A DNA stretch of 64,000 bases from Entrophospora sp. SA101 (Eukaryota; Glomeromycota; Glomeromycetes; Entrophosporales; Entrophosporaceae): NCBI GenBank assembly GCA_958430865.1, contig CAUDNR010000713.1:1-64000 (forward strand), in the 5' to 3' direction. Under the pieces are notes generated by a model that did not search any database, was not told the DNA's origin, and saw nothing but the letters and a program-made list of their open reading frames with translations. This document shows positions 1-64,000 of the stretch, one piece after another; the stretch's first letter is position 1; the number at the start of each line of letters is the position of its first letter. The position numbers were made by a program, and so were the translations under genes.

Positions 1-1737
1 ATAATTAATTGAAAATCAAGATGTGTTTTGAGATTTACAACGTATTTCCTTATTTATTTCAAATTTATTTCAGTTTTCGTGAAGGCAATTTTTTTCGTTA
101 CACACTGTATATGGTTCCATTTCGGCACTACGTTCCTCGGCTTTCGAATTCAAATGCAACGTAAAAGACAAAACTGATGCACCGTTTTTTGGTCCACGAG
201 TGGGAGTAGCGGCCTATTTGTATATTTTTGTTGTAATTTATTAGACTCCTCGATTAATGCCATGAAATAGTCTATTTTATTAAAGATTGCATTATTGATC
301 ATGAATACATGATAGGATGTTAGGATACTTCGTACTCAGTGCCAATTTTGATGTTTCGAACGAATATATATGTATGTGATTGAGCCATGTGATTTTATAA
401 TGCCCAAAAATATCATCGCACTATAACGCCAAACTGTATTTCGCGAAACTCACTGTCAAGTTTTCGTTTAATAACTGTTTTTCTTTGCGGAGAAATTTTT
501 CTCTAACAGGGGTTAATTGATATTGAAAAACGAAAATGCATTATTTAAAGAACAACTTCATCATCACCAAACTCTAGCGATCGATTTATTAATAAAAGAA
601 TTTCAGCATTGAAGAATTAAAAGTGATAAAAATAGAAAGCGAAATTAAAACATGTACCAAAACCTGTCTTATGTGTTATGTAAAGGTCGTTCTAAGTACC
701 AATATTAATTAACCTATTATATGTTGCTTCAAACTCAAATACTAAAGACAGCTCGAGCATATCATTACTATCATTATTACGCGTAGTTAACTTCAAAAGT
801 CAAAAATTCGAAAAAACATCAATTTAACACAACTCATATATGCATAAAGACAATTTGATTTATGAAATGTAATAATAAAAGAAAGAGGTATTTTTACTTT
901 GAAAAGGAAAAAAAATAATTCAAGTAAAATTCGAACTATCCCTTAAACGGTTTTTCGGCTATTGATAGCCGAAAATTTTTTTCTGATATAAAAAACTTTT
1001 TCTGAAGGTATTACTTCCTAATACGAAAATGATCTTTGAGATTCGGCTGTTTGATATGTGAATAAAAATTTGGTTGTTGTCCTTGTGGTTTTTGTAAAAT
1101 CTTCTTTAAAAGTTGGTCGATTGACTATTTTTACTTTGCATATCGTTAAATTGGCCAATAAGAATGCAAGATCGTGATCAAAAAATCATTTCGCGTTACC
1201 ATTAAAGAATACTCTGACCGTTTAAGAGATAACATTTGTAAACTCCCCATGATAATATTCTTCTTGCATCATTGCAATATACATATAATGATATAATAAT
1301 TCTTTCTTTATTTATCCCCAGGACGCACATTTTTACATAATTTGGCATTATTGCTATTGGTATCAAGTTTTACTTACGCCAAGTGCTTTTAATTACATCA
1401 AGTGGTTTTACTTATGTCAAGGGCTTCTACTTTAGTCAAATCGTCAAAATGGCCTTTGTGAGAAACTACCTTTAGTAAATACTTTAGTTACGTCAATGAC
1501 TAAAGTTAAAAGTTTCGTCCTACATCAATAGTAGATACGACATAAAAATAATTATCATTAAAAATTTACTGTATTTTTAACCACTTTCCTTCCAGGTTTT
1601 TCACTAGATCTAAGGAATGAATAAAATAGAAGCAGAAGCATATAATTTTCACCAAGGAATTTCTCACAAAGACTACAGATTATGCATGTACAATAATTAG
1701 GCATTGAACTTTTAAGAACAATTTGGTTGCATATGCC
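1..1737. other. Unique left flank, no gene recognised
   Basis: No open frame with recognisable protein features was found on either strand. Around 1365-1510 there is a degenerate run in which short phrases like 'acttacgtcaagtg' and 'cttatgtcaaggg' recur about every 20-25 bases, probably a decayed tandem repeat. The segment ends where the large direct repeat begins at 1738. Its last bases do not match the sequence left of the second arm, apart from the shared CAG at the junction. Confidence 0.5.
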
Positions 1738-2134
1738 CAGATTTGATTTAAATTATTTGTGAATAAAAAAAAGAGCATCGTGTAACAATTGTTATCAGGA
1801 AATTTTAAATTAATTACCAATAAGAAATGGAAATTAGATTGATTGAAGTGGGTTAAAAAGGAATATGTGAACGGCAATATAAATAAAAATTAAAATTAAA
1901 AAATATTTTTTTTATTTATACATATTAAATTAAAAATTTTGATATATGACAAAGTTGATTGGTGTTTCTTTGGTAACCTCCACGTCTCTCTTTCTCTCTC
2001 TCCTAAAAATTTTTTTCTATTATAATTATAAATAAATAATTCTTTTTTAAATTTTAAATTAACAACGAGACGAGGTTTTAAAAGGGAGAGAGAAATAAAA
2101 TATTATTGTATGTTCTTATGATATAAATTAAAAT

Positions 2135-2985
2135 ATGGATTTCGTATATGAGTTTTCAGAAATTATCAGAAAATATCGAAAAACAGAATCAAGTATTTTG
2201 GTAGCTGCAAGAACCCTAACATTAACGGTTTTGATTCTGTTAACAGTTGGATATTTGCTAATATTAGTGCTATTGGTTCTATGGGATAAGAGTGTAATAA
2301 CAACAGAAATACAATATCAAGAAATATTGCCGATACCAGGTTTGAAATTCTTTTATCTCGATTCATTCATTGATTGTTGGTTGATTAATATTCATATAGA
2401 TTTTTATTCAAAAATTTTATAGATTTTATGATATCTTTTAATTACCATTTTAGTCTTTCTTGTAAATTTAGATATCTTGGTAACTGTTTACTATTACTAT
2501 TATTATTATGATTGCTATTATTATTATATTTTGAAAATTATTTACACAATTATTCCCTTCTTCTTATTCCACACTAGATGGAACTCAATCAGAAATAGAT
2601 ATATGTACAGAACGATGCATCACACAACCAAAATGTATGAATTCAACTGAAGATGGGCGATGGTATGGTCATTTCACAGTAAATCCTGATGAAGTAGATG
2701 TAAATTTTAATAAAACTGCTAAACGTTATGGAATTTGGGTTACAATAAACATTGATGATCCAAGATATACAAGAGGTGATGACAAAGGAATGTACCTGAC
2801 TGCCTATGATTCAGATTTCAATCCACGTACAGTTGATATAGATAAAGAAAATATGGCATTAAAATATGATCCTGATTTTTATAACCAATTGAATCAATCA
2901 AATTTTCATATTATTGGCTTTCATCAGGTAAATATAAAAAATATAAAAAAAAAAGCATTACTGTTATATTTTGTTATTAATCATC

Positions 2986-3018
<33 letters not shown>

Positions 3019-4032
3019 TTAAAGGTTAATTGGATGTTTGTTAATAGACACATTAAACAAAAAATGATTCCAAATGGTTTAAATGTTTTAGGCGCACCAG
3101 CAAGTTATTTTGATATGCCATATATAACTACCAAGTATGGTTAGTAGTAGTAATAATAATAATAATAATAATAATAATGATTGATAATAAAATTATTTAT
3201 ATGGTTGATTAACAATAAGCCAACAAATTGATAAATTATAGAATCTGTAACAAATCCTGCAACAACACCAGAGTTTGATATTCAACCTGTCACAGGACCA
3301 CAATTATATTCAAATTTATTTATTGGCACTTTAAATTGGTATCAAGAAATACATAAAGAGTCAAGGTAATGAATGAATTATTACTTTTCCATTTCCATTT
3401 CCATTTCTTTAATATTTATATTAATTTATATTTATTTTATATTTATTTCACATGATTAGGTCACGACGTGTAAGTGTTGATATTTTTTTCTGAAGATAAA
3501 AAACAAATGAATTAGTAAATACAAAATTGTATTTATTATGATTATTATTTTATAGGTATTAGACTCTCTTGGTTTGCTTACTGGATTTTATGGATTTTTA
3601 ATGGGAATTTATATATTATTATTTGGTAAGTAATAAATGTATATAAGAAAGATTTTTTACAAGTAATTATCACAAATTAACAAAATCAAACCATTATAAT
3701 ATATGCTAATAGGGTTTGCACCAGTGTTACCATGGGGTGTGATACAAACATTTTTCATGAAAAGACAAATCAAAGAAAGTTTATATGAAATATATAAACA
3801 TGGATTTATACCATTAATAGATGAAGTTCCTCAAGATGTTCCAATTGAAATACGTATTAAAGAACTTGAAAAATTCTTAAAGCAATTTATATGTGAGGTT
3901 GATTATATGGAAGATGTTAAAGTAGATGAAAGTGGTGAAAGTGGTGATGGTGATGAAAAGGGTGGGACTGAGTATAATGAAAAAGAGATTGATGGTGAAG
4001 CTGAGAATAATGAGAATGAAGAAAATATGTAG
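2135..4032 (+). CDS. Gene A: two-pass membrane protein, unknown function
   Basis: Seven exons give 397 codons in an unbroken frame: 2135-2339, 2578-2927, 3025-3139, 3242-3365, 3460-3469, 3556-3625 and 3713-4032. All introns are GT-AG, and exon 5 is a 10-nt micro-exon. The protein has a short basic N-terminus, a transmembrane helix at about residues 24-50, a large middle domain with several Cys and N-x-S/T sites (NST, NKT, NQS), a second helix at about 270-295 (LDSLGLLTGFYGFLMGIYIL), a conserved PWG just after it, and an acidic Glu/Asp/Gly tail. The likely topology is N-in, glycosylated lumenal or extracellular loop, C-in. I do not recognise a named family. Gene B at 10006 is a paralogue with the same exon phases. 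No catalytic motif is visible. Confidence 0.82.
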
Positions 4033-4375
4033 AATTATATACATATATACACATTATATATCATCAGCATTTTATAACTGTATTAATATATTAATTTATT
4101 TAGAAATTTAGAATTATCTTAATTTTGGATAACTCCAACTAATTTTGTGTATTATTATTATGTATATTTTATACATATAATATCATGTTGAGGCAGAGTT
4201 CATGACATCACACTTTATGGAAAAAACAAAAATAAGGCATAGTATGATTTAACAATTAAATACAACAATAAATTTAATTTATTATATTTTTATCATATAT
4301 ACATGACCATTTGTCATTAAAAAAATAGATATATTATTACATTGGCCTGTTGATAATTGCATTTATACCCACCCC

Positions 4376-4660
4376 TTAGCAAATAATCAAACCCATATAT
4401 TCTTGAGGAATAATAAAGCCAAAGAAATATACCTTTTTATACACAGTCTTCTCTTCAGAATTAAATATTCTCGATGCATCATTGGGCCCATCAAATACTT
4501 TTCCCGACATTTCATAAAAAAAATTACTTGTAAACTTTTCATATTCAAAGTGAACATGAGCATCAGCAGAATAATAATCCAGGGTTAAATGAACTGGAAT
4601 TCATTGTTGGCAATAGTCAAATATACCTACCCATTTTCCCAAATCTTTTACGATGTGTGT
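4376..4660 (-). pseudogene. Decayed coding segment, unknown family
   Basis: Read on the minus strand, a frame open for about 75 codons ends at 4376. It contains protein-like text such as DAHVHFEYEKFTSNFFYEM and EEKTVYKKVYFFGFIIPQEY. An in-frame TGA at 4601-4603 separates it from a second open piece (THIVKDLGKWVGIFDYCQQ), and further upstream the frame shifts again (GKIKNLPAELF). Mixed hydrophobic and charged composition over several pieces suggests a former multi-exon gene rather than random AT-rich sequence. I do not recognise the family. The piece is copied in arm 2. Confidence 0.4.
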
Positions 4661-4876
4661 AAAATCTACAGATGTTAAAACAATTCAGCAGGTAGATTTT
4701 TGATTTTGCCTGTATATAAGTCCGAGATCCTGAGAAGCGGTGCCTACACAATAAAAAGAAGAAATTATATATGTTAAAAGAGGATATGATCTTGATACAA
4801 AAGATTTTGGATTGTGTCCAGAGGTTTAAAAAACCCTTCTCATCATCTAAAGTCACTTGTCGTAAATCATTGGGCT

Positions 4877-5175
4877 GGTAGCTACCATTGCTACCATTTG
4901 CCGTAAATAATTACGGCTGCCGCAAATAGATGCAGTTGCTGTAAATAGATACGACTACTTCAAATAACTACGACTGCTGGAAATAGTTTTCAATTATTTT
5001 CAGTAGCATTATTGTTCTGCAGTAACTGAATTTTTTTGGATTATAATTGATGAATTCAATTAGTCGGTCATTCATTTACAATGAACTTGTGTGTAAAAAT
5101 AAAATTTGCAACCGCATCTATTTGTATTTATTTGCGGCAGCCATAAATATTTTATAATGGTAGTTACCATTGCCG
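4877..5175. repeat. Imperfect inverted repeat, MITE-like
   Basis: The left arm (about 4877-4940, containing acggctgccgcaaatagatg) and right arm (about 5108-5175, containing catctatttgtatttatttg then cggcagcc) are imperfect reverse complements over about 65 bases, with an approximately 165-base loop. The motif 'gccgcaaat' or its complement occurs several times. This resembles a non-autonomous foldback or MITE element. No target-site duplication could be fixed. A second copy lies in arm 2 at 50277-50575. Confidence 0.5.
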
Positions 5176-6614
5176 CAAATAACCAATTGCCATCATTGTT
5201 TTTATTTCCCTTTGGAAATGATATGCACTGCTACTAAGGACAACTACAAAGGGTGAAGTGGAGGCACTATCACGAAAGGTAGGTGTGTATCATATTTACC
5301 CTTGATTTCTACTTATTATAAAGTTTTTATATAGTGATACAATCAAATAAAACAATAGCATATTTCTGTTATTATTTTGAATAAAAATTAACACTCATTC
5401 ATTTTCGTTTGAATTGTTTAATGAAGAAAGGTGATAATTCTATAATCTTTTGTAGTTTAATAAATTGTGGATTTAGGGAATACATATATAAAAAGTTGTT
5501 GTTGTTGCCAAGAATTTCTCGAGTTTTTCAAATTTTGATGAAAATTTCGATTTTATAACTGGTTCAAATATTTTCAAAGAATACTTGAACTTTTGAACTG
5601 TTAATTGGTTGAATAACCAGTTGATTGTTTGAATAATAAATTATACGAGAAAAGCAGTGTTAGGACCAACGATCGATTTTGTCACATGTGATAAAACGAA
5701 TGTCCACTATGCTGCTATCATGCGATAATTTTCATCTATAGGACAGAGGACTGATTGGGCAAAAATCCTTTAAGAAATGATTATACAAAACACTATTTTA
5801 CAACTTTCCTCTTAACATCAGAGTCCAAATGCAATTTCAGGGCCACAAACCCTGCTCTGAATTGCAACCTTCTACACTTGTGGGATATTATAAAACTGTT
5901 AATTATGATCACATTACAAATGACTAAATTTTGACCCCATATTAATATAAAAATTTATAGTTTTACTATGTCACATAATTTGATCCTAGCCTGCCCAAAA
6001 ATTATGTAAGAAAAGAACGAATTATAAGTAATACATAATATGCATTTTGAGCGAACCCATTTCTCTCGTAATTTTATAGGAAGAGATAATAGGAAGATGA
6101 CTTGATATTATTGTAAAGAGAAAAAATTCTAGCTTCGAAATGATGTAATTTTTATTCTTCCTCCCAAAGTGGGAAAATCATAAGAGATAATATACCAATC
6201 CTACAAACTGTTATAGATAGAGGCGGGGAAAATTTATTCATTTTACATACACATACTCACTCATGCACACACTCTAAATCCAATCTTCAACTTAAATTTA
6301 AAAAAGAAAACTCCACTTTATTCATAAATTTTCGATTCAATCGATTCAAATCCTCATTACAATAAATAATACCTAGACTGTCTCCACTCTGGTTCAATTA
6401 AATTTTTTTTACACATGAACACTTATAAGGAGAACTTTCCCGGGTTAGTATTCACCTCTCATTTTTTAATTTGTGGCAGGATATGTCAAACCACAACTAG
6501 CTAGTATTAGTATATACTATCACTATAGGATCCTTTCCTCGTTTAGTGTAACCCAGTAAAAGCCAATAAAATTAAATTAAATAATTAATAATAATAACAA
6601 CAACAACAACAATC

Positions 6615-8935
6615 ATGAATAGTCATAATAGCGGAAATAACAACAACGACGATTCTAACAATAAATTTCATTATAACCGTAGCTATAATAATAATAACCC
6701 TAAAAGAATATCTTTACCGAATCAAGATTCAAGTCAATGCACTTCTAGTGGAAATAAAAATTATTTTCCAAATAAATTAGAAAACAATAACAACGATACC
6801 TCACAATCGTCAAAATCAATTATTACAAGTCATAAATCTCCATCCACGCCACAAAATGCACTGTATGTAATTAAGTTATTCATTTTGCTCAAATATATTT
6901 TTATTATTAATTATAACTTTTCCAATTTTATATAGGAAATATTTAATACCTAATCTAGATTTCATTCCTATTAACAAAATAACATCAGAAGAAATAAAAG
7001 AGTTAGGAAAATATCATCCTATGATGAGTCCTGTTAAGAAAAGAAAATTTGATCATTTTGAAGCAGTAAATAGTTGGAGAAAGCCTAACGTCAGTGAACT
7101 TCCATGGATGAAAGACAATGATTGTAATAGAAAATATGATAATGTAGTACACAGGTAATGTGTGTGTATGTGTAATTTATTTATCGAATATTTAACAATT
7201 AAAAAGTAATAAATGACATGAAAAGATGTACAATTGATTTAATTGATCATTATTTTGTTAGGATGCATTTTGAATTAAATGATCTAATAGAGTACCTTTC
7301 TCCAACCGAGATTGAAAGATCATTAAGAATATTTGTAATTAAAAGAATTGAAGCTGCTATCAAATCTAAATTCAGTGATTCTGAAGTTTTCATATTTGGA
7401 AGTTTTAATTCTGGAATCTATCTTCCCACAAGGTAAAAATTTTTTTCCCCTGTAATTTTAAACAAACAAACAAACAATTGATTGATTGATTGATTTGATC
7501 TTTAATAGTGATATTGATATTGTCGTTTTTGGTCATGTAAGTTCGTTAACGCCACTCTCTCAACTGGCTGATTATTTAGAAATCAAAGGATATTCTTATG
7601 GCAGGCCCACAGTAATACGTGGGGCAGTGGTATGTATCTATATTATAATTTTAATTGCTAATTGATAAATATTTATTTAATGTATTATTTTTTCTGATTG
7701 TTTAAAATAATATTTAGGTTCCTATTATCAAATTCAAAGAAAAATACACTGAAATTAACATTGACATATCATTTAATCAGAGATCTGTTTTTGCATCTGT
7801 TAGCACTATAAAGGGATATCTTAGAGAATGGCCTATTCTTGGTAGATTGCTATTGGTTTTAAAATATTTTTTAAAACACCATAATCTTGATGACCCATCA
7901 AATGGTGGAATGGGCGGCTATACTTTGTTCTGTATGATATTAAATTTTCTACAGGTATTTTATAACAATAACAATTTTAGTAGAAATTAAGCAAGTTACA
8001 CACATATATATATTAATTGTTTATTTATAAAATATCAAGTTACACCCACGTATTGCTGATGGTACTTTAAAGATAGACAGTAATGATAACCTTGGTGTTC
8101 TTTTGATAGAATTTTTTGAATTATATGGAAATCAGTTCAATTATAAAGATCTGGCAATCACAATAAGAAATGGCGGAAGCTATTGTAGAAAGGTAATAAA
8201 TTAATGTAAATTGACATGTGTTCATACATTAAATTGTAATAATATACACATTTTTTATTTTAGATAATGATTTATTTATTAAAATCTATTTTTTTTCTTT
8301 ATATCATAGTACTATCAAAGTTGGGCAGTTAAAATTCCAGAAACAAATTTATGTATACAAGACCCATCAGATCCTGGTATTATTATTATTTAATTATATC
8401 ATTACAATTACTAATAACAAATATAAATGATGATATTAGAGCCATCTAACCCACACCATTATATTGTATATATTAAGATAATGATATAGCACGTGCAACA
8501 AGAAAGATAGAATTGATTCAGGAAGCATTTAACCGAGCGTTCCTACGACTTGTTAATAGAGTGGGACAACTTGAAAAAGTACATAGACCGATTGGTGCTA
8601 ATTATGTCACGGGGTTTGATAATAAATCAATTCTTTCATCTATTTTATTTATTTCTGAAGATATGCAATCATTAAGAAGAAATTTATTACGAGAGTATAA
8701 TGAAAATGGATTGAAACGATTGGTTCTAAAAACAAGCAATAATCTAGGAACACTACTAACAACTTATGATTATGAATTTATTGTCGAAAAATTTGCAAAG
8801 GAAATCGAAGAGTCAGACTATCGTCGTAACTTTAGAGTCAACTCTTTATTGAGAAGACGTAAACCAGCAAGATTTAAGTCATTTCCAAAATATCAAGATA
8901 GGGATGACTATTATCTTGAGGATTTATATGATTAG
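6615..8935 (+). CDS. TRF4: TRF4/PAPD5-type non-canonical poly(A) polymerase
   Basis: Eight exons give 557 codons: 6615-6862, 6936-7154, 7262-7432, 7509-7629, 7718-7954, 8040-8192, 8310-8376 and 8478-8935. The N-terminal 85 residues are Asn/Ser-rich and disordered. The nucleotidyltransferase core shows the signature Gly202-Ser203 (FGSFNSGIYLP) followed by DID at 214-216, and a third Asp at 269 (INIDISF); these are the three expected metal ligands. The PAP-associated motif NLGVLLIEFFELYGNQFNY follows at about 349-367. A basic Arg/Lys-rich C-terminal stretch resembles that of Trf4/PAPD5. In the family this enzyme adds short oligo(A) tails to nuclear RNAs within TRAMP and feeds the exosome. Its length is close to yeast Trf4 (584). 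Intron boundaries preserve the family alignment across every join, so I regard the gene as intact. Confidence 0.92.
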
Positions 8936-10005
8936 AATTGAAAGGTGGTTCAATAGATGGATGACATATACTATTTGTAATTTGCTATTATTATTTCTTT
9001 TATTATTTCTTAAAAAAAAAAAAAATAAAGGTATTTATGTGTGTGGTGTGTTTATGTATTATCGTATAATTATTTTTTTTTCACTATTTACAATTTATTT
9101 TTTTAGAATTCACTAGCCGGAAGAAAGTATCCGAATAAGGGTTTTCAATAATAATAATTAGGTAAAATACCACATAATAAAACCACATACAATTTACATC
9201 ATTAGATAGCTTGTGTTTTTTAACTTTTGCGTATTAATTAAAAACCCCATATAAATTTCGATATTAAATCTCAATAAAATTGATTGGATCAAAAAAAAAT
9301 TACCGTGAGGTTTTAGAAATAAGGAAAATACTTTAAATACTTATTACAGTTATGATGATATATGAATAAAGTTAACTTTTAAAAATTAACACAATTTGGC
9401 GTAGGAAATGTAGATTACCAATTAATCGTCCACCCTTGTATCCCGATGAATATTAAGGATTTAACGTCATATTTAAAGGCTTTATTGTGCAGGAAATGCA
9501 GGTTCAGAAATTATTACCAATTTACATTCTAAAATGGTATTTGCTTATTCCTTACAATAACTTCTAAAATCACATTGTCCCGAGAAAAAGACCGCCTTTC
9601 CGTTACCATTATTATAGTGAAAAAGGCATAAAAAATACAGAAAGAACTGTGAAAATTTTTTTTTAATATAGCCAGTTTTAGCAAAATAAGTGATATAAAT
9701 CGAGTTATCACATGCAAATATGCAAGTAACTTCTTTTTCTTTCTATAATTTTCTCGTTAGTTTTTGTGCGTGAACTATTTAAAGAAAGAGATTTACATTA
9801 CAACAAATTCCAGAGTTGGGGCTGAGTTGACATTATTAAATAAAGTTTCGAAGATGGAATATTTATCGTGTAACCAAAATTTTCGCGCCTTTACTTTGTT
9901 AATAAATCAATGTTTACTTTTAAAGGTGTGACTAATTAGTTTTAATGTTATAAATTGAGACTATTTACATATTTTTTTTTTAAAAATAAAAGATAAATTT
10001 TCAAA
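8936..10005. other. Intergenic, nothing recognised
   Basis: AT-rich spacer between TRF4 and gene B. It carries a 13-A run near 9012 and no convincing coding frame on either strand. It presumably holds the TRF4 3' end and the gene B promoter. Confidence 0.5.
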
Positions 10006-10199
10006 ATGACAAGATTGTTTTATGAACCAAAAAAAATATATCAAAGGAAAAAGGAACCTCGTGTTTTAATTTGCATGAGGATTTCATGTTTATCAATTTC
10101 CATGATAATATTAATAGCATATTCTGTTTTTTTAATATATTCTAATGGAATTGCCATTACGAGTGTGACAATACCTAAACCATATATACCAGTACCAGG

Positions 10200-10233
<34 letters not shown>

Positions 10234-12049
10234 TTTCTTGATTAAACGTTTTAATTCCTTATTCCAAGGTTAATAATAATTACTTGGATCGTTTAGATTT
10301 AATAATAACTGCGAAGTTTAGTTTTTCAATGGATTGTCAATTTCGATATCTTGGTAATTTAACAATATTGATTGATGATTTAGGAAAAGAATTTTTTTTT
10401 GTAATCGAAATCTTAAAATTATTTTATTTATTTTGTTTATTAGATAACAGAATAATATCTCAAACAGACAAGGATTTATGTTTAAATTATATAGTGCCAA
10501 CAATATGTGACGAACCTGATCCTAATGATTTATCGAAGAGTCGATGTATAGGAAAATTCCAAGTTCCAACTGAACTTCTGGATGCACCTATAACTGAAAG
10601 ATTAAATTTTAGTTTACCTGATAAACGTTATGGCATTCAATTTTTAATCAATATCACTGATGCTGAATATAATCCAAAATATGATAATGGTATTGTAATT
10701 AAAGCCTACGATCAAGGTAACTTTTTTTTGCTTAGTAATTTTATACTATTATCATATTAACTTAAAAAAATTTTTAAATATAGAATTTAATCCACACAGA
10801 TTACCTGAAGCGGTGGGTAATCTCGTAAATAAACTTGATCCTTATTTTATTGAGAGACTTGATAGTCTCAACTTTCATATAATGACATATCATCAGGTAT
10901 TATTAATGCAATAAATATTACACACATATTATTTTAATCGATTTATTAATTAGTTCAATTTATTTATTTATAAAGATAAATAGTATATATATTGATAGGA
11001 AGACAAGAGAATTTCTTATAACGTCATTTTGGGAAATGCTCGGTTTACCTCCATATTATTTCCTTCAACCTTATATTGATTCTAGAATTGGTTAGTGGGT
11101 AACAATTAATAGTTAACCAATTTAATTTTAATGATAAAAAAAAATTTCTTTTATTGAATTTATTTGTTTTTTTTTCTTTAAATAAAATTAGAATATATAA
11201 GAATACCAAGTATAATAGATCAATTTGCAACCAGTAATTATGGTATTTTATTTGTTGGTACTTTGAATTGGATTGAAACAATAGAAAGTGATCTTAGGTG
11301 TTTGTTTTTGATATTTAATATAAATTTTTTTAAATTTGAAATTCTTTAACATTGATTTTTTAACACTGATTTTTTTCTACTTTGATATAGAATTTATAAT
11401 GTAAATAAACATATTATTACATATATAATATATATATTTTCTCATTTCATTTCAAAATAATCAACAATTAATTTTATTATATTTTCTGTTATTGCTATTT
11501 ATATAAAGAATCTGGATTCAATCGCATTAATATCATTATTTTATTCATTATTAACTGGAGTTTATACTTTTCTATTTGGTAATTTTTATACATAAATATT
11601 GTTGTAAATGGTTTTTTTGTTGCTTTCGAAAATATAATTACTTACATAATATGTTTATATATATATATATGATACAGGTTGGTCTGCAATAGTGCCTTGG
11701 GGAATATGTCAAAGGTCATGTTGTTCCAGCGGATCAAAAGCAAAACTATGCAAAAAATTTGAATCAAGAGGTATACCGCTTATGCCATCAACAACTCCAG
11801 ATAAAGATGTCAGTGGTTTAATGGAATTTTTGGGACCAATATTACTAAGATCAACGAATTCAATTAAAAAAGATGAAGAGAATGACACTCCTAATTCTTC
11901 AACTACTAAAATTTCTTTACCACCGACTGAAGATAAGAATAGGTTAAGTCTGTGTAGTATGTATAATTTTTAAAGATGAGAATGGTAATTTGATAAGTCC
12001 TGAAAATATTGACCCTAACGATATTCAAATTATTCAATATTTTATTTGA
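10006..12049 (+). CDS. Gene B: paralogue of gene A, two-pass membrane protein
   Basis: Exons: 10006-10198, 10444-10716, 10784-10896, 11003-11090, 11192-11297, 11391-11400 (10-nt micro-exon), 11509-11578 and 11678 onward. Without a further splice the frame stops at 11973 (382 residues). A possible last intron 11943-11997 would give a stop at 12047-12049 (389 residues). Aligned with gene A it shares PVP-D/PIP-D after helix 1, AYD-x-x-FNP, SNFH/LNFHI followed by HQ, LG-P-YF, GTLNW, helix 2 and PWG. It has one extra intron (after 10716) absent from gene A. Predicted topology is as for gene A, with helices at about residues 22-45 and 262-288 and NFS and NIT sites between. The function is unknown. 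The pair flanks TRF4, suggesting an old local duplication. Confidence 0.78.
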
Positions 12050-12210
12050 AAATAAAATCATAACTGAAAATATGATTGTGTTAAAATGTACAATCTTTTT
12101 AATTAATTAAATGTTTATTATGTTAATGTAAATTCTATTAATATTTTACAAAACTATAATTCTAAAGAGTTTTTAAGTTGAATTTTTTACTATGAGGCTT
12201 TGTAATATTA

Positions 12211-12671
12211 TTAAACATGTAAAATGCTGTTGCCATCACCATCATCATCACCATCACCATCACCATCACCATCACCATCACCATCACCATCACCATCACC
12301 ATCACCATCACCATCACCATCATCATCATTATTTATTATGAAATTTCCTTCAAAATTATTAGAATTTTCATAATTTGGTGGAGATGTTTGAAAAGTAGAA
12401 AGATAATCAGGTGCAAAATTATTATTATTATTTTCATCATTATCGTTGATGTTGTTGTGATCATAATTGATTTTGTCATATTGAGGCAAATCATCATAAG
12501 CTTTAAAAGATGATAAAGTTATTGGTATATCAATTTTAGTACTTATTTTCTTCTTTTTAACTTTTTCACCTATTCCAAAATCTGGTAATGATCTTGTTAA
12601 AAAGAATTGTTTGTTGTGTTCATTATTATCATCGTCGTCATCGTCATCATTATCGTCTACGTTAATGGTGA

Positions 12672-12704
<33 letters not shown>

Positions 12705-13912
12705 CACCATCGTCAATATTAAAGTTGGAAGGAACTTTTATTGTGTAGATGAATTTCAAATTGTGTATTATTGAGATTGAAGTTGTTTCGCATGACGAAT
12801 GAATTTTTTTTGAAGGTTTTGGTAAAATAAATGAAATATTTTTATGATAAATAAATTTATTATCGTTGATCACTTTATCTAAATTTTCGATCTTCAGAGT
12901 TTTTAAAACTTTTGAATCTTGATTCGTGTGGCCTTTTGATCTGCGAATACAAGTTTCTGTCAATTGTACCTTTAACTCGACAAAATCTAAATGTTTAACT
13001 TTTGGTATTAATTTCAAATGCATTTCTATGGGCTGACCAATGGAATATACTTTTTTCGGCATCATGATTTCGTAACCAAATAAATTTTTCCAATCACTAG
13101 AAGTGACAATACCTTCAGAATTCATTTCTTCGGATATAGAAGCACGCATTATGGGTACTTGTTGTGTCACATGTATATTTGGCAATAACCCTGGTCTAAA
13201 GAGTGTCGCGCTCAATTTATAAGAGACACTTGCTAATTCAGTATCTATTGTTTCTGGCGAATCACCGGGTATAAACAATTCAAAAGGAAAGGTGTAAATG
13301 TTAGGTTGAAGAATGGTATAACATTTTGAAGATAATTTTCGAATGATATTTAAACGTGAATTTAATTGTTGTCCTTGTTGCAAAGGTGGTGGTGATGATG
13401 ATGGCGATGATGGCGATGATGGGTGAACGGACGATTGATAAGATAAGAATGTCCAATTTTTTGATATTAATTCACATTCTTCACATAGATCATTATTATT
13501 CGTAGAGCCTAATAAATTATTTAATAAACTGTTAATAAATTATTATCATTACTATTATTATTGTTATAGGTGGAAAACAATAAAAAGATTTATTCGGAAA
13601 ATTTAATTACTAATACTAACCATAATAGACTCTACCCTCTGGCCAAAAAGTTTTCGATTTACCGTTAAATTTCAAATCTAATTTTTTTATTTTGGTTGGT
13701 TTGTCTAAAATTAATATTAGTTCGCCCCTTAAAAAGCAACCTAATGATTCTTGAGGATTTCCGCGTAGAAAAAGTGCTGGCTCCATTAATTTAATTTTTA
13801 GACAAGTAGAAGAAGAAAATAATGATTTTGAATTATTCCTTTGTGGAATGCTATCATTATTTGATATAAATGAAGAAAATGAGGTTCTTGTAGAAATACT
13901 TTGTGGAGACAT
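12211..13912 (-). CDS. Alpha-arrestin, predicted ubiquitin-ligase adaptor
   Basis: Two exons on the minus strand (13912-13621 and 13508-12211) give 529 residues; the ATG at 13912 is the first of the frame. Exon 1 has the arrestin-N pattern (FLRGELILILDKPTKIKKLD, then WPEGRVYYG). Exon 2 continues with YTFPFELFIPGDSPE and SVSYKLSATLF, typical of fungal arrestin domains, and then an arrestin-C-like half. The Asn/Asp-rich tail has a PPNY sequence near residue 470, a PPxY ligand for WW domains of Rsp5/Nedd4 ligases, and an LPQY upstream. In the family, such proteins direct Rsp5 to plasma-membrane transporters for endocytosis. The C-terminus ends in an (Asp-Gly)n run encoded by the CCATCA hexamer microsatellite at about 12235-12325, so its length is probably variable. 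Confidence 0.85.
12233..12330. repeat. CCATCA hexamer microsatellite in arrestin C-terminus
   Basis: About 15 tandem copies of a CCATCA/CACCAT hexamer lie inside the coding sequence. They translate on the minus strand to an Asp-Gly run. The tract has the same length in arm 2 (57633-57730). Confidence 0.9.
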
Positions 13913-16250
13913 GATATGTATGTGTGTTACGAGATAAATTTTTTTAAAAAAATCAAAAAAAAAAAATCAAAAAGTTCTAAAATTTATACCACTCCAAAAA
14001 ATTATGACGCAATTACATAATCGATACGATACCAACTAAAATTGGAAACGCCTTTACTATTACTTAATATTACTTAAGCCAAACAAAGCTCAGATCCGAA
14101 ATTATTTTATTTAATTGTAAAATTATTTCCCGTTGGAAATTATTATACAAAAAGGAATATTTATTTATATTGATGTTGAATTATCTGTATTATTTGTTTT
14201 GTATAATTAAAGTTACTAGATCATATCTGACATATAAGTTATCCGATATCGAATGCACTATGACAAACAATGTTCAAATTTGGCTAGCACGTGGATAAAT
14301 TAAATTATTTACTTGCAGTGCAAGGATCTCTTGACTCTAGAATTATGCATAATAAAAATTATTTTTCCAAATTAGTAAAAGTTTGAAAATTATAAAATGA
14401 ATGGTAACAACGAATTTGGTCTTTTAAACTGTTTGTAGTACATGACAAATTTTGTATTAATAGATTAATATGAATAATGAACCGACACCAATTGTTTTAT
14501 TTTATTTTCCTTTTATTATTTAGATAGATGATATACTTATCAAATTAAGATATAAATCGATTTTTTTTTTTATGGGTGGAATTATCGATCGAATCTAATG
14601 TTAAATATGTATTTTACTACGTAGTTCACGAGAAATTTGGCAGCGAAAATTCTGGTTAGATTTGGAAAAATAATCTCTAAATTTGGTCAAATTAAGGTTA
14701 CATATCAATAATAACAATGTCGCTTTTTCCAATTTTTTTACACATGGAATTAAAAGGGAACTCGGCACACATGATCACATGTATTCTATTTTTGGAAGTT
14801 CCCTTTAAAATTAATTTGGCAGTGTGGCGAGGTTCAGCACTTCTATGAAGGCTAATAAAATATAAAATTTACAAGAAAAATATACGTTCCAAGGTCTTCT
14901 TCATTTTAAAAGACAATAAATAAAATCTCACGGATGTACATATATTAATGCGTTTTTATTAATATTGTGACTAAATACTCATAATTGCTTATTTTTTTTT
15001 TATATATATAGAACTGCGACCAAGTACAGTGAAAGGACAAAATTAAAAATCACGCGAAATGATCATTTGTTTGAGAATTGTTATTCGCACCCCTCCCGTG
15101 ACCAAGTCAAAGATGAACCAATAAAATTATCACATTTTAAAGCCATTCATTGGTCACATTACTACACTTAGTCACGGGAGGGGTACGAATAACAATTCCC
15201 TAAAAATATGGTACAAATAAACATGACGCCAAGTCATTCCAACGAATACGATTTTATGAGGAGTTGTGCATTGTAAATTTTTTTTATGTATTGTCACGTC
15301 GTTAAAAAATAAATAAAAATATCGGCCGCGTAACTCAAATGAGCTCTTGCTAACTATTTACTCATATGTTAAGTCAAGTTTAGTCAAGTTTAGTCAAGTT
15401 TAATCAAGACAAAATTATTATATATATACTAATTAAGATTTAATCCCTTCACCAGCCCTGACAAATACCCGCATCAGTCCCATACATGTAACCAGTAGTA
15501 TTACTTGTTTTATCACTGTTATGCCCATTGTTAGCTATGATCGTCATTATAACGTGTTATTAACAAGTATAGATTTCTAAATTTGGTCTCAAGCAGTTGT
15601 AAAAAATTTATCACGTTATATATATATGCATTATCAGAAAATTTGAAATGTTATGCTTGGCTCACTACCAGATTTTTTATGTTACATTGAATCGCTACAA
15701 GTTTATCTATAGTTAATCTTCAAGGTTTTTCTATTACTGTAAATAGAAAATAAGCGAAACTGAAAAATACCTACGTCTCAAAAAAATTTGCAAAGTTTCT
15801 TTTGTTATTATTATTATAATTATTGTTCAGAAAGAATCATACAATTATCATTTATTGTCATATAATAACAATAGCGATGGTGTATTGATTATTCAAAAAA
15901 ATTTTGTCCAACAAATATAAAGTAAAATAATTTTTTCTTTATGATATTTATTGTTCAGTTAAAACTTGTTTGTTACAACATTTTACAACATGTGGGTAGG
16001 GATCAATTAAATTTTTCTTTTATTTTTCATATCCAACAAACATCATGTTTTGAAATATTATTCGAAATGAATACATGACAATGTCCCAAAAATTTTGATT
16101 ATTTTGTCATGATTATTTTTTAATTATTGAGTAAATCAATCCATCCGTATTCATGTTTTTGGGGAAATTTTTTTCCATTGAAAATATTTCTTTTGGAAAT
16201 ATAAAATAATTCTTTTAATGAATATATAATGTTAGAAAATAATTCCTTTA
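13913..16250. other. Intergenic tail with MITE, no intact gene
   Basis: Upstream of the arrestin gene. It contains the 124-bp MITE at 15075-15198 and a short tandem repeat at 15368-15405 (agtcaagttt about four times). No coding frame with recognisable features was found. Confidence 0.5.
15075..15198. mobile_element. 124-bp MITE with about 32-bp terminal inverted repeats
   Basis: The left end reads gaattgttattcgcacccct and the right end is its reverse complement, aggggtacgaataacaattc with one change. The arms continue inwards through cccgtgac to about 32 bases. The interior is about 60 bases with no ORF. A second copy of identical length lies at 24542-24665, and arm 2 carries a third at 60475-60598. 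Both independent copies are followed by 'cctaaaaatat', so the true right end may lie slightly further out. No clear target duplication was found. Confidence 0.85.
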
Positions 16251-16279
16251 ATGAAAATAAAAATTCAAAGAATACAACA

Positions 16280-16985
16280 AATACTAACAAATCATTCACC
16301 TGGTCCAAGTAACTGGACAAGTGGTGTTAGTAGAAATCGTAATCATAAAAGTACAGTTTTAGATCAAATTTAGATCAATTATATAATTATGGAACAATAA
16401 CTAACAATGATGTAGATTTTATATCTTCATATTATGAAGACATGAATGATGAAAAATATTTGAAGATGATTAATAAATTATTAAAAAGTTAATTAATTAG
16501 AGAACAAATTAAATATACAAGATTCTACCAGAGAATCAAAATGTCAATCACAATCAATTAATCAAAACTACAACTTAATTAGTAACTTTGCCATGATCTC
16601 TTCCATTACCCTGCATTCTTCTCAAGAGCATTTAAAACAATCGCTACAATTAACAACGCATCTCCTGACACTGAACCTGGTAATAATTCAGAATAATTCA
16701 AATATGCAATTCAGAAGTTGCACCTATTGTCAATGTATCAAATGACGGTGATGATAATGATGATAATGATAATAATATTAACGTCATTTCATTGACTTAT
16801 TGACTTTATTTCAATAACAACAATAATGATTATGATAAAAATTACAACAAATGGTTCATATCTATATAGTAACAGCAACACCGATAATAATGATAATAAT
16901 AACAATAATAGTATCAATAATTCATCAAAGTCTCAAGATAAATATGCATACTATTTAAAATTACCCTACAACTTCAACATTAAAT
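16280..16985 (+). pseudogene. Decayed Asn/Asp-rich coding relics
   Basis: Several short plus-strand open pieces read like protein, separated by stops and shifts: NNDVDFISSYYEDMNDEKYL ending near 16490, PIVNVSNDGDDNDDNDNN near 16720-16780, and NNSSKSQDKYAYYLKLPYNF near 16915-16975. The Asn/Asp-rich style matches linkers of neighbouring genes. I do not recognise a domain. Most likely a dead gene or genes. Confidence 0.35.
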
Positions 16986-17987
16986 TTACTAATGGTTGAT
17001 ATATCATCGCAACACGTATCCTTAATTGTAATAAAACAAAATGATAAAATTATTATGATTTGTTTTATGGAATGTAAGCATACGCGTTTAGGATTATGAA
17101 ACATTGAAGTTTAAAGGATTTTTTAAAGTTTGCCTTCAAGTTTGAAGTTTGTTCTAAACATTATATTCTTGGATAAATTTTTGACATATACTTCAACAAA
17201 TCAGACAAAATGAACATTATGTTATAAATAAAAAGCAATCTCAAGGATCAAATTTAGTGTATTCGGCAAATTATAATAATAATAATATTTATCGATCCAA
17301 TCTTTTTTTAATATTGAACATATACTCCCTTTCATAAGGGTAATAGAATGTTTTCATATGCAATTCTATATGGCTTGATTTTATCAAGAAAATCATCTGA
17401 AGATATTTCCGTAAATTTTATCAGTGAAAGTTACCTTGTAATATATTTTTTAAATTTTTTAATTCATCATCGTTCCGCTTTTATTCTTCACAATTTTCAA
17501 TTTTATCCTATTCCCCATTGAATTGAATTCTTTTAAATTTAAATCATCTCTTCCTAATATAGAGGTAAGCGTTGATTTTCCATTGTTGAATTATTGTTAG
17601 GTTAATTTGTTGCAGTAGGTTAAACCAGTGTTGAGGCCAAGAAATTATTTGGCTGGCCAAGTGCCAACTACGAGCTAAAAAATTGAAATTTTGAATAAAA
17701 TTTAAATTTTGGTGAAACCATTCATTTTTTCCTCTGATTGGATGTTTTTTGCAAATAATGAATTGGCTTGCAAACCAGCAATTCATCGCAAACTTAATCG
17801 ATTATTAAGCAATTTTAGCGTGCCCCTTGCCTTTCTCCTGCATATTAACACTCGCCCACAAGGAGTTCAACAACGATATCTGCATCCAAGTTCAACTCAT
17901 CAAACTTCTTCATTATAAAACAACTAATGAAAAGTCATAAATATACAGTATTAATGATAAGTATTTATCAGTAATAATAATAATACT
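16986..17987. other. Intergenic, nothing firm
   Basis: Overlapping open frames of 60-80 codons on both strands at 17544-17918 have no recognisable features and no supporting splice structure. I see nothing else. Confidence 0.4.
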
Positions 17988-18630
17988 TCATACTTTAGGA
18001 TATTTTGGAGAGATGTTTTCCTTCTTAAATAAAAAAATACCATCGTCTGATCTTTTCCATCGATAAAGCTGAACTAAAATATGAAGACCTTGCTTTTAAA
18101 ATTGTTGAATGGGTTTTAAAAGTTCTAACATCATCATCTTCTCCAACTTTGATTTCAAAATCAAGTCCAACATCAACAGTGGAAATATCATTTGCTTTGT
18201 CTCTTGAAGCTCGATTATCCCATGATAATTTTATTTTATGATCTTGAAGAATTAAAGTACCGTGATACCATTATATGCATTTTCAGCACCATTTATATCT
18301 TCAAATTCCACAAAAGCATGTCTAAAATCAATCAAACACTTGTGAATAAATGTCTTATTAAATTTTGACAATAAAATCAAAAATCAAAAACATAAATTAC
18401 ATCAAACAAAACCATACCTTTCAAATATACAAGTCGCATCATTTCCACAAAATGCATAAGATGTATTATCCACTCTGAATGAACATAAAGTTTCCCTCCT
18501 TTTTTTATTAACGACAGATTGAATAATGATGATGATATTATAATGAAATAGCTCATTAATCATAAATGAGTATTTACCTCGGAGCTAAGGAATGCCTTCT
18601 TTTCCTTTTACTATTATTTCTTCTATTATA
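17988..18630 (-). pseudogene. RRM-BTB chimeric relic
   Basis: Minus strand, from high to low coordinates: a basic exon (NNSKRKRRHSLAPR) with a donor near 18581, a second exon (RVDNTSYAFCGNDATCIFER), an intron ending near 18322, then the RNP1-like HAFVEFEDINGAENAYNG. After one frameshift near 18253 the frame is open for 64 codons (18252-18061). It runs from the RRM end (ILQDHKIKLSWDNRASRDKA) straight into a BTB/POZ start (LDFEIKVGEDDDVRTFKTHS, then ILKARSSYF). A second frameshift near 18060 is followed by DDGIFLFKKENISP and a stop at 17988. The BTB text matches the style of the family expanded in Rhizophagus. It is broken, and its 5' end is not found. Confidence 0.62.
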
Positions 18631-19318
18631 ATGATAATCAAAAAAGTTTAAAGAGACAAGTATGTAAATAGAAGATATAATAGAAGAAGCCAACTTTTTG
18701 TAAAAAAAAATTTTTCAACCTGAGAAACTCCAGCTCTAAAAGAAAATCATTCCAAGTTTAGGATAGATATTGTTAGCTCTAACTGATTTTTTGTGATTCA
18801 CATAATTATGTGATAAACACAAAATCTGAAATTGCATCATTAAAGAACTCAGGAAATTTGAAAAATTAAATTTAAGCAAACCTGCGTTGAATGTAAGCAA
18901 TGTTTAATAAGCAACAATTTAATTCAAATGATGTAGAAATGATTTTTGGTTGCTAAAACTAGAGTAGAGCTAAATATTAAAATCTGGTCATCGAAATTAT
19001 TTCTAGCTAGCTAGAACTACAGCAAGATCAAATGTTAATATGATCGAAATTACTTTTAGCTACAATTGAGTATGAGCGAACAATATCTGGACATCGAAAT
19101 CACTTCTAATAGGCTAGAGCTATAGTGGAACCAATATGTTTTTTATTATAAAAACAAACAATGGATATGTGGAGAGAGATGGAGAAAAAATAACAAGAGA
19201 ATGTTAAAATAAGCAAATTCATATTTAACTGGAGAGAATTAGTTAACACTAGAGAATCTTTGAGGATTTTCTCATTAATCAATCCAATAATTTAAAAAAC
19301 ACATACGGTACTGCAAAA
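18631..19318. repeat. Intergenic with three degenerate tandem units
   Basis: From about 18931 to 19132, a unit of roughly 65-75 bases is present three times with many changes. Shared phrases are 'gatcgaaattacttttagct', 'catcgaaattatttctagct' and 'catcgaaatcacttctaat', each near 'ctagagct' or 'ctagaacta'. No gene was seen in the remainder. Confidence 0.45.
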
Positions 19319-19694
19319 AATGGACCTAAATTACTCAAAAGCTCTTGGCAATGCGAATTTCTGCCAGAAGGAAATATATATTTCGTAAGGGTTTTTCAAA
19401 CATGGCAGAAAGAATTTCATAGATCGTTTTCTATCATGTGATGTGGGAGCAGTTTTTGGATGTGGAGGATATATAGATTTTTACGTGTATAAACTGGACT
19501 GGGCAATAGAGATGGATGGTAATGATATAGCTAAGCATCATAGAAGGTTTGAACCTACAGAAGAATGTAAAGATATTGTTAGATAGGCAAAGGGTGCAGC
19601 TATCATTGATATTCGTAGTGAATCAAAAAAAAAGGTTCGAGAAAGATTTCATATATTAATGTGTCACACTCCCAAAACTATGATATTAATATAG
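19319..19694 (+). pseudogene. Relic of Glomeromycotina Crinkler-associated module
   Basis: In one plus frame: NGPKLLKSSWQCEFLPEGN. After a frame change: SCDVGAVFGCGGYIDFYVYK, then DWAIEM, AKHHRRFEP and ECKDIVR, an in-frame TAG at 19584-19586, then AKGAAIIDIRSESKK and a stop at 19692. The order 'W-x-x-EF, DVGAVFG-GYIDFYV, WAIE, H--RF, IIDIR' matches, from memory, a module often found in Rhizophagus Crinkler-like proteins. Its spaced D and E-x-K residues suggest a nuclease-like fold. This copy has at least one frameshift and one stop and is dead. Confidence 0.5.
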
Positions 19695-20441
19695 AGGACA
19701 CTGTGTGACTATTAGATTTACATAAATAAAATTCATTTAACAAAATTCGCAAATCGCCAATTTCAAGTATATTAATATTAACATTAATATAAATTTTTTC
19801 GATTATAAAATGTGCAAAGTTTTCATTGATATTGATATAAATAACTAGCCATGTAATAAAGTAGTGGGTATTTAAAGGGAGGAAACACTCGAGCCCTAAC
19901 CCATAAAATGACTGTTCCTTTCCACTACTCCATACCACCTATCCATAAACCAATCTCTATTATAAAGATTTTACCGTTGCCTGCCTAATAACCCTCCAAG
20001 TGAACGAATATGCATTAACGCATCTCATCGAAGGTATAACTTTTTTCGGTCCTAGCTATCAAAGATTTGTTTAAAGTGATTCTAGATAGTTCAGTCTAAG
20101 CCTGTAATCAAAAAAATCATCAAATTTATATCTTGGTGATGTGGGGTGAGTCGGTAGTATACTCGAATTCCCAATTCTTACGATTACACCCACTAATTAT
20201 AATCAGTGTGGCTAAGAACTAGCGAAGAATTAGGAGAATTATAAGAAGCTTCGCTTTGTTGATACTGTTCAGTTATTTGGACAATTACGTAGCGTTATTG
20301 TGATAGATCCGTTAATTGATTCAAATTCGGATTAAATGCTACCAAAATTATTATCAATTTAGTATCACGTGGAAAATCAATCCCAAATTTTATACAAATA
20401 GCATTTCGCTGATCAGTTTATACTTTTTTTGTAATAAAAAA
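19695..20441. other. Intergenic upstream of fasciclin gene
   Basis: No coding signal. A minus-strand frame at 19678-19938 has no recognisable features. The promoter of the fasciclin gene presumably lies in the last few hundred bases. Confidence 0.4.
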
Positions 20442-21125
20442 ATGGAGCAAAAGTGCATCTTTTTACAAATAGTGCTCGTCTTTTCACTCTTATTCTCAAT
20501 AACAACATCAGAAATGGTAGATCCTTATCGCTACTATGGCAAGGCAAATATGACCGAAGAAGAAAAAAGACAGCTAATAATTAAACTTCCAAATGAACCA
20601 ATACCCATAGGGTATACTAGCTTAAGGGACATCTTGCCCAGGGAAAAAGATTTAACTATTTTCATGGATTATGTTTATTTGTTTGGTGATATAGTAATGT
20701 ATTATTATCATCATTATTATCATTTTTGGAATGAGATTATTATAAATAATAAATGGTTGCGATTTATTAATCTTTTTTAGGTTGAAATGTTAGGAAACCC
20801 CAATGAAACATTTACAATTTTTGCACCTACTAATTCAGTGTTTCGTAACCTACCATACCAACCTACAAGTAACATTTCTGTAACAGAGGATCCAACGACA
20901 AAATTACATAATTTTGTGTTAGGACATATTGTTGAAAAAAACTTGATCTCGCTTTCTGTTGGTGAAGAATTACAGACAATGTATGAAAATGTTAAAATCA
21001 AAGTTGACAAAGATATCAAGGATGAAAAATACTTGTTGAATGGAAATATACACACTAGCGAGAATTATAAGGCTGATAATGGAATATTTTATAAGGTTGA
21101 TGGATTATTAGTTAAAGAGTATTGA
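20442..21125 (+). CDS. Secreted single-domain fasciclin (FAS1) protein
   Basis: Two exons, 20442-20672 and 20781-21125, give 191 residues. I chose the ATG at 20442 because it starts a clean signal peptide (MEQKCIFLQIVLVFSLLFS, ending near TTS at 21-23); upstream in-frame ATGs would bury it. The rest is one FAS1 domain, with an H1-like part ETFTIFAPTNSVFRNLP, LHNFVLGHIV, a YLLNGNI strand and an H2-like end DNGIFYKVDGLLV. FAS1 proteins are extracellular or cell-wall adhesion proteins. No transmembrane helix or obvious GPI signal follows, so a soluble secreted protein is likely. The intron uses a GTTTAT donor, as does eIF1 intron 3 here. Confidence 0.85.
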
Positions 21126-22345
21126 AATTTATCTTTAGAAGAAATTAGTTCTTATAATTTGAAATCATCTCTTTAAAAACAATTTAATGGCTTGCTAAAT
21201 TTGATTTTAAAATTAATTATATTAATATGAGACAATGATCACATGATTGTAATAATAATTACAATTTATTCACAATAAATAATTTTAAAAATTACCCCTC
21301 TCTGCATTGAGAATTTATATATAGTACAACCAGGAAAAATTATTATTAATATCAAATATTTTATAGCAAAACTTTGATTAATTATTAATTCATATATTAA
21401 CAAAGCCAATAACAAGGATATTTAAAAGCACTTAAAAACCTCAAAGCGTTTTTCTTCAATGTCCCTTAACTACTCCACAATGTTTCTATGGATGAGACTA
21501 GTATCAAGGAAGTTAGAATTATCCTCAAAGAGACGGATCTTGACAATTACATTTAATAAAGCGATATAATGTGCAGACTTATTTATTATAACCTTGCTAA
21601 GATCAAAAATAACTAATGATTTACATAAAATTTGGTAATAATTCTCAATAGGCAAGCCACAAAGCAAGTCTATTTTTTTGAAATTCACCGTCCACATATT
21701 TAATCGGAAAATGTCCACACTAGGTTCATAGTAAGTAATAATGACAATATTGAAACCAAAGAAATAACAATTCATTGTTGATAAGAAACACTAGGCAATT
21801 TTTATTCGTAGCAGCATACAAGTTTACTAAATTATTATTTAATAATATAAAAAAAACAAACACATGCTTTCTTCAGGATCTTCCCATATTGTAAAAGGAA
21901 TTTTATTGCCTATTGTTGCTTGTAGTGAGTATATTATCATCAAAACAATTTGTAAAAGATGTGTAGTGGTGGATGGAAATGGCCAAGCAACATTTCCAAA
22001 AGAGTTGTTTTCGTCATCAGGCACCGAATTTGGTGTCAATGTAAGATTATCATCACTTGAATCGTCATATATCACGTTAATATATTTGAACTCTGTCATC
22101 AATGTTAAATCACTTCCTGAACAAAAACCAAGCTAGATTATACTTCCATATTCCATTATGTATTATTAGATTGGACATGTTGCATTATTTTATTATTATT
22201 ATTATTATTACTACTACTGATATTATTATCATGGCTAGTATTATGGTGCTATTATCACTGCTGCTATTATTATTACTTGTACTATTACTATTATTACTTA
22301 TATTGGTACCACTATTGTTATTATTACATAACTTTGGATTTACAA
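21126..22345 (-). other. Intergenic with uncertain minus-strand coding segments
   Basis: Two minus-strand open pieces look partly protein-like: 21470-21775 (101 codons, with LPIENYYQILCKSLVIFDLS) and 21864-22110 (TEFKYINVIYDDSSDDNLTL, then FGNVAWPFPST). An Asn/Ser-rich piece (NNNNSGTNISNNSNSTSNN) lies at about 22245-22310 with trinucleotide runs. No consistent splice model joins them. They may be exons of a missed gene or a decayed one. Confidence 0.3.
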
Positions 22346-22736
22346 TTAATTGGCTGGTTCATATTTTTTCATGATATCGGTCATTTCATCTGCCTCATAT
22401 TCAAGTATTTCAAAAGCTGCTTTGGATATCTAAAACATTCTCCACTTGTAGGAAGTTAAAAGTTGATCATCATTGTCGTGACGTCTTTTAATTTTTTTTG
22501 CTTGATATAGAAAGAAATTAATGAATTTTCGTCAAGTATTGAAGAAAGTGAATAGTTTCTTTTTTCTTCCTAATTAGCCACCACACCATTATCACCAGCT
22601 TCATAAAGCCTTTATTGATGACAAGTGGTGGATAATTGGATGGATCATCATCTAAACTAGTAAGCTGATATGAAGGAGGTAAATTAGAAGAACTGCTGAA
22701 CATCGTTGCTATTTTTGTAGGTGTTGTTGAAACCAA
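22346..22736 (-). CDS. Possible small two-exon gene, unknown
   Basis: Exon 22736-22596 (47 codons: SSSSNLPPSYQLTSLDDDPS, ending in NKGFMKL) and exon 22429-22346 (KAAFEILEYEADEMTDIMKK, stop) join in phase 0 to 74 residues. The proposed donor is GTGATA and the acceptor TTTTAG. The second exon has an acidic, amphipathic, helix-like character unlike random AT-rich sequence. No family was recognised. It could equally be the 5' end of a longer or decayed gene continuing into the segments below 22110. Confidence 0.33.
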
Positions 22737-23037
22737 AATTGAGTATTTCTATTGTTGATACTCTGTTAACTACTCGTGACGTGTAAATGGTGAGATGCGC
22801 ACAGAGAAAAATAAATCAATCGATAAAAGTACTTATATGCAAAAATTATTTACCCTGTTTAATTAACATGTGGTTATATTTTAATAGTTTGAAATTTTTT
22901 CTTACAAGCTTAAAATAAAAAAAAATAAAAATCATGAAAACTATTTGTATCAATAATTTATAACTATTATTACTATTATTATCAATTAGGTTTATAAAAT
23001 TGATATTATTCGAAAAATAATTTGGTGGTTCAATTTA

Positions 23038-24295
23038 TCAGTGTGCTTGTCTTTTATGAAGTGAAAAGGCTAGATCGGATTCGCAATTCATATTGCAAAT
23101 CTTACATCTAATGAAGGATCTTGAAACAACTTGTCCTGTTGTTGAAGTAAATTGCATGGTAACTGATTCGCCAATACCGTTAAAATTGATAGGGTTAAAA
23201 AAAGGACTAAAATTATTGATGGGGTTAAAATTATTGATATGATTATTGTGAGGAAGACTACCACTATTGGTGTAAGTATTATTGTTATTATTGAGTCCTG
23301 GTGAATTAATATTTGGAATTGCGTGTGGATTCTGTGTCTGATTGTTTGTTTGATTACTATGTTGTACTTTATTTAATGGACCTTGATTTTTGATTTTTGA
23401 TTTTTTTTTTTTGCCTTTCTTTTGCTTGAATGTTAGTGGAACATGTCTTATTTCATCCTCCTGAATACCTTTCATATTATGAACAAGCCTTTTATGTCTA
23501 CTAAACGAATATCTATTATGATTGACTTCTTTACATCCAGGACAAGTGATTAGAATTGGGTGATAAGCTTCTGGATGATTGGAATCTATATGATTGCTTA
23601 ATTCTAATAGTGAAGAAAAAGACGCATTGCACATTTCACAAGGAAATTGCGGATATATTTCAATGATATTATTGGATTGATTAATAGTTTCTTTGCCTTT
23701 AGTTGATGTAGTAATGATGTTTTTTATATTTTGATTATGAATATTGCTATTACTATTGTCACTGATGTCATTTTCTTGTTTTTTATTTTGGATTTGGATT
23801 TGGATTTGAATATTACTATTATTATTATTAATGCTGATTTCTTTTATATCTTGAACTTTGTCATTAATCGTACTCGTGCTCATACCCATACCCATATCAT
23901 TGTCATTAATAATATTCATACTCGTACTCATATCATTGTCATTGCTATCATTGTCAATTTCCCTCTCCTCCCACTCATCATCATCATCAATAATTATAAG
24001 ATTTCTATCTTTGTCTCCTTTTTTAATTTCATCAATGCCATTACCATTATCATCTCTATCATCACTGTTGTCTTCAAATTTAGCAATTGTAAATTTATTT
24101 TCATTAGAATCAGTCTTGATTTTTTAATATATTATAAATATAATCATTACCATTACCATTACGCCTTTTTGGTTTTCTTTTTGCTTTCTTATTAGTATTA
24201 TTAGGAGCATTCAAATGTGCTGATTTAACATGTAGAAGAAGTGAATCCTGACTTTTTAATCTTCTTGAGCAAATCAAACATCTTACATTATCCAT
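23038..24295 (-). CDS. Four-finger C2H2 zinc-finger protein
   Basis: Two exons (24295-24157 and 24071-23038) give 390 residues. The splice joins phase 1 at AAT-G to AC-AAC and removes a stop-containing segment. All four fingers have the same C-x2-C-x12-H-x4-H spacing: residues 6-27 (CLICSRRL), 191-212 (CEMCNASF), 223-244 (CPGCKEVN) and 369-390 (CKICNMNC), the last ending exactly at the C-terminal His. Between finger 1 and finger 2 is an Asp/Glu- and Asn-rich disordered stretch with an IQ repeat. A Lys-rich tract (KQKKGKKKKSKIK) after finger 3 could be a nuclear localisation signal. Dispersed fingers suggest a nucleic-acid-binding or protein-interaction role; the target is unknown. Confidence 0.8.
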
Positions 24296-27200
24296 TATGA
24301 TTTCCTATCATCAAGAACAAAAAATCGAATTTAGATTTGAATAATTGACTAATTATTTTTTTTTTTTAGATTTATTTACCTCGTTTATATTTTACTCGAA
24401 AAAATTTTTGTTACTAGTATTGATTGGTATTAGAATCAGGAGTGTTAGATAAATATAATAATAATTTCAAACCATTTCACACAAAACGATCGAAAGTGAT
24501 CGACACTTAATCAATGAATGATTTTTAATATTAAAAATACAGAATTGTTATTCGCACCCCTCCCGTGACTAAGACAAAGATGAACCAATAAAATCATCAC
24601 ATTTTAAAGCCATTCATTGGTCACATTACTACACTTAGTCACGGGAGGGGTGCGAATAACAATTCCCTAAAAATATATATTATGACTGTTGTTATTTTTT
24701 ACTAATGAATTAAAGAAGTACAATAATATGCTAAGACTTTGTTATAAAGATCCTGTGGTTCTCAATTTCTTTAAAGGTCATTGATTTTTTTTTTATTATA
24801 AATTTTAAATTACTTTTAAAATAATAGGATTGTCAACAACCAAGAAAGAAAGATACATAACAAATTAATTTCACAAAAACTTTCATTTCCAAGAAATATC
24901 GCCCTTATTTTCATGAAGGAAGTGCTATTAAAAATGGACGCCCAGATGCGAAGAATTTATTGAACGTTTTCCATTCAATTGGGATATCGAACTGAAATAA
25001 TAAAGGTCTTGTACATCAAATTGTTTTATTTCTTCCATTTCTCAGAATGTTATTACTTGATAAATTGAAATTTGTAGTGATGTTAAGTGAGGATATTTTT
25101 TACCTATCTTTTTCAATGTCTAATTAATATCTTGTAATTTTATATTAATAACGTAATAATATACAAAATATTGAAGTAATAAAGAAACTCTTTTGCTGGT
25201 AAAGAAATAAAAGGCTAGTCTTCATACTAACCTTATATAATTCTTTTATTTTCCTGCGACATACAAAATTTAGTAAAAGCACATAGTCATTCCAATATTC
25301 TGGACTATTATCATTACAACTAGACATCTTTTTGATCCGATTAGTATAGCATTCCTTGGATCATTTGAGATATTGTTAGTTACAGTATTCATTTTTTTTA
25401 TACTAGTTTGTCTTAATGAGTGTTGTGGTTTAAATCAATATTTCTTCTTGCTGAATATTCTGCAAACATTATTGATTGTGTTAAAATGGCCAATTTATTA
25501 TGCATATTTATGCTGGTATTCTTTTTAACAAGACATCTGGTGACTTTCTGGTTACTTCAACAACGTCAACTCAATGTTTACTATGCGAAGTATTAGATCT
25601 AAATCAAATGAGATAATGGGTGAAATGATGGATAAAATGGATATATATAATGATGATGATTTTGTTGAATTTACATCAGTTTTCCTTATTTCTGGACAAC
25701 TTCGTCACAAAAAGTATACTATTAAATCATTTATATAACAAAAATTAAAATAAAAAGAATTGATAATAAATCACATTCCCGATATAAATATATCCATATT
25801 CATAACAACAACAGACATATAAAGGAACTATCTTCAAAAAAATTACGAATAACCGGAATAATAATGATATCACATCTATCACTATTGACAACAAAATTAA
25901 CCAAGAAAGATAAATCTTATGCAGAAAAGTTATTATTATCGCTGGTGACTAGTTCTTCCGGTCCCTTGTTTGAAAAGTTGCATCCTTTCTTTTTCTATTC
26001 TTACCAAATGTATTACTGCCCTCCAAATTCATGTTCATTTCTTGCTTTTTTTTTCATTTTCAATTTTGTAATTTGTAGATGATTCTCTTCAAAGATTTTT
26101 TTTCATGTAAAAAATAAAGCTAATATTTTATTTATTTTATTACCTTTTATTCATAGTAAGTATTGCGTACTTGTGGCTTTCCAGACACCAAATTTTATTT
26201 AGAAAATATTGGGAAATTATGAGGGTTTTGTAACACATACATTCTCAACTATGTTCTTATTAGATAGTGAACAGTTAGTATTAGATGGTTACAATTACGA
26301 AAATTCTCTGCAAACCCGTGGATGTTGTTTAAACATTCTATATAGTCTTCCTCTTTTATAAATATAATAAATTTATAGCTGCTAATGATCCTATTTCATT
26401 GTTCGCAGAATGAATATTGTGAAGATATAAATTTCTTCTACGTTCGAACTTTACAACAATAGATTAATTAAAGGCCAATGACAAAGAAAATAAAGTTATG
26501 ACGAATTTTAAAACTGAATATGTGAAATTCATAAGGCAAAAAGGCGTGGTTATTTGACTGTGGAACGACTTTTACTTAGCATGCGAGGTATATTTATTTA
26601 TGTAGCGTAAAAAAAAAGTAAAATCAAAAAATCAATCATGTCATAAGGATGATGTGTCTTTTTGTGTTTTTTAAAGATGAAACTAAAAGTGCAAAAATGT
26701 GTTTCTTTGATGAATTCTAAAAGTCCGACGAATTCCGATTGGTTGTCTGCTGAAATATATTTGACAGCAGAATAACTTTTACTTGGTGGCATGCGAGGCT
26801 TGTTTTTTTAAATTATTCGACAATTGAACAGTCGGTTACCAAAAAAATAATTCATAAAAATAAAATAAAATAAAATCCTCTTTTATTTAATAAGGAAAAA
26901 CATCTGATATTGATGTTTAAATGTATCAATCATTTTCCTATATTATTCTGTTTAAAATATTACTTTTCTCGCTGAGAACATGGCTAGTTTGTCTTCAAGT
27001 GAACACCACCCACCACCCATTAAAGTCAAGCAGGCAAAAGTGTTGAAAGTGATAAAAGCAATCAAGAAGAGCCAGTAAAAATTTGTTCAGCCGGTAAAGA
27101 ATGCGGTGCTGATTTTGCTGATAATGACTCTACTTGAAATCAAATAAATATTAGTATGTTAATATCTTACTGGTCGACAATAATAGTTAGCATCAATAGA

Positions 27201-28105
27201 AACTAGAGAAACGTATTAGTATCTTTGACATTTTTGTGAGTTTGTTATTGTAACCCAAAAATTGAATCCATTATTGTTATTTTCCTTGGTTTAACAACAA
27301 TAATATCAAAAATTTCCTCATCATCAAGATTAATAATTTGTTAATTATTTTCAAAATTTGATTTTTTGTTTTATTCTGGGTCACTCCAATTATAGAGCCA
27401 GCGATTAAGTGACTTGCATTATATTACCAGTCAAATGATATGTCACAGGAAGTGTAATTATTAATATATTATAAAAACAAAAAGTTGATGTGTAACTTAT
27501 TATTTTTACTATTTAAATTCTTGTCTATCTGGAGAATCATTACCTCATAACTCTGAGAATAGAATGATCTGTGTTCGTTTGTTTATATATATAATAAAAA
27601 AATAATGATAGTTAAATAGTAATAATAAAAAAGATTGACGGACGATTTATTTATTATTGTTATTATTATTAGAATTTTTTTTTTTGTGACAAAATTTTAT
27701 TCTAAAAACGTAGATCATATCAATATTACTTTATTACATATTGTGGTTAAAAATAGAAGTTGATCCAAAATTTAATTGACGATCCATTCGGTCTGAGATT
27801 TTATAAATATATAATTAAAGTAAATCGTGTAATTTATGGCGTTTCCCTCGCCGGAAAAACTGGTAAAATAAAATCTTTGACCCCTGAAAATTCTTTTGAC
27901 ATCGTACACTTTTATATGATATTAATATTAATATAATATTTTCCTAAATTATTAATTAAAAAAAAAAAAACTTGTATTAATCGTTTTAAAAAATTTTACC
28001 AATTTAATTTCAACTCAAGATCTTCTACAAAAGTTAATAAAAGTAGTATTGCTCTAGTTTTCATACATTTATATTTTTGGTTGAAAGTTTTAATTATAAC
28101 TTTTT
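24296..28105. other. Gene-poor interval with MITE and relics
   Basis: This is 3.8 kb with no firm gene. It contains the MITE at 24542-24665. A 52-codon plus-strand open piece at 25583-25738 reads MRSIRSKSNEIMGEMMDKMD, then DDDFVEFTSVFLISGQLRHK, and may be a decayed exon. A direct repeat of about 30 bases occurs at 26563-26593 and 26768-26800 (acttttactt followed by gcatgcgagg). A short Cys-containing frame at about 27030-27135 (EEPVKICSAGKECGADFADN) also appears. None can be named. Confidence 0.4.
24542..24665. mobile_element. 124-bp MITE, second independent copy
   Basis: Same length and ends as the copy at 15075-15198. Here the two terminal arms (gaattgttattcgcacccct and aggggtgcgaataacaattc) are perfect complements to about 32 bases. 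The interior differs from the first copy by only a few bases (for example 'actaagacaaag' against 'accaagtcaaag'), so the family moved fairly recently. Confidence 0.88.
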
Positions 28106-28667
28106 ATGTCCTCGATCCAAAATCTTAACACTTACGGTAATAAATATATTAATATTTTTAAGGCAGCTACTTTATTTAACCTTACTAAACTTAACTACCT
28201 TTGTGACTATAGACCCTTTTGCTGACACTGGTGAAGAAGACGCAGGACAACCAGCTGGGTATATTCGTAAGTTTACTAATTTTTCTTGTAGATACATAAT
28301 TTTTCGCATGTTGGCTTTAATAAATATTGTTATTAATAGATATTCGTATACAACAAAGAAGCGGAAGAAAAACTTTGACAACTGTTCAAGGCCTTCCTAG
28401 CGAATATGATCAGAAAAAATTGTTAAAAGCTTTTAAAAAGGTTTATATGAAAACTGAGAGAAATATATAATTGTGATGTTTAATAATTGCTAATATGAAT
28501 ATTTCATTTTTAATTAATCCCAGGAATTTGCTTGTAATGGAACATTGGTCCAAGACGAAGAACTTGGCCAAGTAATTCAACTTCAAGGAGATCAACGTCT
28601 GAAAGTTCAGAATTTCCTTGCTGAAGAAGGAATTGATAAAAAAATCATTAAAATTCATGGTTTCTAA
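28106..28667 (+). CDS. SUI1: Translation initiation factor eIF1 (SUI1)
   Basis: Four exons, 28106-28136, 28213-28266, 28340-28440 and 28524-28667, give 109 residues, the usual eIF1 length. The tiny first exon encodes only MSSIQNLNTY and is easy to miss. The protein shows DPFADTGEEDAG, HIRIQQRSGRKTLTTVQGLP, FACNGTLVQDEELGQVIQLQ and the terminal IIKIHGF, all diagnostic of SUI1. eIF1 binds the 40S subunit near the P site and enforces start-codon selection in the 43S/48S complex. Nothing is missing and the gene appears functional. It is a single copy in this window, outside the duplicated arms. Confidence 0.97.
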
Positions 28668-28981
28668 GAGCAATTCTCGCTTATTTTTATATAGCCATGT
28701 TAAAATACATAAATATATTTTGTTTTTCTTTTTCTTATAGAGTTATATATATATTTATTATTATTAATAAAAAAATAGTTAATATTAAAGATTAATATAA
28801 TATGTGAACAAAAAGTTTTTTTTAAATAAATGGGGAAAATAAAGTTAATAAACAAAAGATAATAATAATCCAACAAAACAGATCAGAAGAGAATCCAAGT
28901 GAGTCGCCTAAAATTAATTAATTAAAATTTAAAATGTTAATAAACATTTCATCAAAAATAATCATTTTAAAAATCATTTAG
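28668..28981. other. Short spacer, eIF1 3' end to transposase
   Basis: AT-rich. An 8-base AGTGAGTC at 28898-28905 is the only hint of a left terminal repeat for the transposase that follows. A short open piece (NRSEENPSESPKIN) ending near 28920 might be a lost first exon. Neither is convincing. Confidence 0.3.
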
Positions 28982-30594
28982 AAAAAAGAAAAACATTGAC
29001 TAAAGCACAAAAAAAAGAATTATGTGAAAAAAAGAGAGATAATCCAAATATTAAAGGAATTGATCTTGCCCAAGAGTATGAAATATCTACACAATCTGTT
29101 TCTGATATATTGAGGCAATCTTCTCAATGGTTAAATTATGATGCAAGTTCTTCAAGTACTAGTCATCTATATAGAAATAGAACTTCTGATTATCCTGATA
29201 TTGAAGAGGCGACAAGAATCTAGGTTGACCAACTCTTGGCTAGAGATTTAACATTGAGTGGTCCTATTATTCAAGAAAAAGCGAGAGAATTTGCTAATAT
29301 TTTTGGAATTAATAATTTTAATGCTTCTTCAGGATGGTTAGCTAAATTTAAAAACAGAAATAATTTGCATAGTTATAAAAAAAGAGGTGAATCAATGAGT
29401 GCTCCTATTCAAGAAATTGCTGACATGCAGCTTCAACTTCAAGAAATCTTACAAGAATATAGTCCCAATAATATATGGAATTGTGATGAGACTGCATTAT
29501 TCTGGAGGCTAGAGCCTAATAGGACAATTGCTCATGCACCAGTTCTAGGAAGAAAACGTCCTAAAGGTCGTATAACTGCTATGCTTACTTGCAGTTCAAC
29601 CGGAGAAAAGCTTCCTGTCCTTTTTATTCATAAACACGAAATCCAAGACCTTTGAGAGGAATTGGAAAAAATTCACTTCCAGTTTGGTATTATTGGAACA
29701 CTAAAGCATGGATGCAAAGAAGCATCTTTAAACATTACCTGGAAAGGTTTAATAGTAAGATGGTTAGACAAAATAGAAATATAATTTTGCTCTTAGATAA
29801 TGCAAGTTCTCACAATGCCAAAAATATACCTACTTTATCAAACATTAAAGTTCATTTTCTCCCTCCTAATACTACATCTATTCTACAACCCTTAGATCAA
29901 GGGATAATTTATAGTTTGAAGGTAATTAATTAATTAATTGAGTCTATTTTTTTATTTTGATATAATATAAATTAATTTTCAAATTTTTTTAGTCAAATAT
30001 AGAAAAATTCTTTGTGTGAACAGAATTAGAGCATACCAAGAAGCAGCAGAGAATAATAATAATGAAGTACCTCAAATCAATATTTTTGATGCAATCAATT
30101 TTGTTTCTGATGCTTGGAATCAAGCAACAACTGAAATAATTAAAAATAGTTGGAAAAAAACTAATATAATAATTAATCAAAATACAACTGATCTGATGGT
30201 TGAAGATCAATCAGAAATAAATGAAATAAACAGTTTGATCACTCAACTTCCCTTTCAAGATCGTCTAAATGCCAATGAATATGTTACGATTGACCAAAAT
30301 CTTCTTGTTCAAGAAGAAATGACAACACAAGAAATTGTAAATATTGTAAAAAGACAAAGTGAAGTTGATGACGATGAAACAAATGAAACAAATGAACCTG
30401 AGCTGATGATCACTAATACAGAAGCTATAAAAGCTCTGGAAACAGTACTTAAATATGTAGAGCAAAAAAATTTAGATATTGATTTTCAAGTTATTAGAAA
30501 TGTCAGAAGATTAAAAAGTGAAATTTCTTACAAAAATTCTCAAGAACAAGTGCAAACAAGAATGGAAGATTATTATAATGTCAACGTTGAATGA
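28982..30594 (+). pseudogene. Tigger/pogo-like transposase, broken
   Basis: The order is an N-terminal CENP-B/psq-like helix-turn-helix (LTKAQKKELCEKKRDNPNIK, IDLAQEYEISTQSVSDIL), a Tc5/CENP-B second DNA-binding domain (GPIIQEKAREFANIFG, SSGWLAKFKNR), then a DDE_1 core with IWNCDETALFW, ILLLDNASSHN and ILQPLDQG, which are the three acidic positions of the pogo superfamily. The coding frame is broken by an in-frame TAG at 29221-29223, a one-base shift near 29640 and a phase mismatch across a possible intron at 29922-29992. The C-terminal 190 codons are open to 30594. No start codon precedes the helix-turn-helix. Inactive as it stands. Confidence 0.82.
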
Positions 30595-30719
30595 AGTTTT
30601 TTTTTTAATTTTTCACCACTGTATTTTTATTATTATTATTATATTATTTGCATTCATTATTTAAAAATAAAATTATTTTTAACGTAACATGTATCACATG
30701 ATTTAATCAAAAATCCGGA

Positions 30720-30801
30720 TATCTCGGTATAGCAGATGACTTGGTATAGCGGATAAATTTCTTGGAACGAACATATCCATTATACTGAGACTCACTGTGT
30801 A
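30720..30801. repeat. Probable right terminal region of the Tigger-like element
   Basis: About 120 bases after the transposase stop, the sequence ends with cattatactgagactcactg, then TG and TATA. Read from the end, it starts CACAGTGAGTCTCAGTATAA, the kind of CAGTG-type terminus seen on pogo/Tigger elements with TA targets. Inside, 'ggtatagcagatgacttgg' and 'ggtatagcgg' form an internal repeat. A matching left end was not found, so the element may be truncated at its 5' side. Confidence 0.5.
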
Positions 30802-31241
30802 TAAAAAAATTGAAAAAAATTGTGAAAATCCATTCTTTATATAGGACAGTCTCTCCTGTTTTAGTAGAGTTCAGTTACACAATATATCATATGGCAAAAA
30901 AATCACACAACCACAATTTTTAAGGTTTGAACAAATAAAACTTTTTTGTAAAATTGCGAAACTTAAATGAAACTTTGTATATATACTCTCTGGGATTAAA
31001 ACTATTGAACAATGTGCTTTTAATAACATTTGTTAATAAAGCTTTACTAAAAAGGTTCAACATATGTTATGAATTCTATAAGTAAAGTTACGAATTCTTG
31101 TCCTCTACTATATGTTTTGTTAAAGTAAGGAAAACTAAATGAACAGTCTTCAAGTTAACCTTAATAGCTATTGATTTATAAAAAAAAATTAGAATTTTAT
31201 AAGAAGACGAGGTTGTTACTAATAATATTTCATTTTTATAT

Positions 31242-31287
<46 letters not shown>

Positions 31288-31889
31288 TGTATGTATGTAT
31301 GTATGTATAGTAATAAATAGAAATGAGACTACCTTGGCATGAATCATTACTAGATTTTAACACCAATTACAAATTCTTTACATGAGAAAACAATTTAATA
31401 AGAAACGTTTTTTTGGAATGGTGATACATTCAAGTAGTTATTCTCCATTATTTTACATTTTGTAATGTATTATTAATTTTTTAACTCACAATTTATCCAA
31501 CAATAAAATTAGATCAGTAATTTATGGTTGAAGGTTGAGAATGCCACCACTCACTTGTTGGCTTTCATTCATTAATTCATTCGCCTAAGCTCAAGATCCT
31601 GTAAAAAAGCTTGGACATATCAAATATTTATATGTGATTTGTAAAACATAAAAATAAGAGAAGTATTACTATTACTTTATTATTAATTTGTCAATTGTAT
31701 ATAAAATTACTTATTAATTATTCTGAAATAGTAAAATATAGATCATGGAAAAAGTAAAAATATCATTAAACTTGGACAACTACAATGCTTGGCTGTTTCT
31801 GCTAAAGGGTATAAATATAAATAATTATCAACAGATCAATGTAATATATCTATTATATCTGTTTTCTAATGACAAATTGTAATAACAAA
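30802..31889. repeat. Spacer with TA and GTAT microsatellites
   Basis: No gene was seen. At about 31240-31310 a (TA)n run passes into about 12 copies of GTAT. A phrase at 30860-30890 (gtagagttcagttacac) matches, in the same plus-strand direction as the minus-strand coding of the next relic (around 32030-32045), a piece of the uncharacterised transposon gene, so a stray fragment of that element may lie here. Confidence 0.4.
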
Positions 31890-32691
31890 TGGTCACATAT
31901 CTGAATAAATTATATTTGTTGCTATATTAAATGTATTAAAAGTGTTGAATGTTAAATCATGGTTGCGCCGTATTTTTGTTTCAATGATCGACACATTTTG
32001 CCATCCATTTCTATCTGACATACTGTGTAACTGAACTCTACCCTTAATATTAAGTGAATTTGCAGATCTAATAAGGTTTAAATCTTGATATATACAGATT
32101 TTCAAATGCTTCCTTTGCATTTTTTATGCAATCTCTAAAAAATTAACAAATAAACTCAGCAACAATCTTTAACAAAAAATTAAAAATATACAATGATTAA
32201 TACCTATAATATTAACGCTCCTTCGTTGCCCATGTAATATGATTGTTCCATTCTCTAACCTTCATTTCCTTTTCTTCTTCCATCCAACAATTTGCATTGA
32301 ACCTATGTTCTTTGCAAACATGACATAAATCACTTTTTGGAGTAAGAAATTTCATTTCTGGAAGATATGTATGCCATATTCTTTGAAATGTTCTATTTGA
32401 AACATACATTTCAGAATTTTCTTCTATTGCATCAATAAAATATTTAAATACAGTAGTATGATTTTCATTTGCTGGAAGAAATATAATAGGCTTTGTGTCT
32501 TTTTTAAATTTTCTTCCAAAAATAAATTTAGATTAATTAATAAAAATTTCATTTTCAATTTCAAATACAGTGTGTGAAAAAAGTAATGAGAATGATGTTT
32601 TTATTCATTTCACAACAAGAAAAGGTTATAAGTGCATAAAATTTACAAATTTACTCTTTGTGATATGACAAATAAGTTCACTTAAGGCTAC

Positions 32692-33680
32692 TCAATAGTT
32701 TATCCTATTAACATTACCCGCAATCACATCCTCCAATCTTCTTGACATACTACAAACTAAATTAACAAAAATTTCAGTTTCAATTCCTTCCCATTCTTTC
32801 TGAATTATCTCACGAAAACAATCTGTAGTAACTGGGTTTTTTTTAACCAATAATTTGTTGATTTCTCTCTCTACACAACCCTTTAAAATTGCCCATAAAT
32901 TTTCAATTGGGTTAATATCTGGACTATTGGATGGCCAATCCATTATCTTTGGACATTGTTGCACGAGAAGTTTCATAGTTTCCTTAGCTTTATGCTTCGG
33001 ATCATTATCCTGCTGGAACATCCCATAATGGTATTTGCATTATCAAAGAGATTTTCAATTAAAATCTTACGGTAAAGGGCACTGTTCATAATATCCGTAA
33101 AAAGAAAGAAGCCAATTGGTCCTTTTACTGAAAAGGCACCCCATGCGTGAATTTTATATGGATGTTTTACCATATCTTTACTTGGAGGCTGTATACCGAT
33201 CTTGTAAAACACTTTTTGAGCATTTTGGAACATCTGGAATGTAGTTTCGTCAGAAAAAATAACCTTGTTCCAGTTTTGTTTCCTGTATTTTACAGCAAAT
33301 GCTACTCGATTTTGTTTGTGACTGGTTGTAAGAAGAGGGATAGATTTGGGAACAGTACTGTGATATTGCATGTTATGAAGTTCATTGAGCACTGTCCGAT
33401 TACTGACATTTAGGTCATGATTATGGGCGTTTAAAATATTTGCAAGTTCAGTGCTTGTAGAAAATTTGCTTACTGAGGTTGTTTAGGAGAAAGTTTCTTT
33501 GGCTTGCCAGATCAGGGTAGAGGATTCAAAGGAATATCATATTTGAGGTTTTTTTATGTATTTGTATATAGTAGAAAGTGGAATAGAAGTCAAATCATGT
33601 AAAGTGTCAGCATCACGAGTTCCAGCCTCCCACAAAGAGGTTATAACCATATAACATTGTTTTAATGAAGTTTCAGTCAT
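32692..33680 (-). pseudogene. Tc1 transposase (DD34E), frameshifted
   Basis: The ATG at 33680 starts an N-terminal helix-turn-helix (KQCYMVITSLWEAGTRDADT, PLSTIYKYIKK). The linker SGKPKKLSPKQ, equivalent to the Tc1 GRPR-type hinge, lies in another frame with a TGA where Arg is expected. The catalytic core is clear: VIFSDETTF (first Asp), MFQQDNDPKHKAK (second Asp) and SPDINPIENLWAILK (Glu), with 34 residues between the second Asp and the Glu. A one-base shift near 33015 separates the first Asp from the rest. Stops also lie near 33480-33540. The stop is at 32692. Not functional as read. Confidence 0.88.
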
Positions 33681-33744
33681 GATGTATTGAAGATAAAATT
33701 GGAAAATACATACAAAAAATCAAAACAAAACATAATCACATTAT

Positions 33745-34035
33745 CTAATAATATTCAACTAGTTTATCACAATCAGTAAAAATATCTTCCACTTTGCTCA
33801 TTAGTTCTTCGTTATTATTAAGCTTGGCTTCTAGTTCATGGTAAATAACTTCTTTTTTTTGGCGTTGATTTTTGAAAGAAAGCTTTCTTTTTTGGGCTTC
33901 GGTGAACTCTAAGTGGGCTTTTACTAGTTTTTTTAGTAATTCTTGCTTGTTAAACCTGTGATACAACCGGTTTCTTTAACTAGTTGAATATGGCGAAGAA
34001 AATCGGGTTTTATTACAGTGTATTTTATTCTCATT
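33745..34035 (-). CDS. Second (passenger) ORF in the Tc1 element
   Basis: From 33966 to 33745 a 73-codon frame encodes a highly charged, probably coiled-coil peptide (QELLKKLVKAHLEFTEAQKR, EVIYHELEAKLNNNEELMSK, ending DKLVEYY). In the next frame, an ATG at the inner edge of the right terminal repeat (about 34033) begins RIKYTVIKPDFLRHIQLVKE and reaches the same place, so one one-base shift near 33965 would join them into about 105 residues. Most Tc1 elements carry only a transposase. I recognise no family. It could be a remnant of an N-terminal extension or an accessory protein. Confidence 0.45.
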
Positions 34036-34838
34036 ACTTTTTTCACACACTGTAATTTATATTTACCTGGAGATGGGAGTCCATTTATATTAGAATAATT
34101 TAATAATCTACAAAACTACATCAAATGATATTGCTTTATTATCTACTCTTCCTGTTAAAGAATGTGTTCTTGGTTGTATATCAAAATCATTAAAATGACT
34201 TCTAATATTTTCCATCTTTTTTTACCTATGCCATAGATACCTGTGAATGCAATACTACAAACCTCAATCCCTCCAAAAAAATAAATGTTGCCAATTTCCT
34301 CTTTTTTTCTCCTTTAGCAGTTATTTCATTTCTCAAACTGGCAGAAAGAACATCTTTTAAAAAAATATCTTGTTCAGTTTTTTTTAAATCAAGAAAGCAT
34401 TTATATCTAGTTTTAACATCATTAAAAATTTAAATTCATTTTCAAGCATTCTTTTTGACAGCAAACTTGTTCTAGTAAATTTGTTATATAATGGTTGATA
34501 TCATTATCTATTTATATTTGCTCTTCATTGTCAATAATTTGGTCATCAATTATTTTATTTTTATTATAAATATTTTTGAATTTTTCTAATTGTTCTTTAG
34601 ACAAAGTTTCTGTTTCAAAATCATTACCTTCTTCTCCATAACTTTCTTCCACTTCATCATGCCTTTCTTCTGCTTCATTAAATATTTCTTCATTTTTGTT
34701 GATAATTGAATTAGGCATATAACCTATTCTCAAATTAGCAAAGGATTCTTCCAAGTCAATTAAGCTGGGATGTGTTTCAGTAAAAACATTGTTAAAAAAT
34801 AAATGTGTAGAAGTCATTTTTTATATATTTAATTCCCC

Positions 34839-35707
34839 GTTTCACTATGTGTCACCAATCAGGATTTTCGTGTAATAAATTCAAAAAATAAAAAATTCCG
34901 ATATGTATGTACGCGTTATAATGAATTTATACATAATCATAAAATAATTTATTTAATATATTGGAAGAGGAATATTGAGAATGAGTATTTAGAATATTTA
35001 TTTAATATATTGTGTATTAACATTAGTACATTGCGCATGAATTTACACACATAATGTCAAATAGAATCGCCATTTATTTATAAAATATACAATACAGCAT
35101 TGATGAATGTATAAACACATTATTACAAAGCATTGTTATAATTTATATTGACATTTATTATCACCTTTTATGATGATATTTGGCATAGAATCATCATCAT
35201 TTAAATTTTCTTCAATAAATAACTCATCACTACCCGACTTTTTTTTGGTTGGAAGTTTGAAAGGTTTCTTTGAAACATCATTATTTATTTTTTCACTAAT
35301 TTTTGAACCTAAGATTTTCCTTATAGATGGGTGATTATCGATTTCTTTTAAAGGTTCGCCTTGATTGTTTGAAAAAAATTTTTAATTAAATAAAAAAGTT
35401 ACAAATGATAATAAATAAATTATGAACCAACACGAATAGAATATAAGTTACTATTTTTTAGGTAGTACCTTGTCTCAATGCAAGTTGGATCTTGGTGTTC
35501 ATCCCCTTCTTTCCGTGTTTATATTTACAAAAAAATTTTTTTTTTATTGTTATAAAATATATAAACACATAAATAGAACTGTTTTCCTTAGTACCTCGAC
35601 ACTATATAAATCAAATTGGTGATCCATTTTTTGGAATTGAAGAAATTGAAAATATGCTTTTATTTTTTATTATTACACGAAAATCCTGATTGGTGACACT
35701 GTGAATC
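34839..35707. mobile_element. 870-bp inverted-repeat element
   Basis: The segment gtgtcaccaatcaggatttt at about 34848 is repeated in inverted orientation at 35668-35707 (ttattacacgaaaatcctga). The complementary core is about 30 bases, and looser matching (ttcac) lies outside. The interior is about 800 bases and holds a small spliced ORF on the minus strand. This looks like a non-autonomous DNA transposon or one captured next to the preceding element. The exact ends and target duplication are unclear. Confidence 0.6.
35136..35627 (-). CDS. Small spliced ORF inside the inverted-repeat element
   Basis: Proposed pieces on the minus strand: ATG at 35627 (MDHQFDLYSVE) followed by a GTACTA donor; a middle exon (KHGKKGMNTKIQLALRQ) ending at a GTACTA donor near 35470; and a last exon with EPLKEIDNHPSIRKILGSKI, KKPFKLPTKKKSGSDELFIE and a stop at 35136. 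The middle and last parts are protein-like, basic then acidic. The two donors share GTACTA. I recognise no family. It may be a truncated transposon protein. Confidence 0.35.
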
Positions 35708-35854
35708 GAGGATTTACACAGTAATTACCCGAAAATCCGAAATCACACGAAATTTCCCCTAGCGGGGAAATTTGTGTAATTCCTGGATCTTTGGGCAATT
35801 ACTGATACTTATAGCCTGTGACATACAAAATTTTTTCATTATTAATAATTAATA
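35708..35854. other. Spacer with perfect-arm palindrome
   Basis: At 35736-35773 the sequence cacgaaatttcccc, then tagc, then ggggaaatttgtg forms a hairpin with about 13-bp arms. It lies just outside the inverted-repeat element and 80 bases before the aldo-keto reductase start, and could be a transposon end or part of its promoter. Confidence 0.45.
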
Positions 35855-37002
35855 ATGCAAAAAAATAAAGTAAGTTTACAATATATATACAATATCGTTA
35901 TATATTATTTTACAATTCTTATTCAATAACAAATTGATAATAGGGTAATGTGTCTCAAGATAAACTTGACATTTCAAAAGTAATTTTTGGCGCAGGAGTT
36001 TTCAGTATCAGGTATAATCCTATTAAGGAAGTACGGCCTTTGGAGTCGGTGCATAAAGCATTAAAGCTAGGTAACTTCATATATATGCACACATACACAC
36101 ACAAATGCATGTATAGACTCAATTAAACATTATCTGCTATATATACATGCATACATAGGTATAAATGGATTTGATACAAGCCCGTATTATGGAAATAGTG
36201 AAGAAATTCTTGGTAATGCACTAGAGTCATTAAGATCAGAATTTCCTAGATCAACATATTATATATTTACAAAGGCTGGTCGATATGGTCATGATAAAAA
36301 AGATTTTGATTATTCTGCTAAACATGTGAGAGAGTGTGTTAGAGAAAGTTGTAGATGTTTAAAAACTGATTATTTGGATATTGTTTTTGCACATGATGTT
36401 GAATTTGTTGAGTTAGAGAAAGTTATCGAAGATGGTGGTATTTTACCTGAGTTGTTTAAGTTAAAAGTAAGAATTTTTTTATGTTATAATAATTATGATA
36501 ATGATAGTAATGCAATGATGATTACATAATTATGATAGTAATTGTAATATTGACATGAATGATTGTGATTATTATTATTATATAGGAAGAAGGAATCATC
36601 AAATATGTCGGAATAAGTGGTAAATCAAAATCATATATATGTATATATATGTGAGTGTGTTTGTTTATTTATTTATTTAAAATCATTAATTTTTTAGGTT
36701 ATTCATTAGATATACTTTTTAATATTTCTAGAATACAATATGAAAAAAAAACAACCAATAGATGTTGTATGAGTTATTCTCATTATTGTCTTCACAACAC
36801 ACAATTAAAAGATTACATTGAAAAGTTTAAAAATTCAGTTAATGTAAAATATGTATTAAATGCTTCACCACTTAGTATGGGTCTTTTATGTGAAATTGAT
36901 CCTCCAGAATGGCATCCTGCATCTGAGGAATTACGTGAAATTCTCAAACAATGTACAAAGATTGCCAAGGATAACAATCTCAATATGGTGCGAATCATCT
37001 AA
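35855..37002 (+). pseudogene. Aldo-keto reductase (Ara2-like), truncated and garbled
   Basis: Exons 35855-35869, 35944-36070, 36159-36466, 36586-36619 and 36698-37002 give 262 codons, against roughly 330 for the family. Visible features are GINGFDTSPYYGNSEEILG (catalytic Asp and Tyr), IFTKAGRYG (Lys), DYLDIVFAHDVEFVE (His; this HDVEF text is typical of the D-arabinose/L-galactose dehydrogenase branch), EEGIIKYVGISG and ASPLSMGLL with PPEWHPAS. Between IQYEKK and SYSHYCLHNTQL the text TTNRCCM is out of frame: one extra A in the run at 36741-36750 and one missing base near 36768 compensate each other. After NNLNM the protein stops within five residues and the C-terminal part of the barrel is absent. 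Probably dead. Confidence 0.72.
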
Positions 37003-37378
37003 AGACATCACGTGCTGCTCCACTTACCGAAAATTTTTATGTTGATCTTGCTTTATAAAGAATCCAATAAATCCAAATTTGTAAAAGATCTGTGACTTTG
37101 TCACGTGAATAATTGGTAAAATTGTGAAAATAATCTGTAAATTGCAGTTTAGATATATAGTTGCCGAAATTTTAAATAAATAGCAAAGTTACCCAACTTT
37201 AAACCATTATAACTTTTTTTTAAATTAAATAACTCAAAAAAAACTTTCTATTACATTATTTTTCATGTCTAGAATATTGCAAAAATAGAGAGTTTTTGGT
37301 AAAATAGGCCATATTTAATAAAGTATCAGTACTTAAAGATTAGCAACATTTGATGATGTCTTTAGATGATTGCCACTA
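36994..37378. repeat. Inverted 18-bp pair at the reductase breakpoint
   Basis: The sequence aatcatctaaagacatca at about 36994-37011 is repeated as tgatgtctttagatgatt at about 37354-37371. The left copy sits exactly where the reductase reading frame is lost. The right copy overlaps the end of a hAT transposase relic. This suggests a transposon-derived insertion or rearrangement removed the reductase 3' end. Confidence 0.55.
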
Positions 37379-37485
37379 TATTCAATGTATTAATATTCAT
37401 TTTGTCTCTCAATTTGTTTTTTATCAACTTCATTTCTGAAAATATTCTTTCTACATGTGCATTAGAAGTATAAGGAGTGTTATTT
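37362..37485 (-). pseudogene. hAT transposase C-terminal dimerisation relic
   Basis: The minus strand reads TPYTSNAHVERIFSEMKLIK, then NKLRDKMNINTLNIVAII and a stop at 37362. This is the conserved C-terminal motif of hAT transposases (S-N-x-x-E-R-x-F-S-x-M-K-x-I-K-x-x-x-R-x-x-M). Nothing upstream to 37960 continues the protein in an open frame, so only the tail is left. Confidence 0.7.
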
Positions 37486-37961
37486 TAATAATAATTGTTG
37501 AATTTGGGTAATTGAAAGAAGATATTGCTTAGTATTTCTTAGTATATATAAGAAATTGTTTAATAGTTTTGAGAGTAAAGCATAAATACATTCATGGAAA
37601 TTGTTATTATGATTTAGTATAAATAAATCAGAAGAAATTGGATTAACATTGTTGGCATATCATCATAAATAAAATCTAGAGACATGGTAAAAAATCAATA
37701 ATAAATAAAAGTATTTTTGCATTCAAAAAAATAGATTATAACTGAAATCATCAATGATTTATCATTGATAAAAAAGCAAAGTATGTATACCTGAAGACAT
37801 CAGCAATTTATTATAAATATAAATATACTTTGTTGCACGGATTTTTCTGCACAACAAATTATTGGCTGCCAACACTGGTCACATGACGAATTTTAAATTC
37901 TAGGATTGGGTTTCCAATACCAATTAAAATAATTAATTAAAAAATTTTTTTTTTATAATAA
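37486..37961. other. Spacer before bL27m
   Basis: AT-rich with no coding signal on either strand; presumed bL27m promoter at the right end. Confidence 0.4.
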
Positions 37962-38740
37962 ATGTCATTTGCAAAAAATTTCATTCGACCCAAATTTACA
38001 TTAACAACTACTACATTACCTCTTGAAATTTTAAAATTTCAAACTTTCAGTAATAAAAATTTTCAAAGAGGTTAAGTATCCCGATTAATAAAAAATTGAC
38101 AAAAGCAATAATAAATTTAAAATTGTTTAATTGACAATTAAATTGTTGTAGGGGAACTTAGTAATAGTTTTATACAAAAAAGATGGGCAACAAAAAAGGC
38201 AGGTGGTTCAACACATAATGGACGTGATTCTGCTGGGAGAAGATTAGGAGTAAAGAAATTTGGTGGTAAGTTTCTATTATATATTATATATATATATATA
38301 TATATAATATATTTGTTTATTAAAGATACTTGATGAAATTATATAAATAGATGAATATGTTGAAATTGGAAACATAATTGTAAGACAGAGAGGAACTCGA
38401 TTTCATCCAGGAGAAAATGTAATGTTGATTGATTGATTGATTGATTGATTTGTTGGTGGAATGATTATAAATAATAATTGTTTTCATATTTGTTATAAAG
38501 GTAAAATGTGGAAAAGATGATACATTATATGCGATACAATCAGGATTTGTACGATTTTATAGGGATCCCAAAAAACCAAAAAAAAGATTAGTAGGGATAG
38601 TTTTTGATCGTAATGATAAATTACCTAGATTACCGACTGAGCCAAGATCACGTAAATTTGAGTTTATTGATTTAGTGTCATATAGGAATGAGTTGAAATT
38701 ATCAAGAGAAAAGGCGGCATCAAAAAAACTTGAAAATTAA
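37962..38740 (+). CDS. MRPL27: Mitochondrial ribosomal protein bL27m
   Basis: Four exons (37962-38070, 38152-38265, 38351-38418, 38501-38740) give 176 residues. A basic, Ser/Thr-rich N-terminus of about 45 residues without acidic residues before the first Glu looks like a mitochondrial presequence. The bL27 core follows: [60 protein letters not shown] and [12 protein letters not shown] basic C-terminal extension resembles fungal orthologues. bL27m sits near the peptidyl-transferase centre of the mitoribosome. The gene appears intact. Confidence 0.95.
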
Positions 38741-39146
38741 TAAAATAAGAAATGACATCTGATTACTGGCATATGCAACTAACATACTAAATTATGAGAA
38801 TAATATAATGAAATTTATCTTTTAGCTTGACCATCTCATTGATTGCAAATTCCAATTTCTTTGATTCTTTAGTATTGGTAGTGTTTCTACAAATATTTGC
38901 TAGTTATTTTTGTAACTCACGCGAGATTATAAATAGGTCAGTGATACAAGTATCTTTTAATTGGAAGAATTTAAGTTTGACAATTTTTAAAATCTCAATA
39001 GACAATGCATATTTTCTTACCTGTGTTTTAATTTTACATGTGATTTAAACCAACAATCGTCCCATTTTAATTCTCAAGCCACCCAAGTATGTGTAACTTG
39101 GATGATTTTATAACAGTAAATAGCATTTCTAAAATTTTCAATTAAA
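38741..39146. other. Spacer bL27m to coiled-coil gene
   Basis: A 73-codon plus-strand frame at 38827-39048 has hydrophobic, random-looking content and no support. Nothing else was seen. Confidence 0.4.
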
Positions 39147-39789
39147 ATGGCTTCCACATTTATTACTGCTAATAACACACCTAGAAAACTTAATGTGAAT
39201 TTACCAAGATATCCTTATAGATTGCTTGATGAAGCAACCAGGAGGGAAAAGGAAGCACTTGCACAAAAACATGAAGATGAAGAGGTGGAATATATATATA
39301 TATATAATTGCTTTTTATCATGTAATAAGATAAAACCTTTAAAGATACCAAATTTTATATTTTTTGATATTTTTTAGGCTAGAAATAATAATAAGCCAGA
39401 TATGATTACAAAATTAGATATATTTAAAACAGACTCATTTTTGAATGATGATAAAGCCATCATTGTAAATTATCCATTTTTGAAGAACAGACATGAAGAT
39501 GATAACGTCCTAAAACATTTTTTCAATGAGTGTAGAGATGTATTTATTGAATATATATATATATATATTTATTTTTTTTTGATATTGGGGAATTTTTGGT
39601 GATAAATATTTTTCATGATTAGCAATAATAATAATAATATGCTAATTTGTAATTTGTTTATTACTATACAAATACTAAAATTATATAAAAGGGGTACGCA
39701 ACTATTCCTCAAGTAGTCATTGATTCCCTTGAAAGAATGCTTGGAGATATTTCAGGACTTCCACGCACTGTTAATTTTTTATCATTGCC

Positions 39790-39820
<31 letters not shown>

Positions 39821-42800
39821 AGTCAAAATTATGAGAATATAGAGATTGGTAATGGAATCCTAGAAAAAAAAGAAAGCGATAACAATCATAAAAATGATTC
39901 TGATATTATTCCTTATAGCCTGAATGGATTTTCAAATAGTTCAAAAAAAATCATGAAATCAGATATCAAGAATATGAGCAAAGAAAAGGTGATTCTTATA
40001 ATTTCACATAAAAATTAATTTGCTGTTTGTTATTTTACTCATTAATTATTAATTATTAATTATTAATCACAATTCCTATTTTTCATTTCTTAGACAAATG
40101 CTGGCTTTGGACCAATTCATGGTGAAGCAAGGCAAAAAATTATTGATAACCCAAACAATAATAAAGAATTTGACAAACTTGATGATATTTTATCACTACT
40201 TCAAGAATTACGGAATAATGACCATAACATCCATGAGATTATGACACAATCACAAACTTTTCAAAGACACATAGAAAAGTTAGAGTCAGAACTTAAACAA
40301 ACAAATGCTCAATTGAACACTGAAACAAAAAAGCATTCTGATGAAACACATAGCTTTAAATTAAAAGAAAGTCAACTTCGATCTGAGATAACTGCACTAA
40401 AAAATGGTTCATTACAGCAAGAAAACAAAATTAATCTTGCACATAGTCAATTGAAATCGCTTGAAAAACAAAATCAATCATTTATCCAAGAAAATGATAA
40501 ACTGAAACAATCAGAAAGAAATCTGGAAATTAAAATTTGTAAGATTGATGCTGATTTGGCAAGCGCAAGAACAAAAATCTCTGAACTTGAGCATGAAAAT
40601 CAACATAAGCTTGCTGAAAATGATAATTCATGGGAGAACAAAGAAAATTCTTTAAAATCAGAGCTTTATGCAACTGAACGATCATTGAAAGAGCTCAAAG
40701 CATATCAAGAACAATTGAAAGCTGGTGCATCAATTGATCAAATAATAAAAGATCGTCAAGGAGAGCTTGAAAAGCAGTTGAAAGATCTTACTGCAAAGAG
40801 TCGTGAGTCGAAAAATTCAAATGAAGGATTAAAAATTCAAGAATCAGCTCAGTCAAAAAGTAAAAATCAGGAGTTGGACAATATTCAATTACGTAGGAGG
40901 ATTCAAGACCTTGAGAAAAGGTTGTCTGAAGCTCAATCAAGCAGAAATGCAGAAAATGAGTTAATCAATAAAGAACTCAGTGTTCTTCGAGCAGAAAACA
41001 GTCGTCTCAAGACTGAAACAAAAGAATCTTCAGAAATCCATAGAAAGAATCAAAGCCTCGAAGAACAAACTGCTGAACTTTCAAAGTTAAGACCTCATAT
41101 TAAAAGTTTGGAAAAGCATGTTGCAGAACTTGAGAGAGTCTGCCAACACATGAGTGAATCAGAATCTCATGCTGTTGATTTACTTGAACGAAATAAAGAC
41201 TTGGAGAATCAAGTAGCCGAGCTTAGTGTGCTCCGTAAACGTTTAAGAGATTCAGATAATCAAATAAATGAATTGCGTAGTATTCAAAAACGGATCACTG
41301 AGCTAGAAACTGTACAAACTGAATATGATATGCAAAAGTTAGATTTTGACAAAATGCTTCAAGAAAACAAAGTTCTTAAGCAAGAGAATGTTTCCAAATC
41401 AGAAGAGCTGAAGCAATATTATCAAAATATGATGGCAGAGCTTGAACAAGCTAATTATGAAATATCCAATTTGAAATCACAAGTCCTTGAAATTGAAAAA
41501 GAAAATAAAAATTTGATGGCAGAAAAAAATCAATTACAAAATTACGTAAATTCATCTCTTGACTTACCAAGAGCATCAAACATGGATGATAACTATTCTG
41601 CTGCCACAATTACAAATTATGAAATTCGTGGAAGAGGAACATCTGAAATTCCTCACATGCAAGCAACAAATAATGATTGTTATTATTATAATAATAATCA
41701 TAATGGTTTTAACAATAATGCCAATATTGGCATAAATCCTTCATCAACACAATATCAACAACAACAACCAAAACTATCATATCAAATGAACCTACAATCT
41801 ACTGAAAATCCAAATCCACAACCATTTATTCAAAATCAATCAACAGTTCAACCACAATTCTCTCAAAATCAAGATGAACCACAAACTCAATATATTCCGC
41901 AAATACAATCAGTGCAATCAGAATTACAAGCACAAGTGCATTATGATTCCAACTCTTTAACATCAACGAATCAATGCATGTCAACTTTTGATCAAACTCA
42001 TTCAATTCAAACTAATCAATACAATCCTAATCCTTTGACATCAATGAGTCACTCTACATCAACCCTTGATCATCAGAATCAATCACTTCAAATTAATCAG
42101 TATCCTCATAATATTTATGCTCCTTTGACGTCAACCCTTGTTCACAATCAATCAATCCAATATCCTCACACTGATCCTAATCCTTTAATGCCAATGAACC
42201 AATATACGCCAACCCTTGATCAAAATCAATCAATGCAAACTAATCCTTCAGTATCAATGAATCAACCTACATCAATTCATGATCAAAATCAATCAATTAT
42301 TCAACCAATCCAATATCCTCATAATAATTATAACCTTATGAATCAATTTACACCAACCCAAAATCAAAATCAATATTCTCACACTGATCCTAATCATCTA
42401 TCCATGTCAACCCATGATCAAAACCAAACTAATCAATATTCTCACACTGACCCTAATTCTTTAACATCAATGAATCAATCCACATCAACATTTGATCAAA
42501 GCCAAAATCAATCTATTCAATCAAATCATTATTCCAACAAGCCAAAAAATTTTGCTACAGCAAATAACAAAAGTTACAAGAAAGGAAATCAAAATCATAA
42601 TAACACAAGGAATTCAAGAAACCCCAATTTGAATAATAGATATCAAAAGCACAAAAAAGTAAATAACAGGACTGACCACCAAAGCATTCTCGATCAAAAT
42701 CAAGCAAAAATAACAACAATAAATAAACAAAATAATAATGACAACGACTCAAATCAAAATAAATCTACAATTGAAATTGAGCCTGAAGTAAAATTAACCA

Positions 42801-42835
42801 CCGAATCTTGGTGGAAGAATGAAAAAGACAATTAA
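39147..42835 (+). CDS. Long coiled-coil protein with Q/N-rich prion-like tail
   Basis: Four exons (39147-39284, 39378-39539, 39692-39988, 40094-42835) in phase 0 throughout give 1,112 residues. Residues 1-200 form a mostly unstructured head with a PPPPPP-SSSSSS run. About 250-680 is a continuous heptad-like coiled coil rich in Lys, Glu, Gln and Leu (for example LESELKQTNAQLNTETKKHS, VAELSVLRKRLRDSDNQINE). About 690-1080 is Gln/Asn/Ser/Pro-rich with recurring phrases such as 'DQNQS', 'PHTDPN' and 'SMNQ(S/P)TS', a degenerate repeat and prion-like in composition. It ends TTESWWKNEKDN. No enzymatic domain was found. A scaffold or condensate-forming role is only an inference. All introns being phase 0 supports the model; two donors (GTGGAA, GTGATT) are weak. 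Confidence 0.78.
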
Positions 42836-43021
42836 GTTTTTTTTTTGTTTTTATTGTTTTATTTATAAACAAAATTATTACTATATTGTTCTATTATCTT
42901 TTTCTTTTTCTGTTTTTTTTTTTTTTTCCTTTCATCTAATCAATCATAAACTACAAATAAAAAAATAAAAAAATATTTATTAGATAAATTGACTAATTAA
43001 TTAAACATGCAAACTTTTTTT
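42836..43021. terminator. Shared 3' region of convergent genes
   Basis: The coiled-coil gene (plus) and EMC6 (minus) converge here with 186 bases between stops. The interval is T-rich then A-rich (long T runs at 42838-42935, AAATAAA-type sequences near 42955-42975), fitting back-to-back polyadenylation regions. Confidence 0.45.
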
Positions 43022-43369
43022 TTAAAAAAAATATTTGTTACCATGAACAATTCCATAAAGTAAAGTCCAAAACAATACATATGAAAACAAGCCTCCGGAT
43101 ATTCCTTCGGTCCAAACATCAGCTCCGTTACGAAAATATAAATTGGGTTTTCCCTTTGTTTTCATAGACCATATTAGAAAAGATGAAAACAAAGATGCTA
43201 TTGCATAAAATATAAAACCACTATAACTAGTCAAGCCAAGTATTCCAACCGCTGATCCTGTAATTGCTGACATTGACGAGCGAATAAAAGTTATGGTTTT
43301 CATATTATGAACTATATTTTCTGAAACATATAACGAAGCTTGATTTTGTGGAGATTGTTGATTAGACAT
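43022..43369 (-). CDS. EMC6: ER membrane protein complex subunit 6
   Basis: Single-exon ORF of 115 residues, normal for EMC6. Family text is visible throughout: NMKTITFIRSSMSAITGSAV, GILGLTSYSGFIFYAI, a middle hydrophobic stretch, KGKPNLYFRNGADVWTEGIS, then GGLFSYVLFWTLLYGIVHG. Three hydrophobic segments are present. EMC6 is part of the EMC, which inserts tail-anchored and multi-pass proteins into the ER membrane. The ATG at 43369 is the only one preceding the conserved region. Confidence 0.93.
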   Translation of the reverse strand: MSNQQSPQNQASLYVSENIVHNMKTITFIRSSMSAITGSAVGILGLTSYSGFIFYAIASLFSSFLIWSMKTKGKPNLYFRNGADVWTEGISGGLFSYVLFWTLLYGIVHGNKYFF

Positions 43370-43704
43370 TTTTGATATTATTGATTTTTAACAATGCAAT
43401 TATTAAAATTATTTAAGTTGGTTTCCTACTTTGTAGATCTTTTACAATTAGTATTAGTATTAAATCACACGAAACAGAGTTTTTCCGAAAAAAAAAAAAA
43501 AAAAAAACAAAAGCGAATTGATCGATATTTTTAAAAATAAAATATTTGACCTTTCATTTGCTAAAATAGATAATAAATAAATAAAAGTAAGTGGTTAATT
43601 TTTTTTTAAATAGTCTGCTTATACTTTCTAACTTTTTAAAAATTTTAATTATTTAAAGAGTTCTTTTGAAAGTTACTTATATTGCCAAACTTTTCTTTAA
43701 TAAG
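43370..43704. promoter_or_regulatory. Divergent intergenic region EMC6 / zinc-knuckle gene
   Basis: This 335-base spacer separates two divergently transcribed genes and must hold both promoters. It contains a long A run (about 43489-43507) and T runs. No specific factor site can be named. Confidence 0.4.
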
Positions 43705-46250
43705 ATGACTGATAATTGGGGATCTCCTCCTCCTGTTCAACAACAACAATTTTCCTGGAATAATGCACCCACCCAATCTCAACCACAACAAACACAACAT
43801 TCGTTAACACCTTTACAACAACAACAACAACAACAACAACGACAACAACGACAACAACAACAACATTCTTCACTTCCACAACCTTCACAGCCTTCAATTA
43901 ATCAAGGGCCGGGAGAAAAAAATATAATTGAAGTAAGTATAGCGATTATCTAAAAAAAAAAAAAAGGCTCATACATTCAAAAAGTAAATGGCAATCATGA
44001 AGTGTCTGTATATTAGAAATATTATTTGATTTTTTTTTTGATTTTGAGTAAATTAATAATTATATAAAGTATATATAAATCTATTTAGATAAACACTGAT
44101 CCAAGTTACAAACAAATGCAAAGCAACAACACAATTGATTCCAAGTATGTCAACAACGTGTCTGCTAAATATATTACAGGTATATATATATATTTATTTA
44201 TTCGGCAATTCAAAATTCTTTAAAACCAATTTTTTTTTACCATTAAATAAACTATCGTCTAGATTCTTTACCAATAGGACAAAACCCAACAAAAAAAGTA
44301 TTTCATACTGTTGATATTCAAGATGAACTTGATCCCGTGGATTTAGCAATTCTTACACTTTTGCAACAAAAATATTCACTTACAATCATTTTTCCAGATA
44401 ATAAAGCCATACCACCACCACCACCTGAATTGAAGCAACTAGTCGATTATTTTATTAATAGAAAGCAAAATAAACAAAATTCAAATTCACAAAGTTTTTC
44501 TAAAACTGATTTGGAAAAGTCGTCTTATACTCGTGATGTTGCTTTTACACCAGACAATAAAATTTCAAATATAACCAAACCTGATAATGGTAATGATTAT
44601 GATAATAATAACAATAATAATATAGTAGAAACAATTACTTTAACACAAGATGTAAATACACCTCAAGATTCTTTGATTAGTTTTGATGATAATACCAATG
44701 TCCATGAATTTACGCCTAAATCACAACAAACCAATAAATATAATGATGATGAAATTTTTGGTTTGGCTAAAAGACCTCCTATTATAAATACTATAAATAA
44801 TCATACACCTGTCTCCGTCAATTCAAGTCATGATAAACCGTTGAAAGATTTAATATCGAATAACAATGTTCCTCAACAACTGGTTATAAAAAGTCCAATA
44901 AATGATAATTATGTAACTCCATCAATAAATTCATCTTTTACTGTTGAACCACAAAAAGAAAGCAATTATCCGGCAGAGACTGTCAGCAATCAAGGTTATT
45001 GGAATGAAAATGATTCAAATCAAGTGGATTGGACAGGGTCAATTGGACAAAAGGAAAATACAAATAGTGCTCTGAAAAAAGGAAGAATCGATTTTAATCC
45101 AATTTATCATGACCGGAGCAAAGGTTTGAAAAAATATATAATAATACATCTTTTTATTTATAATTATAATAGAAAATGTTTTAATGACTTCATTTTTTGC
45201 TTTTTAAAAAAGTGATTAATGATGAGTTCAATGGCGTGACAAAACAAGATACTAATGACAAATTAATGATTTGGTATGGTATTTTATATCAATTCAAAAA
45301 TTTTTTCTAAAAATGAATTTTTTTTATTTAACAATACATATAAATTTATTTTTATTATTTATATAAAAAGTTATAAATGTAACATGTCAGATCATCAAAG
45401 TTTGGAATGTCAGGAAAAACCCAACACAGAAATATTATGGAAGAATTTAATTAAAGCTGATACAGATAAAGATTTAGATATGATTAAGAAAATATTTGAC
45501 GATTACACTAAAGCTGCACCAGATGAAACCTTTCAATCTATGGAGCGTAAATTCAGAGAATCAAAATGTAACGTGAGAATAATAGCTTTGGATCGAGGGG
45601 AAGTTCCTGCTGATAAAACTTTAGTTGATATTCAAGGTCATGTAGGTAAAAAATATTTTGCACATATAATGATTGGGCCACCAGCTTGTATTCCAATTGA
45701 TTGTGGACAAATAGCTCAAGGTGACGGAGAAAATAATTCATGGTTAGCCGATGCAGGCTTTTTGAAAGATAAAAATTCTATTGAAATGTGTATTACTTGT
45801 AATAAAAGCGGGCACAGTTCAAACAATTGTCCTAAAATAAAAAAGGAAAGCAATCAAGAATCATTTACATCATTATCATGCCAGAGTTGTGGTTCAACAG
45901 GACATACCACTAAATCTTGTAACAGAGGAGTGTATAACAAAGATAACAAAGATGAAGATGATTACTACTACTCTAAATCTCAAGAACCTAAACTCAATAA
46001 TTTTAATTTTAATAATAATAATAATAACAATGGCAAACTTTGCTATAAATGTGGTTTACCAAATCATATTGCTCGCAATTGTAGTGATGACACGTCAAGA
46101 TCTAATTCTGAAAGGTCTGAAAGGAGATATTCAAGAAGTAGTAATACTGGTAGTAGTGGTGTTAACAACAACAATAATAATATAGAAAAAGCAGCAACTA
46201 CTTGGGGAGAAACTGCTAACTTGGATAATGTTGCGGTTTGGTGGAAATAA
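43705..46250 (+). CDS. CCHC zinc-knuckle protein (CnjB-like)
   Basis: Five exons (43705-43932, 44089-44179, 44263-45123, 45213-45273, 45371-46250) give 706 residues. The N-terminus is Gln-rich (polyQ near residues 36-55); the middle is Asn/Ser-rich and disordered. Four zinc knuckles of C-x2-C-x4-H-x4-C form are seen: C414 to C427 (CYKCNMSDHQSLEC), 554-567 (CITCNKSGHSSNNC), 584-597 (CQSCGSTGHTTKSC) and 638-651 (CYKCGLPNHIARNC). The first Cys of knuckle 1 is split by intron 4, which proves the join of the two halves. Between knuckles 1 and 2 lies the region WKNLIKADTDKDLDMIKKIF, then VDIQGHVGKKYFAHIMIG and LADAGF, known from fungal 'zinc knuckle (CnjB-like)' proteins. Probable RNA or single-stranded nucleic-acid binding. 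Confidence 0.87.
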
Positions 46251-46508
46251 ATAAATTTAAAAAAAAAATTTTTGGATTATATTAACTTAGAATTTATTAA
46301 TTATTTGTAAAAAAAAAAAAACAATGGTGTAAAGTTAAAAGAAATAGAATAATATATATGTATGTAAAGACTCAAATTTATTTTTTTAATATGGTGCAAG
46401 TCACCTAGTCCCGCAACTTGCTGCGCCTCGCGGCCAATTTTGGGAAAAATCATCAAAACTCAGAAATTGTAAGTTATGCTCAAAAATGCAATAAAATTTT
46501 ATATCATG
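46251..46508. other. 3' flank with GC-rich patch before the gap
   Basis: After a poly-A-rich 3' region, 46391-46445 is strikingly GC-rich for this window (gtcacctagtcccgcaactt, then gctgcgcctcgcgg). It ends about 60 bases before the N gap. This looks like a piece of a repeated element that stopped the assembly. Confidence 0.5.
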
Positions 46509-46518
46509 NNNNNNNNNN
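46509..46518. other. Assembly gap (10 N)
   Basis: Exactly ten undetermined bases. The order and distance of sequence on either side rest on scaffolding, not on continuous reads. Arm 1 lies wholly to the left and arm 2 wholly to the right. Confidence 1.
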
Positions 46519-47137
46519 TGTGGAAGGAATATATAGGCATATGAATATTTGATATCATTCAAAATGATGTGAATGTGTTAATATTAGATGGGAAATCTAT
46601 ATTTTTTTGGTAGGAAAAAAACACATGTGTTCATAATTGTAGCATTTATAATTTTTAAAGTACATTTTTCATATTTGGTTAATTACCACCTAATGCAAAG
46701 AGGAAAAATTGTTGGAATTTCAAAAGAAACTATTTATTATGATTTTATGCATACATTTTATATCCATATTCAATTAACTACATTGAATGTTGACCATTCC
46801 AAAACAAATTATAATATTTGGCAATTTTAAAAATAAAATTATTATTATTTAAAGTTGTATATATATATATAAATTATAAATTTTGTTTTTGTAAAAGATC
46901 TTCAAGCCAATAAAATTTGATTTTTGTGTGATTTTTTGGAGGGTGATCATTGTATAATTTAGCCAATGAAAATCAAAGTCACAATGTGATAAACGAATGT
47001 CCATTATGCTTATTAATATGGTAACAATCGTTACTATATAGTATTTTCCAATTTAGATAAATATTCATTGTTTTTTTTAACCTTATTTTTACATTGTGCG
47101 AGCCACATGATATTTCAAGATTTTTAATAACGATCTG
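46519..47137. other. Unique flank of arm 2
   Basis: No gene was supported; an 80-codon plus-strand frame at 46588-46830 has no recognisable content. At 46978-47010 a phrase (gtcacaatgtgataaacg, then aatgtccattatgct) resembles 5681-5720. The segment ends at the sharp junction with arm 2. Confidence 0.45.
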
Positions 47138-47534
47138 CAGATTTGATTTAAATTATTTGTGAATAAAAAAAAGAGCATCGTGTAACAATTGTTATCAGGA
47201 AATTTTAAATTAATTACCAATAAGAAATGGAAATTAGATTGATTGAAGTGGGTTAAAAAGGAATATGTGAACGGCAATATAAATAAAAATTAAAATTAAA
47301 AAATATTTTTTTTATTTATACATATTAAATTAAAAATTTTGATATATGACAAAGTTGATTGGTGTTTCTTTGGTAACCTCCACGTCTCTCTTTCTCTCTC
47401 TCCTAAAAATTTTTTTCTATTATAATTATAAATAAATAATTCTTTTTTAAATTTTAAATTAACAACGAGACGAGGTTTTAAAAGGGAGAGAGAAATAAAA
47501 TATTATTGTATGTTCTTATGATATAAATTAAAAT

Positions 47535-48385
47535 ATGGATTTCGTATATGAGTTTTCAGAAATTATCAGAAAATATCGAAAAACAGAATCAAGTATTTTG
47601 GTAGCTGCAAGAACCCTAACATTAACGGTTTTGATTCTGTTAACAGTTGGATATTTGCTAATATTAGTGCTATTGGTTCTATGGGATAAGAGTGTAATAA
47701 CAACAGAAATACAATATCAAGAAATATTGCCGATACCAGGTTTGAAATTCTTTTATCTCGATTCATTCATTGATTGTTGGTTGATTAATATTCATATAGA
47801 TTTTTATTCAAAAATTTTATAGATTTTATGATATCTTTTAATTACCATTTTAGTCTTTCTTGTAAATTTAGATATCTTGGTAACTGTTTACTATTACTAT
47901 TATTATTATGATTGCTATTATTATTATATTTTGAAAATTATTTACACAATTATTCCCTTCTTCTTATTCCACACTAGATGGAACTCAATCAGAAATAGAT
48001 ATATGTACAGAACGATGCATCACACAACCAAAATGTATGAATTCAACTGAAGATGGGCGATGGTATGGTCATTTCACAGTAAATCCTGATGAAGTAGATG
48101 TAAATTTTAATAAAACTGCTAAACGTTATGGAATTTGGGTTACAATAAACATTGATGATCCAAGATATACAAGAGGTGATGACAAAGGAATGTACCTGAC
48201 TGCCTATGATTCAGATTTCAATCCACGTACAGTTGATATAGATAAAGAAAATATGGCATTAAAATATGATCCTGATTTTTATAACCAATTGAATCAATCA
48301 AATTTTCATATTATTGGCTTTCATCAGGTAAATATAAAAAATATAAAAAAAAAAGCATTACTGTTATATTTTGTTATTAATCATC

Positions 48386-48418
<33 letters not shown>

Positions 48419-49432
48419 TTAAAGGTTAATTGGATGTTTGTTAATAGACACATTAAACAAAAAATGATTCCAAATGGTTTAAATGTTTTAGGCGCACCAG
48501 CAAGTTATTTTGATATGCCATATATAACTACCAAGTATGGTTAGTAGTAGTAATAATAATAATAATAATAATAATAATGATTGATAATAAAATTATTTAT
48601 ATGGTTGATTAACAATAAGCCAACAAATTGATAAATTATAGAATCTGTAACAAATCCTGCAACAACACCAGAGTTTGATATTCAACCTGTCACAGGACCA
48701 CAATTATATTCAAATTTATTTATTGGCACTTTAAATTGGTATCAAGAAATACATAAAGAGTCAAGGTAATGAATGAATTATTACTTTTCCATTTCCATTT
48801 CCATTTCTTTAATATTTATATTAATTTATATTTATTTTATATTTATTTCACATGATTAGGTCACGACGTGTAAGTGTTGATATTTTTTTCTGAAGATAAA
48901 AAACAAATGAATTAGTAAATACAAAATTGTATTTATTATGATTATTATTTTATAGGTATTAGACTCTCTTGGTTTGCTTACTGGATTTTATGGATTTTTA
49001 ATGGGAATTTATATATTATTATTTGGTAAGTAATAAATGTATATAAGAAAGATTTTTTACAAGTAATTATCACAAATTAACAAAATCAAACCATTATAAT
49101 ATATGCTAATAGGGTTTGCACCAGTGTTACCATGGGGTGTGATACAAACATTTTTCATGAAAAGACAAATCAAAGAAAGTTTATATGAAATATATAAACA
49201 TGGATTTATACCATTAATAGATGAAGTTCCTCAAGATGTTCCAATTGAAATACGTATTAAAGAACTTGAAAAATTCTTAAAGCAATTTATATGTGAGGTT
49301 GATTATATGGAAGATGTTAAAGTAGATGAAAGTGGTGAAAGTGGTGATGGTGATGAAAAGGGTGGGACTGAGTATAATGAAAAAGAGATTGATGGTGAAG
49401 CTGAGAATAATGAGAATGAAGAAAATATGTAG
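47535..49432 (+). CDS. Gene A, second copy (membrane protein, unknown)
   Basis: Identical to 2135-4032. Exons 47535-47739, 47978-48327, 48425-48539, 48642-48765, 48860-48869, 48956-49025 and 49113-49432; 397 residues. All splice sites including the 10-nt micro-exon are preserved. The copy begins 397 bases inside the repeat, so its immediate upstream DNA is duplicated but more distal control sequence differs from copy 1. Confidence 0.82.
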
Positions 49433-49775
49433 AATTATATACATATATACACATTATATATCATCAGCATTTTATAACTGTATTAATATATTAATTTATT
49501 TAGAAATTTAGAATTATCTTAATTTTGGATAACTCCAACTAATTTTGTGTATTATTATTATGTATATTTTATACATATAATATCATGTTGAGGCAGAGTT
49601 CATGACATCACACTTTATGGAAAAAACAAAAATAAGGCATAGTATGATTTAACAATTAAATACAACAATAAATTTAATTTATTATATTTTTATCATATAT
49701 ACATGACCATTTGTCATTAAAAAAATAGATATATTATTACATTGGCCTGTTGATAATTGCATTTATACCCACCCC

Positions 49776-50060
49776 TTAGCAAATAATCAAACCCATATAT
49801 TCTTGAGGAATAATAAAGCCAAAGAAATATACCTTTTTATACACAGTCTTCTCTTCAGAATTAAATATTCTCGATGCATCATTGGGCCCATCAAATACTT
49901 TTCCCGACATTTCATAAAAAAAATTACTTGTAAACTTTTCATATTCAAAGTGAACATGAGCATCAGCAGAATAATAATCCAGGGTTAAATGAACTGGAAT
50001 TCATTGTTGGCAATAGTCAAATATACCTACCCATTTTCCCAAATCTTTTACGATGTGTGT
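49776..50060 (-). pseudogene. Decayed coding segment, second copy
   Basis: Same stop (50001-50003) and frame breaks as the arm 1 relic at 4376-4660. Confidence 0.4.
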
Positions 50061-50276
50061 AAAATCTACAGATGTTAAAACAATTCAGCAGGTAGATTTT
50101 TGATTTTGCCTGTATATAAGTCCGAGATCCTGAGAAGCGGTGCCTACACAATAAAAAGAAGAAATTATATATGTTAAAAGAGGATATGATCTTGATACAA
50201 AAGATTTTGGATTGTGTCCAGAGGTTTAAAAAACCCTTCTCATCATCTAAAGTCACTTGTCGTAAATCATTGGGCT

Positions 50277-50575
50277 GGTAGCTACCATTGCTACCATTTG
50301 CCGTAAATAATTACGGCTGCCGCAAATAGATGCAGTTGCTGTAAATAGATACGACTACTTCAAATAACTACGACTGCTGGAAATAGTTTTCAATTATTTT
50401 CAGTAGCATTATTGTTCTGCAGTAACTGAATTTTTTTGGATTATAATTGATGAATTCAATTAGTCGGTCATTCATTTACAATGAACTTGTGTGTAAAAAT
50501 AAAATTTGCAACCGCATCTATTTGTATTTATTTGCGGCAGCCATAAATATTTTATAATGGTAGTTACCATTGCCG
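50277..50575. repeat. Imperfect inverted repeat, second copy
   Basis: Copy of the foldback-like structure at 4877-5175. Confidence 0.5.
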
Positions 50576-52014
50576 CAAATAACCAATTGCCATCATTGTT
50601 TTTATTTCCCTTTGGAAATGATATGCACTGCTACTAAGGACAACTACAAAGGGTGAAGTGGAGGCACTATCACGAAAGGTAGGTGTGTATCATATTTACC
50701 CTTGATTTCTACTTATTATAAAGTTTTTATATAGTGATACAATCAAATAAAACAATAGCATATTTCTGTTATTATTTTGAATAAAAATTAACACTCATTC
50801 ATTTTCGTTTGAATTGTTTAATGAAGAAAGGTGATAATTCTATAATCTTTTGTAGTTTAATAAATTGTGGATTTAGGGAATACATATATAAAAAGTTGTT
50901 GTTGTTGCCAAGAATTTCTCGAGTTTTTCAAATTTTGATGAAAATTTCGATTTTATAACTGGTTCAAATATTTTCAAAGAATACTTGAACTTTTGAACTG
51001 TTAATTGGTTGAATAACCAGTTGATTGTTTGAATAATAAATTATACGAGAAAAGCAGTGTTAGGACCAACGATCGATTTTGTCACATGTGATAAAACGAA
51101 TGTCCACTATGCTGCTATCATGCGATAATTTTCATCTATAGGACAGAGGACTGATTGGGCAAAAATCCTTTAAGAAATGATTATACAAAACACTATTTTA
51201 CAACTTTCCTCTTAACATCAGAGTCCAAATGCAATTTCAGGGCCACAAACCCTGCTCTGAATTGCAACCTTCTACACTTGTGGGATATTATAAAACTGTT
51301 AATTATGATCACATTACAAATGACTAAATTTTGACCCCATATTAATATAAAAATTTATAGTTTTACTATGTCACATAATTTGATCCTAGCCTGCCCAAAA
51401 ATTATGTAAGAAAAGAACGAATTATAAGTAATACATAATATGCATTTTGAGCGAACCCATTTCTCTCGTAATTTTATAGGAAGAGATAATAGGAAGATGA
51501 CTTGATATTATTGTAAAGAGAAAAAATTCTAGCTTCGAAATGATGTAATTTTTATTCTTCCTCCCAAAGTGGGAAAATCATAAGAGATAATATACCAATC
51601 CTACAAACTGTTATAGATAGAGGCGGGGAAAATTTATTCATTTTACATACACATACTCACTCATGCACACACTCTAAATCCAATCTTCAACTTAAATTTA
51701 AAAAAGAAAACTCCACTTTATTCATAAATTTTCGATTCAATCGATTCAAATCCTCATTACAATAAATAATACCTAGACTGTCTCCACTCTGGTTCAATTA
51801 AATTTTTTTTACACATGAACACTTATAAGGAGAACTTTCCCGGGTTAGTATTCACCTCTCATTTTTTAATTTGTGGCAGGATATGTCAAACCACAACTAG
51901 CTAGTATTAGTATATACTATCACTATAGGATCCTTTCCTCGTTTAGTGTAACCCAGTAAAAGCCAATAAAATTAAATTAAATAATTAATAATAATAACAA
52001 CAACAACAACAATC

Positions 52015-54335
52015 ATGAATAGTCATAATAGCGGAAATAACAACAACGACGATTCTAACAATAAATTTCATTATAACCGTAGCTATAATAATAATAACCC
52101 TAAAAGAATATCTTTACCGAATCAAGATTCAAGTCAATGCACTTCTAGTGGAAATAAAAATTATTTTCCAAATAAATTAGAAAACAATAACAACGATACC
52201 TCACAATCGTCAAAATCAATTATTACAAGTCATAAATCTCCATCCACGCCACAAAATGCACTGTATGTAATTAAGTTATTCATTTTGCTCAAATATATTT
52301 TTATTATTAATTATAACTTTTCCAATTTTATATAGGAAATATTTAATACCTAATCTAGATTTCATTCCTATTAACAAAATAACATCAGAAGAAATAAAAG
52401 AGTTAGGAAAATATCATCCTATGATGAGTCCTGTTAAGAAAAGAAAATTTGATCATTTTGAAGCAGTAAATAGTTGGAGAAAGCCTAACGTCAGTGAACT
52501 TCCATGGATGAAAGACAATGATTGTAATAGAAAATATGATAATGTAGTACACAGGTAATGTGTGTGTATGTGTAATTTATTTATCGAATATTTAACAATT
52601 AAAAAGTAATAAATGACATGAAAAGATGTACAATTGATTTAATTGATCATTATTTTGTTAGGATGCATTTTGAATTAAATGATCTAATAGAGTACCTTTC
52701 TCCAACCGAGATTGAAAGATCATTAAGAATATTTGTAATTAAAAGAATTGAAGCTGCTATCAAATCTAAATTCAGTGATTCTGAAGTTTTCATATTTGGA
52801 AGTTTTAATTCTGGAATCTATCTTCCCACAAGGTAAAAATTTTTTTCCCCTGTAATTTTAAACAAACAAACAAACAATTGATTGATTGATTGATTTGATC
52901 TTTAATAGTGATATTGATATTGTCGTTTTTGGTCATGTAAGTTCGTTAACGCCACTCTCTCAACTGGCTGATTATTTAGAAATCAAAGGATATTCTTATG
53001 GCAGGCCCACAGTAATACGTGGGGCAGTGGTATGTATCTATATTATAATTTTAATTGCTAATTGATAAATATTTATTTAATGTATTATTTTTTCTGATTG
53101 TTTAAAATAATATTTAGGTTCCTATTATCAAATTCAAAGAAAAATACACTGAAATTAACATTGACATATCATTTAATCAGAGATCTGTTTTTGCATCTGT
53201 TAGCACTATAAAGGGATATCTTAGAGAATGGCCTATTCTTGGTAGATTGCTATTGGTTTTAAAATATTTTTTAAAACACCATAATCTTGATGACCCATCA
53301 AATGGTGGAATGGGCGGCTATACTTTGTTCTGTATGATATTAAATTTTCTACAGGTATTTTATAACAATAACAATTTTAGTAGAAATTAAGCAAGTTACA
53401 CACATATATATATTAATTGTTTATTTATAAAATATCAAGTTACACCCACGTATTGCTGATGGTACTTTAAAGATAGACAGTAATGATAACCTTGGTGTTC
53501 TTTTGATAGAATTTTTTGAATTATATGGAAATCAGTTCAATTATAAAGATCTGGCAATCACAATAAGAAATGGCGGAAGCTATTGTAGAAAGGTAATAAA
53601 TTAATGTAAATTGACATGTGTTCATACATTAAATTGTAATAATATACACATTTTTTATTTTAGATAATGATTTATTTATTAAAATCTATTTTTTTTCTTT
53701 ATATCATAGTACTATCAAAGTTGGGCAGTTAAAATTCCAGAAACAAATTTATGTATACAAGACCCATCAGATCCTGGTATTATTATTATTTAATTATATC
53801 ATTACAATTACTAATAACAAATATAAATGATGATATTAGAGCCATCTAACCCACACCATTATATTGTATATATTAAGATAATGATATAGCACGTGCAACA
53901 AGAAAGATAGAATTGATTCAGGAAGCATTTAACCGAGCGTTCCTACGACTTGTTAATAGAGTGGGACAACTTGAAAAAGTACATAGACCGATTGGTGCTA
54001 ATTATGTCACGGGGTTTGATAATAAATCAATTCTTTCATCTATTTTATTTATTTCTGAAGATATGCAATCATTAAGAAGAAATTTATTACGAGAGTATAA
54101 TGAAAATGGATTGAAACGATTGGTTCTAAAAACAAGCAATAATCTAGGAACACTACTAACAACTTATGATTATGAATTTATTGTCGAAAAATTTGCAAAG
54201 GAAATCGAAGAGTCAGACTATCGTCGTAACTTTAGAGTCAACTCTTTATTGAGAAGACGTAAACCAGCAAGATTTAAGTCATTTCCAAAATATCAAGATA
54301 GGGATGACTATTATCTTGAGGATTTATATGATTAG
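52015..54335 (+). CDS. TRF4: TRF4/PAPD5-type poly(A) polymerase, second copy
   Basis: Identical to 6615-8935. Exons 52015-52262, 52336-52554, 52662-52832, 52909-53029, 53118-53354, 53440-53592, 53710-53776 and 53878-54335; 557 residues with GS...DID and third Asp intact. If both copies are real, the fungus would have two equal genes for the TRAMP-type polymerase, which is unusual for such a gene. Confidence 0.92.
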
Positions 54336-55405
54336 AATTGAAAGGTGGTTCAATAGATGGATGACATATACTATTTGTAATTTGCTATTATTATTTCTTT
54401 TATTATTTCTTAAAAAAAAAAAAAATAAAGGTATTTATGTGTGTGGTGTGTTTATGTATTATCGTATAATTATTTTTTTTTCACTATTTACAATTTATTT
54501 TTTTAGAATTCACTAGCCGGAAGAAAGTATCCGAATAAGGGTTTTCAATAATAATAATTAGGTAAAATACCACATAATAAAACCACATACAATTTACATC
54601 ATTAGATAGCTTGTGTTTTTTAACTTTTGCGTATTAATTAAAAACCCCATATAAATTTCGATATTAAATCTCAATAAAATTGATTGGATCAAAAAAAAAT
54701 TACCGTGAGGTTTTAGAAATAAGGAAAATACTTTAAATACTTATTACAGTTATGATGATATATGAATAAAGTTAACTTTTAAAAATTAACACAATTTGGC
54801 GTAGGAAATGTAGATTACCAATTAATCGTCCACCCTTGTATCCCGATGAATATTAAGGATTTAACGTCATATTTAAAGGCTTTATTGTGCAGGAAATGCA
54901 GGTTCAGAAATTATTACCAATTTACATTCTAAAATGGTATTTGCTTATTCCTTACAATAACTTCTAAAATCACATTGTCCCGAGAAAAAGACCGCCTTTC
55001 CGTTACCATTATTATAGTGAAAAAGGCATAAAAAATACAGAAAGAACTGTGAAAATTTTTTTTTAATATAGCCAGTTTTAGCAAAATAAGTGATATAAAT
55101 CGAGTTATCACATGCAAATATGCAAGTAACTTCTTTTTCTTTCTATAATTTTCTCGTTAGTTTTTGTGCGTGAACTATTTAAAGAAAGAGATTTACATTA
55201 CAACAAATTCCAGAGTTGGGGCTGAGTTGACATTATTAAATAAAGTTTCGAAGATGGAATATTTATCGTGTAACCAAAATTTTCGCGCCTTTACTTTGTT
55301 AATAAATCAATGTTTACTTTTAAAGGTGTGACTAATTAGTTTTAATGTTATAAATTGAGACTATTTACATATTTTTTTTTTAAAAATAAAAGATAAATTT
55401 TCAAA
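54336..55405. other. Intergenic copy (as 8936-10005)
   Basis: Nothing recognised. Confidence 0.5.
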
Positions 55406-55599
55406 ATGACAAGATTGTTTTATGAACCAAAAAAAATATATCAAAGGAAAAAGGAACCTCGTGTTTTAATTTGCATGAGGATTTCATGTTTATCAATTTC
55501 CATGATAATATTAATAGCATATTCTGTTTTTTTAATATATTCTAATGGAATTGCCATTACGAGTGTGACAATACCTAAACCATATATACCAGTACCAGG

Positions 55600-55633
<34 letters not shown>

Positions 55634-57449
55634 TTTCTTGATTAAACGTTTTAATTCCTTATTCCAAGGTTAATAATAATTACTTGGATCGTTTAGATTT
55701 AATAATAACTGCGAAGTTTAGTTTTTCAATGGATTGTCAATTTCGATATCTTGGTAATTTAACAATATTGATTGATGATTTAGGAAAAGAATTTTTTTTT
55801 GTAATCGAAATCTTAAAATTATTTTATTTATTTTGTTTATTAGATAACAGAATAATATCTCAAACAGACAAGGATTTATGTTTAAATTATATAGTGCCAA
55901 CAATATGTGACGAACCTGATCCTAATGATTTATCGAAGAGTCGATGTATAGGAAAATTCCAAGTTCCAACTGAACTTCTGGATGCACCTATAACTGAAAG
56001 ATTAAATTTTAGTTTACCTGATAAACGTTATGGCATTCAATTTTTAATCAATATCACTGATGCTGAATATAATCCAAAATATGATAATGGTATTGTAATT
56101 AAAGCCTACGATCAAGGTAACTTTTTTTTGCTTAGTAATTTTATACTATTATCATATTAACTTAAAAAAATTTTTAAATATAGAATTTAATCCACACAGA
56201 TTACCTGAAGCGGTGGGTAATCTCGTAAATAAACTTGATCCTTATTTTATTGAGAGACTTGATAGTCTCAACTTTCATATAATGACATATCATCAGGTAT
56301 TATTAATGCAATAAATATTACACACATATTATTTTAATCGATTTATTAATTAGTTCAATTTATTTATTTATAAAGATAAATAGTATATATATTGATAGGA
56401 AGACAAGAGAATTTCTTATAACGTCATTTTGGGAAATGCTCGGTTTACCTCCATATTATTTCCTTCAACCTTATATTGATTCTAGAATTGGTTAGTGGGT
56501 AACAATTAATAGTTAACCAATTTAATTTTAATGATAAAAAAAAATTTCTTTTATTGAATTTATTTGTTTTTTTTTCTTTAAATAAAATTAGAATATATAA
56601 GAATACCAAGTATAATAGATCAATTTGCAACCAGTAATTATGGTATTTTATTTGTTGGTACTTTGAATTGGATTGAAACAATAGAAAGTGATCTTAGGTG
56701 TTTGTTTTTGATATTTAATATAAATTTTTTTAAATTTGAAATTCTTTAACATTGATTTTTTAACACTGATTTTTTTCTACTTTGATATAGAATTTATAAT
56801 GTAAATAAACATATTATTACATATATAATATATATATTTTCTCATTTCATTTCAAAATAATCAACAATTAATTTTATTATATTTTCTGTTATTGCTATTT
56901 ATATAAAGAATCTGGATTCAATCGCATTAATATCATTATTTTATTCATTATTAACTGGAGTTTATACTTTTCTATTTGGTAATTTTTATACATAAATATT
57001 GTTGTAAATGGTTTTTTTGTTGCTTTCGAAAATATAATTACTTACATAATATGTTTATATATATATATATGATACAGGTTGGTCTGCAATAGTGCCTTGG
57101 GGAATATGTCAAAGGTCATGTTGTTCCAGCGGATCAAAAGCAAAACTATGCAAAAAATTTGAATCAAGAGGTATACCGCTTATGCCATCAACAACTCCAG
57201 ATAAAGATGTCAGTGGTTTAATGGAATTTTTGGGACCAATATTACTAAGATCAACGAATTCAATTAAAAAAGATGAAGAGAATGACACTCCTAATTCTTC
57301 AACTACTAAAATTTCTTTACCACCGACTGAAGATAAGAATAGGTTAAGTCTGTGTAGTATGTATAATTTTTAAAGATGAGAATGGTAATTTGATAAGTCC
57401 TGAAAATATTGACCCTAACGATATTCAAATTATTCAATATTTTATTTGA
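55406..57449 (+). CDS. Gene B, second copy (paralogue of gene A)
   Basis: Identical to 10006-12049. Exons 55406-55598, 55844-56116, 56184-56296, 56403-56490, 56592-56697, 56791-56800, 56909-56978 and 57078 onward. The frame stops at 57373, or at 57447-57449 if the possible last intron 57343-57397 is used. Confidence 0.78.
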
Positions 57450-57610
57450 AAATAAAATCATAACTGAAAATATGATTGTGTTAAAATGTACAATCTTTTT
57501 AATTAATTAAATGTTTATTATGTTAATGTAAATTCTATTAATATTTTACAAAACTATAATTCTAAAGAGTTTTTAAGTTGAATTTTTTACTATGAGGCTT
57601 TGTAATATTA

Positions 57611-58071
57611 TTAAACATGTAAAATGCTGTTGCCATCACCATCATCATCACCATCACCATCACCATCACCATCACCATCACCATCACCATCACCATCACC
57701 ATCACCATCACCATCACCATCATCATCATTATTTATTATGAAATTTCCTTCAAAATTATTAGAATTTTCATAATTTGGTGGAGATGTTTGAAAAGTAGAA
57801 AGATAATCAGGTGCAAAATTATTATTATTATTTTCATCATTATCGTTGATGTTGTTGTGATCATAATTGATTTTGTCATATTGAGGCAAATCATCATAAG
57901 CTTTAAAAGATGATAAAGTTATTGGTATATCAATTTTAGTACTTATTTTCTTCTTTTTAACTTTTTCACCTATTCCAAAATCTGGTAATGATCTTGTTAA
58001 AAAGAATTGTTTGTTGTGTTCATTATTATCATCGTCGTCATCGTCATCATTATCGTCTACGTTAATGGTGA

Positions 58072-58104
<33 letters not shown>

Positions 58105-59312
58105 CACCATCGTCAATATTAAAGTTGGAAGGAACTTTTATTGTGTAGATGAATTTCAAATTGTGTATTATTGAGATTGAAGTTGTTTCGCATGACGAAT
58201 GAATTTTTTTTGAAGGTTTTGGTAAAATAAATGAAATATTTTTATGATAAATAAATTTATTATCGTTGATCACTTTATCTAAATTTTCGATCTTCAGAGT
58301 TTTTAAAACTTTTGAATCTTGATTCGTGTGGCCTTTTGATCTGCGAATACAAGTTTCTGTCAATTGTACCTTTAACTCGACAAAATCTAAATGTTTAACT
58401 TTTGGTATTAATTTCAAATGCATTTCTATGGGCTGACCAATGGAATATACTTTTTTCGGCATCATGATTTCGTAACCAAATAAATTTTTCCAATCACTAG
58501 AAGTGACAATACCTTCAGAATTCATTTCTTCGGATATAGAAGCACGCATTATGGGTACTTGTTGTGTCACATGTATATTTGGCAATAACCCTGGTCTAAA
58601 GAGTGTCGCGCTCAATTTATAAGAGACACTTGCTAATTCAGTATCTATTGTTTCTGGCGAATCACCGGGTATAAACAATTCAAAAGGAAAGGTGTAAATG
58701 TTAGGTTGAAGAATGGTATAACATTTTGAAGATAATTTTCGAATGATATTTAAACGTGAATTTAATTGTTGTCCTTGTTGCAAAGGTGGTGGTGATGATG
58801 ATGGCGATGATGGCGATGATGGGTGAACGGACGATTGATAAGATAAGAATGTCCAATTTTTTGATATTAATTCACATTCTTCACATAGATCATTATTATT
58901 CGTAGAGCCTAATAAATTATTTAATAAACTGTTAATAAATTATTATCATTACTATTATTATTGTTATAGGTGGAAAACAATAAAAAGATTTATTCGGAAA
59001 ATTTAATTACTAATACTAACCATAATAGACTCTACCCTCTGGCCAAAAAGTTTTCGATTTACCGTTAAATTTCAAATCTAATTTTTTTATTTTGGTTGGT
59101 TTGTCTAAAATTAATATTAGTTCGCCCCTTAAAAAGCAACCTAATGATTCTTGAGGATTTCCGCGTAGAAAAAGTGCTGGCTCCATTAATTTAATTTTTA
59201 GACAAGTAGAAGAAGAAAATAATGATTTTGAATTATTCCTTTGTGGAATGCTATCATTATTTGATATAAATGAAGAAAATGAGGTTCTTGTAGAAATACT
59301 TTGTGGAGACAT
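57611..59312 (-). CDS. Alpha-arrestin, second copy
   Basis: Identical to 12211-13912: exons 59312-59021 and 58908-57611, 529 residues. It includes PPNY and the same length of Asp-Gly hexamer tract (57633-57730). Confidence 0.85.
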
Positions 59313-60474
59313 GATATGTATGTGTGTTACGAGATAAATTTTTTTAAAAAAATCAAAAAAAAAAAATCAAAAAGTTCTAAAATTTATACCACTCCAAAAA
59401 ATTATGACGCAATTACATAATCGATACGATACCAACTAAAATTGGAAACGCCTTTACTATTACTTAATATTACTTAAGCCAAACAAAGCTCAGATCCGAA
59501 ATTATTTTATTTAATTGTAAAATTATTTCCCGTTGGAAATTATTATACAAAAAGGAATATTTATTTATATTGATGTTGAATTATCTGTATTATTTGTTTT
59601 GTATAATTAAAGTTACTAGATCATATCTGACATATAAGTTATCCGATATCGAATGCACTATGACAAACAATGTTCAAATTTGGCTAGCACGTGGATAAAT
59701 TAAATTATTTACTTGCAGTGCAAGGATCTCTTGACTCTAGAATTATGCATAATAAAAATTATTTTTCCAAATTAGTAAAAGTTTGAAAATTATAAAATGA
59801 ATGGTAACAACGAATTTGGTCTTTTAAACTGTTTGTAGTACATGACAAATTTTGTATTAATAGATTAATATGAATAATGAACCGACACCAATTGTTTTAT
59901 TTTATTTTCCTTTTATTATTTAGATAGATGATATACTTATCAAATTAAGATATAAATCGATTTTTTTTTTTATGGGTGGAATTATCGATCGAATCTAATG
60001 TTAAATATGTATTTTACTACGTAGTTCACGAGAAATTTGGCAGCGAAAATTCTGGTTAGATTTGGAAAAATAATCTCTAAATTTGGTCAAATTAAGGTTA
60101 CATATCAATAATAACAATGTCGCTTTTTCCAATTTTTTTACACATGGAATTAAAAGGGAACTCGGCACACATGATCACATGTATTCTATTTTTGGAAGTT
60201 CCCTTTAAAATTAATTTGGCAGTGTGGCGAGGTTCAGCACTTCTATGAAGGCTAATAAAATATAAAATTTACAAGAAAAATATACGTTCCAAGGTCTTCT
60301 TCATTTTAAAAGACAATAAATAAAATCTCACGGATGTACATATATTAATGCGTTTTTATTAATATTGTGACTAAATACTCATAATTGCTTATTTTTTTTT
60401 TATATATATAGAACTGCGACCAAGTACAGTGAAAGGACAAAATTAAAAATCACGCGAAATGATCATTTGTTTGA

Positions 60475-60598
60475 GAATTGTTATTCGCACCCCTCCCGTG
60501 ACCAAGTCAAAGATGAACCAATAAAATTATCACATTTTAAAGCCATTCATTGGTCACATTACTACACTTAGTCACGGGAGGGGTACGAATAACAATTC
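60475..60598. mobile_element. 124-bp MITE, copy within arm 2
   Basis: Exact counterpart of 15075-15198, copied with the arm rather than by transposition, because all flanking sequence is the same. Confidence 0.85.
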
Positions 60599-61679
60599 CC
60601 TAAAAATATGGTACAAATAAACATGACGCCAAGTCATTCCAACGAATACGATTTTATGAGGAGTTGTGCATTGTAAATTTTTTTTATGTATTGTCACGTC
60701 GTTAAAAAATAAATAAAAATATCGGCCGCGTAACTCAAATGAGCTCTTGCTAACTATTTACTCATATGTTAAGTCAAGTTTAGTCAAGTTTAGTCAAGTT
60801 TAATCAAGACAAAATTATTATATATATACTAATTAAGATTTAATCCCTTCACCAGCCCTGACAAATACCCGCATCAGTCCCATACATGTAACCAGTAGTA
60901 TTACTTGTTTTATCACTGTTATGCCCATTGTTAGCTATGATCGTCATTATAACGTGTTATTAACAAGTATAGATTTCTAAATTTGGTCTCAAGCAGTTGT
61001 AAAAAATTTATCACGTTATATATATATGCATTATCAGAAAATTTGAAATGTTATGCTTGGCTCACTACCAGATTTTTTATGTTACATTGAATCGCTACAA
61101 GTTTATCTATAGTTAATCTTCAAGGTTTTTCTATTACTGTAAATAGAAAATAAGCGAAACTGAAAAATACCTACGTCTCAAAAAAATTTGCAAAGTTTCT
61201 TTTGTTATTATTATTATAATTATTGTTCAGAAAGAATCATACAATTATCATTTATTGTCATATAATAACAATAGCGATGGTGTATTGATTATTCAAAAAA
61301 ATTTTGTCCAACAAATATAAAGTAAAATAATTTTTTCTTTATGATATTTATTGTTCAGTTAAAACTTGTTTGTTACAACATTTTACAACATGTGGGTAGG
61401 GATCAATTAAATTTTTCTTTTATTTTTCATATCCAACAAACATCATGTTTTGAAATATTATTCGAAATGAATACATGACAATGTCCCAAAAATTTTGATT
61501 ATTTTGTCATGATTATTTTTTAATTATTGAGTAAATCAATCCATCCGTATTCATGTTTTTGGGGAAATTTTTTTCCATTGAAAATATTTCTTTTGGAAAT
61601 ATAAAATAATTCTTTTAATGAATATATAATGTTAGAAAATAATTCCTTTAATGAAAATAAAAATTCAAAGAATACAACA

Positions 61680-62385
61680 AATACTAACAAATCATTCACC
61701 TGGTCCAAGTAACTGGACAAGTGGTGTTAGTAGAAATCGTAATCATAAAAGTACAGTTTTAGATCAAATTTAGATCAATTATATAATTATGGAACAATAA
61801 CTAACAATGATGTAGATTTTATATCTTCATATTATGAAGACATGAATGATGAAAAATATTTGAAGATGATTAATAAATTATTAAAAAGTTAATTAATTAG
61901 AGAACAAATTAAATATACAAGATTCTACCAGAGAATCAAAATGTCAATCACAATCAATTAATCAAAACTACAACTTAATTAGTAACTTTGCCATGATCTC
62001 TTCCATTACCCTGCATTCTTCTCAAGAGCATTTAAAACAATCGCTACAATTAACAACGCATCTCCTGACACTGAACCTGGTAATAATTCAGAATAATTCA
62101 AATATGCAATTCAGAAGTTGCACCTATTGTCAATGTATCAAATGACGGTGATGATAATGATGATAATGATAATAATATTAACGTCATTTCATTGACTTAT
62201 TGACTTTATTTCAATAACAACAATAATGATTATGATAAAAATTACAACAAATGGTTCATATCTATATAGTAACAGCAACACCGATAATAATGATAATAAT
62301 AACAATAATAGTATCAATAATTCATCAAAGTCTCAAGATAAATATGCATACTATTTAAAATTACCCTACAACTTCAACATTAAAT
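61680..62385 (+). pseudogene. Asn/Asp-rich coding relics, second copy
   Basis: Same broken frames as 16280-16985. Confidence 0.35.
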
Positions 62386-63387
62386 TTACTAATGGTTGAT
62401 ATATCATCGCAACACGTATCCTTAATTGTAATAAAACAAAATGATAAAATTATTATGATTTGTTTTATGGAATGTAAGCATACGCGTTTAGGATTATGAA
62501 ACATTGAAGTTTAAAGGATTTTTTAAAGTTTGCCTTCAAGTTTGAAGTTTGTTCTAAACATTATATTCTTGGATAAATTTTTGACATATACTTCAACAAA
62601 TCAGACAAAATGAACATTATGTTATAAATAAAAAGCAATCTCAAGGATCAAATTTAGTGTATTCGGCAAATTATAATAATAATAATATTTATCGATCCAA
62701 TCTTTTTTTAATATTGAACATATACTCCCTTTCATAAGGGTAATAGAATGTTTTCATATGCAATTCTATATGGCTTGATTTTATCAAGAAAATCATCTGA
62801 AGATATTTCCGTAAATTTTATCAGTGAAAGTTACCTTGTAATATATTTTTTAAATTTTTTAATTCATCATCGTTCCGCTTTTATTCTTCACAATTTTCAA
62901 TTTTATCCTATTCCCCATTGAATTGAATTCTTTTAAATTTAAATCATCTCTTCCTAATATAGAGGTAAGCGTTGATTTTCCATTGTTGAATTATTGTTAG
63001 GTTAATTTGTTGCAGTAGGTTAAACCAGTGTTGAGGCCAAGAAATTATTTGGCTGGCCAAGTGCCAACTACGAGCTAAAAAATTGAAATTTTGAATAAAA
63101 TTTAAATTTTGGTGAAACCATTCATTTTTTCCTCTGATTGGATGTTTTTTGCAAATAATGAATTGGCTTGCAAACCAGCAATTCATCGCAAACTTAATCG
63201 ATTATTAAGCAATTTTAGCGTGCCCCTTGCCTTTCTCCTGCATATTAACACTCGCCCACAAGGAGTTCAACAACGATATCTGCATCCAAGTTCAACTCAT
63301 CAAACTTCTTCATTATAAAACAACTAATGAAAAGTCATAAATATACAGTATTAATGATAAGTATTTATCAGTAATAATAATAATACT

Positions 63388-64000
63388 TCATACTTTAGGA
63401 TATTTTGGAGAGATGTTTTCCTTCTTAAATAAAAAAATACCATCGTCTGATCTTTTCCATCGATAAAGCTGAACTAAAATATGAAGACCTTGCTTTTAAA
63501 ATTGTTGAATGGGTTTTAAAAGTTCTAACATCATCATCTTCTCCAACTTTGATTTCAAAATCAAGTCCAACATCAACAGTGGAAATATCATTTGCTTTGT
63601 CTCTTGAAGCTCGATTATCCCATGATAATTTTATTTTATGATCTTGAAGAATTAAAGTACCGTGATACCATTATATGCATTTTCAGCACCATTTATATCT
63701 TCAAATTCCACAAAAGCATGTCTAAAATCAATCAAACACTTGTGAATAAATGTCTTATTAAATTTTGACAATAAAATCAAAAATCAAAAACATAAATTAC
63801 ATCAAACAAAACCATACCTTTCAAATATACAAGTCGCATCATTTCCACAAAATGCATAAGATGTATTATCCACTCTGAATGAACATAAAGTTTCCCTCCT
63901 TTTTTTATTAACGACAGATTGAATAATGATGATGATATTATAATGAAATAGCTCATTAATCATAAATGAGTATTTACCTCGGAGCTAAGGAATGCCTTCT
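63388..64000 (-). pseudogene. RRM-BTB relic, second copy, cut by window end
   Basis: Same content and the same two frameshifts as 17988-18600. The basic first exon is cut off by the end of the window. Confidence 0.6.

Follow-up and report, generated by a model that had tools for sequence, protein, structure and literature searches.

A 20-kb exact direct repeat in an Entrophospora sp. SA101 contig is very probably one locus written twice

A 20,070-bp stretch occurs twice in contig C645 of the Entrophospora sp. SA101 assembly, in the same orientation and without a single mismatch. As judged from the sequence, the two arms in all likelihood represent one locus that was held by two redundant contigs, which were placed one after the other with a 10-N join between them. 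A real duplication is thus very improbable. The window, i.e. the whole stretch analysed, is 64,000 nucleotides long and constitutes the first 64 kb of the 111,040-bp contig C645 (CAUDNR010000713.1), from an assembly of 101.35 Mb in 2,123 contigs. All coordinates below are contig positions.

Extent and content of the exact repeat

The sequence-only reading had described an apparently perfect 16.9-kb direct repeat, with 1738–18600 equal to 47138–64000. The identity was confirmed base by base: with a shift of 45,400, no mismatch occurs in the 16,863 bp between the exact left edge (1738/47138) and the end of the window. The size required correction, as the end coordinate was merely the end of the window; with the rest of the contig included, 1738–21807 equals 47138–67207 over 20,070 bp, with 0 mismatches. 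A simple pattern search revealed seven microsatellites of at least 14 bp in the arm, all inside the exact stretch, which bears out the earlier remark that such tracts had not drifted between the copies. When a smaller query (10400–14000) was searched, both copies were found at 100%, while other matches showed 80–81% identity over long stretches and exceeded that value only in matches of tens of bases. Chance can be excluded as the origin of the repeat. The arms and their genes are as follows.

1738..21807, plus strand: arm 1, exact copy of 47138–67207
47138..64000, plus strand: arm 2, the part in the window; exact beyond the window to contig position 67207
7203..7987 (same at 52603–53387), plus strand: candidate TRF4-like (non-canonical poly(A) polymerase) exons, PF22600
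10497..11946 (same at 55897–57346), plus strand: gene B, related to gene A near 2640–2927
12165..13912 (same at 57565–59312), minus strand: alpha-arrestin-like gene, PF02752, 40 bits

The TRF4 identity of 7203–7987 is tentative, as the Pfam matches to PF22600 are weak (27.1 bits for a cut-off of 27, and 21.7 bits, under the cut-off). The arms' arrestin exons encode residues 1–238 of the SA101 protein P0003 with 100% identity. A second SA101 protein, P0007, combines arrestin exons from the minus strand with gene B on the plus strand; its residues 137–357 match gene B exon by exon at 91–100%, compared to 37% identity with the gene A exon at 2640–2927. The 64-kb window gave no tRNA, and none of the Rfam families reached its gathering score there; the ORF at 6585–6932 gave no match to solved structures.

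The join, the tails and the right ends

C645 contains two gaps, 10 Ns at 46509–46518 and 15,122 Ns at 74442–89563, which divide it into ungapped pieces of 46,508, 27,923 and 21,477 bp. The 10 Ns are presumably a scaffolder's join mark. The earlier suspicion that this join weakens the claim of linkage was sound, as the arms are connected solely across it and at no point by continuous sequence. The features around the join and at the arm edges are as follows.

46509..46518, no strand: 10-N join between the arms
37379..46508, plus strand: spacer end before the gap, near-identical at C1529:54835–63945
1..1737, no strand: arm-1 left tail, at the very start of C645; ~700–1737 is repeat-derived, with a ~300-bp element (937–1232) nested in it
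46519..47137, no strand: arm-2 left tail, 619 bp after the gap; a repeated element to 47010, then ~127 bp
19938..21807, plus strand: in both arms, and present exact and inverted at contig 98573–100442
21727..21807, no strand: 81-bp switch stretch, common to two paralogous types; arm 1 changes type within it
21808..22300, no strand: divergent island; C2113 type in arm 1, and in arm 2 a third one that is partly like the inverted copy
24542..24665, no strand: 124-bp inverted-repeat element with 32-nt perfect arms and many genome copies; the arms of the large repeat part just after it
23188..27589, plus strand: arm-1 right end and flank; these 4,402 bp are identical to contig 100437–104838

Over the 8.5 kb compared, the spacer end departs from C1529 by 1 mismatch and 6 gap openings. 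C645 is thus a web of exact blocks, with a spacer end near-exact on another contig, and this is one reason to favour the one-locus reading. Within the spacer, the ORF at 40094–42832 is 100% identical to an Entrophospora sp. SA101 protein over 47% of the ORF; its other two matches are to another SA101 protein (75%) and to an Entrophospora candida protein (89%). The longest contig in the cluster of that first SA101 protein measures 46,508 bp, exactly as much as the piece before the 10-N gap, 1–46508. The contigs given for the arrestin proteins P0003 (27,218 bp) and P0007 (4,140 bp) fit none of the three C645 pieces, indicating that further SA101 contigs of the arm locus exist; that they lie outside these pieces is an observation that counts against the one-locus reading.

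A real segmental duplication of 20 kb, extremely recent and with its copies ~45 kb apart on one chromosome, would account for the exact identity, the shared orientation and the flanks that differ at each edge. We nevertheless consider it very unlikely, because the arms are linked solely across the 10-N join, C1529 carries a near-exact second copy of the spacer end, and equal-score doubling in 17 groups also affects normally single-copy genes (see below).

The copy edges lie at the contig start, at the gap or in repeats: the left tails are 1,737 and 619 bp long, and the right edge follows the multi-copy element. In the arm-1 tail, 700–1737 has 82–88% matches elsewhere (C1595, C1095 and C1137), and the nested element (937–1231) has matches of up to 99%. 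By eye, the repeat element in C1595 and C1095 runs on past the point where C645 turns into the arm. The junction at 1737/1738 shows two shared letters (CA) by eye, as judged against relatives of only 82–84% identity. In the arm-2 tail, 46519–47010 is a repeat that is ~91% identical to its best relatives, while the last ~127 bp have practically no further match among the matches listed. A transposon insertion was considered for the arm-1 left edge when similarity to C1095 appeared to end at 1737; a clean insertion end was rejected, as C1095 and C1595 share sequence past this position.

The flanks do indeed differ, as the sequence-only reading noted, but its argument that two real junction types exist is weak, since each left flank is a short tail consisting mostly of repeats, and the arm-1 tail is cut off within an element that extends further in two other contigs. 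Had one locus simply been placed twice, the arms would share their left flank; a chimeric or variant junction in at least one of the contigs is therefore required as well. Apart from the differing left flanks, no observation is left unexplained by plain double placement on its own.

The right halves, as their sequences indicate, are patchworks of paralogous types, and the points at which one type gives way to another differ. Over the ~0.5-kb island, 36 of 518 gap-free columns differ between the arms (~7%), in addition to indels. Three differences remain there between arm 1 and C2113, and arm 2 keeps its own type to ~22300. That arm 2 simply carries the type of the inverted copy was rejected, as at 15 sites in the island the difference is confined to arm 2. 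After the island the arms are identical again for ~2.4 kb, and arm 1, arm 2 and C2113 agree from ~22300 to ~24672 save for an apparent one-base gap in C2113. The homology of the arms ends at ~24672/70080, past which arm 1 follows contig 100437–104838 and arm 2 follows C2113; indeed, 68811–71587 of arm 2 is exact with C2113 as far as the comparison reached.

The ~7% divergence of the island, in which arm 2 has a type of its own, would fit a reading of both contigs as real alleles, whereby nuclei or haplotypes with different neighbours of the same locus were scaffolded in tandem. This alternative appears unlikely. The island sits in a multi-copy family, so its differences can come from paralogues, and 0 differences in 20,070 bp, including the seven microsatellites, beside abruptly different flanks is unlike ordinary allelic divergence.

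One further junction lies at contig 100434–100442, where an inverted piece meets a direct piece and the exact matches on either side share, by eye, the 6 nt GATAGG. Of the chimeras formed during amplification, >85% were reported to be inverted and >70% to be primed at 2–21 nt (PMC1855051). The junction at 100434–100442, together with the P0007 fusion, resembles such products and suggests that amplification-chimera-like junctions occur in these data, which also favours the one-locus reading; for P0007, a chimera can hardly be distinguished from faulty gene prediction on a rearranged contig. An inverted junction with a short shared sequence was found at this position and does not concern the arm edges, and the junction evidence does not prove that either edge is an amplification chimera.

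Doubling elsewhere in the assembly

MCM, TCP-1 and proteasome subunit genes are normally single-copy. As a less selected test, we examined the loci of these three families, each expected to be single-copy per gene. Of the 61 loci, compared by score, 39 share their full score set with another locus, forming 17 groups, and 22 fall in none; equal score sets could in principle reflect true identical paralogues. By family, equal-score loci make up 4 of 6 for MCM (2 groups), 10 of 19 for TCP-1 (5 groups) and 25 of 36 for the proteasome (10 groups). Five of the 17 groups lie inside one contig. In C1455, the only family pair compared as DNA, two copies on the same strand and 30,382 bp apart are identical over the 600 bp compared. 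C1256 has four equal-score copies on the same strand, C2 three, one of them inverted, C714 two, and C1683 two, inverted.

Pairs of equal score recurred throughout the searches, frequently within a single contig. Partial sequence was compared for ten other equal-score pairs, which were picked for their equal scores and therefore show that an equal score usually means an exact copy rather than how frequent doubling is. Nine of them share exact runs of 600–4000 bp on the diagonal, three being identical over the whole stretch compared, and the tenth (C1675/C1325) merely shares a 297-bp repeat. A gap lies beside a copy in three of seven other same-contig pairs: in C1514 a 10-N gap is found ~0.8 kb before the second copy, a gap precedes one of the C1591 copies by ~0.1 kb, and one of the C1794 copies stops at a gap. 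The adjoining gaps are a further reason to favour the one-locus reading. Two observations count against it: four of the seven pairs have no gap in the stretch compared, and the C1794 pair, which is exact for 1,762 bp, yet has 8 mismatches in 2.6 kb. Some doubled loci are near-equal in score (C1902/C1572 for TCP-1 and C1068/C2070 for the proteasome), which speaks for allelic contigs.

The equal-score family loci and the exact pairs elsewhere reveal that the anatomy of the C645 repeat is common in this assembly. Because exact doubling also affects many ordinary genes, the one-locus reading is favoured, and a simple segmental duplication was rejected as the leading reading. Of the two options originally offered, the placement of one locus twice is thus supported by the widespread doubling, while a recent segmental duplication is not. 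It is conceivable that some nuclei carry a fresh duplication of a 20-kb block (gene A, the TRF4-like gene, gene B and the arrestin) and that the wide doubling partly reflects rapid, nucleus-specific copy-number change, a scenario to which we give hardly any credence. Were the doubling biological, a mycorrhizal fungus would here show striking copy-number change among its nuclei, but the evidence speaks against this. Unless its redundancy is removed beforehand, this assembly is likely to yield inflated gene-family counts, dates of recent duplications and claims of structural variation between nuclei.

We infer the following route to the doubled locus. Overlapping contigs of one region, probably from amplified single nuclei, would have been imperfectly merged and stayed separate pieces, after which the pieces 1–46508 and 46519–74441 would have been joined in tandem across the 10-N gap. 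The differing left ends would be contig-end tails in repeats, at least one of them probably chimeric, and the right ends would diverge where each contig follows another member of a repeat family.

Comparison with published assemblies and known false duplications

A literature search under Entrophospora, judged partly by titles, gave no genome paper on this strain; Claroideoglomus combined with SA101 led to PMC6987183. There, SA101 is an arbuscular mycorrhizal fungus, Claroideoglomus claroideum/luteum, and its sequence was obtained after amplification from 24 nuclei. Workflows 1 and 2 used Lingon to merge the assemblies of the single nuclei, and workflow 3 pooled the reads; Chromosemble then served to scaffold each of the three results on a Nanopore assembly (PMC6987183). 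This history of amplified nuclei, merging and scaffolding also favours the one-locus reading. Duplicated genes increase in workflow 2 and are few in assembly 3n, and a consensus assembly of normalised single-nucleus data is advised against because of duplication (PMC6987183). The likeness to the present case is that single-copy genes of the same strain were doubled after per-nucleus assemblies had been merged. By contrast, the results, discussion and computational sections of that paper treat duplication at the gene level and describe no single locus. The present 101.35-Mb build matches none of the seven assemblies of its Table 1 in size, an observation that counts against the one-locus reading.

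The junction at 100434–100442 is like the chimeras of multiple displacement amplification (PMC1855051) in being inverted, in sharing the short GATAGG and in skipping an interval. The likeness is limited to this junction; for the arm-1 tail, the native continuation was not found.

Finally, the C645 repeat resembles the false duplications known from other assemblies, in which one locus appears as two and gives rise to false gene copies (PMC9516828). Indeed, its copies are identical, and normally single-copy genes are doubled in the same assembly. Divergent haplotypes were described as the main source of false duplications and sequencing errors as a minor one (PMC9516828). Unlike duplications that stem from divergent haplotypes, the 20 kb here are exactly identical, which redundant contigs fit better.

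Features of the arm and the spacer

The arm's right end holds two ORFs. Transposase pieces lie in the spacer, and a short inverted-repeat element occupies two places in the window:

20781–21122, + strand: fasciclin-domain ORF
23041–24123, − strand: C2H2 zinc-finger ORF (weak match)
24542–24665: inverted-repeat element (124 bp, 32-nt perfect arms)
15074–15209: second place of this element
29224–30594 and 32973–33482: transposase pieces (Tc5-type DNA-binding domain, DDE match scoring below its cut-off, Tc3-type helix-turn-helix)

Among the matches listed, relatives of the inverted-repeat element with at least 91% identity were found on at least 24 other contigs.

Proteasome-family copies on another contig

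Contig C1256 of the same SA101 assembly harbors, within 5960–82122, four same-strand copies of one proteasome-family gene, which are spaced 22–27 kb apart and have equal scores (likeness being judged by score).

Composite block beyond the window

At 96957–104865 of contig C645 (CAUDNR010000713.1), beyond the window, an inverted copy of 19938–23463 abuts a direct copy of 23185–27618, with GATAGG common to both pieces at the inverted/direct junction. Judged from its sequence, this composite looks like an amplification chimera, a false junction of the kind that multiple displacement amplification can produce.
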